Part shown: piece by piece, positions 1 to 64,000 of the stretch
Numbering within the stretch: position 1 is the stretch's first letter
Layout of the letters: each line of letters begins with the position of its first letter
NCBI GenBank assembly: GCA_032622095.1
Contig: CP136067.1
Span: 197,990,052-198,054,051 of the forward strand
DNA length: 64,000 nt
Reading direction: 5' to 3'
Source: Siphonodentalium dalli
Taxonomy: Eukaryota; Mollusca; Scaphopoda; Gadilida; Siphonodentaliidae
Position numbers and translations under genes: made by a program
The notes under the pieces: generated by a model
The model's database searches: none
Seen by the model: only the letters and a program-made list of their open reading frames with translations
Told to the model about the DNA's origin: nothing

Positions 1-941
1 ACCCTATTCTCACATCTAACTGGGATCAATGCACATTCCTAATCCTTACACATAGCGGTGACCCTTATGAATCACATGAATCATGACGATAGTATCTAAA
101 GCATGAAACTGGGCATATTGGTCGAGTGACCTCAAGCTGAACATTGTTGGAGGTGGTTATCCGGATGGGATCAGATTGATCAAGGTCAGGTCAACATAAT
201 CTATGTCAACATTTCCCCCTTATACTTATATCATTTGTAGGCATTTAATTGAAATGTGGGATATATTGAACTTTCTCCGACAGCATGTACCATTTACAGA
301 ACCCGGCTGGCAAATAACTTGAACAACCACAATTGTGTTTATGTTTTTCATTGTCTCATTCAAATACCCAAGCAAACCATGGAATGCCACAAAAAGACAG
401 TGGGATACGTGTGGCAAAACGGCTGTGCTATTAGGCAGTGTGTGTTATTATGAATATAAAGTGGCATATGGCACCACGGATTGAAAGAATATGATGCTTT
501 GCGACCCTTAGGATTTGGCGAAATTGCTACTGGCGTAATGTGGGGTCTCAGTCGTAGACTATTTATACAAGATAGTCAATTGATGATTGCTGAGTCGCCG
601 CTCGCCTGACTGTAAAGCCCGAGAATACTCGGACTCTGAAGATTATGGTTAGAACATGTCAAAATCACTTAAGTAGTTCTAAACAGGGACGTCGCTAGAT
701 GGTCTCCGTTGTGCAGTGGGGTATTAACTCCCAACTGGAGCAAACATACTACCAAGTTCGTAAAATTCCTTTGCACATCCCCCTTAGATTGGAAGTGATG
801 CCTCCAACCTGACATGCCATCTTCCTTTTTTAATAGCCGACCACATTCAAACATATTGGATTCCCAACTTTATATGTACCCTAAACACAAAAACGCAATT
901 GCTTGACTGGTCGGACCCATTTTAACAAACATAACCTTCCA
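1..941. other. Non-coding flank, degenerate repeat
   Basis: No credible gene is visible. The stretch around 590-870 shares short blocks, in the same order, with 2085-2345: a segment reading CAAAATCACTTAAG, then TAGTTCTAAACA, then a run resembling CACATCCCCCTTAG. Both are therefore probably old copies of one dispersed repeat. Short open frames are interrupted and carry no recognisable domain. Confidence 0.5.
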
Positions 942-1980
942 TCTATTATATATTTTGAAAGATCTGTGTGTGTGTGTGTATCTGTCTGTGTGTGTGTGTA
1001 ATCGATGAACTCAAAAACGACCGACCCGATTTCGATGAAACTTGGTACGTGGGGGTATTTTCGGCCGGGGGTTAACATATGCCTATTGATTTGCCCGTGC
1101 GACGTGACCTTGACCTTCAAAACTCATATCTCGGGATCCGCAGTGCTATCACGCCGGATTTAGCACTGCGATGCAGGGAGGATAACTCTATATTCATACG
1201 TCGACGAACGTTAGCAATTTGCAGGCATGCAATCACGCATCGTGTATTTTTCCCAAAATTATAACATTTACAATATATATTGTCAATTTGCAGGCTATTA
1301 AAAATCGTGCATCTATCCCAAAATATATCATTTATTACAATTTCTGATATATAAATTTTGTTACAGCTAATATTCTTAGGTCTATTGTCGATAGATTTAT
1401 TTTTTGTATATTCACATCACGCATAGGCTCAAGCTGTTTACATTTACCCCGCGGGTCTGGAATCTCATTCAAGAATCCATTTAGCTGAAATGATACTTCG
1501 TTGTTGCGAAATGGAATCTACCGGTGGCCCCAAGCCGTCAATGTCAACAACATCGAAATTGTTCAACTTTGACTGCGAGAAAATAATTAGTTAAAATTTA
1601 CCACACAATGCTAATTTATCTTTACGTTGAAGTTTGATAATTAATGAGCGTGTGTATATGAGGCGCGTTTACATACTTTAGTGGAAATCAAATCGGGTAA
1701 AACTGGCGGATTTTTACGGACGAAATTTGATACATAGGGTATCTCGGTATCCGCTGGGCCGATTTCCCGGTATCCGCTTGCCCAATTTCCATCATTTTTG
1801 GGGTGTTGGTGTTGGAAAATTGCCAGACGGATTTTGACAAAATTTGATACTTAGTGGACCATAGTGGTAATTGTTTCCAGGGAGTGTTTAGGACGGGTCA
1901 AATCGTGACCCCACCTGACCTTGACCTTCAAAATGGTCAATTCAATGTCAAAGCCCGGACGAAGTCGGGTCACCTTCTAG
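942..1980 (+). mobile_element. Small non-autonomous Helitron-like element
   Basis: The element starts TCTATTATATA directly after an A at 941. A GT-rich microsatellite (about 966-999) follows near the 5' end, as is common in animal Helitrons. The 3' end has a short GC-rich hairpin at 1954-1969 (CCCGGAC, loop GAA, GTCGGG), then about seven bases, then CTAG at 1977-1980 followed by T. The 5' TC, 3' CTRR, subterminal hairpin and insertion between A and T are the Helitron hallmarks. It encodes no Rep/helicase and is only 1.04 kb, so it would need a helper. A homologue lies at 51196-51858. Confidence 0.75.
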
Positions 1981-4299
1981 TACTATATATAGGCTAAACA
2001 GTACAAAACATATGACTTGCTGTTCTTGAGAAGATGTTGACGGATGGATGAGGAGCGATAACAAGACAGTCAATGACTGTGGGTCGCTCGACAGACTGTA
2101 AAGACTGAAAAGACGGGGACTCTGAAGACTGCAATAGTCAGTACTTGACAAAATCACTTAAGACAAGTAGTTCTAAACATGATCATAGCTGTAAGTTCTC
2201 AGATGAGCAGGGCTCTTCACCTTGAAATTTCTAATTACACACCACTGACAAATCCCCAACTTCTTACCTTTTAAAGACAACCATACCACAGTACCAAGTT
2301 CACAAAAATCCTTTTGTACATCCCTCTTAGGTTGAATTTTACGACTGGTGCCAGTACTTCAAACTCTCAAACGTTTGAAAATTACCAACTTGACACCCCC
2401 CCCCCCCCCATAAAGTTAAAATTTGTGGCCAATTGGGTCCAACAGTTTAATCTGAAGTAGGAACACATGGACTGATGGACTGATATGAACATACATAAAC
2501 ATAAACAAGTATCAGGCATGAAATTATTTTTATCAAAGTAGGGGGTCAATTATCCACCCCTCTACACTCCCTCCCAATTGCCTCAAACATTGCCCCCCAG
2601 ACTGCCTAGAAATCAATATTATTATACCAGTACCAAACACCATAGAGGAGAGTTATATCTCTTATCTCTGGCCATATTAGAACAAATGTGAATCCCCATC
2701 TATGAGATCCATTCATCTAATCAGGGTATGATTTCACCTGGATAAGTGGTGGTTAAAAAACTAATATTGGAACAGCCAAGTCTGTATTCAGTGTGTCTGA
2801 CCTTTGCATGTGAATTTAATGACACTATTCCACAAGGTGGACTAACATCACAGAGTTCACCCTCTGTGGACCTCATTTACTAAAAATGACCCCATTTGAA
2901 CAAATCTGAACCCGGTCACCCAAGGCCCTCCATACCAAATATAAGCTATATAGGCACAATGGTTCTTGAGAAAAAACTGTTTTAAGAATTACTATGGAGG
3001 GAAAGAGTTATGGCCCTGGCTTCGCACCTATTTGATCTGATGAACTTATTTGAACAAATCTGATTGTGAGACACCTAAGAAACATGTACACTGAAATAAA
3101 TAAACACATTCGGTCTTTGATATGGAGAAGAAAACAATTGATTGTTGATAGTAAGATGGATAGACATTCCAACAGGCAAATGGATGGAAGCCTGACAGAT
3201 AGAAGACAAATTCAATCCAATATATACCCCCCAATTTGTTTTTGAAAAATCAGGGTATGATTTCATCTGGATAAGTGGTGGTTAAGAAAATAAAATGAAA
3301 CGGACAAGCCTGAATTTAGTGTTTCTGACATTTGCAGAATTAGGTCCCCGAAGGTGAATTTAATGACACTATTCCGCAAGTCGGGCTAGCATCACCAAAT
3401 TCTTCCTCAATCTGATTAGGCCTCAACGGCCAATACAAACCTAGGAACAGATTGAAGTTCTACAATTTAATTTGGTGATGCACACCCATCGAGCAGCTCA
3501 ATTATGCATTTTATCTTCTGCAAATTGGGGGGACATTTAAACTGAACAGGTGGGAAAAAGAAAAAAAGTAACTACTAGTAAAACAAACTTTCAATTTAAT
3601 ACTTAGGATACCTCCCAGAAGATGAGACCTAAGGAGAATTAGGTCCATGTATGGTGTATTTGGTAATGCTAGCCTGCTGTACGGGGTAGCAACACTAAAT
3701 TCACCCTCTGGGGACCTCATTCTGCAAATGTTAGACACACTATGTCCAGGCTTGAAGAAATCTAAGCTGTTCACAGTACCATTGTATAGCATGGAAACCA
3801 ATTCCCATCAGTCATCACCTAACCTTTGGAACAGCAGTTTGTTTTTAGTTTGCTGAGCAGTTATGTTTACATAAGCATGCCAGATGGCATATATTATTCT
3901 AATCTAAATTAATGACTTGTGTCTTTGCATATATTCTGTGGTGAGAAGAGGTATTAAATTGTGAGATATGGGTTGGAAGGGATGTTGGTTTATGACAGGG
4001 TGTGGGGTGGGTCTGGCCCATGGGTGTTGGTTGATGGGGTGGGTATGGGCCATGTGGGTGGGGTGGGGTGAGTAATGGAATGTTTCCATAATTTCATTAA
4101 AGAGTAAAGTTTCATAACTCTGCAGATGTTATAATGGTGTCACATTTTTTAAATTTTAAAATTTTATAACATGTTTACAAATTAATTTTGTGTTTGTTAA
4201 ATTGAGCAAGGTCGACCAGAAAATTAAACAAAAATGTGAATTTAACAAAAAATATATATTTGTTTAGTTATGTCACTGGCTCCGCTCACATTTGACACA
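1981..4299. repeat. Degenerate dispersed repeats, no gene
   Basis: A segment at about 2719-2880 is repeated with divergence at about 3249-3410, starting AATCAGGGTATGATTTCA, offset near 530 bp. Parts of it recur again around 3630-3760. Blocks reading GACCTCATTTGAACAAATCTG-like sequence and then ACCAAATATGAACC occur at about 2880-2990 and 3040-3150, and again at 4300-4560. A poly-C tract lies at about 2395-2410. No open frame shows a domain. Confidence 0.5.
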
Positions 4300-4649
4300 G
4301 TGACCTCATTTGAACAAATCTGAACCACAGATCCCCAAGGATCCTTTATACCAAATATGAACCCATTCGGCCCAATGAAATGCGAGAAGTCGCTGTAAGA
4401 ATTACTATGGTGGAAAAGAGTTATGGTCCTAGCTTCGCAACTATTTGACCGGGTGACCTCATTTGAAAAAATCTGAATGTGAGTCACCTAGGGAACATCC
4501 ACACCAAATATGAACCAAATCGGTTCAAAGGATCTAGAGAAGAAGATGTTCAAATAATTGTTGTCGGATGGACGGTCGGACGATGGACGGACGACGGACG
4601 AGGAGTGATGACTATAGCTCCACCGGAGACTTCGTCTCGGTGAGCTAAA
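4300..4649 (+). repeat. Dispersed repeat with terminal hairpin
   Basis: Two tandem-like blocks with the theme ACCTCATTTGAA and ACCAAATATGAACC lead into a GGACGGACGACGGACGA-type run. The unit ends in a strong hairpin at about 4620-4645 whose arms read CACCGGAGAC and GTCTCGGTG around TTC, followed by AGCTAA. The hairpin plus CTAA resembles a Helitron 3' end, but the base after it is A rather than T, so the class is left open. Confidence 0.45.
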
Positions 4650-5954
4650 AAGCCTCCACCCTAATCAAGTTTCCAATATGTAACTACCCAGTAACACAGG
4701 TATTTATTTTTTAATGGCCTAACTGTCAGATCCACACGTGGGGGGCAACAGTCATATCTATGAATATACCAAAATTTATCATTTGGATTGAAACAAATTA
4801 GTTATCATACACCATTCTAAACATTCAACAGGGCTGTCACAATTTCAATTAAAGCTGCTATGCACTGTTTTGTTAAATTTGGAGAATCATTGACATTGGA
4901 ATCTCATTTGTTGAAAGCTTCTGGCTGGCTAGCTGGATTTAGTTGTGCAAAGAGTAAAATCCAAGATGGCTGCCGGCAGCCATATTTTTGTTCAAAAATC
5001 GTTCAAATTCGATAACGTCCATCCAAACATGAACATGACTATAAATTGTAAGAAGATTTCTCCAATAAGGTTGGCTGCAGAGTACCAATGGATTCAAATG
5101 TGAATTCCGTTTTCCAATTGTATGTAATGAATGCCATACGCATGGCCATAAATTACATATTTCTATATCTAAGCTACGGTCATTGAGTAATGGAATATAT
5201 TTAATCCTATTTTCATGATATTTCTTTGTCTCAATCAGCTGGTGATAATATTTCGTTTACTGGTGATCCGGTTAGCTGATCAATCAAGAATTTTAGACCT
5301 TATACAATTATCATTTCGCAGCAATCTTGCAGAAATATATTTTGAATGATGTGGTATGCATCATTGTCGCGAAATTATTCTGTGATTCTAACCATAAAAC
5401 AAGCAGATGTATGTGAATGAAGTGAATATTACCATTCCCTTTGTGAACAGAACACTCAAAAGTGACCAATTTGATAACATTTGGAACAGTTGTATGGAAA
5501 CATGAGCATTCTATCCATCACTCAACATATATTTTTGTATGGAAACGTATGACTAAGTTATACAGCACAGTGGATTGTAGTAATACAACAAAAAGTTCAC
5601 TAAAATGACAATTTGGACAGTATTTGTGCTAATAGTTGCTATGCAAACGATATTATATACTATACACCAATTGTTGACATTAATTTCATTTGAAAATGTT
5701 ACAGTTGCCATGGTAACAAGATTGTTTTAATCAGGAAAATTATAATCCAACCTAAAATTATAATAATAAAACACATTCGCTTTATATGTACGTTATATGG
5801 CTCTTTAAAGGTTTTGTTCATAAAAATAAACGTAACAATCTCCTTATTTATCTTTAACGAATTATGCAGGCTGTTTTGCCACATTTACCATAAACAAGTA
5901 GTACTTTAATTATAGTCTTGGGAAGAAATAAATATTGTTAAACCAAAAATGTAG
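4650..5954. other. No gene seen
   Basis: AT-rich sequence with no convincing open frame or RNA gene. A CAAGATGGCTGCCGGCAGCC palindrome lies near 4961, a motif that recurs in altered form at about 52125 and 53270, so part of this stretch is probably dispersed repeat. Confidence 0.5.
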
Positions 5955-6692
5955 TACTTAAAATGTGATTATATAAATTATTGTTGTCAAATGTAGACAG
6001 TATCCATCTTAAATCAAGTGTGTGATATCACATTGAACACGATGATGGTGGCCTAATTGGTGTGCATTATAAGTGAGATCACTGATTCGCTACCATATTG
6101 GATCCATCCAGCCCTGATTCCGCAGTTAATAGCTACAGGTCAAAGATCTGGAGTAGCATTCCATATATGGTGTTTTGAATATTCACGAATTCCATATATG
6201 GAATTCATAAATATTCAAAAGCTCTACATATCGAATGCTACGCCAGAACATTGACGTGTAGCACTGAATGCACGGAATGGATCCAATATGATAGCGACTT
6301 AGTGCTCTCGCTTATCACGGGGATTGCTTTCAGAACTAACGCACTAGGTTTGGCGGAATATGAGACAATTAATATAAAATAAACCAATAGATTGAATATT
6401 TCCCAATGACCTTGACCTTAGCAATTGACCTTGATCATATATATCCTAGTGGCACAGTTCGTTTGATGGACCACTGATGGCACTATGAGTTCACTTCATT
6501 TATTCAATCACAAGGCTCATCGGGTTGCCAACAGTGGGCTTTTTCAACATTTCTCCAAATATGTGATGCCGTTGCCATGGAAACCATATTATATCCAGAA
6601 ACCTGACCCCTCATTCGGACACTCTGTCCAAAAAGTTTCCGCTATAACTAAGCTACATATATGTGAAGTATCGAGTTTAGTTACTAAAGTCA
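5955..6692 (+). repeat. Duplicated segment, copy 1
   Basis: From about 5955 to 6692 the sequence matches 6780-7277 with moderate divergence. Shared landmarks in order are GTGTGTGATATCACATTGAAC-like sequence, CCAATGACCTTGACCTTAGC and a GATGCCGTTGCCATGGAAAC block. Copy 1 is longer because it contains the MITE at 6068-6315. No coding content was recognised. Confidence 0.65.
6068..6315. mobile_element. Palindromic MITE inside duplicated segment
   Basis: This segment has imperfect terminal inverted repeats of about 40 bp, including TCGCTACCATATTGGATCCA near 6087 and its complement near 6277-6297. Its interior also folds back around a CCATATATGG-rich centre. The paralogous segment (6780-7277) lacks it: GTGCATT is followed there by GTGATGGGGATTC, whereas here GTGCATT is followed by the element and then CACGGGGATTG. 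That empty site supports insertion as a unit. The superfamily was not identified. Confidence 0.6.
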
Positions 6693-6779
6693 CAAAATCG
6701 TGTTTATTTTGGTCTGATGGTATCTTGACGGTAATGTATCTTGACTTATGCATTGCCACAAATGTTATAACAATTAGTA

Positions 6780-7277
6780 CCTAAAATGTGATTATGTATA
6801 AATTAAATGTTATAACGTTTTGAGATTTCTCGTCTTATATCAAGTGCGTCACATATCAAATTGAACGTGATGATGGGGCCCTAATTTATGTGCATTGTGA
6901 TGGGGATTCTTGTTTTGACTAAGGCACTAGGGGTAGCGAAATAGGAGACAATTAATTAAAAAAATAAACCAAAATATGCCATTTGTCCAATGACCTTGAC
7001 CTTAGCAATTGATCTTGACCTTATATGTCATAGTGACCGCGTCAGTTTTGGTGCACTATTGATGGCACTATGCGTCAACGTCATTTCTTTGAACACAAGG
7101 CTCATTGATTCCAAACAGCGGGCTTTTTCAACTTTTCTCCAAATATTTGATGCCGTTGCCATGGAAACCTGATTTTATCCCGACAGAGGTCCTCCCACCA
7201 TGGCACCCCCCTCCAAAAAGTTTTCCTTATAAATAAGCAATATATATTTGAAGTTTCATGCTTTAGTCACTAAAGTC
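6780..7277 (+). repeat. Duplicated segment, copy 2 (empty site)
   Basis: Diverged second copy of 5955-6692 lacking the 250-bp palindromic insertion. It retains the CCAATGACCTTGACCTTAGC and GATGCCGTTGCCATGGAAAC blocks. The spacing between matching blocks in the two copies is about 584 bp. Confidence 0.65.
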
Positions 7278-7496
7278 ACAATATGGCAATTTGTTGGGTC
7301 TAAGGGACCCCACTATTAACAATACAAACATATTACGTCAACAACGTCACTGGCGACGTCAAATTTAACAGAAAATGTTTTCGCTAAATTATGGGGTATA
7401 GTCTACATTAAGCACACGTTTGTTCAAATAAATCCAACATTATCGACCTAAATGTTAGAAGCTGCAACATTCAGAGTGTGCAATACACATTGAACA

Positions 7497-7634
7497 ACAC
7501 AGTTGTGTGAACATGTTAACGTTATTGCACTCATTTGTCGTGCCGCGAGGTATAACTCGAACCTCCGGTTCTCGTTTTACCATCACGTCACAACAAAATC
7601 GTGCAATAACGTTAACCAGTTCACACACTTGTGT
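7497..7634. repeat. Inverted repeat upstream of lectin start
   Basis: Two 34-nt arms (7497-7530 and 7601-7634) match with four mismatches around a 70-nt loop. The arms contain GTTAACGTTATTGCAC and GTGCAATAACGTTAAC. The repeat lies just upstream of a candidate splice acceptor (7675-7676) and the lectin start codon, so it may fall in a leader intron. Function unknown. Confidence 0.6.
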
Positions 7635-7650
7635 CGTTTTATCTATATAG

Positions 7651-7676
7651 TTGATATTCTCCTTTATCTTCTCCAG
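7651..7676 (+). other. Candidate 5' leader splice acceptor
   Basis: A pyrimidine-rich stretch ends in CTTCTCCAG at 7676, 39 bases before the lectin ATG. It looks like a 3' splice site, which would make the first coding exon at least the second exon of the transcript. No upstream exon was identified. Confidence 0.4.
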
Positions 7677-7715
7677 GCCTCATGTTGGTGAATTCACACT
7701 TCATATGACCTAGTC

Positions 7716-8019
7716 ATGAGTGCTATCCTGTCATTATTTTTCGCTTCACTGGATTTTGTCGTCGGCGTTCAATCAGCTGCACTACGATTCAGGGGAGTTA
7801 ATTCGCCGCTCGGCTTTGACAGACCAGGCTTCTTCGATACCATTTCTGAAGTAGTCAGCGACCTTGACTGTTCCAGACGGTGTTTGCACAGTAACTGTGT
7901 CTCGTTCGTCTACAACTCCGGGAAGGCAACTTGCTCATTGTATGACTGGCCTCTTTCGAAAAGTAGCCCACACAACACATTTACACAGGACAGCTTCGCA
8001 TTTGTGGCGGCAGGTGACG
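7716..8019 (+). CDS. Lectin gene coding exon 1: signal peptide and PAN-like domain
   Basis: Starts at ATG 7716 with a hydrophobic leader, followed by the cysteine pattern C-x3-C-x4-C-x11-C typical of a PAN/apple core. Two in-frame donors, both phase 1, lie six bases apart: GCAG/GTGACG after 8013 and GACG/GTTAGT after 8019. The second is used in the model. Using the first would remove two residues in the linker. Confidence 0.85.
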
Positions 8020-10915
8020 GTTAGTACAAACATGCACGTTGATGTAAACAGTATTTATTCCATATATTTCAAATAAAAATACATGGTACAAAATATGAAG
8101 CATGAACATTGGTTGTATGGAGGGGATCCGATATAAAGATTATGGGGGTCGTTTCCGATTACGTGTGAATAAGCCCACACTGTGAGAATGATGACATACT
8201 ATTAGGTGATGGTTTTCATATTAATTTTAGACGATCGTTGCTGGTATATATGTTACTTAGCTACTCACAATGTGGGCTGGATCGATAGATATATCAAAAT
8301 GAAATTTATTTTCATATGGAGTAATAGAAAGAAATTGATTGAAAATAGATTTATTATAAACTAAGTAAAGATCTGTATAGAAAAGAGTGTGTGTGATATG
8401 CAGTATAGGGAAGGAAGTTTGGGAGTGTAAATGATAAGATATTGCTTTTAATTATACACTACTTTTGTGTTCTGACCTAGCATGTTTGCATCCGAGCCGA
8501 CACCACTATCATTTGGATTTGTATGAATATTTAATAACATCAGCATTAATATTTCTATTTATCACTGGATTTTTTACGATATGAGTCGATTTGACACCTG
8601 TTAGATGATAGATGATATGCATTATTATGGTTCAAGTGGAAGTCCTTGGTTTGTGGTCGAGATATTATTTCAATCTTTTTGTTCGAATAATATATTTCTG
8701 AACTTATCGATAGTTCATTAGAGCCACGTAGAAGTATATACCTGCACATTAGCGTTGTTGCGTAAGGATGAGACGCACATTTTGGCAAACTTTCCTGAAT
8801 GAACATAACATAATATGGAACGTGAGACAGCACATGTACAAAGATCTACACAAGGGCCAATAAAATTAAATAGATGTTTAACATGCACGTGTTGATACGT
8901 TTGTGTAATGGTCCACTGTCACGGCAAATTGAATGAGCCCGAATGCAGACCTGCTGGAGACAGATCAAATTAAGGACTTTGAACTGCTCCCGACATTCCC
9001 CAGGTAGACTCATCGCCCATGCAGTGACATAGGCTCATTTTACAAAATATTTGAATGCACATATGATTAAATGCATCTGGTGTGGCTAGTTGCCGCAGTT
9101 TTTAAATGCAATTCTGATAAAATACCCTAGAATGATTAATACAGTCGTATCATTTTCGTTCAAAAGTTAATACATTTCCGTCAAAGACGGATCTATACGA
9201 TATGTAATTCAAACCTTCACTGATTAAGTTTGGACAACGAAGGAAACATTATAGTCGTCAGGTATGACTGTTGCGCAAGTTACATGTTTTTATAGATGCG
9301 ACATTTCTTTTCCATGTCGCATTCATCTGGATTCTCAATTCCTAATATATGGTTATTGTCCAGGGGCCTGTTTCATGAAGAAAGGTCATAAGATTATCTT
9401 AAGATGGACTTAATCTAAGATCTAAGGTGGATCTTATGATGTAACTTTTCCGTTTCAGGAACGCGTTTCACAAAACAAGATTAAGTCCTAATTAAGTAGT
9501 AAGTTAAGTTCCCGCTCATTTAGACTGGTTATCGACAATTTTCTACAGTCCGGAACGAAAAAATGTGGGTTTGTGCAATCTTTATGTACGGCATTGAGAG
9601 GTTATCGAGAAAGAGCCGAGTCCGAGTTGACATTATTGTGTGACAGGGATGCTGGATAGCGGCTGGGGTGGGGTGGGCGAATCAGCGCATGTATCTTAGT
9701 TTCTATAGTCAATGCATGGCCTTATATTCGCATATGGATCTTAGACTTGTATGAGTTCCACGATGTGAATTCGAACATGAGTACATCGTAGGCTCTTAAA
9801 ATGACGAGCTTTGCGTTTACTGACGAGTGGCGGTGTCAGAAATAAGACAATATAATTATATGGATCGATGCATGACTGCGACCATGCATTCACGCCGAGT
9901 TAATCAACTGAGAGCAATGACCAGGCGGCGATTTGTTTTATGTGAGCCGACATAACTCGTATATTATCGACCACCGCTCTCTACGTGTAGCAATAATCAA
10001 AATAAATCGGCGATGTCATCAGGACACACATAGGTCATTTTTCGATTCAAAGGGAAATGAAAAATATTTGTTAGAGTAACTTTTTAATTATTTTTTATGC
10101 AGATGTTTTATGCGGTTGTCATACCATGGATATATATATATAACTACGTTTTCGTTAGCACACTCGTATTAAGGGGTGTCGTCGTTACGGGTGTGTATAT
10201 CATATATACAGTATGCTGTACAACGGTCATCCCACCCCTGCAAAAAAAATAAAAAAAATAATATTCTCTATAGAAAATTGTCACTATTTCTAAAACATAT
10301 TTTGATAAAGAGCGTTTGTGTTACCTTTCCTATATGACATATCTGCTTTGTAAACAGCCGACGGACATTTGGAAAGAGGAAAGAATCAATACATTAATTG
10401 ATCTCATTTTACCCCATCTCCCACACACACATGGAATAACATAGAGGAGATTGTAAGCTTTGAGCTAGGCCATAATTCTTATCCAAAGTTTAATTCGTGG
10501 GTAATACAATTTTATAATATATATTATCTATAGGTCACATACACAGCTGATAATTGACTATATCCTACATTCGACGAGGCTCGGGTGGCTAGTTGGTCTC
10601 TGTGGGGGGGTACATCGTGCAATTTCCAACCGCACCCGCCCCTTAATTGAACCGGGCCAAACTTCCATGTTCGCGAAATGCCATGTCCACCCCACACGTT
10701 GGAATTAAACTTTCCAACTGGTATCTCAAATATTCCAACAGTTCGAAATTTCTAACCGGACGCCCCTAAAGTTGGTGATTTTCGGTTGCTGCTGTTTGTC
10801 TAAAACGACACATTCCTTTACTAGTTAGAAATTCAAACAATTGAAACCTATATATAGTGTACGATTAATGTTCTTGTCAGGCATGAAATTTCCAATTGCT
10901 AAATATTTTGACCAA

Positions 10916-10946
<31 letters not shown>

Positions 10947-13900
10947 TAGACAACACACAAACCCCATTCGCCACGTCCCCGATGATAAGTCTGTACTCTG
11001 AATTGTTTTTACCAAATTAACCCTATGGTTATACGGTGGGGGGGGGGTTGCCCTCTCCAAAATTTGGTTTTGGAATGTTCGATGTACCAGTTGGAATGTT
11101 TAAACCCAAAAATAATTTGGTGTTGTTTAATGGGGTGTAGTTGGACATTTCGAGGCGAACACCCCCTCTCACTCTGTAGCCACGACCCTGTATACCAGAC
11201 GACGAATTGCCCACCCGGACAATGTACAGATATCTCCGTAATTGCAAAATAACATAGGCCGCCATACTTGTGATCGATATGCCACTTATCACGTGGGTCT
11301 TAACTTTAAGATTATCTTATGACACCTCACAGCAGTCTTAAAGTTAAGACCAAAGTTAAGACCATCTTAAGTTAAGACCTTGTTCGTGAAACGAACTTTC
11401 GACTGAAGTTTGAACTTATGACCATCTTAAGTCCCAACTATGTCATAAGTTGCTTTCATGAAACAGGGCCCAGGCATCTTTGATTTCTACAGGTGTGAAA
11501 ATCTGCTTATAAAAATCAATTAGAATGTCGCTGTCATGTATGTGCTTCATTCATTGGTATATATTTACACACTAAGTGTTGTCATCACTAAATCCAGCAT
11601 TCTGATTGGTCGGCGCCCACGTGGCTAGTTGCAGTTATTTCTCGGTGAATGCGCAAAGCCTAATAACACCAAGCTAATAACACCATCGATACGTCATTGG
11701 GTTTGGAAAGACGAATGCGTAATGCTTTGGGCGCATTTTGACTCGCGCAGGATTGACTTAATACATCATCGGGTTTCAACATGAAGAGAAATTGTTCCTA
11801 TTAACTTTTGCCAAGGGTGCTATTGGGTATTTTGGGCTGATCTTGTCACGATACACTTTTCGATTTAAATATATTTACAAAAGTGGCTTTTTTGCTAAAT
11901 GTATATAAATATAAGGATTAACTGTCATGTGGACTATTTTTATGGAGATGTAACGGTGAGGTAAGTGGACATAACTTGTATGTAAAACCCTTCGGGTTTT
12001 ACACAAGTTATGTCCACTTACCTCACCGTTACATTTCCATAAAAACAGTCCACATGACAGTTAATCCTTATATACTATTCGGGTACCCTGGCGCGACAAC
12101 ACCACCATGACTTTATAGTGTAGTGTTATTGTTCCAGCGGACCTATGGTTTTGACCAGCAAGACAATGATCGTGTTCCTATTTGAGTTTATAATTAATAT
12201 CATATATCAAAATGGACTTTCTCATAATATGTCAGGATTATTAAAAGTAGGTGCAATCAATTATTGCGTCACAATATGTAGGAACCATCAGCTCGTGGGG
12301 AATTATAATCCAATTAAATTCTTCTTTAGTCGCATATGCTCAATACCCCAATACATATGGTATGTGAGATATACAAATTTAAAAACTAATACACGACAAA
12401 AACACACGTGGCGACTACATAATTATATAATAGTATATGTATTGAAAGTACATCAACCCAGAACTTATGTCTAAACGCCCCTAAGTGTGAGTAAAAAACA
12501 CTTCAACAAGAACACATATTCGACAAGAGTCACAAGACTGAAACGAAAGAGGACAAATCCTATTTAGAGGGTGCTAACTGTGAATATCGCAAAGTTGTTG
12601 ATTTTAAATAATTGGGCATAATAACACAACAATAGAAACAAAATCATTGCATAATAAGATAAAGACCAAGCCAGAGTAGATGTGCCCGTTACTATATATA
12701 GACTATTTATGTATTTGATACACTCGCGTCATTCACAGAGGAATACACTCATAACGTGGCTCGAAAACTATTAAAATGTCGCTGTTTTCAGATAACATGT
12801 ACTTCTGTAAAATAGAACTGTTTCAAAAGTCCATCATCTGCTTATATCATAATCAAATAATCACTTATGAACCTATTTAACATTTTAGGTCGATTATGTG
12901 CCTATTTAACATTTTAGGTCGATTATGAACCTATTTCATATTTTAGATCTAATATGAACCGACTTCACATTTTAGGTCGATTATGTGCGTATTTTTGCGA
13001 CGATAACTACGTTGGAAAATCATGCGAGGAATCATATTGTTTCTTGATTCAAGATATTTCATAATTATTTTCATTCAGAAAGACAACTAACCACCAATAG
13101 ATAATGGTCTATATATTGAAAATGTTCATGTCATGCCAGCTGATCAATGGAACATCAAACTTTTAGGTCATACTGTAGGTCCATACCCAAAGCCGGCTGC
13201 CCATATTCATCTAATAGTGTGGTATATTTTCACTGGATTGTTCCCTGCTACATATTCTTGACTAATGTTCATGCACAATTTGGTTTTCATTGAGCTGAAA
13301 TATTTTAGCTGCTTAATTCTGCTTAACCCTTTACCCAACAGAGCGGCCCTCTGCCAATGCATTCTCTGATATATGCGAGTCGACCATAGGTCGCCTCGCA
13401 TATATAAGAGAATGCATTGGCTTAACACATATTAAAAATGATTAAATTGTCAAAGAATGTAGAAAAATATTATAAAAATTGTTAAAAAATGTAAGATTTT
13501 TTTTTTTAAATTGTTAAAGAATGTAAGAAATGTAGGCCAATGCATTCTCTTATATATGCGAGGCGACCTATGGTCGACTCGCATATATAAAAGAATGCAT
13601 TGGCACAGGGCATAACTGTAACCATCACAATGTGGTCAATGAACCGGTTCCAATGATATCCATATTTGTATGGTGTTAGTGAGACAGACGGAAGATATTT
13701 TAGGCTGTTGAAGCTTTATTTGGGCGTTTTTGGCCGTTTTGTTGGGTAAAGGGTTAATCCTCCTGCAAATAAGTTCAAATAGGATCTAAATATTCACACA
13801 TGTTCATACTGGACTTATATTATTCTGAAAGAAGCTCATATAGAACTTATACCAGTTATTCCGTTGAATGGCGCGGGCCGCATTGAACACACGTTATAAA

Positions 13901-16900
13901 GAACGTTCAACTGGTAAGTCGTGTCGATGAAAAAATAATGAGCTTATTTAATATTGAGATAAGCTATATACTGTCTTATTTTTGACCGGCTAGTTTTGCG
14001 CCCATATAGAGCGTATTTTTCTCAAATATTCTCTATATGGCCCTAAAATACGACACGTAAAAACAAGCCCGTATTGTGCTTCTTTTCACGCAATCAAGTT
14101 GCTAAATCATGTAATTAAAAGATTAAATCAATTCAATAATGCAAACGATGCCTCCTCTCATAGAGTCAGTACAATAAGCTATTTGGTGATTGAATTGTTG
14201 TGTGAAATAATGAATTATTCTAGCAGTTCATGGGATAATATGTAAATGATATATTCGACCAGATTAAGGTATAATACTGCATTGTGTTGTTCTATTGTTC
14301 ATAATTGTAAAGTTAAATATACAACGAAGATGAGGATATGTGCAATTAAATTGTGTATACGATCAAGGACAATATATTATTTGAAAATGACTTGCAATTT
14401 CTGCCTGGATTTATGCAAAACGCGCGTCTGGTCCTTAACCCTTAAGGATTTAACCCTTTACCCAACAAAACGGCCCTGTGTCAATGCATTCTCTTATATA
14501 TGCGAGTCGACCATAGGTCGCCCCGCATATATAAGATAATGCATTGGCTTAACACATATTAAAAATGATAAAATTGTCAAAGAATGTAGAAAAATATTAT
14601 AAATTTTTTGTTTAGGCCAATGCATTCTCTTATATATGCGAGGCGACCTATGTTCGATCGCGTATATAAGAGAATGCATTGGCATAGTGCATAACTGTAA
14701 CTATCACAATGTGGTCAATGAGCCGGTTCCAATGATATCCATATTTGTATGGTTCTAATGAGACAGACCAAAGATAATTTAGGCTGTTGCAGCTTCATTT
14801 GGGCTATTTTTCTGGGCGTTTTGTTGGGTAAAGTGTTAATTCGAGCACTCCACATATTATAGACTTCAAGCGTATATATCTTAGGCTAGTTATGCTAACA
14901 TATAGTCTTTTGTCGATAAGAAAGGCATCCGCTATGTATATATATTAACGAGAATATTCCCCTATATGTTTCAGTGCTGGTTCCAGGAAGGCAGCTTTAT
15001 CATTACCTTCCGAACAGGAAGGAAGCGTGGATCGTGACTCTGACATTGGACTGGGAGTCGAATGGCGGCCACACCTGGCAACAAGCGAGAGACGATTGTT
15101 CAAGTAAAGATGGTGAGCTGTTGCCGATGGTCGACATGGACACATATGACACATTCAACGCACTAGATAGCTCGTATCCTGGTACGTTAGTTTGACATTT
15201 CAAACTATGTAAATCATATGTTTTCAGTATCAGCTATTCGACCGGGCTAGAACATGCAGTGGCGTCCATGCAGGTGTGGTTCATTTTTAGCCCATTTTCA
15301 GTCTATCTTCAACAACAAAATATTATAAAACTTTCAGAAGTATTAAGTTCCAACTCGTTATTTTCATAGTGCATACACGCAGTTAATATATACAGTTAAA
15401 TCGTTCTTGATACATGAAACAATTACATTGAAAGGATTTCTGATGTCTTGTGTGTACATTGTGTTTTTATTTTCCATCCATTGGATGAATCTCAAATTGT
15501 GGGTCATATGACATTCGTGTAGCATTTCAGTAACGTCACCATATATATTATGGGGAAATTCATTTTGATAAATCATGAATTAGAGGCAAAACATAATTAG
15601 GTCTAAGAATTTTAACCGTTTTCGAGAAAAACAACAACATTGCTCTAATTACGTTTTGCTAGCCAAAGACATATTCAGTTTCCTCCAATGCTGGCCATAC
15701 AGATCCGGTTCAACCAAAAAACGCCACTATTTCTGAGTGAAATAAATTGCACATAATTACTGCGTACAACCGCGTTTGGCAAACTTAGAAATGTTGAGTA
15801 ATCAATTGATTGCATTTAAGTGACTTAAACGGACATGGCTCATTCGAACCTCCAAATTATTTTCTAAGTAATTTGGAGCGACTGATGCGATAGGTCGATA
15901 AATAAACGAAATAATGATATACCGGATTCATATGCTCTGATAAACACTTGCTAAAGACACAGCCATTTTACAGCCGTTTTCAACTTTTCGACAGAAGTCA
16001 GATAAACGCTCTTTATTGCTACCATATCAGGAATAGACTACCACGGAACGCTCTTTTCTGTTCCATGTCGTGCACATGGCTCTTTTGTGTTTGGGATCCA
16101 AATACCGTAATCACAGTTGTATTTTTCATTACTTCAATGCGTCTTTTGGGGTTGCATAATGATCGTAGAAAGGTAGTTCAGATATTTATCGACCTATTTT
16201 GATACTGAGAAAAATTCAAAAGCGAATAATATTATGTGTATTTTGGAGCGCAAACCGCCATGTGGCTTTAATCCACGAGGGGGTCGTGCCTGGTAAACCT
16301 AAAGTGGTATATGTGAGGTAAGTGATGGTAATATATAGTGTAAATTGCATGTATGTTTATAGTGAACACGTTATGGTGATAAAATAAGACAGAGCGGTAA
16401 TCCGACAGACGAATGTAGAACAACTAATTAAAGGTACTCAATCCGAATTAACGCTCGCAAATTACTATTTCCTTGGCTTCGGGGGTAAAAAATATTTTAT
16501 TCGAGTCGAGGCACCCACCCATCAATGCTAGGAGTGATCAGATATCGATGTTTGAAATCTATTATTTTTATTTTATGTGGCCCAGTAAACTGTATACGAG
16601 AAGAACTTATCTGACCAGATAGCGTGTGAAGATCGATAACTCTTAAATCCAGTGGCCTTTTTGTGTCAGATATTTGACAACCGGCAAAATTTCGTTAAAC
16701 AAAACGTTAATAAATAACAGGTTTTGGGCAGTTTTATACTATAGTTGACTGTTGTTAGCATTATTTTTGGGCAATTAATCGATTCTGATAACTGAAGCGG
16801 CAATTCAAAAAATGTTGTTGTTGTTGGGATCTGATTATACGGGGACCATCGAATCGGATTGAGTACCTTTAAAGAAGTGAACAAGAGATAGTGCCCTCAA

Positions 16901-19214
16901 GTTATAGTGCCTTATGGCATAACATAATCGTTATAGTGCCTTATAGCATAACATAATCCTTTTAAATAAATGGTTTTCATCGGGGTTGTGAACGGATCTA
17001 GGGAACAATACATTATTGACAAGTGAGCCATGAACATGGCGGTGCCTTTAAGACTACTGACACTCCTTGATATGATGTTCCCAAACCTCAGAGCGGCCCC
17101 AAGATAGTTGTACATGACGTGTTTGTCCAACAATAGAATTATTAAGACAAATTTCGAAAGAGAACACTACCTATCTCTGGACAACAACAGATTTGTACAC
17201 AGCCTGGTGATGTTCCGAAAAAGAAATCACAAACTACCCGTTGAACAGGGCTCATGGTACAATGTTGACTACTTGGAACGGCAATGTACCCTCTGTAATT
17301 TAGAACTAGGCGATGAATACCACATTATACTTTAGTGCTCACAAATTCACGAGTTGAGACTGAGATATATTCGCCCTTATTATTTTCGAAGACCAAACTC
17401 ACATAAGTTACTGGAATTATTTAATTCCCGAAATGAAAAAACCCACAATGAACCTGTTGATTTTCGTCGGAAAGATCTTAGACTTGTTTAAGTCCTCTTG
17501 AGGCTAAGTAGCATTCATAACATAAACCCCTCTAACTGGACTACATAGAACAAATCTAATACTATTATTATTATTACCATCTAAAAGCAACAAGCATAAA
17601 CAATATATTTTCGTATATATAATCTATATATTATAACGCATGTGCATGCATATATATATTGTGTATCTGATTCTGTAATTCTATAATCTGTAATATCACT
17701 ATATGATGACCAGAATAAACTTGAATTGAATTGAACATAAGGTGTTCAGCAATGATGAATTTGGTTCGAATCCCAAATAGCGCGGATTATATACACGCTG
17801 AGGGGAGGTAACCATATGTGTGCAGCTGGACAAGTTTGTCAGTTGTTCCTGGGATTCAGTTGTTTTCGTGTGCAGTGGGTTTATTTCTAAGCGAAATTAA
17901 CCGTTTGTGTGGTCCCCCCCATCATAAATCTGACATCGGCTAATGGATAAAACGAAGATACGCACAGGCAAACCAAACCATACAATTAAAGCCACACGTC
18001 TATTTACACTCCAAAACAAACATGATATTATTCGCTTTTGAATTTTTCTCAGTATCGAAATAGGTCGATAGTTATCTGAACTACCTTTCTACGACCATTA
18101 TGTAACCGAACATGACGCATTGAAGTATTGAAAAATACAACGGTGAATGAGGTGTTTGGGTCCCAAACACAAAACAGCCATTTGCACAACATGGAACAGA
18201 AAAGAGCATTCTGTGGTAATCTATTCCTGGTATGGTAGCAATAAAGAGAATTGTTCTGACTTCTGGCGAAAAGTTGAAAACGGCAGAAAAATGGCTGTGA
18301 CTGTGGCAAGTGTTTTTCAGAGCATATGAATCCGGTACACCAATAGTTCCTTTATTTATCGACCTATCGTATCCGTCGCTATAAATTACGTAGAAAAAAA
18401 ATTGGAGGTTCGAATGAGCCATATCCGTTTAACCCTTTACCCAACAGAACGGCCCTGTGCCAATGCATTCTCTTATATATGCGAGTCGACCATAGGTCAC
18501 CTCGCATATATAAGAGAATGCATTGGCTTAACACATATTAAAAATGATAAAATTGTCAAAGAATGTAGAAAAATATCATAATTATTTTTTTTAATGTAAG
18601 AAAAAATTACAAAATTGTTAAAGAATGTAAGAAAAAATGGTAAAAAGTGTTAAAAAATTTGTTTAGGCCAATGTATTCTCTTATATATGCGAGGCGACCT
18701 ATGGTCAACTCGCATATATAAGAGAATGCATTGGCACAGGGCATAACTGTAACCATCACAATGTGGTCAATGAACCGGTTCCAATGATATCCATATTTGT
18801 ATGGTTCTATTGAGACAGACCGAAGATATTTTAGGCTGTTGAAACTTTATTTGGCCGGTTTTGGCCGGTTTGTTGGGTAAAGGGTTAAAAGAAAACAAAG
18901 GAAATCTGAGAACTGCATTTACTAATAAACTCACAACGAGTTGTTATTCGATATGATGTATTTCAGGAATTCTGAGAACAACAAACTGGAACGTCTATTT
19001 CGTTGGTCCTAACGATCTGGCCGTGGAAGGCACATGGCGCAATGTTAACGGCTCGCTGGCTTCTATGCTCTGGCACCAAGGGGAACCAAACAATAGTGGA
19101 GACTGCGCTGTCCTCTACCACGATGATAGCTTTCCAGACAAAAGCTTTAAGCTGGATGACTACCCTTGTAGTTTATACACCCGCCGATATGTGTGTCGCT
19201 TCGATGTCAATTGA
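7716..19214 (+). CDS. Secreted PAN/apple-like plus C-type lectin protein, three coding exons
   Basis: Joining 7716-8019, 14975-15181 and 18967-19214 gives one 252-residue frame ending in TGA, with GT-AG introns all in phase 1. Residues 1 to about 21 form a signal peptide. Residues about 25-101 form a PAN/apple-like domain with cysteines at 52, 56, 61 and 73. Residues about 105-249 form a C-type lectin domain with the four canonical cysteines (143, 217, 238, 247), W136/A139 in the first helix and an EPN sugar-binding motif (E210-P211-N212). The usual WND triplet is replaced by L233-D234-D235. EPN normally goes with mannose-type binding, but the altered second site leaves calcium and sugar binding uncertain. 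The product is probably secreted, as an immune or mucus lectin. The introns are filled with MITEs. The gene looks intact. Confidence 0.85.
8172..8278. repeat. Short inverted repeat in intron 1
   Basis: Fifteen-base arms AGCCCACACTGTGAG and CTCACAATGTGGGCT (one mismatch) enclose about 77 bp. It may be a very short MITE. No target duplication was recognised. Confidence 0.4.
8279..9360. other. Intron 1 sequence, nothing recognised
   Basis: AT-rich intronic sequence of the lectin gene. No exon-like frame, RNA gene or clear repeat was identified. Confidence 0.5.
9361..11473. mobile_element. TIR element in intron 1, nested repeats
   Basis: The ends are inverted copies of GGGGCCTGTTTCATGAA (left, 9363) and GGGCCCTGTTTCATGAA (complement of the right end, 11471). 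Inside each end are runs built from TTAAGTC/GACTTAA-like short motifs (9380-9515 and 11300-11450). The interior carries poly-G tracts at about 10931-10947 and 11037-11047, inside sequence resembling the CAGGGACGTG repeat family at 54873-55631. No transposase frame remains. The CAGGGGCCTG start resembles hAT-like MITEs, but no 8-bp target duplication was found. Confidence 0.5.
11909..12073. repeat. Long near-perfect hairpin
   Basis: Two arms of about 80 bp (left ending AAAACCC at 11990, right starting GGGTTTT at 11994) pair with few mismatches and one 2-nt bulge around a 3-nt TTC loop. If transcribed with the lectin pre-mRNA it would form a long double-stranded stem. It resembles the perfect hairpin at 56055-56201 in form but not in sequence. 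Confidence 0.8.
12074..12865. other. Intron 1 sequence, nothing recognised
   Basis: AT-rich. One open frame of about 100 codons (12145-12474) has no recognisable domain and low complexity, and is treated as chance. Confidence 0.5.
12866..12981 (+). repeat. 29-bp tandem repeat, four units
   Basis: Four consecutive units built on TATGAACCTATTTAACATTT, each ending TTTTAGGTCGAT or a close variant, with substitutions but constant length. It lies in intron 1. Confidence 0.8.
13327..13753 (+). mobile_element. piggyBac-like MITE, copy 1
   Basis: A 427-bp element bounded by TTAA on both sides (13323-13326 and 13754-13757), with terminal inverted repeats CCCTTTACCCAACA / TGTTGGGTAAAGGG. TTAA target duplication and a CCCTTT start fit piggyBac. 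The interior has two 69-bp hairpins (13353-13421 and 13536-13604) in mirrored orientation around an AT-rich spacer, then a CATAACTGTAACCATCACAA segment. No transposase. Other copies are at 14454, 18433, 24683, 25424, 45806 and 59593. Confidence 0.88.
13758..14449. other. Intron 1 sequence, nothing recognised
   Basis: AT-rich spacer between two piggyBac-like MITEs. No supported gene or repeat boundary. Confidence 0.45.
14454..14835 (+). mobile_element. piggyBac-like MITE, copy 2
   Basis: Flanked by TTAA at 14450-14453 and 14836-14839. The left TIR is intact; the right TIR has one change (AAAGTG for AAAGGG). Both 69-bp hairpins are present, the second with a mutated loop (TTCGATCGCG in place of GTCGACTCGC). 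It lies only 140 bp upstream of exon 2. Confidence 0.87.
14975..15181 (+). CDS. Lectin gene coding exon 2: first half of the lectin domain
   Basis: The acceptor TATGTTTCAG ends at 14974. The exon starts in phase 1 and reads VLVPGRQLYHY, then the first lectin helix with W136, A139 and C143 and a GELLPMVD strand. The donor CCTG/GTACGT follows 15181. At 207 bp it keeps frame with exons 1 and 3, so it could also be skipped without a frameshift. Confidence 0.85.
15182..15819. other. Intron 2 start, nothing recognised
   Basis: AT-rich sequence between the exon 2 donor and the dispersed repeat beginning near 15820. No gene-like frame. Confidence 0.45.
15820..16290 (+). repeat. Dispersed repeat X, copy 1 (unoccupied end)
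   Basis: Homologous to 17985-18428 and 24262-24678, which lie in the opposite orientation. Shared blocks include CGCTCTTTATTGCTACCATA, GAACGCTCTTTTCTGTTCCA and ATAGGTCGATAAA. At its 15820 end the sequence reads TTAAACGGACATGGCTC, an intact TTAA without an adjacent MITE. In the other two copies a piggyBac-like MITE follows directly at this point. No transposase or terminal inverted repeat was recognised. Confidence 0.7.
16432..16868 (+). mobile_element. TTAA-type MITE family Y, copy 1
   Basis: TTAA (16428-16431 and 16869-16872) flanks a 437-bp element with TIRs AGGTACTCAATCCGA / TCGGATTGAGTACCT. It is homologous, in inverted orientation, to 58018-58485. A short TTG trinucleotide run lies near the right end. 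TTAA targets are used by piggyBac and Kolobok elements; the termini differ from the CCCTTTACCC family, so this is a separate lineage. No coding capacity. Confidence 0.75.
17108..17733 (+). pseudogene. Non-LTR retrotransposon 3' end (ORF2 C-terminus and tail)
   Basis: The frame 17108-17335, and after a stop on to about 17490, reads as the C-terminal domain of a LINE polymerase: FRKRNHKLPVEQGSW, then C-x2-C (CTLC), then GDEYH. This cysteine/GDEYH block is conserved in CR1/L2-like and related LINEs. A non-coding 3' region follows, ending at about 17733 in a TTGAATTGAATTGAA-type short-repeat tail, as such LINEs have. A stop after HIIL and the missing upstream polymerase show a 5'-truncated dead copy. 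It lies in intron 2 of the lectin gene. Confidence 0.75.
17985..18428 (-). repeat. Dispersed repeat X, copy 2, abutting a MITE
   Basis: Minus-strand copy of repeat X (see 15820-16290). Shared text includes AATAGGTCGATA and GGTCCCAAACACAAAA. Its end, ATGAGCCATATCCGTTTAA, runs directly into the TTAA of the piggyBac-like MITE at 18433. Confidence 0.7.
18433..18884 (+). mobile_element. piggyBac-like MITE, copy 3
   Basis: A 452-bp copy with TTAA at 18429-18432 and 18885-18888 and intact CCCTTTACCCAACA TIRs. Both hairpins are present. The spacer is longer than in other copies because GAATGTAAGAAAAAA-type sequence is repeated. Its left end sits on the end of repeat X, and its right end is about 80 bp from lectin exon 3. 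Confidence 0.88.
18967..19214 (+). CDS. Lectin gene coding exon 3: ligand-binding half and stop
   Basis: The acceptor GTATTTCAG ends at 18966. The exon encodes the WNVYFVG strand, WHQGEPNNSGDC with the EPN motif and C217, then KLDDYPC (C238) and RRYVC (C247), ending FDVN and TGA at 19212-19214. The short C-terminal tail has no membrane segment. Confidence 0.88.
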
Positions 19215-19621
19215 GGTAGATGTGCATACAAAAGAACGAGTGAGCTTTGCTTGTGTACATATTACGTGATCCTACCATTATTCCATTCGATAAACCCATT
19301 CTATAAATTGTGATATGCAAAATAGTGCCATGTGACCTTTGACTTCCGGTTTGTCGTCTGTTTACATTCCGTACGCTACGTCTCAAAATAGTACGGATTC
19401 CAATATATTTCCAAATTAACTCTATAATGTATGGCGAATTTGAAAAGTTCTTTCATTATATATACGTCAAAGAGTCTTTATTTATCTGGGACTATTTCTT
19501 TACGCGGACAAACAACGCATAGTTACATGAAACGTCATCGCTTGCCTTATAGAAGCCGATGTTAGTTTTTACGTCCCATTTATTGATTTAAATATGTTTT
19601 CTCGAGGTTTTTGGATCATGT

Positions 19622-19627
19622 AATAAA
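19622..19627 (+). other. Candidate polyadenylation signal
   Basis: First AATAAA downstream of the lectin stop, about 410 bases after it. It would give a moderately long 3' UTR. There is no independent support. Confidence 0.3.
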
Positions 19628-19629
19628 TA

Positions 19630-19822
19630 GAATCTACAACGAATCCCCAGTTTATAGCGGAATTTACAAAACTCGTCCAGTAAATCAGACCTAATTTACT
19701 AGACTTGTTTTGTAAATTGCGCTATAAACTAGGAACTCGTTGCAGATCCTCTATATATCTGGTGACACGTGGGTATAATACACCTCTATATATCCCTGGT
19801 GACACGTGGGTATAATACACAA
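19630..19822 (+). repeat. Imperfect hairpin followed by a duplicated 35-39 bp module
   Basis: The arms at about 19630-19686 and 19691-19748 share a TTTATAGCG-type core and flanks at roughly 85 percent identity. Immediately after come two tandem copies of CTCTATATATC, CTGGTGACACGTGGG and TATAATACAC (19749-19783 and 19784-19822). The same module follows a different hairpin at 21309-21360. Confidence 0.6.
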
Positions 19823-20090
19823 GCTTTTTTCGTCTCGCCGCAGATAAAACTGTGTAGTATTCTGTACGTAACTTGTAACGTCTGTTGCCATTACCAACGA
19901 ACGTAATCTGACTCACGTGACCATTTAGCCAACACATACACGGTCCTTCCATGTTAGTCGAGTTTTGTCCAATGTGCAGTATTGTAGCAAATAGGAATAT
20001 TCTAACCTGTTAATAGGCCGGTTGGGAACTACAAATTGCCACCCACACGACTAACTGCAAATACGAGAAACACACGTTTATCGTGATGCA

Positions 20091-20296
20091 CATCACGATG
20101 GAACCGCTATATAGGCTTAACTATAATAGATTCATCGCGCACACATCACGATGGAACCGCTATAGGCTTAACTATAATAGATTCATCGTGCACACATCAC
20201 GATGGAACCGCTATAGGCTTAACTATAATAGATTCATCGCCCACACATCACGATGGAACCGCTATAGGCTTAACTATAATAGATTCATCGCGCACA
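20091..20296 (+). repeat. 51-bp minisatellite, four units
   Basis: Units start at 20091, 20144, 20195 and 20246, built on CATCACGATGGAACCGCTAT, then AGGCTTAACTATAATAGATT. The first is two bases longer. Because 51 is divisible by three the array stays open in one frame, but this is a product of the repeat and not evidence for a gene. Confidence 0.85.
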
Positions 20297-21301
20297 CCCA
20301 AGCTGTAGCGTAATAATAATATTGTTTTTGACTTGATGTATTGTGTGAGGCTGAATCGTGCAATGAAATTGTACGAAAGATCGAATGTTTTTGTTCTTGC
20401 ATCCCGACCATAACATAACATGTTCTGGATGCATATCACGAGAGAGATAGTAGATCTTCGTCCCTAAATATATATAAAAAGCCATCCTCGTCAAACTTAT
20501 TAACCGATAAAGACCATTCGAATTTCGATCGAATTTGACATGCTTACCATTTGCATTGATATTGCACTAGGAGAGTGTCCCGGTGTTATCCGGGTTAAAT
20601 TGATGTGAAACCCTCCGCTGTGGACATTTTGTTGGGAATAGAGAATATTCATGCTCAAAGTTTTATTCACATAAATTGTGTACCCATGTGATCATCACAA
20701 AAACATCATTCTTATACATGGATTATAAGCAGTGGCCCACATTGGCGTAGTGATTTCAATTTGTTTATCGTGATTAATTCGTCACGCGAGTAAAGAATTA
20801 TATTTATTATACGCTCAACAGTGAATTATAGAAAAAAACGCATTTAGGTAAATTTCGATATCACCCAGAGTGGGATATAAAAGAATATACTTTCACACTA
20901 GCTCGCGCGTGCGACCGATTCACTTGCGTGTACCAATACCTTTTCCGGTTTGTACTGTTGAAGAAAGACAACGTGAAAGAACCCATTGTGATATTCTAAT
21001 TTATATTATAATAATTATATTCACTGATATATCAGTTATAATTAAAATCTATTTTCTGTTGACATTCGACATATTATAGGGGGAAATAAAGGGAATAATA
21101 CGGGAACTACATTTTTATATTCTGCGGATGGTGACGTAGCATTGCGTGAACAGGCAGCTGATCTCTTCAAAAATGATGCATCGATTGAAGACAATTATGA
21201 GATCATTTAACGTCGTAAATGGTGAATTTCGGTGGAAATGCGTATAATAAAAAGAATATCTAGTGTTTTTTGTTGTGGATACCGAAAAATATGTCATTCG
21301 T
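20297..21301. other. No gene seen
   Basis: AT-rich flank downstream of the lectin gene. Short frames only, none with recognisable motifs. Confidence 0.45.
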
Positions 21302-21420
21302 GACCGCAACAAATGTTTATTTTCGCTCGCGGCCAGCCGCTCGCGAAAATAAACATTTGTCTCGATCACTCATTGCAGATCCTCTATATATCCCTGGTGA
21401 CACGAGGGTATAATACACAA
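21302..21420 (+). repeat. Hairpin with the shared downstream module
   Basis: Arms beginning ACAAATGTTTATTTTCGC (21309) and ending with its complement (21360) fold around a CCAG loop, with GC-rich inner stem segments. It is followed by ATTGCAGATCCTCTATATAT, then CCCTGGTGACACGAGGG and TATAATACACAA, the module seen at 19749-19822. The hairpin sequence itself differs from the one at 19630. Confidence 0.6.
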
Positions 21421-24261
21421 TACATAACGTGACTTTTGCATCTCCATTGTAATATCAATACAGCAGCACACTTTACAAGTTAAAATGTACATGGCTAAAC
21501 ATTGCTAATAATGCGAAATGTAGCCATTTTATTTTTTTCCAATTGTATTTACTTGAATAAATTATATGTTATCGTTATTGTTTGATTGTTGTTGTTTGTT
21601 GTTATTTTTCTTGTTCGTGTTGCCTGGACGAGATGGGCCATACTACGTATAAATACATTTTGCAATTGAGAATACATAGTATATGCAAAATAATTGCATA
21701 AATATATATTTAATCATTACATACTACTGCGTATAATTGGAATGATCCAACTTAACCGTTGGTTTTGTTTGCATCCGGGTGTATATATAATTGAATACCT
21801 TACTAAGATTGAAATTCGCGCTGTAGTTTTTTTCGCGCACACATCGGAGCGCGAAGTTAAAACTGAGCGAATAATAGTACGACTCCTGAGTTCGTACCAA
21901 ACCACAGGGCCATGTTCATGAGTTACATAAGTGACAATTAATAATGTGCTTGCGGGCAATCAATCTCAATACCACTAGTTAGTTGTAAACGATAAATCAC
22001 GGTGTTATGTTTGATGCTACAATGCTTGTACATATGAAGTACACGTATTCCAGTCTGAAGGTACACGAAAACACATAATTATCCATATCCACAACCGGAT
22101 TGACACCGTGGTCATACAGTCTGAGTTAATGGTGTCGACCTAACTATTTAAAATAAACGCAACCAAGTGTTTGTGTTCAAATCGGCAGACAAGACGCCTG
22201 TTGGTTTTATTTATTCCAAGTTCATGTCAATGATATCCAGAATTATTTATATTATAAATATTAGAACGATTATTTGATACATATTAACACATATATTCAC
22301 TGAAAAATGTTGATGCACTATATTCGACTTAAAAATCTTCTTTGTGGTGATCTGTAATGTATCCTCTGGAATGACTAAGAACTGAAACTGTCATCAGATA
22401 AAAGACGTTTACAAAAATAAAAAAAAACCCAAAGACAAGAACTATACAGCGACGTGCATATGTTGTGGTGGTGTATCAACCTTGCATATCCAAATGAACC
22501 CCTCCATTGAGTCACACCAAATTCCAAGTACGGGTGTTATATTTCCACCGGCTTAAATAAATATTTTTCAACTCGTATATCTACTAACGATTATCAGAAC
22601 GACAACATACTCATAGCAAACAGTAGGGCAACGATAATTTACCGACTTTAAACAACAACATTACTGGCCAGGTTTCGTCGTGATTAAACACGACGAACAG
22701 TATACTGAAGCATGAGTCATATCTAATTAATACTGCCTAGATAATGAGATATAAAGTATCTTCGGTCATAGAAGACAAGCATAATTACGTCCAGTGTGAA
22801 TATTCAAGGTAATTATTAAACATTGTGTTCTAAAAAGGAATGTGTTAAAACCTGTCGTGTTTGGGTTATCAAAATTGTCAACTTTCTCCAACTACCCTAC
22901 ATGCAGCCGACTTATAAATCTCACAATAATGATCTGTTTTGTTCTAACACATTCCACTGCCAAATGGTTTACAAAATTTTCAAAGGGGTGGGACAAACGT
23001 GTTGCTACGAAGAACTGCTTCGTGCCATAGCATATATTGTGTGACAGTCAAAATACTTCGTTTGCGATGAGATTTCATTTGTATCTAATCACGAAAAACG
23101 TTTCTGATTATTTTGATATGTAATAAATTAAAGAGCGTTTGCTTGAAAACTTTATAGCAGCTAGTATCACTTCCTATCCGTGCTCTTTACAGATAACATT
23201 GTCTCTAAATGAGTATTTGATTATATTTTCGTTGGTTTGCTACCACCGGAACGTGAAACGAAAAGTTATAAATAGACTTAGTCTAATACAATTTGCCACA
23301 TTACGTAATATTTACAACTGTAACTCTCTCTTTAATGTTCAAACATCATGCTGTTTTCGACATGTGTTAGTATATAACCCCATGCTTGATGTGTTCAATA
23401 TTCCCTTGCAAACTCTCTAGAATTTAATTATGGATATTCTGCACCCCAGGCCCTATAATTAACAACCTCTGGTAATTATTGGACCAGCTGTCTGTGCGTG
23501 CATAATGACATGCTGTTGTCTCTTGTTTGAATTGCTAATTGATATAGTATCTACATTCACATCTTTCTTTGCAGCGTTGAGATGTGCTCTTATATTTGCG
23601 ATCTGATTAACTAAGCAGTTTGTATTGTCCCATAAATCATTGGCTATGTGTGATAAGATGCCATGCAATTGTTAACCAGTCCATTATAAGTTCTCAATCC
23701 GATCACAAATATACGAGTACACCACTTCACTCCAATAATATGTGTGACTATACTGGTGAACATGGAACATATACGCGCGGTTTAACAATACAGGTGTGCT
23801 ATAATCTGACTTTTCTTTATCTGTGCGAACTTCACAGTTGTATATATGTGTGCGCTACATCTAATTATGTATTTCTTTGATTAGCTCTTCAATACTGGAG
23901 GAAATAAAATGGATATATAGTTGTATATATCACATCATGTTTTATATTAATTCGCGGTTTATGTTACGTATCTGCTGTGAATGCGTGTTTATTTCCAAAA
24001 GCTACTATTTAAGTTGAAAATAATATATGTACAATTTATTTACATCAGTTGAGGATGGCAAGTTTGAAAATACATGCAAATATAGATATACCTGTTTGTA
24101 TGCTCTTATAGCGTGTATGTACTCTAAAACATGTTACAATGGATATGAAAATAAATTAGGGTATGTTATTAAATGCTACTTATTTTAAAATAGAATACAA
24201 GTAATCTCAATTATATTATATATTTCGAGATATTAACATGTGCACAGCATATTAGTGGTAC
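21421..24261. other. Long AT-rich stretch, nothing recognised
   Basis: About 2.8 kb without a supported gene, RNA or repeat family. Open frames are short and of low complexity. Confidence 0.45.
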
Positions 24262-24678
24262 TTTGCGCACCAGAATACACCTAATAATATTCGTTTTTGA
24301 ACTGTTCCTGGTATGGAAATAGGTCGATAAACACTTGAACTATCATCATACAAGCATTATATGTATCAGAAAGACGCATTGAAGTAATCAAAAAATCAAC
24401 TTTGAACAAGATGTTTGGTCCCAAACAAAAACAGCAATTTTGGACTGCATGGGGCAGAAAAGAGCGTTCCGTGTTAGTCTATCCTGATTTGGTCGAAATA
24501 AAGACCGTTGTTTTTCATTTCTGTGCGAACAATTGGCTGTGCAATGGCTGCGACCATGGAACCTACTGTTAAGAGCATATGATGCCGGTATATAAACATT
24601 TCGTATATATTTCAACTTATGTTTTACCTCCTTCCAAACTACGAGACAAAATTTGGAAACTCGTATGAGCCATGTCCG
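24262..24678 (-). repeat. Dispersed repeat X, copy 3, abutting a MITE
   Basis: Diverged minus-strand copy of repeat X with ATAGGTCGATAAACACTTGA and GGTCCCAAACAAAAACAG blocks. It ends TATGAGCCATGTCCG and runs straight into TTAA and the MITE at 24683, exactly as copy 2 does. Confidence 0.65.
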
Positions 24679-24682
24679 TTAA

Positions 24683-25073
24683 CCCTTTACCCAACAGAAT
24701 GGCCCTGTGCCAATGCATTCTCTTATATATGCGAGTCGACCATAGGTCGCCTCGCATATATAAGAGAATGCATTGGCTTAACACATTAAAAATTATAAAA
24801 TTGTTAAAGAATGTAAGAAAAAATGGTAAAAAGTGTTAAAAAATATTTTGTTTAGGCCAATGCATTCTCTTATATATGCGAGGCGACCTATGGTCGACTC
24901 GCATATATAAGAGAATGCATTGGCACAAGGCATAACTGTAACTATCATAATGTGGTCGAGGAGCCGGTTCCAATGATATCCATATTTGTATGGATCTATT
25001 GAGACAGACCGAAGATATTTTAGGCTGTTGAAGCTTTATTTGGCCGGTTTTGGCCGGTTTGTTGGGTAAAGGG
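24683..25073 (+). mobile_element. piggyBac-like MITE, copy 4
   Basis: A 391-bp element with TTAA at 24679-24682 and 25074-25077, intact 14-bp TIRs and two intact hairpins. Next to repeat X copy 3. Confidence 0.88.
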
Positions 25074-25077
25074 TTAA

Positions 25078-25423
25078 AGTTTATTGGGCTTGTTATTACC
25101 TCACTTGATTCAACGCCACGTGATGTGTTTTGCATACCACACGGAAATGTATGAATACACTGGCATTAGTATAAACTAATTTCATGGCTCTAATTAATCG
25201 AACTTACAGAGTAGCAACTATCACAGCAGAGATATATTAAGAGCAATGCCGAACTTGATATAATGCGATGTTTTCCTAAAAACACACACCACCAGATTTT
25301 GAAACTATTCCGAATCCGTGGTTCTGTTCGTTTATCTCAGCCGAGCAGGCAATAATACCTATATTACAGTACCGTGATACCGATTTACGATCAAACACGT
25401 ATAGCCTGTTGTACCAAGCATAA
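25078..25423. other. No gene seen
   Basis: Spacer between two piggyBac-like MITEs in opposite orientation. Nothing recognised. Confidence 0.4.
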
Positions 25424-25781
25424 CCCTTTACCCAACAAACCGGCCAAAACCGGCCAAATAAAGCTTCAACAGCCTAAATTATCTTGGGTCTGTCTCAATA
25501 AAACCATACAAATATGGATATCATTGGAACCAGCTCCTTGACCACATTGTGATTGTTACAGTTATGCCCTGTGCCAATGCATTCTCTTATATATGAGAAT
25601 GCATTGGCCTAAAAAAATCTTTTTTTAACACTTTTTATCATTTTTTCTTACATTCTTTAACAATTTTATAATTTTTAATGTGTTAAGCCAATGCATTCTC
25701 TTATATATGCGAGGCGACCTATGGTCGACTCGCATATATATGAGAATGCATTGGCACAGGGCCGTTCTATTGGGTAAAGGG
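25424..25781 (-). mobile_element. piggyBac-like MITE, copy 5, inverted, one hairpin collapsed
   Basis: A 358-bp inverted copy. The right flank is TTAA (25782-25785); the left flank reads ATAA, one change from TTAA. One hairpin has lost its whole loop region and reads TCTTATATATGAGAATGC, while the other (about 25687-25755) is intact. The collapse looks like a deletion within the palindrome. Confidence 0.85.
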
Positions 25782-25873
25782 TTAATATGACTTATCATAC
25801 GATCTCGTGTATGTATAAATAATGGCTATTGTTGATGTTGTGTATATATTAATGTAATAGTCATCTCCTATTA

Positions 25874-26819
25874 TTATTTGTAAATATGTTTTGTCTCAAT
25901 ACTCATGCAATTGAACAATATTAGTTTCAACAGAATAAACCATATTGAATTGGTCGCCAGTTCAACGAATCGGTTGATATGGTCATAGAACCGACTCCTA
26001 TAGAACAACGTTACTCCAAGATAAACACATTCAATTTTAAGCTCTATTCTCCTATATGTAAATGTTGGAATATGTATGGGCAATTTACCGTAAAACATCA
26101 GAAAACAGTTGTTTGTTTCGTATTAACTTATATCTTCCAGCTCTCAGTGTAATACACAGATGCATGTCGCGCACGGTTCATGTCACCCTTTGCATGTTTC
26201 CGCGAATACGATTGTATCATCGACATATAATAATTAATAAACAAGGAAGTTTGATATAGACGCCGATATTGTCCAAGAATGGTTCATCAATATGTCCTAC
26301 AAGCAGGTCTATTGTGACAAAATAGTTCATAAAAGTGGTGAAATCAGTAATATAGAGGGCAAACAAAATCGGCCTGTGGTGCTTTAAAGTAGTATAAAGG
26401 TTGTATATGTACCATCGCCCTTCAGATATATTTTTTATTTGGCTGTACTTATGTCGAATAACTCTAAAAAAAAAATTGTCGAGGCTTATAATCTCAGACA
26501 TTTTCTGCCAAAGAAATGTACTCTCTACCAGGTCAGATGCTTTACAGATCAATAAGTGTACTGTCAAATTTGCGTCCTGCAGAAATATAGAAATTGATAA
26601 ACTATGCTCAACGAAACTAGTGTGAAAAGAGTGGGCTTTCCTGAATCCTGTTTGGAATTTACATACACTATCTTTTTCATCCAAATGTGTACCCAGTTGG
26701 TTATCTAATAGCCCAGTAAAACTTGAGATATGCAACGCAGTGGACTTCTTGATTTTGATATATCCATGCATACATTCTGTGTTAAATTGGCTATATTCAA
26801 ACGACTTGTTTGTTGTCAA
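25874..26819 (-). pseudogene. LINE reverse transcriptase relic (element A)
   Basis: Minus-strand fragments in three frames line up as a non-LTR reverse transcriptase. At the upstream side is CKFQTGFRKAHS (the Q-x-GFRK-x-HS block), then ILFALYITDF (the block after GPLLF), then YVDD at 26216-26227, the polymerase active site, in another frame. Next come FTYRRIELKIECVYLGVTL and DHINRFVELAT from the thumb region (25874-26098). Several frameshifts and stops separate these blocks, so it cannot make enzyme. The layout suits CR1/L2- or Jockey-like LINEs. Confidence 0.75.
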
Positions 26820-27408
26820 ATCATAAGATACTGAGATTTATATTTGCATGCTGTTATAAATGTATCCGTGATTACAAAAATGTTTTTCTTTTAGCATGAA
26901 TGTCATAACTTTCATATTTCATGGCAGAACGAATGTGTGTTATCTTGTTTAGATATATTAGAGTTCAGGGAACTTAATTAATTGTTTTTATAAATTAAAC
27001 TGTTTAAAAAATCAAAATATGCACGAATCACATTTCAGTCTGTGTCGGCTAGTTAACATAAGTGCAAGTTATGATGTGTGCACTTTGGAAGTCGATCTCG
27101 GGTTACAGACACTATTTATCTGTTGGTCGGCCTCTGTGGAAAACTCCGCGACGTTATGCCTCAGTATATGGATTCCAACTGTTTATTTTTAAACATGTTT
27201 CTGATGCGCGGATTCATTAGATTGATCTTCCTTTTTTATTAGATCAGCTCAGATTTAATCTCTAATCCGAGCTGTATGCTCCATAATTTAAGTCACTATA
27301 AAAAGATGATTATTGGTTGACCAGTTTGTTGGCCCCGAAATGTTTTATCGAACGAACACGACGAACATTTCTAATCATGTACAGCCAATGACCGTATCTC
27401 GCTCGAAC
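26820..27408. other. Probable decayed middle of LINE element A
   Basis: Lies between the endonuclease-like and polymerase-like relics on the same strand, so it is probably the eroded linker of that element. No motif could be read with confidence. Confidence 0.35.
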
Positions 27409-28180
27409 TTAGCTTCCCAATATTTGATCTAAATTGTCCATTGATAATTCTCGAACCAAATTCCCACTTATAACCATAACTATCAGTTTATTATATTTCT
27501 TCAGATATCTTGTCATATCAAATGAGTCCATATACCATGCAATTGTCATCGAAATACTTTCGGAATGGGTTCCACTACCGACAAGTTCTAACAATTCAAT
27601 AACATATTGGGTACACGGTACCTTGGACTCAGCCATATTGCTTCTGTTTGAATTGAAATCAGTTGTAAAGATATAGAGATCCAGGGGGCTGGGAACACCG
27701 CGGACTACAGGGGTAAACCTGTCTTCGGTAACATGGACAAAGGTATATAAAATCTTGGTACACATTTCGAAGCGCCACTTGGACAATTTGGTAGTCAGAT
27801 AAATGAGAAACAGGAGCATAACAGAAGTATGCTTGGTGTTTTAAAATTTAGAAAATATAAGTATACTATATGACAAGCGTATGCGTACCAGTATCGTAGA
27901 ATCATGCACCATCATAAGGAAAATGCATATACGTATGAAGTACATAGTTGGGCTTTACCAATTTAAAATTTCAGAACGTTTGCGAAGGCCGCGAGGCGTC
28001 GAAAGGGTTAATTTTGAAATTGTGAGTTATGTACATAAGTAAGCAGTTGTATATGTGAGTATAAGTGTAGGTCTGTAGTAATAATAACAAAATATCACTG
28101 GAATCGTCGTCAGTTATGTACTCGGTGATGGAGTGTTTAAGCAAAAGACCACCGCTTTTCGGCGCTTGTAAACACACATA
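27409..28180 (-). pseudogene. LINE endonuclease-like relic (element A)
   Basis: The minus-strand frame 27409-27819 contains VGSGTHSESISM, then LKKYNKLIVMVISGNLV, which resembles the P-x-GS block and the eroded GDFN block of an APE-type endonuclease. The frame 27971-28177 has APKSGGLLLKHSI, then SSDILLLLLQTY, resembling the NVRSL/DILCLTETW start of that domain. Order and strand fit the polymerase relic at 25874-26819. The similarity is weak and frames are broken. Confidence 0.45.
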
Positions 28181-28989
28181 AATAGACTAGCGTTGAGATT
28201 AAACCCCGTACAACTGACATTAGAACTGGGTGGCTATGGCACCACATCTGCGTCGCTATCGTTCCCGGTGTGTTCGAACGCCCTTCGATCATGGTGTTAC
28301 TTCCCATTAGCTGTGATCTGCGAAAATAACAGTTAACGGATGAGTTATCTACCATTTCATCGACCAAAGAAGTTGACCGATTTAGCGAGGCTGATGATAA
28401 GACGGCATAGGTTACACTGGCGTAAATAGTTTCCATAGGCGTTATGATAGCGGTTATTGTTGTGCCACCAATCAGGGACTTCATAACTAGGGTCAGTTCC
28501 GTACTAAATGAATAGTCTCATGTTTTAGTCACAATTAAAAATTCTAGCAAGGAACCGCACATACTTCACATGAATCAATGGGCCTCTTGGCCAATGCAGT
28601 TTGTGGGAGAAATGTTCTTTGAAATTCTTTGAACATTTCACTTTTAATTCATTCAACCAACCACAGCAACGATGGTGTTAACTATTCTGCTTTTTATATT
28701 GGGAGGGGCCCATTTTTGAAACTCTTCATATTGTATTGTAGATAACCATGTTGAAGATTGATATATATATATTATAATTAAACTGATGTTTGTAAAAAAC
28801 GTTTATTTTATGCTATTTTGTCCCATTAATTGGAAACACCCAAATAATACACCACGTCAGAATTGAGAGCCAAACATGAATTTGAATTGAGTTTATTTTA
28901 ATAATAGTATGCATCCAATGAAGCACGAGTTGTCATACCACATTCATTTGCTTATGTTGTCGCCTGACATTCAACTTGTGTGGCTGGTG
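28181..28989. other. No gene seen; possible LINE tail
   Basis: Mostly unassigned. Around 28875-28905 the minus strand reads AATAAACTCAATTCAAATTC, similar to the LINE tail at 17733, so a second LINE 3' end may lie here. Confidence 0.35.
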
Positions 28990-29432
28990 CAGGGTTGGGG
29001 CGATTACATGCCAATGTAATCGATTACGATTACAATTACTTTTGATTTACATGATTATGATTACGATTACTGATTACATTTTGTTTCAATGTAATCGATT
29101 ACGATTACAATTACTTTTCGATTACATCTGATTACAATTATTATTTTCAACCATTTTTATTACATAGGAATAAATAATGAAATAAATCAAATTAAAATAT
29201 CATTAATTTGATTGAATAAAAACATCACTACATAACATGGAAACAAGAACAGACAAAAACAATAGAAAGAAGAAAGCAATAAATACATACACTTTTTACA
29301 TTTATTTGTACTGGCGAGGTTTCACCGTGAATATTGGGAATATATTATGTTTTATGTGTATTTATTTCTGTAAATCTATTTTGTAATCGATTACGTTGAA
29401 TACGATTGCTGATTACGATTACCCCAACCCTG
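28990..29432. mobile_element. hAT-like MITE with TAATCGATTA motifs
   Basis: A 443-bp element with 11-bp TIRs CAGGGTTGGGG / CCCCAACCCTG, a start typical of hAT elements. The subterminal regions repeat GTAATCGATTACGATTAC. The palindrome TAATCGATTA has the form of a paired homeodomain site. No transposase, and no 8-bp target duplication could be matched. Confidence 0.65.
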
Positions 29433-29519
29433 CCATGATATGGTAAGCCAATGAATAAACTTATAATTCCAACACTTACAAGTATGTGCCCAATTATAGT
29501 ACTGCATAGTACTACATCT

Positions 29520-31500
29520 CTTCAAGAAGGGTGGTCAGTTGACACGGCTCAATCAATCGGCTAGTCACGCCTCTCCGCAGTGTTTCAGATTTAATTGTTG
29601 TTATATGTTGTATTGCTCGTCTAATGTTTGATGTGTTATTTTCTGTTTTTCACGTATGATGTTTCTTGTGTTCGTCCTGATGATTGTTGAGTATTGAATC
29701 ATGTATTGTTCACCCCTGTCTCACTGTGGAGAGGTGCCGGAAGGCAGTGGCTAAACGGTCACCGTTTCAGCTATGTACCAGTCTTTGGCCCGACCAGAAT
29801 TTGAAGGGTAGTCCGCGGCGGCTGCTGGGCTAGTTGTCGATTTTTTGCTTTTCGTATGGCAACTCAAAACAAAAAACAACGTATTGCTTGTAAGAATGAT
29901 GACTCACCAAGTTCCAATGATGCTGTGGTATTCCCTTACTGCTTGGTTCTTGGCTTTGACCCAAATCTGAAACGACCTTCTATCTTTGTCATTGATAACA
30001 CGCTACAAAGCATGACTGAACAATTGAAATATGTTAAACCAATCAGGACTTGGCCAATAAGTGGCTCTCTCTTGATTGAATGCTCAAAGAAAGTTCAATC
30101 TGATGCTCTGCTGCAATTAACAACTATTGCACAAACACCAGTGTTAGTTACTCCTCACAAGACATTGAGTAGTAGCAGAGTGTTGCGGTCCCGCGATATA
30201 GCTGATTATTCGGAATCAGAAATATTAGCGCAGATGGCACAGCAGTCCGTCGATTTACAAAAGCTGTTGATGGTATTCGAGTTCCTCTGAATAGCTATCC
30301 TCTGACCTTCTATCGGTGTTGAATGTTGGGTATATGAAGGCAGATCTAAGTACGTATGTTCCAAATCAATTACGACGTTATATATGCCAGGGTTGTGGCC
30401 ATGGCCAGGACCATTATAGAAGTAAATAAAGCATTTGTGCACGATGTTCTGTTTCTGATCATGATTATAAGGATTGTACAAATCCTTAAAAAAATCGAAT
30501 TGTCCAGGTTCACATGCTGCAATGGATCGTTCATGTCCCATATGGGGGACTATGCATTCAAGATAGGTACAAAGGTGTAAGTATGATCATCATTTATCGT
30601 ACATGGATGCTAAGAAATTAGTTGGTGCCAGGCCATCAATCAATTGCTCAAGTCACATACTCGGCTGCTGTTTCTAAGAAAAAGTTTGTTGATGTCAGCA
30701 CTCAAACAGAGAGTCAATAAAACTCGTCATTATATCATTAGCAACACAGATTAAAGAGAATAATATTTCTCCTGTTCTAGAACCTGTTCCAGAGGCAATG
30801 GATACATCTACTGCAGTTGTTACGTTTGCTCCGAAACCAACTAAGGAAATTGATCCCATTGTTCCAAAATAAACATCTCCAAGGTCTGTCAAGTCTTTTG
30901 ACTCTCAGAAGCAGAGTTTTGAGCATTGAATTTTTAAAGTTTGATAAGATGCTTCGATCTAAAGGGCAAACTTTGACTGAATGGGGCAAATACCCACATC
31001 TAAAGGCGTGGAGGGATGCTGGCTTTTGGGGCGAGGGCTCACCTACTAAGTCAACCACCGGATTTCCAACTTGATGAATGCACGGCAGATTCAACAAATA
31101 TTGTAAATATCCTGCCAATCACACTGAATGCGACTTTGTTAGCTATTCTAAATATATATTAAGATGTGTTAATAAATTATTTATATTTGATGTATGTTTT
31201 ATATTTGCTGTTTTCAAAGCAGTATTGCTATCGGTTTTGATATTCAGTTTTATATGTGTTTGCACAATGGTCAGTTTCTTAAATTGTTCTGGCCCCCATC
31301 GAACACTCACGCTCTGATTTGTGTGTTTTTATTTGCATATATATAGTTATTTATTTATATAGCTTTATTTTAGTCCAATTCACGGTTACGTCTATACACA
31401 GTTTGTTTCGCTTAATACTGATTCAGTTTTCTCAGTCGTGATGTGGCCTAACGGCTAAAAAGACGTAAAATCGGAACCAAACAAACACACATGTTGTATG
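29520..31500 (+). mobile_element. LINE deletion derivative: 5' region, ORF1, 3' region, no ORF2
   Basis: An upstream leader runs to 29855, then a broken ORF1 (29856-31073). A start like MNARQIQQIL at about 31074 is probably the first codons of ORF2. Almost at once the sequence becomes AT-rich, and a LINE-like 3' end follows (GATGTGGCCTAACGGC at about 31440, then GACGTAAAATCGGAACCAAA and a short CAAA/CA-rich tail). About 3 kb of ORF2 is therefore missing while both ends remain. The outer limits are approximate. Confidence 0.6.
29856..31073 (+). pseudogene. LINE ORF1 (gag-like, zinc-knuckle) with frameshifts
   Basis: ATG at 29856 opens 144 codons (MATQNKKQRIACKNDD...). Frameshifts near 30240 and further stops or shifts follow. 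At 30372-30545 the resumed frame reads RYICQGCGHGQDHYRSK, then CARCSVSDHDYKDC, then CPGSHAAMDRSC, the remains of three CCHC-type zinc knuckles like those of Jockey/I-clade ORF1 proteins, which bind the element's RNA. One knuckle has lost a cysteine. The segment 30940-31073 ends GFWGEGSPTKSTTGFPT. Clearly a dead copy. Confidence 0.75.
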
Positions 31501-31694
31501 AAAACAGTGAAGCAGTGCGCGGTTGGCTGCAGACTTGTCTTTGCTAAGGACATGTGAGTGTTTTTAAATAGTATTCGCACCGAGGTGCCACTGTCTTTGT
31601 GATTTCGAATGTGAATTGCGATAGTCGTTGAAGACCACAACTGAGCTTTGTGTGCTTGAGTAACAGAAACGCCGATCAACACTAAAGTCATAGC

Positions 31695-32222
31695 CAGGGA
31701 AGGATCCAGGGCTCTTTTGATACCTGTTACAGGTTTGGGCGCCCAAACTCTGGTGGCCTAAATGTCCCCAAATTGCAAGTGGATAGTTTTATTAAAGCTG
31801 AATTTTCTATATTTTGAAGGAAATCTTCTATTATAATTCAACAACATGCAATGCAAATCATCAATATACAGTTGATATAGAGCCTTTATTTGCTTAATCA
31901 AGTGTCCAGTGAGAAATATTTTAACGCTTTCATGACTGGGGCTTCTTGAAATTTTGCAAAAATCCTGTGCCAATGCATTCTCTTATATAAATGAGTCTCC
32001 CATCTAAGGAGCCTCGCATATATAAGATAATACATTGGCCTTTATCTTGACCTTGTAAGCCAGTGCATTTTCTTATGCGGGATCTTTAATGCTGCACCTA
32101 AGGGAGGGGGTGACCCCCTCCCGTACCTACCCCCATCTCGGGCCTACGACCCTCGGGATATGCCTTCGGCATATCATGGTCCCAAAACAGGTGTCCCCAA
32201 AAAATCCCTGGATCCATCCCTG
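31695..32222. mobile_element. hAT-like MITE with exact 8-bp target duplication, carrying the shared hairpin
   Basis: The element starts CAGGGAAGGATCCAGGG and ends with the complement of CAGGGATGGATCCAGGG. The 8 bases on each side are identical, GTCATAGC at 31687-31694 and 32223-32230, as expected for hAT insertion. Inside, 31969-32039 is a degenerate version of the 69-bp hairpin of the piggyBac-like MITEs, and a half copy begins near 32058 (GCCAGTGCATTTTCTTATG). A GGGAGGGGG/CCCCCTCCC stem lies at about 32103-32123. Confidence 0.85.
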
Positions 32223-32253
32223 GTCATAGCACAATTTGATTAAAATGTCGATG

Positions 32254-32592
32254 CCGTTGTTATACCTCGATGCAAGTGCCATGTCGTCGGCCGTTGTTAG
32301 ACTTCGATGTAAGTGCCATGTCATCGACCGTTTTTAGACCTCGATGCAAGTGCCATGTCATCGGCTGTTGTTAGACCTCGATGTAAGTGCCATGTCGTCG
32401 GCCGTTGTTAGACTTCGATGTAAGTGCCATGTCGTCGGCCGTTGTTAGACCTCGATGTAAGTGCCATGTCGTCGACCGCTGTTAGACCTCGATGTATGTG
32501 CCATGTCGTCGGCCGTTGTTAGACCTCGATGTAAGTGTCATGTCGTCGGCCGTTGTTAGACTTCGATGTAAGTGCCATGTCATCAACCGTTG
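32254..32592 (+). repeat. 37-bp minisatellite, nine units
   Basis: GCC of GTGCCATG recurs at 32278, 32315, 32352, 32389, 32426, 32463, 32500, 32537 (GTC variant) and 32574, exactly every 37 bp. The unit contains GTAAGTGCCATGTCGTCGG, CCGTTGTTAGACC and TCGAT. There are substitutions but no indels. Confidence 0.9.
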
Positions 32593-32731
32593 GTGAAACG
32601 CAGCATACTCCATTGATAATAGTGCAGTTTATTCCTGGTTATACGAGATATGTGGGTGAACGTTGAAAACAGTGGTGTATATAATAAATATATTATAATT
32701 TATTATGTATAATAAATATCGAGTGTCTAGT

Positions 32732-33123
32732 CTAGTGCAAGATAGGTAATTTATTCATTACATGACGAGAATCTTCGGATAGTTTTATGAAGGTTACTTC
32801 TATGATAACGATATTGTCATTGTATATTAGCGTGATGTCGCCAAACAAAACAGCTTTGTGGGAAGCTATTTGAAGCGATCTCATGGTATGAATAAGTTCA
32901 GTTCGTTGGTTTGAGTAAAAGGGGCAGTGTATAAACAGTATATATAACAGTGTTCTGCATCTTCCGTGTGGTAACCAAAGGCACACGACTGGTCATCAGA
33001 AATGAAGATACTCACTTTAGCGTCTTTTAAATCGCTACAACAATTTCTCAGCCGACAGTGAAAAATGTTTGTTGGTCGATCACCTATGAGAATATAAGAC
33101 TCTTGTTTGATACTATTTGCCAA
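32732..33123 (-). pseudogene. LINE ORF2 C-terminal relic (element E)
   Basis: Minus-strand reading frames give LRNCCSDLKDAK, then ISDDQSCAFGY and EDAEHCYIYC, then in a second frame HCPFYSNQRTELI and LLFG-like VLFGD. This matches the C-terminal cysteine/HxxxxC region of CR1/Jockey-type LINE polymerases. A frameshift separates the two halves. It may belong to the element whose endonuclease is at 35281-36581, with the DNA between them inserted or rearranged. Confidence 0.65.
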
Positions 33124-34929
33124 AATATTCCGTACTTGTATAGTAATATGAATGAATGATTTTTGAATGGCTCAAGTATGTAAACGTAGTTTTTAAAATC
33201 GCTCGAGTTGCTCAGAAAATATTCGCTTACGTCATCATGCAACTCGGGGCAGAATTATGTCTGTTAGGTATGCGGAGGCTTTGGCATTGGAAATGTTGTG
33301 CATTAAACACAATTTGTGTGCATCGCGGCGTCGTTGGGGGGGGGGGGCTGTCAACTTAGCTCAGTTAGTAAAATGGAATTCTCCGCAGATCTTGTTTGTC
33401 CGGAAACAACTCGTGCTCCATAATAATATAATTAATATGGATTTTTCACTATATGGAGCATGATCCTAGATGCAGCTTCCATATTCGAAAACTGGTAAAA
33501 CATGGGCCGTGAACATTATATCTAGGGATTTTTTTGGTAATATATTTTTTAGTCGGCTGACTTGGGAAAGTACTGCGCATTCATTCTGATAGTTGTGGTC
33601 GATTGTAAAATCCCAAAATAGGTCGGATTGGAGAATCACCCCTAGATGAGTTTATCAGAGCCAAATGTAAGGTCATTTACTCATTCAGTACCGGCGACGC
33701 ATATATACGTCGCCCAGCGCACCTCGTTTAAAACATGCTGTACTGGGCAATTCGCAATTTCAATCATGATGCGCATGCGTAGAATACTGCGGATTGCAAG
33801 TTCATTTTGAGACACTTTCTGTTTAATTATCATGTGGGTCCGATATACGTGCAAGCCCATATGCTGTCTTAGATGAACTTTCGTTATGAGGACACATTCA
33901 ACGTGTACATCATCGTGTAGCCGATGATGTCCCCGTCCAAACGATGTATAGGGCAGCTCCACACGTTGAAGCGTCTGTTGGTGAAAGAGCTGAATTTACG
34001 TAGTGAAAATTTACGTGCTTTGTGAGCGTGAATTGCAGAGTTCAAACTCTCGGAGGGGTCAACGTATACAGCGTACATATATGTTGATTGGAAACCGATT
34101 TTGATGGTGTAAAGGGCGATTACTATCAGGTCGGGGATGCCCTGATCCATCATAAACTTTGTTTGACGCCAAACGACCGAGCGACAACGTGCACGTCATG
34201 TCAATCAAACTCTGTACCGTAAGGAGTTCGCCAAAATCCAATTAGAATTTACTACAGAAAACTTTTTCGATAGATTGCTCTTGAATTTTTTTAAATATGG
34301 AACTGGTATTTAGGGGTTTTTAGACGCGGTGAATGAGATATAATTATCACGGAATTACTTCGAGGCCATTGGCCATGTAGCTGCCACACGAACAGGAAGT
34401 ATGTCTCACCGCCGATAGTATGATCCGTAACGATTGTTGTAGGCCTATAGAACGGAAACAATTGATTTTCAAACTGTTTTCAGCTTTGACATGTTTTTTT
34501 CGTAGATTGTTTATTGTAAACGTCATCCCATTTACAAAATGTGTTGAGTTCCACTGATCAGCCCCCCCCCCCCCCCCCAGATAACAACCTGAGAAATGTT
34601 ATTCCACAAGCAATATTAATGTCTAAAACACTACATAATAAACTATTTATACGGCCACAGAAAAGATACAAGATTTGAAATTTTTACGCAATCTGTGCTA
34701 ATATTAAGTCCTCGTTCGTTGCCATGGCAACATGACATTTTGAAGCTATGGTGACCCCCTAGTATTGGACATGGTGTTTCAAAGCATGATTAGGGCCTAT
34801 ACTGGCAATACCTACGGCAAATTCGATGCTGTCTAATATTGAATATTCAAACTAAGTATCTAGTTAGTGTAAAGGACGGCTCTCCCCAGGAACATGGCAC
34901 ACAAATATCGTTATCACCAGGAAACATGG
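33124..34929. other. Unassigned DNA between LINE fragments
   Basis: Contains a poly-G run near 33340, a palindrome GGCGACG...CGTCGCC at 33693-33714 and a poly-C run at about 34563-34579. Minus-strand frames of 60-93 codons between 33681 and 34241 have no motif I recognise. It could be an insertion separating two halves of one LINE. Confidence 0.4.
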
Positions 34930-36581
34930 CACTGACCTAATACTGACCCTTGAGGGACACCTGTCGGTGGACACTGTGGGCTGGATAGTTCTCATCCTAC
35001 AAGCACTCGTTGAGATCTGTTGCTGATATAATCTATTAACCAGGTGGCCTTCTTCAATGAGTGTGGAAGGGTCGTGAAAGAGATTCGCATCACCATTTTA
35101 AGATGCTATAACAGATTACATCGGGACCAGTAGCTTTGTTATACTTTAGCCACCAGAGGACTCATCTTGTGTGAAATCAATGGAATCAAACATTGCGCTT
35201 GTTCGTGTTGGGGTGTCGGGAATGGGCTGGCCATATATTGCCATTCACGCTATAGCTACTATTCTTAATAAAGATTGCATTTAATATTTTTCCGTTCTTC
35301 TTGTCCCCATACGCGTTGTAGTGTTTGATTGGAGTGGAGGCATATTATTTGATTTTGTATTTTTATGGAGAAGTAGATTGGTTATTTTCCAAAATGATTT
35401 AGTATCCTGTACATAATCTAGCTGAGAGTGGATTTCTTCAAAATATGTGTTGTTGTAAAACTTGTTCATATTCTTAACATTGTTGCGAATATTTTTGTAT
35501 TTGTCCAGTCGTTTGGCCGATTGTATTTCAATGACTCTTTCTGCATCTATCGCGCCGTCTGATTTCTAGTCTGATGTGACAATCACACCAGGTTTGTCGT
35601 TTGGTCTGATATTTGTTATGGGGTTTGGTTCATGTTTTTTTCTTGCTTTGTGTACAATAGTTTCAAAATGGATACATTGGTTTCGACTGGGGCATCTTTA
35701 ACAAGTATACGTTGATCCAATCGACTGACGAGAAGAAGCGATTCATTTCTTCGAAATTTGCGAGTTTATAATTCCAAATTGGTCGCTTAGTTAATGGTGA
35801 TATTTCGTAGACACATGATATGGTAATGTATGTTGCTTTGTGGTCGGCAACTCCGGGGTCTATAACGTCGGCATTCGAGATGTCTATAGACTGCGATACT
35901 ATCATGGGGTCTGGGTCCAATAGTGAAATGCGTGTAGATGAAATTGATGTTGGTTGTTCTAACAGTTTTCACAGAGAAGAAAGTGATGGTGGTCAGTAAC
36001 ACACTACCAGGCTGCAGAAAATCACCACAATGATTACCGAATTGTTGGTGAGTAATGCATCGGAAATACTTGATTCCAAGTCGATCCAGAATGACGAACA
36101 TGTATAGTTTTCAGAGCGGTAGATGATACAGAACAGAAAAGAAGAGCGCTTCTTTTTAGCATTAACCACATAACAAAGTATCTCTTTTCAAGATGTATCC
36201 ATCGTCCGTATAATATATTTCCAGAAAAATATGCACATCGACCGCCAACATAACAGCTTTCTCTCGCTCCGTATACAGGTCCAGCATATATTTCCAATTC
36301 CAACGCGGGCGAGTCGTCGTTAGAGTCAACATGTGTTTCAGAGAAACAAAACATATCAAAATGGAGTCTCGACGATGGCCGTCGTGGGGGTGGACATCAC
36401 AACAGAATAAATTTCTATCAACGCGGAAATGATCAATTCTACCTTGATGTCTATTCATGGAAAAGTCGAAACACTTTTCACAACATGTGGGATTATCCCT
36501 CTTTGATCGGAGGCTTGATTGGGTTCCTTTATGCGTAAATGTTCCATTTCTTATCCTGAAGTCCTGTAGCGAGATCCACAT
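34930..36581 (-). pseudogene. LINE endonuclease and reverse transcriptase relic (element B)
   Basis: On the minus strand, from 36354 down, FCFSETHVDSNDDSPALELE is the start of an APE-type endonuclease. YRSENYTCSSFWIDLESSIS and a degraded NNSVIIV-GDFN block follow near 36010-36100. VIDPGVADHKATYI (the SDH region) with RPIWNYKLANFEEMN lies at 35663-35920. The linker to the polymerase reads YVQDTKSFWKITNLL (35281-35469). The polymerase itself starts YNKATGPDVICYSI (35101-35160) and reaches PTGVPQGSVLG (34937-34967), after which homology stops before YADD. Many stops and frameshifts. Confidence 0.75.
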
Positions 36582-36746
36582 TATTTGCTGTCACTATATA
36601 TCTATATGACTGACCGACTCACAACGACGTGGGTAACAATATGCATTTGTTATGAGAATGACAATACAAAACATTCGAACATGTGTACATCATGTTCGTT
36701 GTTGCTACAATTGACTCAGTCACATTAACTGGAAATAAATAATTGG

Positions 36747-37670
36747 TCAACGAATCGTGTACGATTGTGCACAAGGTTCCCTTTGATGTCGAATGCGTAG
36801 GTAATGTGGCCAATTCATCTGCAGATGCGGAGTTGCTTTTGGTCTCACATGAAACATTATGTTTGTACTCACACGAGATATAGGAGTGTCAACGCGGCTG
36901 ATACGAGATGCAGGAGTGTCATGGCGGCTCACACGAGATTTAGGAGTGTCATGGCGGGTATCTGGAGAAGTCGGCCCAAAACAAAGTCGGCCCCATGAGA
37001 AGTCGGCCCAGAGAAGTCGGCCCCAAGAGAAGTCGGCCCGGTAAATTAAAGATTGGTCAAGAGAAGTCGGCCCCATTATTATTTTACTGCTTGTTAATGC
37101 CTGCAGCAGAGAAAGGATTTGCGTGCCCGCCCACAGGGCGGCACGAGGACGGTGGTGGGCTCATCCGAAGATCCGTGGCTCAGGAGGGTCAGGTGAGGCG
37201 GGATTCTAGCTGTTAAGTGATTTTTTTGTTATTTTCTTTTTGTTCTTTTTCTTGTTGTTTTTTCGTTTCTTCTTTTTTGCTGGTGGAGCACTCGATGGTG
37301 ATGGTGGTGGAGGCTCATCTTCAGAGTCATGGCGGCTCACACGAGATTTAGGAGTGGCATGGCGTACCGAGGTAGTAGATGAGTCACAACTTCGCGATGT
37401 TGGGTTATTGTTGCGGTTGTGGGACGTAACTGATTGTTCTGAGAAGGCAGTTCCCTTCGACTTTGAACAGGCGGGATAGTTGTCACATTCAAAGTAACGT
37501 TTTGTCCCTTGAATGAAATTAAAACGAGAACGCGCTCGGTTCAGAGGCGTATCCTCGAGATTTAAAGTTTCTTTGACGAAAACGCACAAGTCGTTGTATT
37601 TAATTGATGTGCGCTGAGCATACAACTCAAATGCCTGTGCCACGTTTAGCAGTTTTATCCATAGTCATCT
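36747..37670 (-). pseudogene. Putative ORF1 of LINE element B, repeat-expanded
   Basis: The minus-strand frame 37206-37643 reads VAQAFELYAQRTSIKYNDL, then NRARSRFNFIQGTKRYFEC, then a proline run and a lysine-rich tail (PPAKKKKRKNNKKKNKKK). Just upstream another frame has ATG and MDKTAK, so the true start probably lies near 37660 with one frameshift. Motifs like RHATPKSRVSRH recur as RHDTPKSRVSRHDTPASRIS in 36870-36960. It lies upstream of the endonuclease on the same strand, so an ORF1 role is inferred from position and basic composition, not from a recognised domain. Confidence 0.4.
36873..37075. repeat. Two short tandem arrays
   Basis: At 36873-36960 about three 30-bp units of CGAGATTTAGGAGTGTCATG type occur; a related unit recurs at 37318-37365. 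At 36965-37075 GAAGTCGGCCC is repeated about six times with variable short spacers. Confidence 0.75.
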
Positions 37671-38317
37671 GCGCGTTTCGTCGAATTTTTACACTTGTTG
37701 GCTATTTGCGATAGCATCATGTCTATATCGACTTAGTCGGCAATAGTCGAAGACAATAGTTTTATAGCCCGTTCTGTAACGTTTCTACAGTTTCTGAATT
37801 GGTTTCGATCTGATGACTCATTAGTTTAGTTTTAGAACTAAGGTTGGTGATGCCAACGCATCTGTCGTCAAATATTCTATCAAAATCAGGACTTATTGAG
37901 GCTTGTTCAGCTAAAGAACTGCCACGTACATGTATCAGAGCACATCATCAAGGGCATGTTGTAAGTATGCAAGACGTGTGTCATGTGTATTATTGTCAGT
38001 TTTTATCAAAGTTATCTCGGCGAAATGTTCTGCAATTTTGTATTGTCATGGAATTTCACTGACACACTTGGTTAGCTAACTGTATTATATTATAAATATA
38101 TAGGTCGATTTTAGTGGTAACTGGGTTTCCAGCATCACGTTGGACAATCCCTTTCAATTTGTATTCATAAATATAATCACTGATATTTACAGCTTGCGAA
38201 AATACATTTTGTTTGAATTCATCAAGCCGTTTTTCGTCAGTTTGAGCCCATATCAACATGTTCGATTATATGCATGCAATGTTTTTACCATAGTGGACTC
38301 TCTTGCATATATAGAAA
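37671..38317. other. No gene seen
   Basis: AT-rich sequence without a recognised gene or repeat boundary. Confidence 0.45.
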
Positions 38318-38592
38318 ACATCCATTACCCTACAGGGAGCCCCACACATATATAGAAGCATATAGAAGAGTGTCGTCTGCTCATGTTTGTCTGGGGCTCT
38401 GTATGGGTGAAATTATAAAATTGTTAAAGAATACAAGAACAAATTATTAAAATTGTAAAACATTGTTAGGCCAATGCATTCTCTTATATATGCGATGCGA
38501 CCTATGGTCGACTCGCATATATAAGAGAATGCATTGGCACAGGGTAAAAAAATCCCGACTTACGACTGGATTTGATATGGCGGGTCACATAT
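38318..38592 (+). mobile_element. Family Z MITE, half copy 1
   Basis: Begins at the central CATCCATTACCCTACAGGGA region of family Z and runs through the AT-rich spacer, one 69-bp hairpin (about 38468-38537), and the right end GACTGGATTTGATATGGCGG then GTCACATATA. The other half is missing. The complete copy is at 58541-59007. Confidence 0.7.
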
Positions 38593-38678
38593 ACGTAACC
38601 TCCAGTCTGCAGGGAGGCTTTTCCATAATATTCTATACGTAACCTCCAGTCTGCAGGGAGGCTATTCCATAATATTAT
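38591..38678 (+). repeat. 44-bp tandem duplication
   Basis: Two units starting ATACGTAACCTCCAGTCTGC and ending TTCCATAATATT, with one difference (GGCTTT versus GGCTAT). CCTCC and GGAGG form a small stem. A third copy lies alone at 42964-43007. Confidence 0.85.
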
Positions 38679-38689
38679 TAGCGATTCGA

Positions 38690-39049
38690 ATCAATTGAAC
38701 ATACATTCATAGAGGCACTGTGTACGGCCGTATACTTATATGAACCCGACATGTAACTTTAAATGTCCCAGAAAGTTCGGCAACCTATACTGTTCACTTG
38801 TGGTGTAGACCAGGAATTAGTATGTTGCTGTTTTTGTAACACCAATTATAAACCATAGGCACACGACAAAGATTGTGTCGACAATAGGAGACCGAGCGTC
38901 AGTCGCGATAGCTCAATCGATTGTACCAAGAATTTGAAAGCACTGTTCACTGCGACCCTTGAGTTTCCGCTTCAGGAAGACATGTCCTTTTGTTACTTAA
39001 TTATTGTTTATCGTACCTTTCATCGAGAGCGGCACTCCTGTATCCAGGT
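38690..39049. other. Satellite flank, no gene
   Basis: Unassigned sequence between the 44-bp repeats and the 32-bp satellite. A tRNA-like GATAGCTCAATCGATTG occurs near 38910 but has no matching B box or fold. Confidence 0.4.
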
Positions 39050-41737
39050 GTCAAAACCAATCAGTGTATGCACAACATAGTGTCAAAACCAATCAGTGTA
39101 TGCACAACATAGTGTCAAAACCAATCAGTGTATGCACAACATAGTGTCAATACCAATCAGTGTATGCACAACATAGTGTCAAAACCAATCAGTGTATGCA
39201 CAACATAGTGTCAATACCAATCAGTGTATGCACAACATAGTGTCAAAACCAATCAGCGTATGCACAACATAGTGTCAAAACCAATCAGTGTATGCACAAC
39301 ATAGTGTCAAAACCAATCAGTGTATGCACAACATAGTGTCAAAACCAATCAGTGTATGCACAACATAGTGTCAATACCAATCAGTGTATGCACAACAGAG
39401 TGCCAAAACCAATCAGTGTATGCACAACATAGTGTCAAAACCAACCAGTGTATGCACAACATAGTGTCAAAACCAATCAGTGTATACACAACATAGTGTC
39501 AAAACCAATAAGTGTATGCACAACATAGTGTCAAAACCAATCAGTGAATGCACAACATAGTGTCAAAACCAATCAGTGTATGCACAACATAGTGTCAATA
39601 CCAATCAGTGTATGCACAACAGAGTGTCAAAACCAATCAGTGTATGCACAACATAGTGTCAAAACCAATCAGTGTATGCACAACATAGTGTCAAAACCAA
39701 TCAGTGTATCCACAACATAGTGTCAATACCAATCAGTGTATGCACAAAATAGTGTCAATACCAATCAGTGTATGCACAACATAGTGTCAAAACCAATCAG
39801 TGTATGCACAACATAGTGTCAAAACCAATCAGTGTATGCACAACATAGTGTCAAAACCAATCAGTGTATGCACAACATAGTGTCAATACCAATCAGTGTA
39901 TGCACAAAATAGTGTCAATACCAATCAGTGTATGCACAACATAGTGTCAAAACAAATCAGTGTATGCACAACATAGTGTCAAAACCAATCAGTGTATGCA
40001 CAACATAGTGTCAAAACCAATCAGTGTATGCACAACATAGTGTCAATACCAATCAGTGTATGCACAACATAGTGTCAATACCAACCAGTGTATGCACAAG
40101 ATAGTGTCAATACCAATCAGTGTATGCACAACATAGTATCAATACCAATCAGTGTATGCACAACATAGTGTCAAGACCTATCAGTGTATGCACAACATAG
40201 TGTCAAAACCAATCAGTGTATGCACAACATAGTGTCAAAACCAATCAGTGTATGCACAACATAGTGTCAATACCAATCAGTGTATGCACAACAGAGTGCC
40301 AAAACCAATCAGTGTATGCACAACATAGTGTCAAAACCAATCAGTGTATGCACAACATAGTGTCAAAACCAATCAGTGTATGCACAATATAGTGTCAAAA
40401 CCAATCAGTGTATGCACAACATAGTGTCAAAACCAATCAGTGTATGCACAACATAGTGTCAAAACCAATCAGTGTATGCACAACATAGTGTCAAAACCAA
40501 CCAGTGTATGCACAACATAGTGTCAAAACCAATCAGTGTATGCACAACAGCGTGTCAATACCAATCAGTGTATGCACAACAGAGTGTCAAAACCAATAAG
40601 TGTATGCACAACAGAGTGTCAAAACCAATCAGTGTATGAACAACATAGTGTCAAAACCAATCAGTGTATGCACAACATAGTGTCAAAACCAATTAGTGTA
40701 TGCACAACATAGTGTCAAAACCAATCAGTGTATGCACAACATAGTGTCAAAACCAATCAGTGTATGCACAACATAGTGTCAAAACCAATCAGTGTATGCA
40801 CAACATAGTGTCAATACCAATCAGTGTATGCACAACAGAGTGCCAAAACCAATCAGTGTATGCACAACATAGTGTCAAAACCAACCAGTGTATGCACAAC
40901 ATAGTGTCAAAACCAATCAGTGTATGCACAACATAGTGTCAAAACCAATCAGTGTATGCACAACATAGTGTCAAAACCAATCAGTGAATGCACAACATAG
41001 TGTCAAAACCAATCAGTGTATGCACAACATAGTGTCAATACCAATCAGTGTATGCACAACAGAGTGTCAAAACCAATCAGTGTATGCACAACATAGTGTC
41101 AAAACCAATCAGTGTATGCACAACATAGTGTCAAAACCAATCAGTGTATCCACAACATAGTGTCAATACCAATCAGTGTATGCACAAAATAGTGTCAATA
41201 CTAATCAGTGTATGCACAACATAGTGTCAAAACCAATCAGTGTATGCACAACATAGTGCCAAAACCAATCAGTGTATGCACAACATAGTGTCAAAACCAA
41301 TCAGTGTATGCACAACATAGTGTCAATACCAATCAGTGTATGCACAAAATAGTGTCAATACCAATCAGTGTATGCACAACATAGTGTCAAAACCAATCAG
41401 TGTATGCACAACATAGTGTCAATACCAATCAGTGTATGCACAACATAGTGTCAATACCAATCAGTGTATGCACAAGATAGTGTCAATACCAATCAGTGTA
41501 TGCACAACATAGTATCAATACCAATCAGTGTATGCACAACATAGTGTCAAGACCTATCAGTGTATGCACAACATAGTGTCAAAACCAATCAGTGTATGCA
41601 CAACATAGTGTCAAAACCAATCAGTGTATGCACAACATAGTGTCAAAACCAATCAGTGTATGCACAACAGAGTGTCAAAACCAATCAGTGTATGCACAAC
41701 AGAGTGTCAAAACCAATCAGTGTATGCACAACAGAGA
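39050..41737 (+). repeat. 32-bp satellite, about 84 units
   Basis: The unit is GTCAAAACCAATCAGTGTAT then GCACAACATAGT. GTC positions at 39050 and 41706 differ by exactly 83 x 32, so there is no net indel across the array. Recurrent variants (AATACC for AAAACC, ACAGAG or ACAAAA for ACATAG, AAGACCTATC) are arranged in blocks. The stretch 39301-40020 matches 40741-41460 with about seven differences, an offset of 1440 bp or 45 units. Past that point the matching variants are 43 units apart, implying a two-unit deletion in the second block. Each unit contains a CCAATCA motif. Confidence 0.95.
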
Positions 41738-41993
41738 GTGTTGCAGGTTATATCGAAAACAACACAAGCCCACAAACAACATCGAAGAAAAAAATGCGAC
41801 GTAAGCACAGTGTAATACATAGTCTCAATGTATGAAGTCTTGAAAGCAAACTCAAACCCAAACTCAAACTCAAGCGATTTGATTTGTCAATCGATATATT
41901 TTACATGATAAATACAACTGGGCTCTGTTAAAGTCGTAGCTTATATGTCAGATCCCTATAACATTGAGAGAAATTGATAGCATATGTATAATT

Positions 41994-42688
41994 CATGATG
42001 GATGATATTAGAAAAAAACAAAATGCGATCTTTATAGAGGTTTTAAAAATTATTGTTTTCGTCCCCAAATCCAACAATCATAAAATAAATTTGTAAGAAC
42101 AAAGACATAAAATGTGTACTGAACACTGTACAGAATGTTGAGCAACAAACATATATTCATATTTACAAAATGTGCTTTGAAACAAATACTCAGAACAACT
42201 TGTTGACAAATTGTAGATTTATTTACTCAGTATGCTGTATGTTAGTTGACTATTGATTGGTTGGTTAGGGGCCACCTTGTGGCCAATTCAGCTGGGATAG
42301 TTATCAGCATGTGTGGCATCTGGCCCATGCAAGATTATGAGTGCTGAACTATTGAGTGGTTACAAGGTGGTGGGATAAATTTAAGCTCAAGAAATTATTT
42401 TATCAACTCACCACTGTCCAAAGATAACCAATTGCTGCCATCTCCCAGTTGACCATGTTGGGGAAGTAAATCAATCAATCGTAGACAACAGGTTTTGAGT
42501 AAATTTTCCAAAGAACGCTTGCTAGATATGAATATATTTTTGTTGTTCAACATTATTCAGTGTTAGGTACACACTTCCATGTTTTGTTCTGAGAAATTGA
42601 TTTTGTGTTTGTTTGATTTGGGGACGAAAACTATAATTTTTAAAACCGTTATAAAGATCACATTGTTTCCCTAATATAATCCATCATG
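41994..42688. mobile_element. Foldback-type element with about 100-bp arms
   Basis: The left end CATGATGGATGATATTAG and following sequence, including GGTTTTAAAAATTATTGTTT and TCGTCCCCAAATC, return in inverted order up to CCATCATG at 42688. A second inner inverted repeat (GATTGGTTGG near 42255 and CAATCAATCG near 42472) nests within. No open frame. Superfamily unknown, and no target duplication was found. Confidence 0.65.
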
Positions 42689-43187
42689 ACGTATTAAAAT
42701 GGTGCACAAATTGTCTTGGTTATTGTGCTTACTAATAAGTGACCATAATCCTTTAATATATACTCTATACAATTTTGGGGGGAATGGATTGACAAAGCCC
42801 TTAGTGTATATAAGTATGCTCTTATGAAAGAGAGTAGCTGTGAAGCTAACTGTACGACGTTAGATAATGGTTTATAGACATGATTTCTAATAAAGTGAGT
42901 TAGTCCCTAGCTTTTGTGATGAAGTATTCTTTTGAATATCTTTAGTAATCCATGTTCAATTATATACGTAACTTCCAGTCTGCAGGGAGGCTATTCCATA
43001 ATATTCTAGCTCTGTTTGGTATGGCACCTATGGATATCTAATTCGTTTTCCAATTTGTTCTTTGCGGATGAAGTTTAATCTGTATTCGCTGATAACAAAA
43101 TACCACACAAAATTCCCCCTTTAATTCCGTAAGATTGGTATATTCTCTGGGATTAATGCCTAATTTGTCCGTTTACCGGGCCTCGGA
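42689..43187. repeat. Flank with a solitary 44-bp repeat copy
   Basis: Mostly unassigned. At 42964-43007 it carries a third copy of the 44-bp repeat of 38591-38678 (ATACGTAACTTCCAGTCTGC..., one change early in the unit). Confidence 0.6.
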
Positions 43188-44488
43188 CGATTTTCGTTCC
43201 CCGCTTGTCGGCTTAGAGGCCAAAATTTCAATTTGTTACTACCCCAGCGGACGATATTTGTTGACCAACTTTTCGCCTTAGAGGTCAAAATTTCAATTTG
43301 TTACTACCCCATCGGCCGATTTTCGTTGCCCAACTTTTCGCCTTAGAGGCCAATGTAATTTGTTTGTTTTTTTCAGATAGTCGGCTTTCGTTGCATTACC
43401 TCTCGTCATACAAGTCATTGATAACATAATTCCTTTCTTTCCATTCATTAATGTTCAAGAACCTCTCGTTGACTTTAATAACTCATAACGTCTGTGATTT
43501 TATAACTTGTTGATGGTATTACTCATAACGTCTGTGATTTGATAACTTGTTGCTGTTATTACTCATAACGTCTGTGATTTTGTAACTTGTTGCTGTTATT
43601 ACTCATAACGTCTATGATTTTATAACTTGTTGCTGTTATTACTCATAACGTATGTGATTTTAAAACTTGTCGCTGTTATTACTCATAACGTCTGTGTTGT
43701 TTTATTCCCTCCACGATTTTCGTTCCCCGCTTGTCGGTTTAGAGGCCAAAATTTCAATTTGTTACTACCCCAGCGGACGATATTTGTTGACCAACTTTTC
43801 GCCTTAGAGGTCAAAATTTCAATTTGTTACTACCCCATCGGCCGATTTTCGTTGCCCAACTTTTCGCCTTAGAGGCCAATGTAATTTGTTTGTTTTTTTC
43901 AGATAGTCGGCTTTCGTTGCATTACCTCTCGTCATACAAGTCATTGATAACATAATTCCTTTCTTTCCATTCATTAATGTTCAAGAACCTCTCGTTGACT
44001 TTAATAACTCATAACGTCTGTGATTTTATAACTTGTTGATGGTATTACTCATAACGTCTGTGATTTGATAACTTGTTGCTGTTATTACTCATAACGTCTG
44101 TGATTTTGTAACTTGTTGCTGTTATTACTCATAACGTCTATGATTTTATAACTTGTTGCTGTTATTACTCATAACGTCTGTGATTTTAAAACTTGTCGCT
44201 GTTATTACTCATAACGTCTGTGATTTTATAACTTGTTGCTGTTATTACTCCATAACGTCTGTGATTGTATAACTTGTTGCTGTTATTACTCATAACGTAT
44301 GTGATTTTATAACTTGTTGCTGTTATTACTCATAACGTCTGTGATTTTGTAACTTGTTGCTGTTATTACTCATAACGTCTATGATTTTATAACTTATTGC
44401 TGTTATTACTCATAACGTCTGTGATTTTAAAACTTGTCGCTGTTATTACTCATAACGTCTGTGATTTTATAACTTGTTGCTGTAATTC
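43188..44488 (+). repeat. 526-bp tandem duplication containing a 40-bp minisatellite
   Basis: The segment from CGATTTTCGTTCCCCGCTTG (43189) recurs at 43715, a period of 526 bp and nearly identical. Each copy ends in tandem 40-bp units of ATTACTCATAACGTCTGTGA then TTTTATAACTTGTTGCTGTT. The first array has about six units (to about 43700), the second about twelve (about 44005-44488). Within the upstream part GCGGACGATATTTGTTGACC and GGCCGATTTTCGTTGCCC are themselves related blocks. No gene. Confidence 0.9.
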
Positions 44489-45284
44489 ATTTCCTCCGCA
44501 GAACGAAATTCCATATTACTTTTGACATTTATACACGAAGTGAGATATTTAGAGCTGATACTCTCCTTCTTTATTATATGTGTAAATCTCTGTATAGTGG
44601 CTCTTCTGTATGATTCAACTGTTGTTTTATTCCCTCCATGAACATATTTGCATATAGAGTCTGAGATACTGCAAGAAAACAAAACATTATTTAAAATCCA
44701 TCCTACAACTTTAAAATATGATTCTTCAATGCTATAGCAATTCCTTCTTTATCTATTCCTAAATCTAAATATACTTTGCATACATCACTTTTTCCAATCT
44801 CATGCATTTGAAATATGTCGTATGGCAATCCTCATTTGAATGCAGTAGTTCCCACACTTCTTCTATAACTGCGACGAATAGTTATGAGAATTACCTCCTG
44901 TTTTTTGAATTAATTCGATCAATCCTTTGAAATTGTGGGTAAGTTAAAGCCTTTCATATCAGTTTATATAGAGTAGTTGCCCTTGGATCGAAAGTGATCT
45001 CACGCAGAGTGGGAACCTTTTGTGCGCCATCGAAACGTCATGATATGTGGTAATCAATTACTTCCGATGGTAGGATTTTTCTCTTTGTTACAAGCAATAT
45101 TATCTGAATTGCGATTCAAAAGACTACTCAATTCTCGAGAGTGTGGTACCCGTTGTTTAATATTATTGACACTTATGTAATGTAATCGACATGTCTCTCA
45201 TGATCTCAGACATGTTACAATTGGTAAAAATTGATTGTGTACCACAGCTTTTTGGTCCGCTTGCTAATATTCCCAATACACATC
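44489..45284. other. Unassigned; faint minus-strand coding-like segment
   Basis: Between about 44690 and 44890 the minus strand reads FQMHEIGKSDVCKVYLDLGI with an upstream YRRSVGTTAFK segment. It looks like eroded coding sequence, but I cannot assign a family. The stretch holds no intact frame. Confidence 0.3.
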
Positions 45285-45541
45285 CAGTCGTAAGCCGGGA
45301 TTGTTTTACCCTGTGCCAATGCATTCTCTTATATATGAGAGTCGACGATAGGTCGCCTCGCATATATAAGAGAATGCATTGGCCTAACAATTTTTTTTAC
45401 AATTTTAATAATTTTTTCTTGTATTCTTTAACAATTTTATTATTTCACCCATACAGAGCCCCATACAAACATGAGCAGACGACACTCTTCTATATGCTTC
45501 TATATATGTGTGGGGCTCCCTGCAGGGTAATATATGTTTTA
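45285..45541 (-). mobile_element. Family Z MITE, half copy 2
   Basis: Inverted half element: the end resembling ATCCAGTCGTAAGCCGGGAT, one hairpin (about 45317-45384, one arm altered), the spacer, then the GAGCCCC...GGGGCTC centre ending near CCTGCAGGGTAATATATG. It stops at nearly the same central point as half copy 1. Confidence 0.7.
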
Positions 45542-45805
45542 ATACACATTTTCATATGACGTTATGTTGAGATTATATGTGTGCGTCAGTATTACTGTCA
45601 ATATCAATCAGTTTGCATAGTGGCTACAGTTAACTTATGTTTGGCTCAATATAATGTCACTGACATCAAACACATTGCTATTACACGAATCTTCAATAGG
45701 TGAATACGATAACTTAGAACCATTACCCCATTTAACTTTCAAGTATATTATAAGTGTTTTGGGGGAGTTTGATTTCGCTGTACCCGAACCATAAATTTGG
45801 ATTGT

Positions 45806-46188
45806 ACAACAGAAGGGCCCTGTGCCAATGCATTCTCTTATATATGCGAGTCGACCATAGGTCGCCTCGCATATATAAGAGAATGCATTGGCTTAACACA
45901 TTAAAAATTATAAAATTGTTAAAGAATGTAAGAAAAAATGGTAAAAAGTGTTAAAAAGATTTTTTTTTAGGCCAATGCATTCTCTTATATATGCGATGCG
46001 ACCTATGGTCGACTCGCATATATAAGAGAATGCATTGGCACAGGGCATAACTGTAACCATCACAATGTGGTTAATGAGCCGGTTCCAATGATATCCATAT
46101 TTGTATGGTTCTATTGAGACAGACCGAAGATATTTTAGGCTGTTGAAGCTTTATTTGGCCGGTTTTGGCCGGTTTGTTGGGTAAAGGG
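45806..46188 (+). mobile_element. piggyBac-like MITE, copy 6, left end lost
   Basis: The right TIR and TTAA (46189-46192) are intact and both hairpins are present. The left TIR is missing: homology begins at CAACAGAA, followed by GGGCCCTG, without TTAACCCTTTACC. The left end was therefore truncated or overwritten after insertion. Confidence 0.82.
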
Positions 46189-46192
46189 TTAA

Positions 46193-46572
46193 AGTGATGT
46201 GATATATACACAATGTGCTTTTGTATGTGTATATGGGGCTTATGATTCACAACCGCTACTGTGTAATTTGGCGTGTTTCAGATCTGAATTGGCAATTGAC
46301 CTAAGAGGGAGATAAAGTGGCAACATTTAAATGGGGGATTATGTGTGTTAATTTTCAGGACAAGATTACTCAATATTTACAAACCGTAGAAGAATGTTTC
46401 ATTTCTTGTTGGAATGTTTGAGTCTATAACTAGTGACAACGCGAAGCAGATTTTTCATTTTATTTTTTGTTTTGTGACATAGGATGGAAATATTTTAAAC
46501 AATGATTTACTGGTGACCTACCTTTTAATAAATGTCTAATACAATCCAACCTGGGAGGAATATCAAAATTCC
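46193..46572. other. No gene seen
   Basis: Unassigned AT-rich sequence between a piggyBac-like MITE and a family Z fragment. Confidence 0.4.
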
Positions 46573-46862
46573 GCTTCGCATTTATAATTTCACCCATACA
46601 GAGCCCCAGACAAACATGAGCAGACGACACTCTTCTTTATGCTTCTATATATGTGTGGGGCTCCCTGCAGGGTAATGGATGTTTTTTTATTTTATGTCCT
46701 AAAAATTGTAAGAAACATTTATTTAAAAAAAATTATAAAAAATTGTTAGGCCAATGCATTCTCTTATATATGCGAGGCGACCTATGGTCGACTCGCATAT
46801 ATAAGAGAATGCATTGGCAGAGGGTAAAAAAATCCAGAATTACGACTGGATTTGATATGGCT
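46573..46862 (+). mobile_element. Family Z MITE, fragment 3
   Basis: Contains the reversed centre (GAGCCCC to CCTGCAGGGTAATGGATG), the second-arm spacer (TTTATGTCCTAAAAATTGTA), one hairpin (about 46749-46818) and the end GACTGGATTTGATATGGC, where homology stops before GGGTCAC. The left arm hairpin is absent. Confidence 0.65.
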
Positions 46863-47357
46863 TCGCTAGATAAATATTCAAAGTTTCCAAAAAGGTATGA
46901 CACGATCACCTTTTTTTTCTTAACATTAACTGAATTCCACATTTAAATGTTGCCACTTCACTTCCCTCTTGATAACTATATCATACATTGTGTTTGAATC
47001 ACCATCAATGGGTGCGGACACATGTACCGCAGGAGCTATGGCATAGTAGGTGTGACAATTTATTATGGTGGAGTTTGGTGACAATTGGTCGTCATAATTA
47101 ATATTCCATAGCTAGCCATTTCGCCCGCTGCATATTCGTACAATAAGTCTTCCAACGTTCGTTATAATCGTTTTTTCTTGTTTTGGTCCTTGTATATAGA
47201 GATCGCTTTGTTTATTCCAGATACTTTCTCTCAGCTGCATTTCCTCCAACAGTTCCGACACAGCTTCCTTCGGCCCACATGATAATGTTGGTGGAATTAT
47301 GCGTATAAACTAAATGTAGCCAAATAAAACAAACGCAAATTTGGTGAACTGTCATAA
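46863..47357. other. No gene seen
   Basis: Unassigned AT-rich flank. Confidence 0.4.
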
Positions 47358-48071
47358 GGTCAATCCACACCGGACGCGAGCGAGCGATTATAACGGCCGT
47401 TTTCTGTCGTCCGTAACAGTTCAAAGCGCGCGATTTTTATATTCACACCGAACGCGACTAGATCGCTTCATCGCGCGCGATGGTTTGAGTAGATAATCTA
47501 TTGAATGCATCATTTACAGGCAAGTCAGAATTTGGTAAACATATACATTTAAGAGTTTTTCAAACCTATTTAATTGTCAAATATACTATGTCAAGTGGAA
47601 TGGTGCACGGGCTTCCTATATTATCATAGCAATTGCGTTTAACTGAATTTAATTCTATAATTCGAGTGTTTTTATCGGGGGGGGGTGGGTGGCGGATGCA
47701 AATTGTGGGCAAAGTGACTTCACAAGCTTGGAATGGATTGGGCCCAAAAAATTATCAGACGACCCTGTTATTATTCGATCTCTTGCCAGCCAGTTTCTCT
47801 TCTCCTCCATCACCTTTGTTATCGCGACGACGAATGAATGTATCGCCTTCAGATAGGATGATTAGGCCTATATAAATATTCTATTTGACAGCGACCCAAT
47901 TATCCCGCTGGTATTCCACAAAGCGATAAATCGACGAAGCATAAAATCACTGCTGTAATCGCGTCGTGGTCAGCGATTCAGTCGCTTGCAGTGTGAATAT
48001 AAAAAATCACGCGCGTAGAACGACATAAAACGGTGTTATAATGGCTCACTCGCGTCCGGTGTGGATTGACC
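47358..48071. mobile_element. GC-rich long-TIR element
   Basis: Starts GGTCAATCCACACCGGACGC and ends with its complement. Imperfect inverted similarity extends about 120 bp inward on both sides (TTATAAC, CCGTTTT, TATTCACAC, CGCGCGAT). The interior carries a poly-G tract at about 47678. No transposase frame. Superfamily not determined, and flanking bases do not give a clear target duplication. Confidence 0.7.
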
Positions 48072-49589
48072 TTTAATACGCATGAAATTAATGTAAGTAG
48101 ATAAACATGTATTGAGATCATATCAACAAAACGTACTACGTGTATATGTGAGTGAATGAGGGATTGCCAGGGTCAAACAATTCTTGACGATCGATCGTGC
48201 AATTATATATATCGTAGAGAATACAATGTAGCACAGCGTAATGAGTAGAGATCAACCTTGGTGAAATTTACGCAATGGGTCAATTGGTACAGTCATTGTA
48301 CGGAAACTCAGCGAGCAACATGGCTAGCTATGGCACATAATTATGACTACCAATTGTCACCAAACTGCACCATAATAAATGGTCACACATACTACGCCAT
48401 CGCTAATGTCGTGCGTGTGTCTGCAGCCAATAACGAGAGACTGGTGTTCGACTGTTAGTGCTGTCCTTCTAAATCGTCGATTTTTTATGAATATGTGATT
48501 AGAAATTTCTCCATCAAGCAATTAATGCTTATTTAATTATCGTATATTTATTTCTCTATTTGTCGCGAGATAGGATGAGCCAATCACATGTATGTCAGGA
48601 TATACGTATTGATAGTCGCGGGCGAATGAGTGAATATAATAACTGAAACAAAAATAAAAGTGGTAAATATAGCAGCAGTTGAATATGTATAACACAGAAA
48701 GAGGTTATTACGTAGAGTATTGTTAGATTTCAGAGAGAGATTTACTGGAATATACAATTAACTGGTTAAAATAATGTGAAACGATCCAGTAGGGTGATCA
48801 AATAGAAATTGAGAATAAACTTGTTCAAAGTAGGAATTTTTACGAATATTAATCCAAATTGACAACACACACCGTCATTCTTATATATTAATTAAATGCA
48901 ATGACTCTCGATGGCGAAATAATTTGTGACAGTTTATTGCCTACAGTTGGGTCCCGAATCGAGATGTAAATATTTAAAATTCAGCGTAGTTCAGATAAGT
49001 TTTCTATGGAGTGGTATGGTCGATTTCTTTGAAATTGTCCACGATGTTAGTAGAATTCTACATTCCTCCAAGTTGTCCTCCACTTAGTTGGGTTTTACCA
49101 GGCCCGACCATCTTGTGTATTATGCCACGTAATCATCGAAACCAATTGCTTACTCTCTGTGTATAATATTGAAATTTAATGAATATGATATTGATGTACA
49201 CCTGTAAACATCTAGCCGCGTCCTGTTAGAGGTTTGGTTTGGGCAGTATAGTGAAGTGAAAAATTTTAGAAATGTAAATGCCGAAATTATTAATATCCAA
49301 CTCAAACTTTCAGGTATTGCTATTGGTAATTTTAAAGATATTTAAACATGTTTAAAGGTTTGTTTGAGTTCATAGACAATCTATGAAGTGAGTGTCTCGC
49401 CAAAACCATGGTCATTGTCAGTTTTGAGATCTGTTTGTCGAATCTACATATTGGTGTATAATCATTCGGATTTGATTTTGTATTATATATTATATATATA
49501 AGTTTCAACATCGCGAATCAAAATTCCGTTTGCACAATATACAATAAAATAAGTTTTTCATTTTCTTTGTGCGTTCACCGTGTCCATGT
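48072..49589. other. No gene seen
   Basis: About 1.5 kb of AT-rich sequence. A 66-codon frame at 48258-48458 has no recognisable motif and is probably chance. Confidence 0.45.
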
Positions 49590-50306
49590 ATACAGGACCG
49601 TGGCGATTGGGGGGGAATTGTCTCATCCCAACTTATATTCAAAATATTCAATACCTGGAAATTTCATACCTGAAACGACATTAGTTGGAAATTTGACATC
49701 AACAATATGTTGAAATTGTTCTCGTATATTGATTTTCCGACAATTTATTAGTGGTGATTTTTTTTTTTAACAAAATTTTCTTATTTTTTTGGTCAAATTA
49801 TTGGACTGAAATGGCCATCAGTTGGAACTGATCCAGCATTGGAGGTGTGTCAAGTTTGGACAATGTCCAACAATTAATTCGAAATCTTGAGGCAAGTCTG
49901 GATGCTAGGATTTTGCAATTTTCAGGGTTCAGATTTCAAAATGTTCTCGCACCTGGCCATAACCATGGTCGGTCGATAATATTATGTCTTGGTCCCGCCC
50001 CCGTTGTCAGTTAAACAGCTATCTAATTTAACTGAATCAAATCCGGGTTCAAGTTGCTTGACGTCATACCACTAAGCATGTTAGGATTATGATTTCCAGG
50101 TTTAGACACAGGTTAAGATCTAAAGGAAATCTGTCAATACGGGGCCGCCTGGAGGATTACTGTGAGTGAAAAGTTAAATTAAAACCCAACGTGATGCGTA
50201 CATGGATTTACGCGAGCTTGTGAATTTTGTGAGATTCAAGGTTTGGTGCAGTTGGAAATTCCAAAGATGAACAGTCCCACATCTCCAAATCTCTAGACCC
50301 GTCCCT
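49590..50306. mobile_element. Probable diverged copy of the CAGGGACGT family
   Basis: Bounded by ACAGGACCGTGGCG on the left and GACCCGTCCCT on the right, with the same internal style (G-rich tract near the left end, repeated TTGGAAATTT-like phrases) as 54873-55631. Boundaries are approximate. Confidence 0.4.
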
Positions 50307-51195
50307 ATGTATATATGTCAACGGCGCACTCAGATTTAGATTATTGAACTAATTGTCCATTAAGTTTGAATCCATTGAAACGTGCCATCCCATTTATTCT
50401 AGATATATGATCATACATGTACATGAACACACATATATAATTCCCTCGAACAAATGTACCATGCACAAGCAGAGTATGTGTACCATCATTAGTTAGTATT
50501 TATAATAATAGCTTGTACTCAAGGTGCGTGAACACCGATGGACAGCTGATAATATCCAATCAAACTGACACACTGACCCATATTCACAGGCGAAAAGCGG
50601 ACTGGTCTATCAGTGCTAACACAACAATATAGCTCGAGTTAATTGTTGAAAGGCAATCATCCGTGACGGCATGACACCAGATAAAGATCTAACTTAAATG
50701 CAGAGCGAATTAGAATCTATACGACAACAAGTTGCTTGTATTTAATAATTTAATCCAGAAAATGAAAACCGAATAGCTGCATAACCGGATATATATAATT
50801 CTTACCCGGCGAAGTATAAACACTCTATTGTTATCGCTAACCGGCTAAAGCGAATATGATCTTATCCGGCTAATGTATAAACACCCCACCCCCTTAGTGC
50901 ATATCCATAGTACTTTTGTGACATACGTTAGAAGTTACAGGCACCTGTGTATCAACATGGTTAATATCGCCATAATAGCCAATGATATACCTGAGCCGTT
51001 GTATCCCACTCGCGATTAATCGATTTATGTCTCGTCGCCGAGGCTAAAATGCTTAAACAAGCCGATGACTCGCACTGTGGTTATATTGATTACGGGTACG
51101 TTAATAGCGAGTTTGCGATAATATAATGAACAAGAAAACTAAGATGCATGCATCAGGTCGGCCGTGAACTATCTACCATATAATTGTTGTAGCTA
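50307..51195. other. No gene seen
   Basis: AT-rich. Around 50795-50890 the phrase CCGGC plus AAGTATAAACAC recurs two to three times as a loose short repeat. Confidence 0.4.
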
Positions 51196-51858
51196 TCGAT
51201 TATACATTTTGGAACACCTGTCCGTATGTATGTGTGTATGCATGAATGCATGTGTGTATGTGTTATAGACTCTAACACTGCTCGACTGATCCGACTCGGA
51301 TTTGGTATTTAACGTGTCAACTTGACCTCGCTCATAGGCATGTTTCTGGACCTTGACCGATCCGACTAAAAAATTGTGTGTAGTACTACTTCGATCCCGG
51401 GAGCAATATGGGCGGGTCCAATTTCACGTGGGACCATGTTCTCGAACGTGCTGATGTAGGCATGTTTCTGGACTATTTGGGCGGGTCAAATCTTGATCCC
51501 GACCTGACTTTGACATTCAAAAAGATCAATTCAAGGTCAAATCTGGTAAAACGGAAGTATTTCAACGAAATATAATACCTACTGTTACTTTTGTCCCATG
51601 AGTGTTTCGGGTGGGTCAAATTATGACCCTGACCTGATCTTGACATTCAAAATTGTCAATTCAAGGTCAAATCGGGTAAAGCCGGGCGGATTTCGACGGG
51701 TATTTTTGTCGTGACTTTTGTCCGGGGGGTGTTTTGGACGGGTCAAATCGTGACCCGACATGACGTTCACCTTTAAAATGGTCAATTCAAGGTTAAATCG
51801 CGCAATTCTCCGAAAATCAGAGGGGAACATCCCGGACGAAGTAGGGTCCACCAGCTAC
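51196..51858 (+). mobile_element. Helitron-like element, second copy
   Basis: Homologous to 942-1980. The 5' end TCGATTATACATTTTGG follows an A (51195). A TATGTGTG-type microsatellite lies near the 5' end. The 3' hairpin CCCGGAC-GAA-GTAGGG is at 51831-51846, and the end is CTAC (one change from CTAG) followed by T. Internal phrases such as TTCAAGGTCAAATCGGGTAA are shared. Confidence 0.65.
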
Positions 51859-53416
51859 TATTATATATTTCTAGATTTAGTTACAAACTAAATACCTGTA
51901 TATTGTACAAAGAAATGTTTGACAAATATATCTGTATCAATATTACCATACGGGTCATTAAAATAGATACGACGAAACAAATTTTGAAGGGTGCATGGTA
52001 TCAGGTAAATTTTTATATTTCAAATGATGACAGGAATGCGGAAAGTTGAAGTACCTACGTAATACTGACTATCCGAATGAAGAGATATACATGTATATAA
52101 AAACCAAAATAGAAGATGACTGCTGGCGACAATGTTTTCCAAAAAAATTCAAAGCATTCGATAGCTCCCATCTAGTTGTCAGCCCGAAGATCGATATAAA
52201 GTGTGGTGACTATCAGATGAGGGATATGACTGTACAGTTGCTAAACAATTAAGTCACGCAAAAGAGGATCAAACAGTAAGATACCAAATTGCTGCCTGTG
52301 GTAATGTTTTTTAACGAAATTCGGGAAAATTAGATTACTCTCACCCTGGTTATCCAGAAGATCATTGTGGAATCTGGTGACGATCGGACAAGGGGTGTCG
52401 TCTGTAGGATCAACCAAATTATTTAGCCATAAAAATAGTAAAATTCCAGATCACCGCTGGCAGTGATGTCTTCACAAGGGCAGCTTGAGAACAAAACATG
52501 GCTCACATCTAGCGGTGACCCAAACTATCCACGTGAGAAAAAGTTCTCCAATAAAAGCTGGCTGCAGGGTGCGCCAATTGATTCAAATTCGAAATTTAAC
52601 AGGGTGTACTGCTTGTGGCCATGTTTTCCCCGCATATTTGATAGACTTATGGACAAAACCACTGAATCCGTTGAATCAATATACATGTATACATGGATTA
52701 ATTTATATGCATTGTTATACACAGTACTGGTATATAAAGGTACTGAAAATAACAATATTACTAGTATACACAAAATAAACCATATATCATGGCTATGGGT
52801 TCTAATATCCGAATATGACAGCTGATAACTTGGTGTGAATTGAAGAGTGGTGGTGTCTCAAGCATATCTAACCCTCCACGTTAGAAACATGCCATTAAAT
52901 GTCATAAGTATAATCTAGCTTGAGGACAGAAGTTATCCATAAAACCCCCCTTAATTCAACCAGGTCCTCGCGCGATGCATGGTCGATCACATGATGATCT
53001 AGGGGGGGGATTAGAATTGTTGTATAAAAACAGCACTGCATGTAAATATAAAATAAAATAGTGCTACATCTTATTACAGATTATTGCCATATATAATCAG
53101 TGACTATACAGACAGTCTGACAAAATAAAGTTTCAGTGACACTCTATCCGAAGAGGGGAATAATTCCATCTGTTACAGTCAATGGAGCAATTATGAATCT
53201 GGAAAGGTGAAATTTCTAACTAATACTAGATATCAACATGACGCGATAACATATAACGTAAATGCAATATGGCCGCTGGCGACCATTTTTTCCTATAAAA
53301 TTAAAAAAATATTTGATAGCTCTCATCTGATAGATCAATATCAAGATAAATATGAAGTTTGGTGATGATCGGATGAGTGAAGTGGACTGTGCTAAACGGT
53401 TTAGTAATGCTTAAAC
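51859..53416. repeat. Dispersed repeat blocks, no gene
   Basis: Blocks of about 150 bp recur with divergence at 52106-52254, 52440-52640 and 53265-53400. They share CTGGCGAC, a TTTTCC run, GATAGCTC-CATCT and GGTGA-TATCAGATGAG-like text. A poly-G run lies near 53004. Open frames cross these repeats without a domain. Confidence 0.45.
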
Positions 53417-53709
53417 AGATTTTTACCTTAATATTTTTATGTTCACTTTATAAACTTCACTGAGTCATCTTTGTCATGTATTGAGTTTGATATCTTTTGT
53501 TAACAGTTTATAAATCATGTATGTCTCATGTTTGTTATTTTAATTTATGTGTTTATTATCATTAAATAAAGTTGCATTCCTTAAAAAGATTCTTACCTCA
53601 ATGTTTTTATGTTCACTTTATAAACTCCACTGAGTCATCTTTGTCATGTATTGAATTTGATATCTTTTGTTAACAGTTTATAAATTATGTATGTCTCGTG
53701 TTCGTTATT
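53417..53709 (+). repeat. Direct repeat, period 170 bp
   Basis: A block of about 123 bp starting AGATTTTTACCTTAATATTT (53417) recurs at 53587 with a few changes. The spacer includes ATTAAATAAAGTTGCATTCC. Confidence 0.85.
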
Positions 53710-54872
53710 ATATTATATACACTTTATAGTGTGTTTCAGAACGAAAACAAAATGAATAAAATCAACAAATTTGTAAATTTAAAAACAATTCAAACGTTGT
53801 TGTATTCCATGTCCCAGCCCGGACATATACACCAAATTTCAATAATATTCATTGAGAAACAACGGACCAAACGCCATATAACACCCCGTATGCATCTTTT
53901 ATTCCGAGTTGGCCTTTTATTCCGAGTTGGCACTCGCCGATTGGGGCGAGTTAGCCCTGAGGCGAGTACGCCGATTCCGACACCTTTTCTATTTGCAGCA
54001 GGTTAAGTTTACGCGTAATTTAATTCACAAAGTTCCCCAATTGGTATCGTAAATAGAGCGACCTTATTTGACAGAGAATGCCTCTGTTATTGATTATAAA
54101 GTTGCTATACATTAAAAACGACAATTCACATGCTCGTTCAAGCGCAGTAGTCTATTTTCCCCATGTTAAAGGACATCCACAAATACTAAATAACGCTAAC
54201 TTACTGCCGAATGTTTTACACGACAACTGTTAACATATTTGGGCTGAATTCATCTGACGCGGTATTATTCCTCAAAATAAACAACAAAACCATCGTTACT
54301 TGGAAATGTAGTTTGGGCTAACATTTACATAAATCCTCCTTATCATTATTCCGACACACACGTCAGATGAAAAACTCACATGAAGTAACCGGCCAAATTG
54401 GCCGAAATAATAATGACCAGTTTTATATAGCGATTAACCAATTACTTGTTCCAACACGCTCGGTACTCTATTGTTATCGTCCGACGGGAACGGGTAAATC
54501 GGTGAACATCGTCACGACCACTTGGGTACTTTCAATGCAGAACATAAAGCGGTAGCGACTTGGAACGGGTAGATGTGTCCCATTGACCGGTAACATTTTA
54601 CTGAGATTTTGTCATTCAAAGGTTCATTAATTCCATGAAATTCCAGTCAGCTATGCGTTAACCTATTTATTGCAAGATTTCATGGGCAAATGTCATTGAT
54701 AATGCTGTCATCTTAAGCCTTGTTTTATGTTCAAATTCTCGAGGTGGCTTCTAGCACTTAGATAAATACGGAAGGCCGATCTTTTCACTAACAACTTTGT
54801 TCACGGCATTAATGACAGGTTGTGGTTAATAGAGTGAGTAGATGGTGCGATAGACGCAGTTTCTACCAATTG
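53710..54872. other. No gene seen
   Basis: Unassigned. Around 53895-53960 short phrases GAGTTGGC and GCGAG repeat, without a clear array. Confidence 0.4.
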
Positions 54873-55631
54873 CAGGGACGTGGCTATTTATGGTCTCCGC
54901 GTTAGGAGGGGGTGTCCACCTTCGAATTTCTAACTACACCCCTTGCACCATATCAAATTCACAAGTTTACGCGTAATTCCATTTGCACCACCCCCGTTGG
55001 GCTTTGATTTTTCCCAACTTGTCCCTCACTAACGCCTGGGTGCTAGCATATTCTAAATGAACCAGTAGTCTTTTTTGTCAATAGTCGGGGGAGGGTCATA
55101 ATATACTGGGCCCACCCTGCAGTACAATAAAATGTGAACAATCCTAATATCCTAATATCTAGTGGTCTAACGTCATGCAAATTCACCCCGATTTTTTTTT
55201 TTTTTAAATTAAATATCAGTTTCTGACTGGCCATTGGAGAGGGACCGGACACACCGAATCGACCATGATTCGGCCCAGTGTGAGAAGTTGTTTTAATCTG
55301 AACATGAAACTTGCTAAATACTAGCATCCAGACTGGCATCAAGCTTTTCAATTGTTGGAAATTTTGAGACCTGAAAACCCCCAAAGGTTGGAAAATTTCC
55401 TGATAACCATTTCAGTCCATATTGTTTCAGTAATAATAGGAAAATATGCAAATGTTGATCCAAAAACTACAAAGTCTTCACTTTAAATTGTTGGAAAATC
55501 AAACTACCAGAACAATTTCACCTGTTGTTAGTGTGAAATTTTCAACAAATGTTGTGTCCGGTATATCCCATTTCCAACAGTGAAACATTTGACCAAAGTT
55601 GGGGGTGAGCCACCCTGTCGTCACGTCCCTG
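54873..55631. mobile_element. CAGGGACGTG-ended TIR element
   Basis: Left end CAGGGACGTGGC, right end the complement of CAGGGACGTGACG, 759 bp. The interior has text resembling fragments at 685-870, 2200-2340 and 10600-11230 (for example TTCTAACTACACCCC and CATTTGCACCACCCC), so the family is common here. No coding capacity. Confidence 0.55.
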
Positions 55632-56054
55632 TCTCAACCCTTTGTACAAGGGCATCAATATATCGTGGATTTATCCATGTATTGGCATTTGAATACAACC
55701 GTTTAGTTACTTTATCGTATGTAGATCGGAACTGATTTCTCATTTTAATATATATTTACCATCTGAACGGACATTGCGCATTTGAACCACAATACTGGTG
55801 TGCATTATAGTGGGGATAATATAGGTTGCCAAAGACACGAACTACCTATACATACTCTACAAAATCTAAGCATAATCAGAGGGAGTTTCAGCTGTTTTCT
55901 GTGTTTCGCACAGATGTGATTCAAACGCTCTTTATTCAATCCGTATAATAAACAGACTTAACGCGACAAAAATCCCAATTCTTGGGATAAATATTCCCTT
56001 TCCCCGACCCTTCGATCTGTTGAAAGATTCTAAACCAATGTGTACTTAATATTT
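55632..56054. other. No gene seen
   Basis: Unassigned sequence upstream of the perfect hairpin. Confidence 0.4.
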
Positions 56055-56201
56055 AAGAAATAAATACACGGTGTATCGGTGTGTATGGTCAAGTTGTACC
56101 ACAAAAAACTGATTGTAGGACGACGCGTAGCGGAGTCCTACAATCAGTTTTTTGTGGTACAACTTGACCATACACACCGATACACCGTGTATTTATTTCT
56201 T
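56055..56201. repeat. Perfect 67-bp-arm hairpin
   Basis: The arms 56055-56121 and 56135-56201 are exact complements (67 of 67) around a 13-nt loop, GACGCGTAGCGGA. The arms contain GTACCACAAAAAACTGATTG. Perfect pairing implies a young or conversion-maintained inverted duplication. Confidence 0.95.
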
Positions 56202-58013
56202 TTGTAATACGACTGAAAGTTTATGGTCACAATTCGACTGAATAGTCAACGAAATGCTGCGCTTTTTCGGACTCAGGTGAGAAAACATTTCGTGGTGTAA
56301 TTCGTATTGGGCGTACTCGATTTCTTTGCATGGAGTACTCTGATAATGTCTTGTCTTGTAATGAAATTCCCCCGTTGACTTTTCGAGGCACCTCTTCTAG
56401 AAATAATCGTTGTGATTGGCTAAAAAACGATGTGTTTTCAGCGGCGCCCGTGCGTTTCATTTAAATTGTACAGGAAATACGATTGGGTCATTTCTGTTTT
56501 GAACGTCGTTGGGACAACATGAATATGATCATCGACTATGGACCATTTTCCTTACACAAAGCGATCTAAATGATCTAGTTTACTAAACTAATCTTATTCC
56601 CCTTCTGTACTGGTGAACAAAGGCTTTCATTTTCAACTTGATTCCGAAATATCGAATATGGTCGAGATTCGAATCGACGAATGCACAGCCCGGCCCCATG
56701 GATTTATTTTGTCATTTAATATACTTATTAAGTAACTTTCTTTGGTCGTAACATATATCAATATACCATGACATCATTTGGACCATATTCATTGGCAACC
56801 AAACTGGTTTCAAGCGACAAATCGCTAGAAAATTCGCAAGATTGTCAAGATGTAGCAAAATTCAAAGGGATACGGGTGCGGATGTACTCCGTTGATGCCC
56901 CGTTTGTGCGGAGTTAGAAAAGACGGGAAAAGTCGCGTGCGGCGATCTGAATAAACCGATTTTTTTCGTGGTACAATTGGAAAAAGTAGAATTGTACCTC
57001 AAAACTGGAACGATATAGCCATGCTAACTCGGGCCACTGGCCAATCAGGACATGGCTTTTAAGCATAGTTAGGCAGGGTCGTATTACAAGACTAAATATT
57101 CCCCAACTAAAATAAGGGACAAATTCGGTCTCATATCTGACTAAAAGTACATGTAGGACATTATTAGACCCTGGGTCTAAAACAATACATTTTACACCGA
57201 ATATTGGTTGGAAACTTTAATTATAACGTAATTGTATATATGAGCTATCATAATCTATTTTCTAAGTATGAAAATTCCAACCGATTTATAGTCAACACTC
57301 GATCGGTCTATGACTTTTAGAATCCAAACGTTGAACATGTTACCAATGTGAGTGAAAGAAAATCACCAACCCCTTCCAACTGCCGCCTCGTCTTTGATGA
57401 AAGCAACTAATTATCCTGAGGCCATCTAATCTAAATCAAAATGATTCAACAATCCATAACGGTAAGTATAACAACGGCCATTAAGGTGAATGCGAATAAC
57501 AATATATTTATATCATAATGTATTTTTTGTTGCAGTTGGCTCACCATACATTACCAGTTGAAGTGATGAGTTATATCCGTAAAACAGTTTGCGATTACAA
57601 AACGTGTACCGGTACGGGTAGCTACCCGTACGCGTACCGGTACCCGTACATGATTGAAATCGCAAACTCGCTAGTACTGTATGCTAGCAAGTTTCTGTAA
57701 TATTGTTTAAATCATTTAACAGGTTGTTCTACTTTCTACACAATGTTCATGTCCGGTACTATGGTAGAGATGATAATGATGATAAAAATCCATTTAAATT
57801 TTTTGGATTTAAAATAAAGTGCAATTATTTCATCTTGGTCAGTTGAATCTCTTTTTCTCTTATCCTACTATATATATATATCTCTCTTTCTGAATAACAT
57901 TTACCACATCAACAAAATCTTCTGCGAAGCGCAAACTTAAAGGTCTGTAGACATGGAACGTAACTGGCTCATAATTGTTCTCTTTTGAGTTCGTATAAAA
58001 CATTCAGGAAAGC
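56202..58013. other. No gene; inverted TTGTAATACGAC pair and a cruciform
   Basis: TTTGTAATACGAC at about 56201 and GTCGTATTACAA at about 57068 form an inverted pair enclosing about 0.87 kb, so an element may be present. Near 56960 GTGGTACAATT resembles the arm of the preceding hairpin. At 57586-57668 AGTTTGCGATT and AATCGCAAACT enclose a very palindromic GTACC/GGTAC-rich core. No gene recognised. Confidence 0.4.
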
Positions 58014-58017
58014 TTAA

Positions 58018-58485
58018 AGGTACCCAATCCGATCAGACGGTCCCCATATCATCAAGATACAACAACAACAACAACAACAACATTTCTTCAAAATACACTT
58101 TAGTTACCAGAATCGAGTAACTGCAACAAAATAATTCTAACAACTGTCAACTATGGTATCAAATTTCCCAAAACGTGTTATTTATCAACATTTTGATCAA
58201 CGAAATATGGCCGTATTATCACTTGATTGTTCACGAAATTTGGCCGTATTACCACTTGTTTTTAGAGTTATCCATCTTCATCCGCAAATTGTGATTGAGA
58301 CCATCCGTTTGACGACGTGTTTCTGGGCCACTATTAATTGAAATAACATACTTCAAAAGTCGATATCTGATCACTCTCAGCTTTGATGGGTGGGTTCCTC
58401 GAAACGAATCAAATACTTTTGCCCCCCCCCCCAACCGAAGCCAAATCAATAGTAGTTTAGGAGCAGTATGTCGGATTGAGTACCT
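58018..58485 (-). mobile_element. TTAA-type MITE family Y, copy 2
   Basis: Inverted homologue of 16432-16868. TTAA at 58014-58017 precedes AGGTACCCAATCCGA; the far end is TCGGATTGAGTACCT with TCAA in place of TTAA. A (CAA)n microsatellite lies at about 58060-58082 and a poly-C run near 58422. Confidence 0.72.
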
Positions 58486-58540
58486 TCAAGAGAAATATTT
58501 TATCTGGAAGATATGCAAACAAAACAATGGGATCGTATGT

Positions 58541-59007
58541 ATATATGTGACCCGCCATATCAAATCCAGTCGGGATTTTTTTTACCCTGTGCCAATGCAT
58601 TCTCTTATATATTCGAGTCGACCATAGGTCGCCTCGCATATATAAGAGAATGCATTGGCCTAACAATTTTTTATCATGTTTTTTAAATAAATGTTTCTTA
58701 CAATTTTTAGGACATAAAATAAAAAAACATCCATTACCCTGCAGGGAGCCCCACACATATATAGAAGCAATTAGAAGAGTGTCGTCTGCTCGTGTTTGTC
58801 TGGGGCTCTGTACGTATGGGTGAAATTATAAAATTGTTACAGAAAACAAGAAAAAGTTATTAAAATTGTAAAAAATTGTTAGGCCAATGCATTCTCTTAT
58901 ATATGCGAGGCGACCGATGGTCGACTCGCATATATAAGAGAATGCATTGGCACAGGGTAAAAAAATCCCGACTTCCGACTGGATTTGATATGGCGGGTCA
59001 CATATAT
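58541..59007. mobile_element. Family Z MITE, complete copy
   Basis: Both ends carry ATATATGTGACCCGCCATAT followed by the CAAATCCAGTCG block in inverted orientation. Each arm then has an A/T run, CCCTGT and a 69-bp hairpin (about 58591-58659 and 58882-58950). The centre carries CATCCATTACCCTGCAGGGA and a GAGCCCC...GGGGCTC stem. Hairpin and AT-rich spacer sequences match those of the piggyBac-like MITEs, but the terminal repeats do not. Confidence 0.8.
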
Positions 59008-59588
59008 AGACTCTCACTGTATGTGGCAGGCAAGACTGCGAGTATTGCATGCGGTGGGGTGGGGGCATGGTTGAACTTTTGTGGGAATTTTTCCCCAAGT
59101 AACTTTCTAATAGATAAGTATATAAATACATGCATAAAATAAATGTGTCGCTACTCTTGTAGTTTTTTCAATTGCTACAAAATTCTATTTTTTTTTTTTA
59201 CGGAAATCGTTCTTTTTTGTCTCGGTTGTGACTGGTTCCATGGATTCAACTATTCTATAGTGTAATGTTCTCAAAAAGGCATAGCAAAGGCTGAGTATTT
59301 CCAGTTTACATCAATAAATATATATCTTACATAAAAGTATACACATGTGTAGCGCATCTAATTAATCCAAGTTGTTTATTACAGGCGTGGCAATTCGTTT
59401 AATCTAATCGACCCTTAATACATATGTATTAAGATAACTTATAATATGCAGACATGGGCGACATATCTAGTATGACATTACATGTTAACTGGAGTTTTTC
59501 CTGGAGATCTAATAAACTGTTTTTTTATGTGGCGCATTCATAAAGAAGACGAAGAGGCATTTCCTTTACATATTACAGAGCATTTCAT
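59008..59588. other. No gene seen
   Basis: Unassigned AT-rich sequence between a family Z element and a piggyBac-like MITE. Confidence 0.4.
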
Positions 59589-59592
59589 TTAA

Positions 59593-59984
59593 CCCTTTAC
59601 CCAACAGAACGACCCTGTGCCAATGCATTCTCTTATATATGCGAGTCGACCATAGGTCGCCTCGCATATATAAGAGAATGCATTGGCTTAACACATTAAA
59701 AATTATAAAATTGTTAAACATTGTAATAAAAAATGGTAAAAAGTGTTAAAAAAAGATTTGTTTTAGGCCAATGCATTCTCTTATATATGCGAGGCGACCT
59801 ATGGTCGACTCGCATATATAAGAGAATGCATTGGCACAGGGCATAACTGTAACCATCACAATGTGGTCAAGGAGCCGGTTCCAATGATATCCATATTTGT
59901 ATGGTTCTATTGGGACAGACCGAAGATATGTTAGGCTGTTGAAGCTTTATTTGGCCGGTTTTGGCCGGTTTGTTGGGTAAAGGG
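59593..59984 (+). mobile_element. piggyBac-like MITE, copy 7
   Basis: A 392-bp copy with TTAA at 59589-59592 and 59985-59988, intact TIRs and two intact hairpins. Confidence 0.88.
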
Positions 59985-59988
59985 TTAA

Positions 59989-61030
59989 ACAGTGTCGAAT
60001 TGGTATACATAATGTCATGTATTATTATATATTGGAAACTCTGATTGTTCGTATGCCGAATAATTTGGTATATATAAGCTTTATTACAAGTCATTTGAGG
60101 TAAAATTGCTTCTCATTGAGTTTCCCATTTCTTTGCACAATTGTTGGTCAGGAAATAAGGGATAAAAGGTTTTACATTAGCGATTACTTCTCAAACAAAA
60201 TTTAACACGACGTTGTACAATACATAATATGTTTCGCGTTACGGAGTATAGAGGAAAATTACTGTCTCACGGCACTTGCAGGGTTAATGGGTAAAGAACG
60301 CTTTGTCGCGTATGAATTGTCTGGTCAGTGATTATCGGTATGTGTGATTGGTATTCAGTCGCTTGTGTGAAGTATGATTGTCATTGAGTGACCAGGTATG
60401 CGCAGAAAGCGTGAATAGTAAACGGTCAATCTGGTGCCAGCTTTCGTCGCGATCGGACACGGTTTTCTGTACCTGTTTGTTTGGTTTTCTTAAGAAAATA
60501 GTTTTTAAAACGTGAGATACTATCTTGTTTGTTCATCGGATGACGGCTAAGAAAACGAATCCGACGTTTTTATCCCTGATACCGGTATATTGAGCATTTT
60601 TCGGATATAGGTTTTTCCAGACCAACACATAAAAGATATATAATTAATGATAAAGTGATGGGTCTGGTTTTTCCTGTAAGGCTTCCCAGTCTGCGAAGGG
60701 TGACTGATTCCGATTAGCCAAGATAGAGAGTGCGCCAATGATACAATGTTTCAATCCGTTTTATATAGTTTCAATCCATTTTCATATTTCCAGGGGGTAT
60801 ATATATTTGGATATTCTGTATGAATATAAGCGCACATATATTCATCAGAAATTGTATATAGGGGAATTTATTATTTAATAATAAACGCTATCTAGGTCCG
60901 ACCGTCTAGCGTAGCACTTAAAGCTTAATGCTCTTAGTTGTTGTTTGTTTACCCATTAGCGAGTGGGAAGTGAAGACATCGCATTTCAGTGATTACCCAG
61001 GTGACAGGCGACATAATTATATATATAACT
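59989..61030. other. No gene seen
   Basis: Unassigned flank downstream of the tyrosine-recombinase retroelement. Confidence 0.4.
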
Positions 61031-61211
61031 TTATATCCTATCTCCCTACTTTACGACAATTCCCTGGGTACCACTGTTGGGCTAAATAATTAAAGACTAA
61101 GACATATTTGCGTAATGGCAATTCTTTATTCGAATTACCGAAATTAAGACAACCATCGGCATGTGGCGCGGCCCCGATTGAACAATATGCAACCTGGGTG
61201 TACCACGCCAC
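61031..61211 (-). repeat. Split direct repeat, probable B2 of a YR retrotransposon
   Basis: A 181-bp sequence identical at every base to 61555-61735. On the minus strand it is the last segment of the element, after the putative A2. It contains CGTAATGGCAATTCTTTATT and GTGGCGCGGCCCCG. Confidence 0.8.
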
Positions 61212-61554
61212 ACGCCTAAACCAAAAAAGGTATGGCACGGCACCGGGTCGTGCCATACTAAGCACTAACCAGTCACTGGAGGAAGAGGGGGGCAGAAGCC
61301 CACACCTGAAAGGGTGGGATGGCGGGTAGAAATTATTGACCTTGTGGGTTGTGCGAAATTCGTTTGAATGGGCAGTCGGGTATCGACAACGTCACCACGA
61401 AGACAATCAATCAATCAAGGTACCCGACTTTCTCGTGGTTGGCGCTCAGATGTTCACTTGACCTCGAAATTTCTAAACCGCTGACCCCGGTCGCAGGTCG
61501 ATACAATATTAAGGTCGACCGTCTATAAAAATCTTTTCCTTCGTAAAATTTATT
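61212..61554 (-). repeat. Probable A2 segment of the split direct repeat
   Basis: 343 bp lying between the two identical 181-bp repeats. It includes a perfect 10-bp stem (GTATGGCACG at 61230-61239 and CGTGCCATAC at 61249-61258). In a B1-A2-B2 arrangement the same sequence should begin the element at its 5' end, beyond position 64000. Confidence 0.5.
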
Positions 61555-61735
61555 TTATATCCTATCTCCCTACTTTACGACAATTCCCTGGGTACCACTG
61601 TTGGGCTAAATAATTAAAGACTAAGACATATTTGCGTAATGGCAATTCTTTATTCGAATTACCGAAATTAAGACAACCATCGGCATGTGGCGCGGCCCCG
61701 ATTGAACAATATGCAACCTGGGTGTACCACGCCAC
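61555..61735 (-). repeat. Split direct repeat, probable B1 of a YR retrotransposon
   Basis: Identical to 61031-61211. It lies about 1.1 kb downstream of the recombinase gene on the minus strand. Confidence 0.8.
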
Positions 61736-61892
61736 TTGCCGAGTGAAGTGTTGGACGCGAGCTCGGCATACACCCACCAGAAGCCAATAAAAAAAACCAC
61801 TATAAAGACTGAGAAAAGAACCCACCTATAAAAAGAAAGTGTAAAAATTACGCAACGCCAGTGCGGGGAAATGAGAAAAACCCACTGCAACC

Positions 61893-62425
61893 CCAGAGAC
61901 TGATTAGCGCTGAAAAAAACCCACCAAAAATAGTCACTATAAAAGTGAAACCGGCGCTACCAGAGACTGATGAGCGCGGAAAAAAATTTAACCAAAAAAC
62001 CAATAGTGAAGAATAACCAACAAAAAACTATCACTGTAACAGCGAAAAAGAAAACACAAACCATCACTGGACAGAGACTGATGAGCGCTGAAAAAATTTA
62101 AATATTAACCACCAATAAACCGTCACTGGAACAGTGAAACCGGCGCTACCAGAGACTGATGAGCGCTAAAAAAAAAAATATTAACCACCAACAAACCATC
62201 ACTGGAACAGTGAAACAAGCGCTACCAGAGACTGGTGAGCGCAACCAAAAAAACCATCACCAAAAAACCAACAGTAAAAAAGAACCAAAAAAAACCTATC
62301 ACTGTAACAGTGAAAAAGAAAACAAAAATCATCACTGAAACAGTGAAACCGGCGCTACCAGAGACTGATGAGCGCTTAAAAAAAAACAAATATTAACCAA
62401 AAAACCATCACTAGCACAGTGAAAC
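61893..62425 (-). repeat. Degenerate tandem array with small hairpins
   Basis: CAGAGACTGATGAGCGC or a close variant occurs at about 61894, 61970, 62071, 62150, 62228 and 62359. The copies are separated by A-rich spacers and by ATCACTGGAACAGTGA, itself a small stem. GCGCT...AGCGC flanks most copies, giving a second stem. It lies between the recombinase gene and B1, so it is probably the 3' non-coding part of the retroelement. Confidence 0.7.
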
Positions 62426-62831
62426 CAGTGCAACCATTGCGCACCACCAGCAGAGGCGGATGTCGGTCGGACAGGAAACGGAAACCGGGCCATGAAGGAC
62501 ATGTAAACTGTGTAGCGCATACGCGGACAACGCTCGGGCGCAGCTTGGAACAGAAAATTAGGGGGGGTTCGGAAAACAGGAAAAAAAGGACAGGGAGAGA
62601 CCAGGCAGCGAGATCCCCCACGCGTGCTGCGACACGACTTACAGGCCGGATAACCCCGCCAAACCCCTCCCAGTTGCGGAAATCGGACTGTGCGTGCCCG
62701 TCGAGTCGGCAAACGGAACTGCAGATAACGACGCCCGGCATTGATGGAAGGGTGCCAGCTCGGCCGCTGTGACTGTGCTATACGAGGGTGGCAAGACGCA
62801 CGAACGGAAACGGGCAATCGCGGAACTCTTG
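62426..62831. other. GC-rich 3' segment of YR element
   Basis: Non-coding by appearance, although several overlapping frames are open, a consequence of GC-richness and few stop codons. It joins the recombinase stop codon to the tandem array. Confidence 0.4.
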
Positions 62832-63994
62832 TTATGACAACGGCGGATGCCGGATGTACTTACGAAACGCGTCGGAGTTCCAGCGCCCGAGCATCCGGAT
62901 TTGTTCATCGGAGTAACCCCGCGATGCTGCCAAGCTCGCCCCTCCTATCCGAAAGGAGTGAGACTTGAAATCCCGGTCATCCAATCGCAGAATTGACAAC
63001 ACTCTCCGGAGAACGGCATTGAAATGCGCCCGTGCCCCGACCGTCCGGTGAGCAGAAGAAGGGGCCCGCCGTCGAAACGCGATGTTTAGGGAAGACGGAA
63101 ATGAGTATGCGGACAAAAGGTGGGATCCTCTAACTTGCCAATAGCGACCACTTGGAGCAATCTATTAACTCTGTGCATGAAATGCCGGAAGCAGATGTCG
63201 ATGGAGGCGGGCGTGACCGTGACATCGGAAACGAGCAGGACAGTTAGATGAGGGGCAGAGAGTGAAGTGCACATTTCGCCGATACGGGCCAGCGCGTAGA
63301 ACGCGAATACGAATAGTGCGCGGAAAAGGACAATTCTGTGTGTGATGCCACGCAACAGGGCAATACAGCGACCATAGAGTGTAACATGGGAACAGTAATT
63401 GGTCGGCGCGGGACGCCGCTCGGGTGCAAGCGTTGAAAGCCCGCGAGCATTTAGTGAATCCGGAAATGTGTAGTGGGAGTCGCCAAGCCCTGAATATTGT
63501 GCTGATATGCGATGACCGACAAAACACTACGCACCGTGGCGGTGCTATACCCGATCTGGAAAAGATGTGCGAGAAAGAGCCCCAGCGTGCTCACGTTAAC
63601 GGGCGGATATGGACGGACGTTAAAGCGGGAAGCAAACTGAACAAAAAACCCCATTGCCGGGCGTATACTGCCGAGATGAACAAGTAAGGGCAGCATCGAG
63701 TAACCGAGTCATAGTTCCCACAAGGTGTTGATGGTCAGCGACGAAGGCAACGGAGTCTGTTCCGGGTCGGCCCATGGGGCCAGCCGGTGGAATATCGAGA
63801 TCAGAAGCCACGGTAGCGTAAGTCTGTGGCTGTCCTAATGCCGACGATGGACCGCGGCACCCTGAACGGGAGACGGTGCCACCAAGTCCCAGCCATGCGT
63901 CCTGCAACTTTGGAGCCAGACGCGCCTTGTCCTCTGCAGAAAGCACTAACGGGATTGAGAGGAGAGGCCCGCTATACTGACCCGGAAAATACAC
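62832..63994 (-). pseudogene. Tyrosine recombinase of a DIRS-order (Ngaro/PAT-like) retrotransposon
   Basis: Minus-strand frames in order give an N-terminal SAM-like region (AALTCSSRQY, then FVQFASRFNV and STLGLFLAHLFQIGYS), then PITVPMLHSMV, then FRALFVFAFYALARIGEM with the first catalytic Arg. The C-terminus (62832-63116) reads FKSHSFRIGGASLAASRGYS, then LGRW and FRKYIR, giving H-x-x-R, W and the nucleophile Tyr. All catalytic residues are present, but the frame is broken by shifts near 63645, 63360 and 63105 and by an in-frame TAA just before MLAGFQ (63450). Such enzymes integrate circular cDNA. The reverse transcriptase would lie beyond the right edge. Confidence 0.8.
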
Positions 63995-64000
63995 TGCTCG

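Follow-up and report, generated by a model that had tools for sequence, protein, structure and literature searches.

Two families of MITEs with unlike ends in this stretch, piggyBac-type elements (A) and foldback-like elements (Z), share a core of two mirrored hairpins, and a hAT-type MITE contains one related hairpin. Unlike-ended elements with a common core suggest that a broken piece of one was taken up and spread by others, and we give a probability of slightly above one half (about 0.55) to the reading that a fragment of the palindrome was captured by other MITE families, which then amplified it. The elements in the window, i.e., the whole 64-kb stretch of DNA that was analysed, are as follows.

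13327–13753, plus strand: A1, piggyBac-type MITE; hairpins 13353–13421 and 13536–13604; 14-bp TIRs, TTAA on both sides
14454–14835, plus strand: A2, piggyBac-type MITE; hairpins 14480–14548 and 14616–14683 (68 bp); TTAA on both sides; right TIR with 1 mismatch
18433–18884, plus strand: A3, piggyBac-type MITE; hairpins 18459–18527 and 18667–18735; TTAA on both sides
24683–25073, plus strand: A4, piggyBac-type MITE; hairpins 24709–24777 and 24856–24924; TTAA on both sides
24778–24855, plus strand: AT-rich spacer between the two A4 hairpins; its homologues are the right-hand spacers of Z1, Z2 and Z3
25424–25781, minus strand: A5, piggyBac-type MITE; hairpins 25687–25755 and 25573–25608 (36 bp, tip deleted); TTAA/TTAT
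31695–32222, plus strand: hAT-type MITE; hairpin 31969–32039; TIR CAGGGATGGATCCAGGG; target duplication GTCATAGC
32058–32085, plus strand: part of the hAT-type MITE, putatively half a hairpin (nhmmer E 1.3, marginal)
38315–38588, plus strand: Z2, half Z (centre and right side); hairpin 38470–38538; weak 6-bp direct repeat CATATA
45284–45540, minus strand: Z3, half Z (right side and centre, inverted); hairpin 45315–45383; AATACACAT at 45275 and 45541
45812–46188 (left limit approximate), plus strand: A6, piggyBac-type MITE, left end lost; hairpins 45824–45892 and 45971–46039; no left TTAA
46580–46859, minus strand: Z4, half Z (left side and centre, inverted); hairpin 46750–46818; GCTTCGC at 46573 and 46860
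58547–59001, plus strand: Z1, foldback-like and complete, GTGACCCGCC at both ends; hairpins 58591–58659 and 58883–58951
58724–58832, plus strand: Z centre (109 bp in Z1, 105 bp in Z2–Z4)
59593–59984, plus strand: A7, piggyBac-type MITE; hairpins 59619–59687 and 59767–59835; TTAA on both sides

The near-perfect palindrome that the preliminary description counted about twenty times is real: the window holds 40 matches to GCCAATGCATTCTCTTATAT (at most 3 mismatches), forming 20 arm pairs, and 100 shuffled sequences yielded none, so that the chance expectation is nil. The reported length of 69 bp applies to 17 of the 20 hairpins, the others measuring 68 bp (A2 right), 36 bp (A5 right) and 71 bp (hAT-type MITE); 14 belong to A, five to Z and one to the hAT-type MITE. 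The consensus hairpin, with which the left hairpin of A4 is identical, has a calculated fold energy of −54.3 kcal/mol. Among the 12 A and five Z hairpins of 69 bp (A2 right, A5 right and the hAT copy excluded), identity between A and Z is 0.974, compared with 0.976 and 0.971 within the families.

It was the hairpin that had been proposed as the shared unit, and this is too small, since the homology between A and Z takes in the spacer. The common core consists of CCCTGT, a 69-bp hairpin, an AT-rich spacer, an inverted 69-bp hairpin and ACAGGG, 228 bp in A4. The A4 spacer aligns with those of Z1, Z2 and Z3 with scores of 34, 36 and 39 against null maxima of 24, 23 and 31, values that none of 500 shuffles reached in any of the three cases. 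The mirrored arrangement of the pairs is confirmed by a T.C mismatch that serves as a mark: it shows the right hairpin to be the reverse complement of the left in seven of eight pairs, the mark being unreadable in A5 right, where the tip is deleted, and the block is therefore an inverted repeat of inverted repeats. The CCCTGT/ACAGGG bounds hold as identical limits in A and Z, but with point changes in some copies, among them A1 left, A2 right, A4 right and Z4. Outside the core, the arms were unlike in the four comparisons made (A left with Z, A right with Z, A right with hAT left, and Z with hAT left; A left with hAT and the hAT right arm lay outside this set). A shared interior between unrelated ends is a property of A and Z and, in one copy only, of the hAT-type MITE.

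All seven piggyBac-like MITEs said to carry two hairpins each are present, with 14 hairpins, but TTAA stands on both sides of only five of them (A1, A2, A3, A4 and A7); A5 has TTAA/TTAT and A6 has TTAA on the right side only. PiggyBac-type elements are characterised by TIRs of 12–19 bp with a CC[C/T]T end (PMC2872659), and the TIR of A, CCCTTTACCCAACA, is 14 bp long and recognisable with at most one mismatch at 13 of 14 ends. The core is carried by 7/7 copies, and a search of the window with the A end revealed no core-free A element, which indicates that the composite itself was amplified. Up to the hairpin, the arms of intact copies measure 26 bp on the left and 149 bp on the right (152 bp in A2), an asymmetry that an insertion into A would be expected to leave.

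The Z elements, which we take to be foldback-like, had been described as four copies with family ends. They comprise one complete element and three half copies with five hairpins in all, but GTGACCCGCC followed by its next 13 bases occurs at three ends only (both of Z1 and the right one of Z2), and Z3 and Z4 are truncated. The arms of Z1 are nearly symmetric; the element matches its own reverse complement at 76% over a 493-column alignment and has, as single-stranded DNA, a calculated fold energy of −166.7 kcal/mol (z −28.9). The inner end of all three half copies coincides with the far edge of the centre block. Direct repeats of 9 bp in Z3 and 7 bp in Z4, spotted by eye ahead of testing, adjoin the truncated pieces, with null fractions of 0.0025 and 0.01 when the limits are taken from alignments. 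A looser test, which picked the best repeat lying no more than 20 bp from provisional element limits (poor for Z3), found repeats of 6 bp at Z1, Z2 and Z3 and of 7 bp at Z4, with null fractions of 0.30, 0.30, 0.30 and 0.09, i.e., nothing unusual; for CATATA of Z2 the fraction was 0.029 with alignment-based limits and 0.30 in the looser test. The outer truncation points of Z3 and Z4 differ, yet direct repeats abut both, so broken Z pieces may insert by themselves.

Elements of the hAT type produce 8-bp target duplications and have short TIRs starting with CAG. Here, GTCATAGC stands at 31687 and 32223, its sole two plus-strand places in the window, and the TIR has one mismatch at the left end. 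The exact 8-bp duplication noticed earlier is therefore sound, whereas the additional half copy at about 32058 is insignificant alone. The hairpin is a single degenerate copy retaining CCTGT and 21 identical bases, and the sequence past it is unlike the A spacer (its score was reached by 422 of 500 shuffles). With one copy and no A-type spacer, the hAT case could be a private nested insertion.

For the capture reading, the core would most likely have come from a Z-type foldback-like element, in which the hairpin and outer arm form a continuous long inverted repeat. Palindromic DNA is prone to breakage; a fragment of the core would have been taken up at break or gap repair within a piggyBac-type MITE, and a lone hairpin within a hAT-type MITE, after which the composite would have been mobilised by the recipient's own ends. 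We infer both the direction, from Z to the others, and this repair route. The window shows neither a donor–recipient junction nor a relative of A or hAT that lacks the core, which leaves the direction of capture unproved, and the TA flanks of Z at CCCTGT would equally suit a TA-targeting insertion, which counts against capture.

It is possible, though we hold this tentatively, that the hairpin was retained for a function, as a cis-acting signal in transposition or replication, or else as a small-RNA precursor, while the rest of the elements diverged; this is compatible with capture. Fixed differences between A and Z number 0/69 in the hairpin and 7/62 in the spacer (Fisher p 0.004; the spacer count is based on four of seven A and three of four Z spacers, the hairpin count on the list of deviations). 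Within A, informative sites number 0/138 in the hairpins versus 7/149 in the right arm (p 0.015), and deviations 12/896 versus 40/1046 (p 6 × 10−4). However, singletons alone are not clearly different (12/896 versus 25/1046, p 0.098), faster mutation of the AT-rich spacer may suffice, and Watson–Crick compensated changes make up 0/15 hairpin deviations, so these offer no evidence of covariation. No Rfam family was found in the whole window at the gathering score; at a permissive threshold, 47 matches appeared in 58540–59990, mostly to many different miRNA families and all below gathering, and we take them as an effect of the palindromic sequence.

The preliminary description had left a choice between hairpin capture and a nested mobile module. 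The latter, in which the core is itself a MITE with CCCTGTGCC termini and perhaps a TA target that became nested in the forerunners of A, Z and hAT and was afterwards amplified along with them, we consider unlikely. Its ends are inverted repeats with identical limits in A and Z, and TA flanks CCCTGT on both sides in Z. Tc1/mariner insertions all carry a TA target duplication, and the A consensus has no repeat resembling a target duplication at CCCTGT and only the 2-bp GC at CCTGT. Moreover, the A-type spacer is missing from the hAT copy. A comparison of A and Z gave no consistent target duplication of the block, and pattern and profile searches of the 64 kb found none of the 20 hairpins as a solo copy; on these two grounds capture is favoured.

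That the core is a cis-acting amplifier gained by transposons of different transposase families because it benefits any element that carries it, so that modular MITEs would carry exchangeable ends on a selected core, we rate as improbable; the advantage might lie, for instance, in replication or excision, or in producing or absorbing small RNAs, and a selective benefit of the hairpin would in any case be inferred. Continuing gene conversion among hairpins, maintaining their likeness across families, is a very doubtful reading: identity across families equals that within them and A6 right and Z2 right have C>A at position 43 in common, but by a rough estimate one such shared variant is not unlikely by chance, no variant recurs on left and right in any of the six elements for which both hairpins were compared, and 0/15 deviations were copied onto the opposite arm. 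Conversion within a hairpin or between left and right after insertion is rejected for lack of shared or compensated changes (A2 right and A5 right being outside the list). We reject the idea that a complete A element is simply nested in Z or hAT, and the nesting of a piggyBac-like MITE is not what the window shows, since the A end and the right arm (profile search) are confined to A elements in the window, save one 2-mismatch match of the end sequence at 19921.

Searches with exact 26- and 20-base hairpin pieces gave no match in viral_contigs or genome_contigs, and the A7 region 59591–59990 none in phages. Seventeen bases taken from the right arm of A matched five viral contigs, which by our own estimate is chance for so short a word. 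Pfam, run on 10 of the 18 listed open frames, returned two weak matches below the cut-off and none above it. No title or abstract among the open-licence literature matches listed describes the 69-bp hairpin.

The origin of MITE interiors, and of their sharing despite different ends, is left open in the account of the coral elements discussed below (PMC2872659). In the window, the core bears its own orientation mark and truncated copies lie between direct repeats, which together could make capture, nesting and selection distinguishable genome-wide. If the core is selected, the success of MITEs would rest on more than transposase-recognised ends.

Among known systems, Z resembles foldback elements in that almost all of Z1 forms a single long inverted repeat, but Z1 has only 455 bp and contains no tandem array (score of at least 100). 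MADE1, the MITE described together with hsa-mir-548, consists of two 37-bp TIRs around 6 bp (PMC1784062); the hairpin is likewise a short near-perfect palindrome whose RNA would make a stable hairpin of precursor size, but in MADE1 as described the palindrome is the entire element, whereas here it is internal to larger elements, mostly in mirrored pairs. Pack-TIRs are animal TIR elements that acquire foreign DNA and may amplify it, with template switching inferred from sequence comparisons in their authors' models (PMC8277862), which speaks for the capture reading. Acquired, possibly amplified DNA in TIR elements would be common to both cases, but Pack-TIRs are described as capturing non-TE sequence, while the piece captured here would be palindromic and from another MITE.

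The closest precedent is the CMITEs of the coral Acropora, TTAA families of about 100-bp elements with different TIRs and a common 75-bp interior of unknown origin whose conservation between families exceeds that of the ends, and one CMITE insertion gave rise to a new composite element (PMC2872659). Here too, an interior is common to families with different TIRs, and A shares with CMITEs the TTAA sites and with most of their families the CCCTTT-type ends. A 26-base piece of the printed CMITE consensus had no match in the window at up to 3 mismatches, and we found no 69-bp hairpin described for CMITEs. CMITEs are described with TTAA sites, whereas the hairpin also lies between Z and hAT ends; new relative to that description are a core that is palindromic and its presence in elements with different types of target site.

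Within the window, the first 20 bases of the hairpin have 40 matches with at most three mismatches, which form 20 arm pairs, in line with the roughly 20 copies counted earlier from the sequence; 100 window shuffles gave no match. The hairpin is 69 bp long in 17 of the 20 and 68, 36 and 71 bp in one each, and the folding energy of the consensus 69-mer is −54.3 kcal/mol, 200 shuffles averaging −13.6 kcal/mol. A single T·C mismatch within the stem serves as the orientation mark. The mirrored arrangement noticed earlier was borne out: in seven of eight paired elements the right hairpin reads as the left one reverse-complemented, the tip being lost in A5, whose right hairpin keeps a 14-bp stem. Since a profile search with the 20 known copies masked returned a best E of only 1.3, no extra hairpin was detected outside three kinds of element:

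A1–A7, piggyBac-type MITEs (A4 at 24683–25073)
31695–32222, single hAT-type MITE with one hairpin
38315–38588, 45284–45540 and 46580–46859, foldback-like half copies Z2, Z3 and Z4
58547–59001, Z1, the only complete foldback-like copy

The seven A elements (about 358–452 bp) have 14-bp ends CCCTTTACCCAACA, found in the window at 13 A ends and at one other place with two mismatches. TTAA flanks both sides in five of them; A5 has TTAA on one side and TTAT on the other, and A6 has lost its left end and retains TTAA at the right only. Counting CCCTGT and ACAGGG as part of the core, which comprises the two inverted hairpins and an AT-rich spacer, the core is separated from an intact left end by 20 bp and from the right end by 143 bp (by 146 bp in A2).

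A diverged repeat in three copies (15825–16272, 17985–18432 and 24262–24680; 74% and 88% to the first) stops at CCGTTTAA or CCGTTAA, and two of these copies bear A3 and A4 at this end. To the right, all three copies differ by eye; either the same TTAA was targeted twice, or that is where the repeat terminates.

Homology between A and Z spans the hairpins and the spacer, the A4 spacer giving local scores of 34, 36 and 39 against Z1, Z2 and Z3 (null maxima 24, 23 and 31; reached by 0 of 500 shuffles), and the outer arms are unalike in all four comparisons run. The common unit of A and Z is therefore the double-hairpin core, 228 bp long in A4, and not the lone 69-bp hairpin proposed in the preliminary description, whose view of common interiors behind unrelated ends holds for A and Z and depends on one copy for hAT. 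Nesting of an A element in Z or hAT is opposed by the A end and right arm, neither of which was found there in the window.

The hAT-type element has ends CAGGGATGGATCCAGGG (one mismatch at the left) and, as described earlier, an exact 8-bp duplication, GTCATAGC. Its hairpin (−28.4 kcal/mol) keeps CCTGT and the first 21 bases exactly, with a changed tip, and is followed by sequence unlike the A spacer; the additional half copy claimed for it was only marginal in the profile search. As this is a single copy, the hairpin may be either a trait of its hAT family or a private insertion.

Compared with A, Z has an additional left spacer and a central block (58724–58832) that by eye forms a loose hairpin itself (GAGCCCCA ... 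TGGGGCTC). Z1, of 455 bp, is nearly a single long inverted repeat, with a folding energy of −166.7 kcal/mol (z −28.9) as single-stranded DNA; TATATA-like sequence flanks it on either side, so that a target duplication is unreadable. Z2, Z3 and Z4 are halves, each with one hairpin, the central block, at whose far edge the inner end lies, and an outer arm of differing length. Z3 is bounded by two copies of AATACACAT and Z4 by two of GCTTCGC, equalled in 0.25% and 1% of 4000 point pairs drawn at random, both repeats having been spotted by eye ahead of their test; Z2 has a 6-bp direct repeat (2.9%). In a looser direct-repeat test, the surroundings of the Z copies did not differ noticeably from random expectation, at null fractions between 0.09 and 0.30.

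A satellite array (39048–41733; a 32-bp unit repeated about 84 times with 95% matches), a long inverted repeat (41940–42739, 67% to its own reverse complement over 831 columns) and two 65-bp and two 40-bp tandem arrays in alternation (43184–44487) lie in the same window. Open frames overlap in a G+C-richer stretch (62332–63590); one, by eye, we take to resemble a DIRS-type tyrosine recombinase, and Pfam gave no match for four frames there.

Among themselves, the A hairpins have an identity of 0.976 and the Z hairpins one of 0.971; A-to-Z identity is 0.974 (12 hairpins from A and 5 from Z, excluding hAT and the right hairpins of A2 and A5). Fixed A/Z differences number 0/69 in the hairpin versus 7/62 in the spacer (p = 0.004; four of seven A and three of four Z spacers, the rest being rearranged or other-side). 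Within A, hairpins and right arm differ in informative sites (0/138 versus 7/149, p = 0.015) and, excluding the A5 right hairpin, in all deviations (12/896 versus 40/1046, p = 6 × 10−4), but not clearly in singletons (12/896 versus 25/1046, p = 0.098). What is scarce in the hairpins is thus chiefly change passed on to more than one copy; this points to the copies that amplified, not to post-insertion repair. These contrasts rest on small numbers, and the AT-rich spacer may simply mutate faster. Of 15 hairpin deviations, three leave a G-T pair, none is Watson-Crick compensated and none is common to both hairpins of one element.

Of the two origins offered earlier, capture is favoured over a nested mobile module. 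A transposon with CCCTGT ends that makes target duplications would be expected to leave one kind of duplication; at CCCTGT we found TA in Z but no duplication in A, where dropping one base gives GC. The half-Z pieces between direct repeats, which also weigh towards capture, suggest that palindrome fragments may enter the genome without intact ends. Under capture, a Z-like palindrome would break, other MITEs would take up its core, and the recipients' ends would then amplify the composite, direction and route being our reconstruction. In animals, foreign DNA has been inferred to enter TIR elements by template switching (PMC8277862).

A palindromic MITE can turn into a miRNA gene, as MADE1 shows (PMC1784062); transcription of the present hairpin is hypothetical. 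The nearest known relatives are the coral CMITEs (PMC2872659), TTAA families with interiors of unexplained origin that are more conserved than their ends. A 26-base piece of CMITE interior had no match in the window. Beyond these, the present case adds ends of other kinds and a palindromic core.
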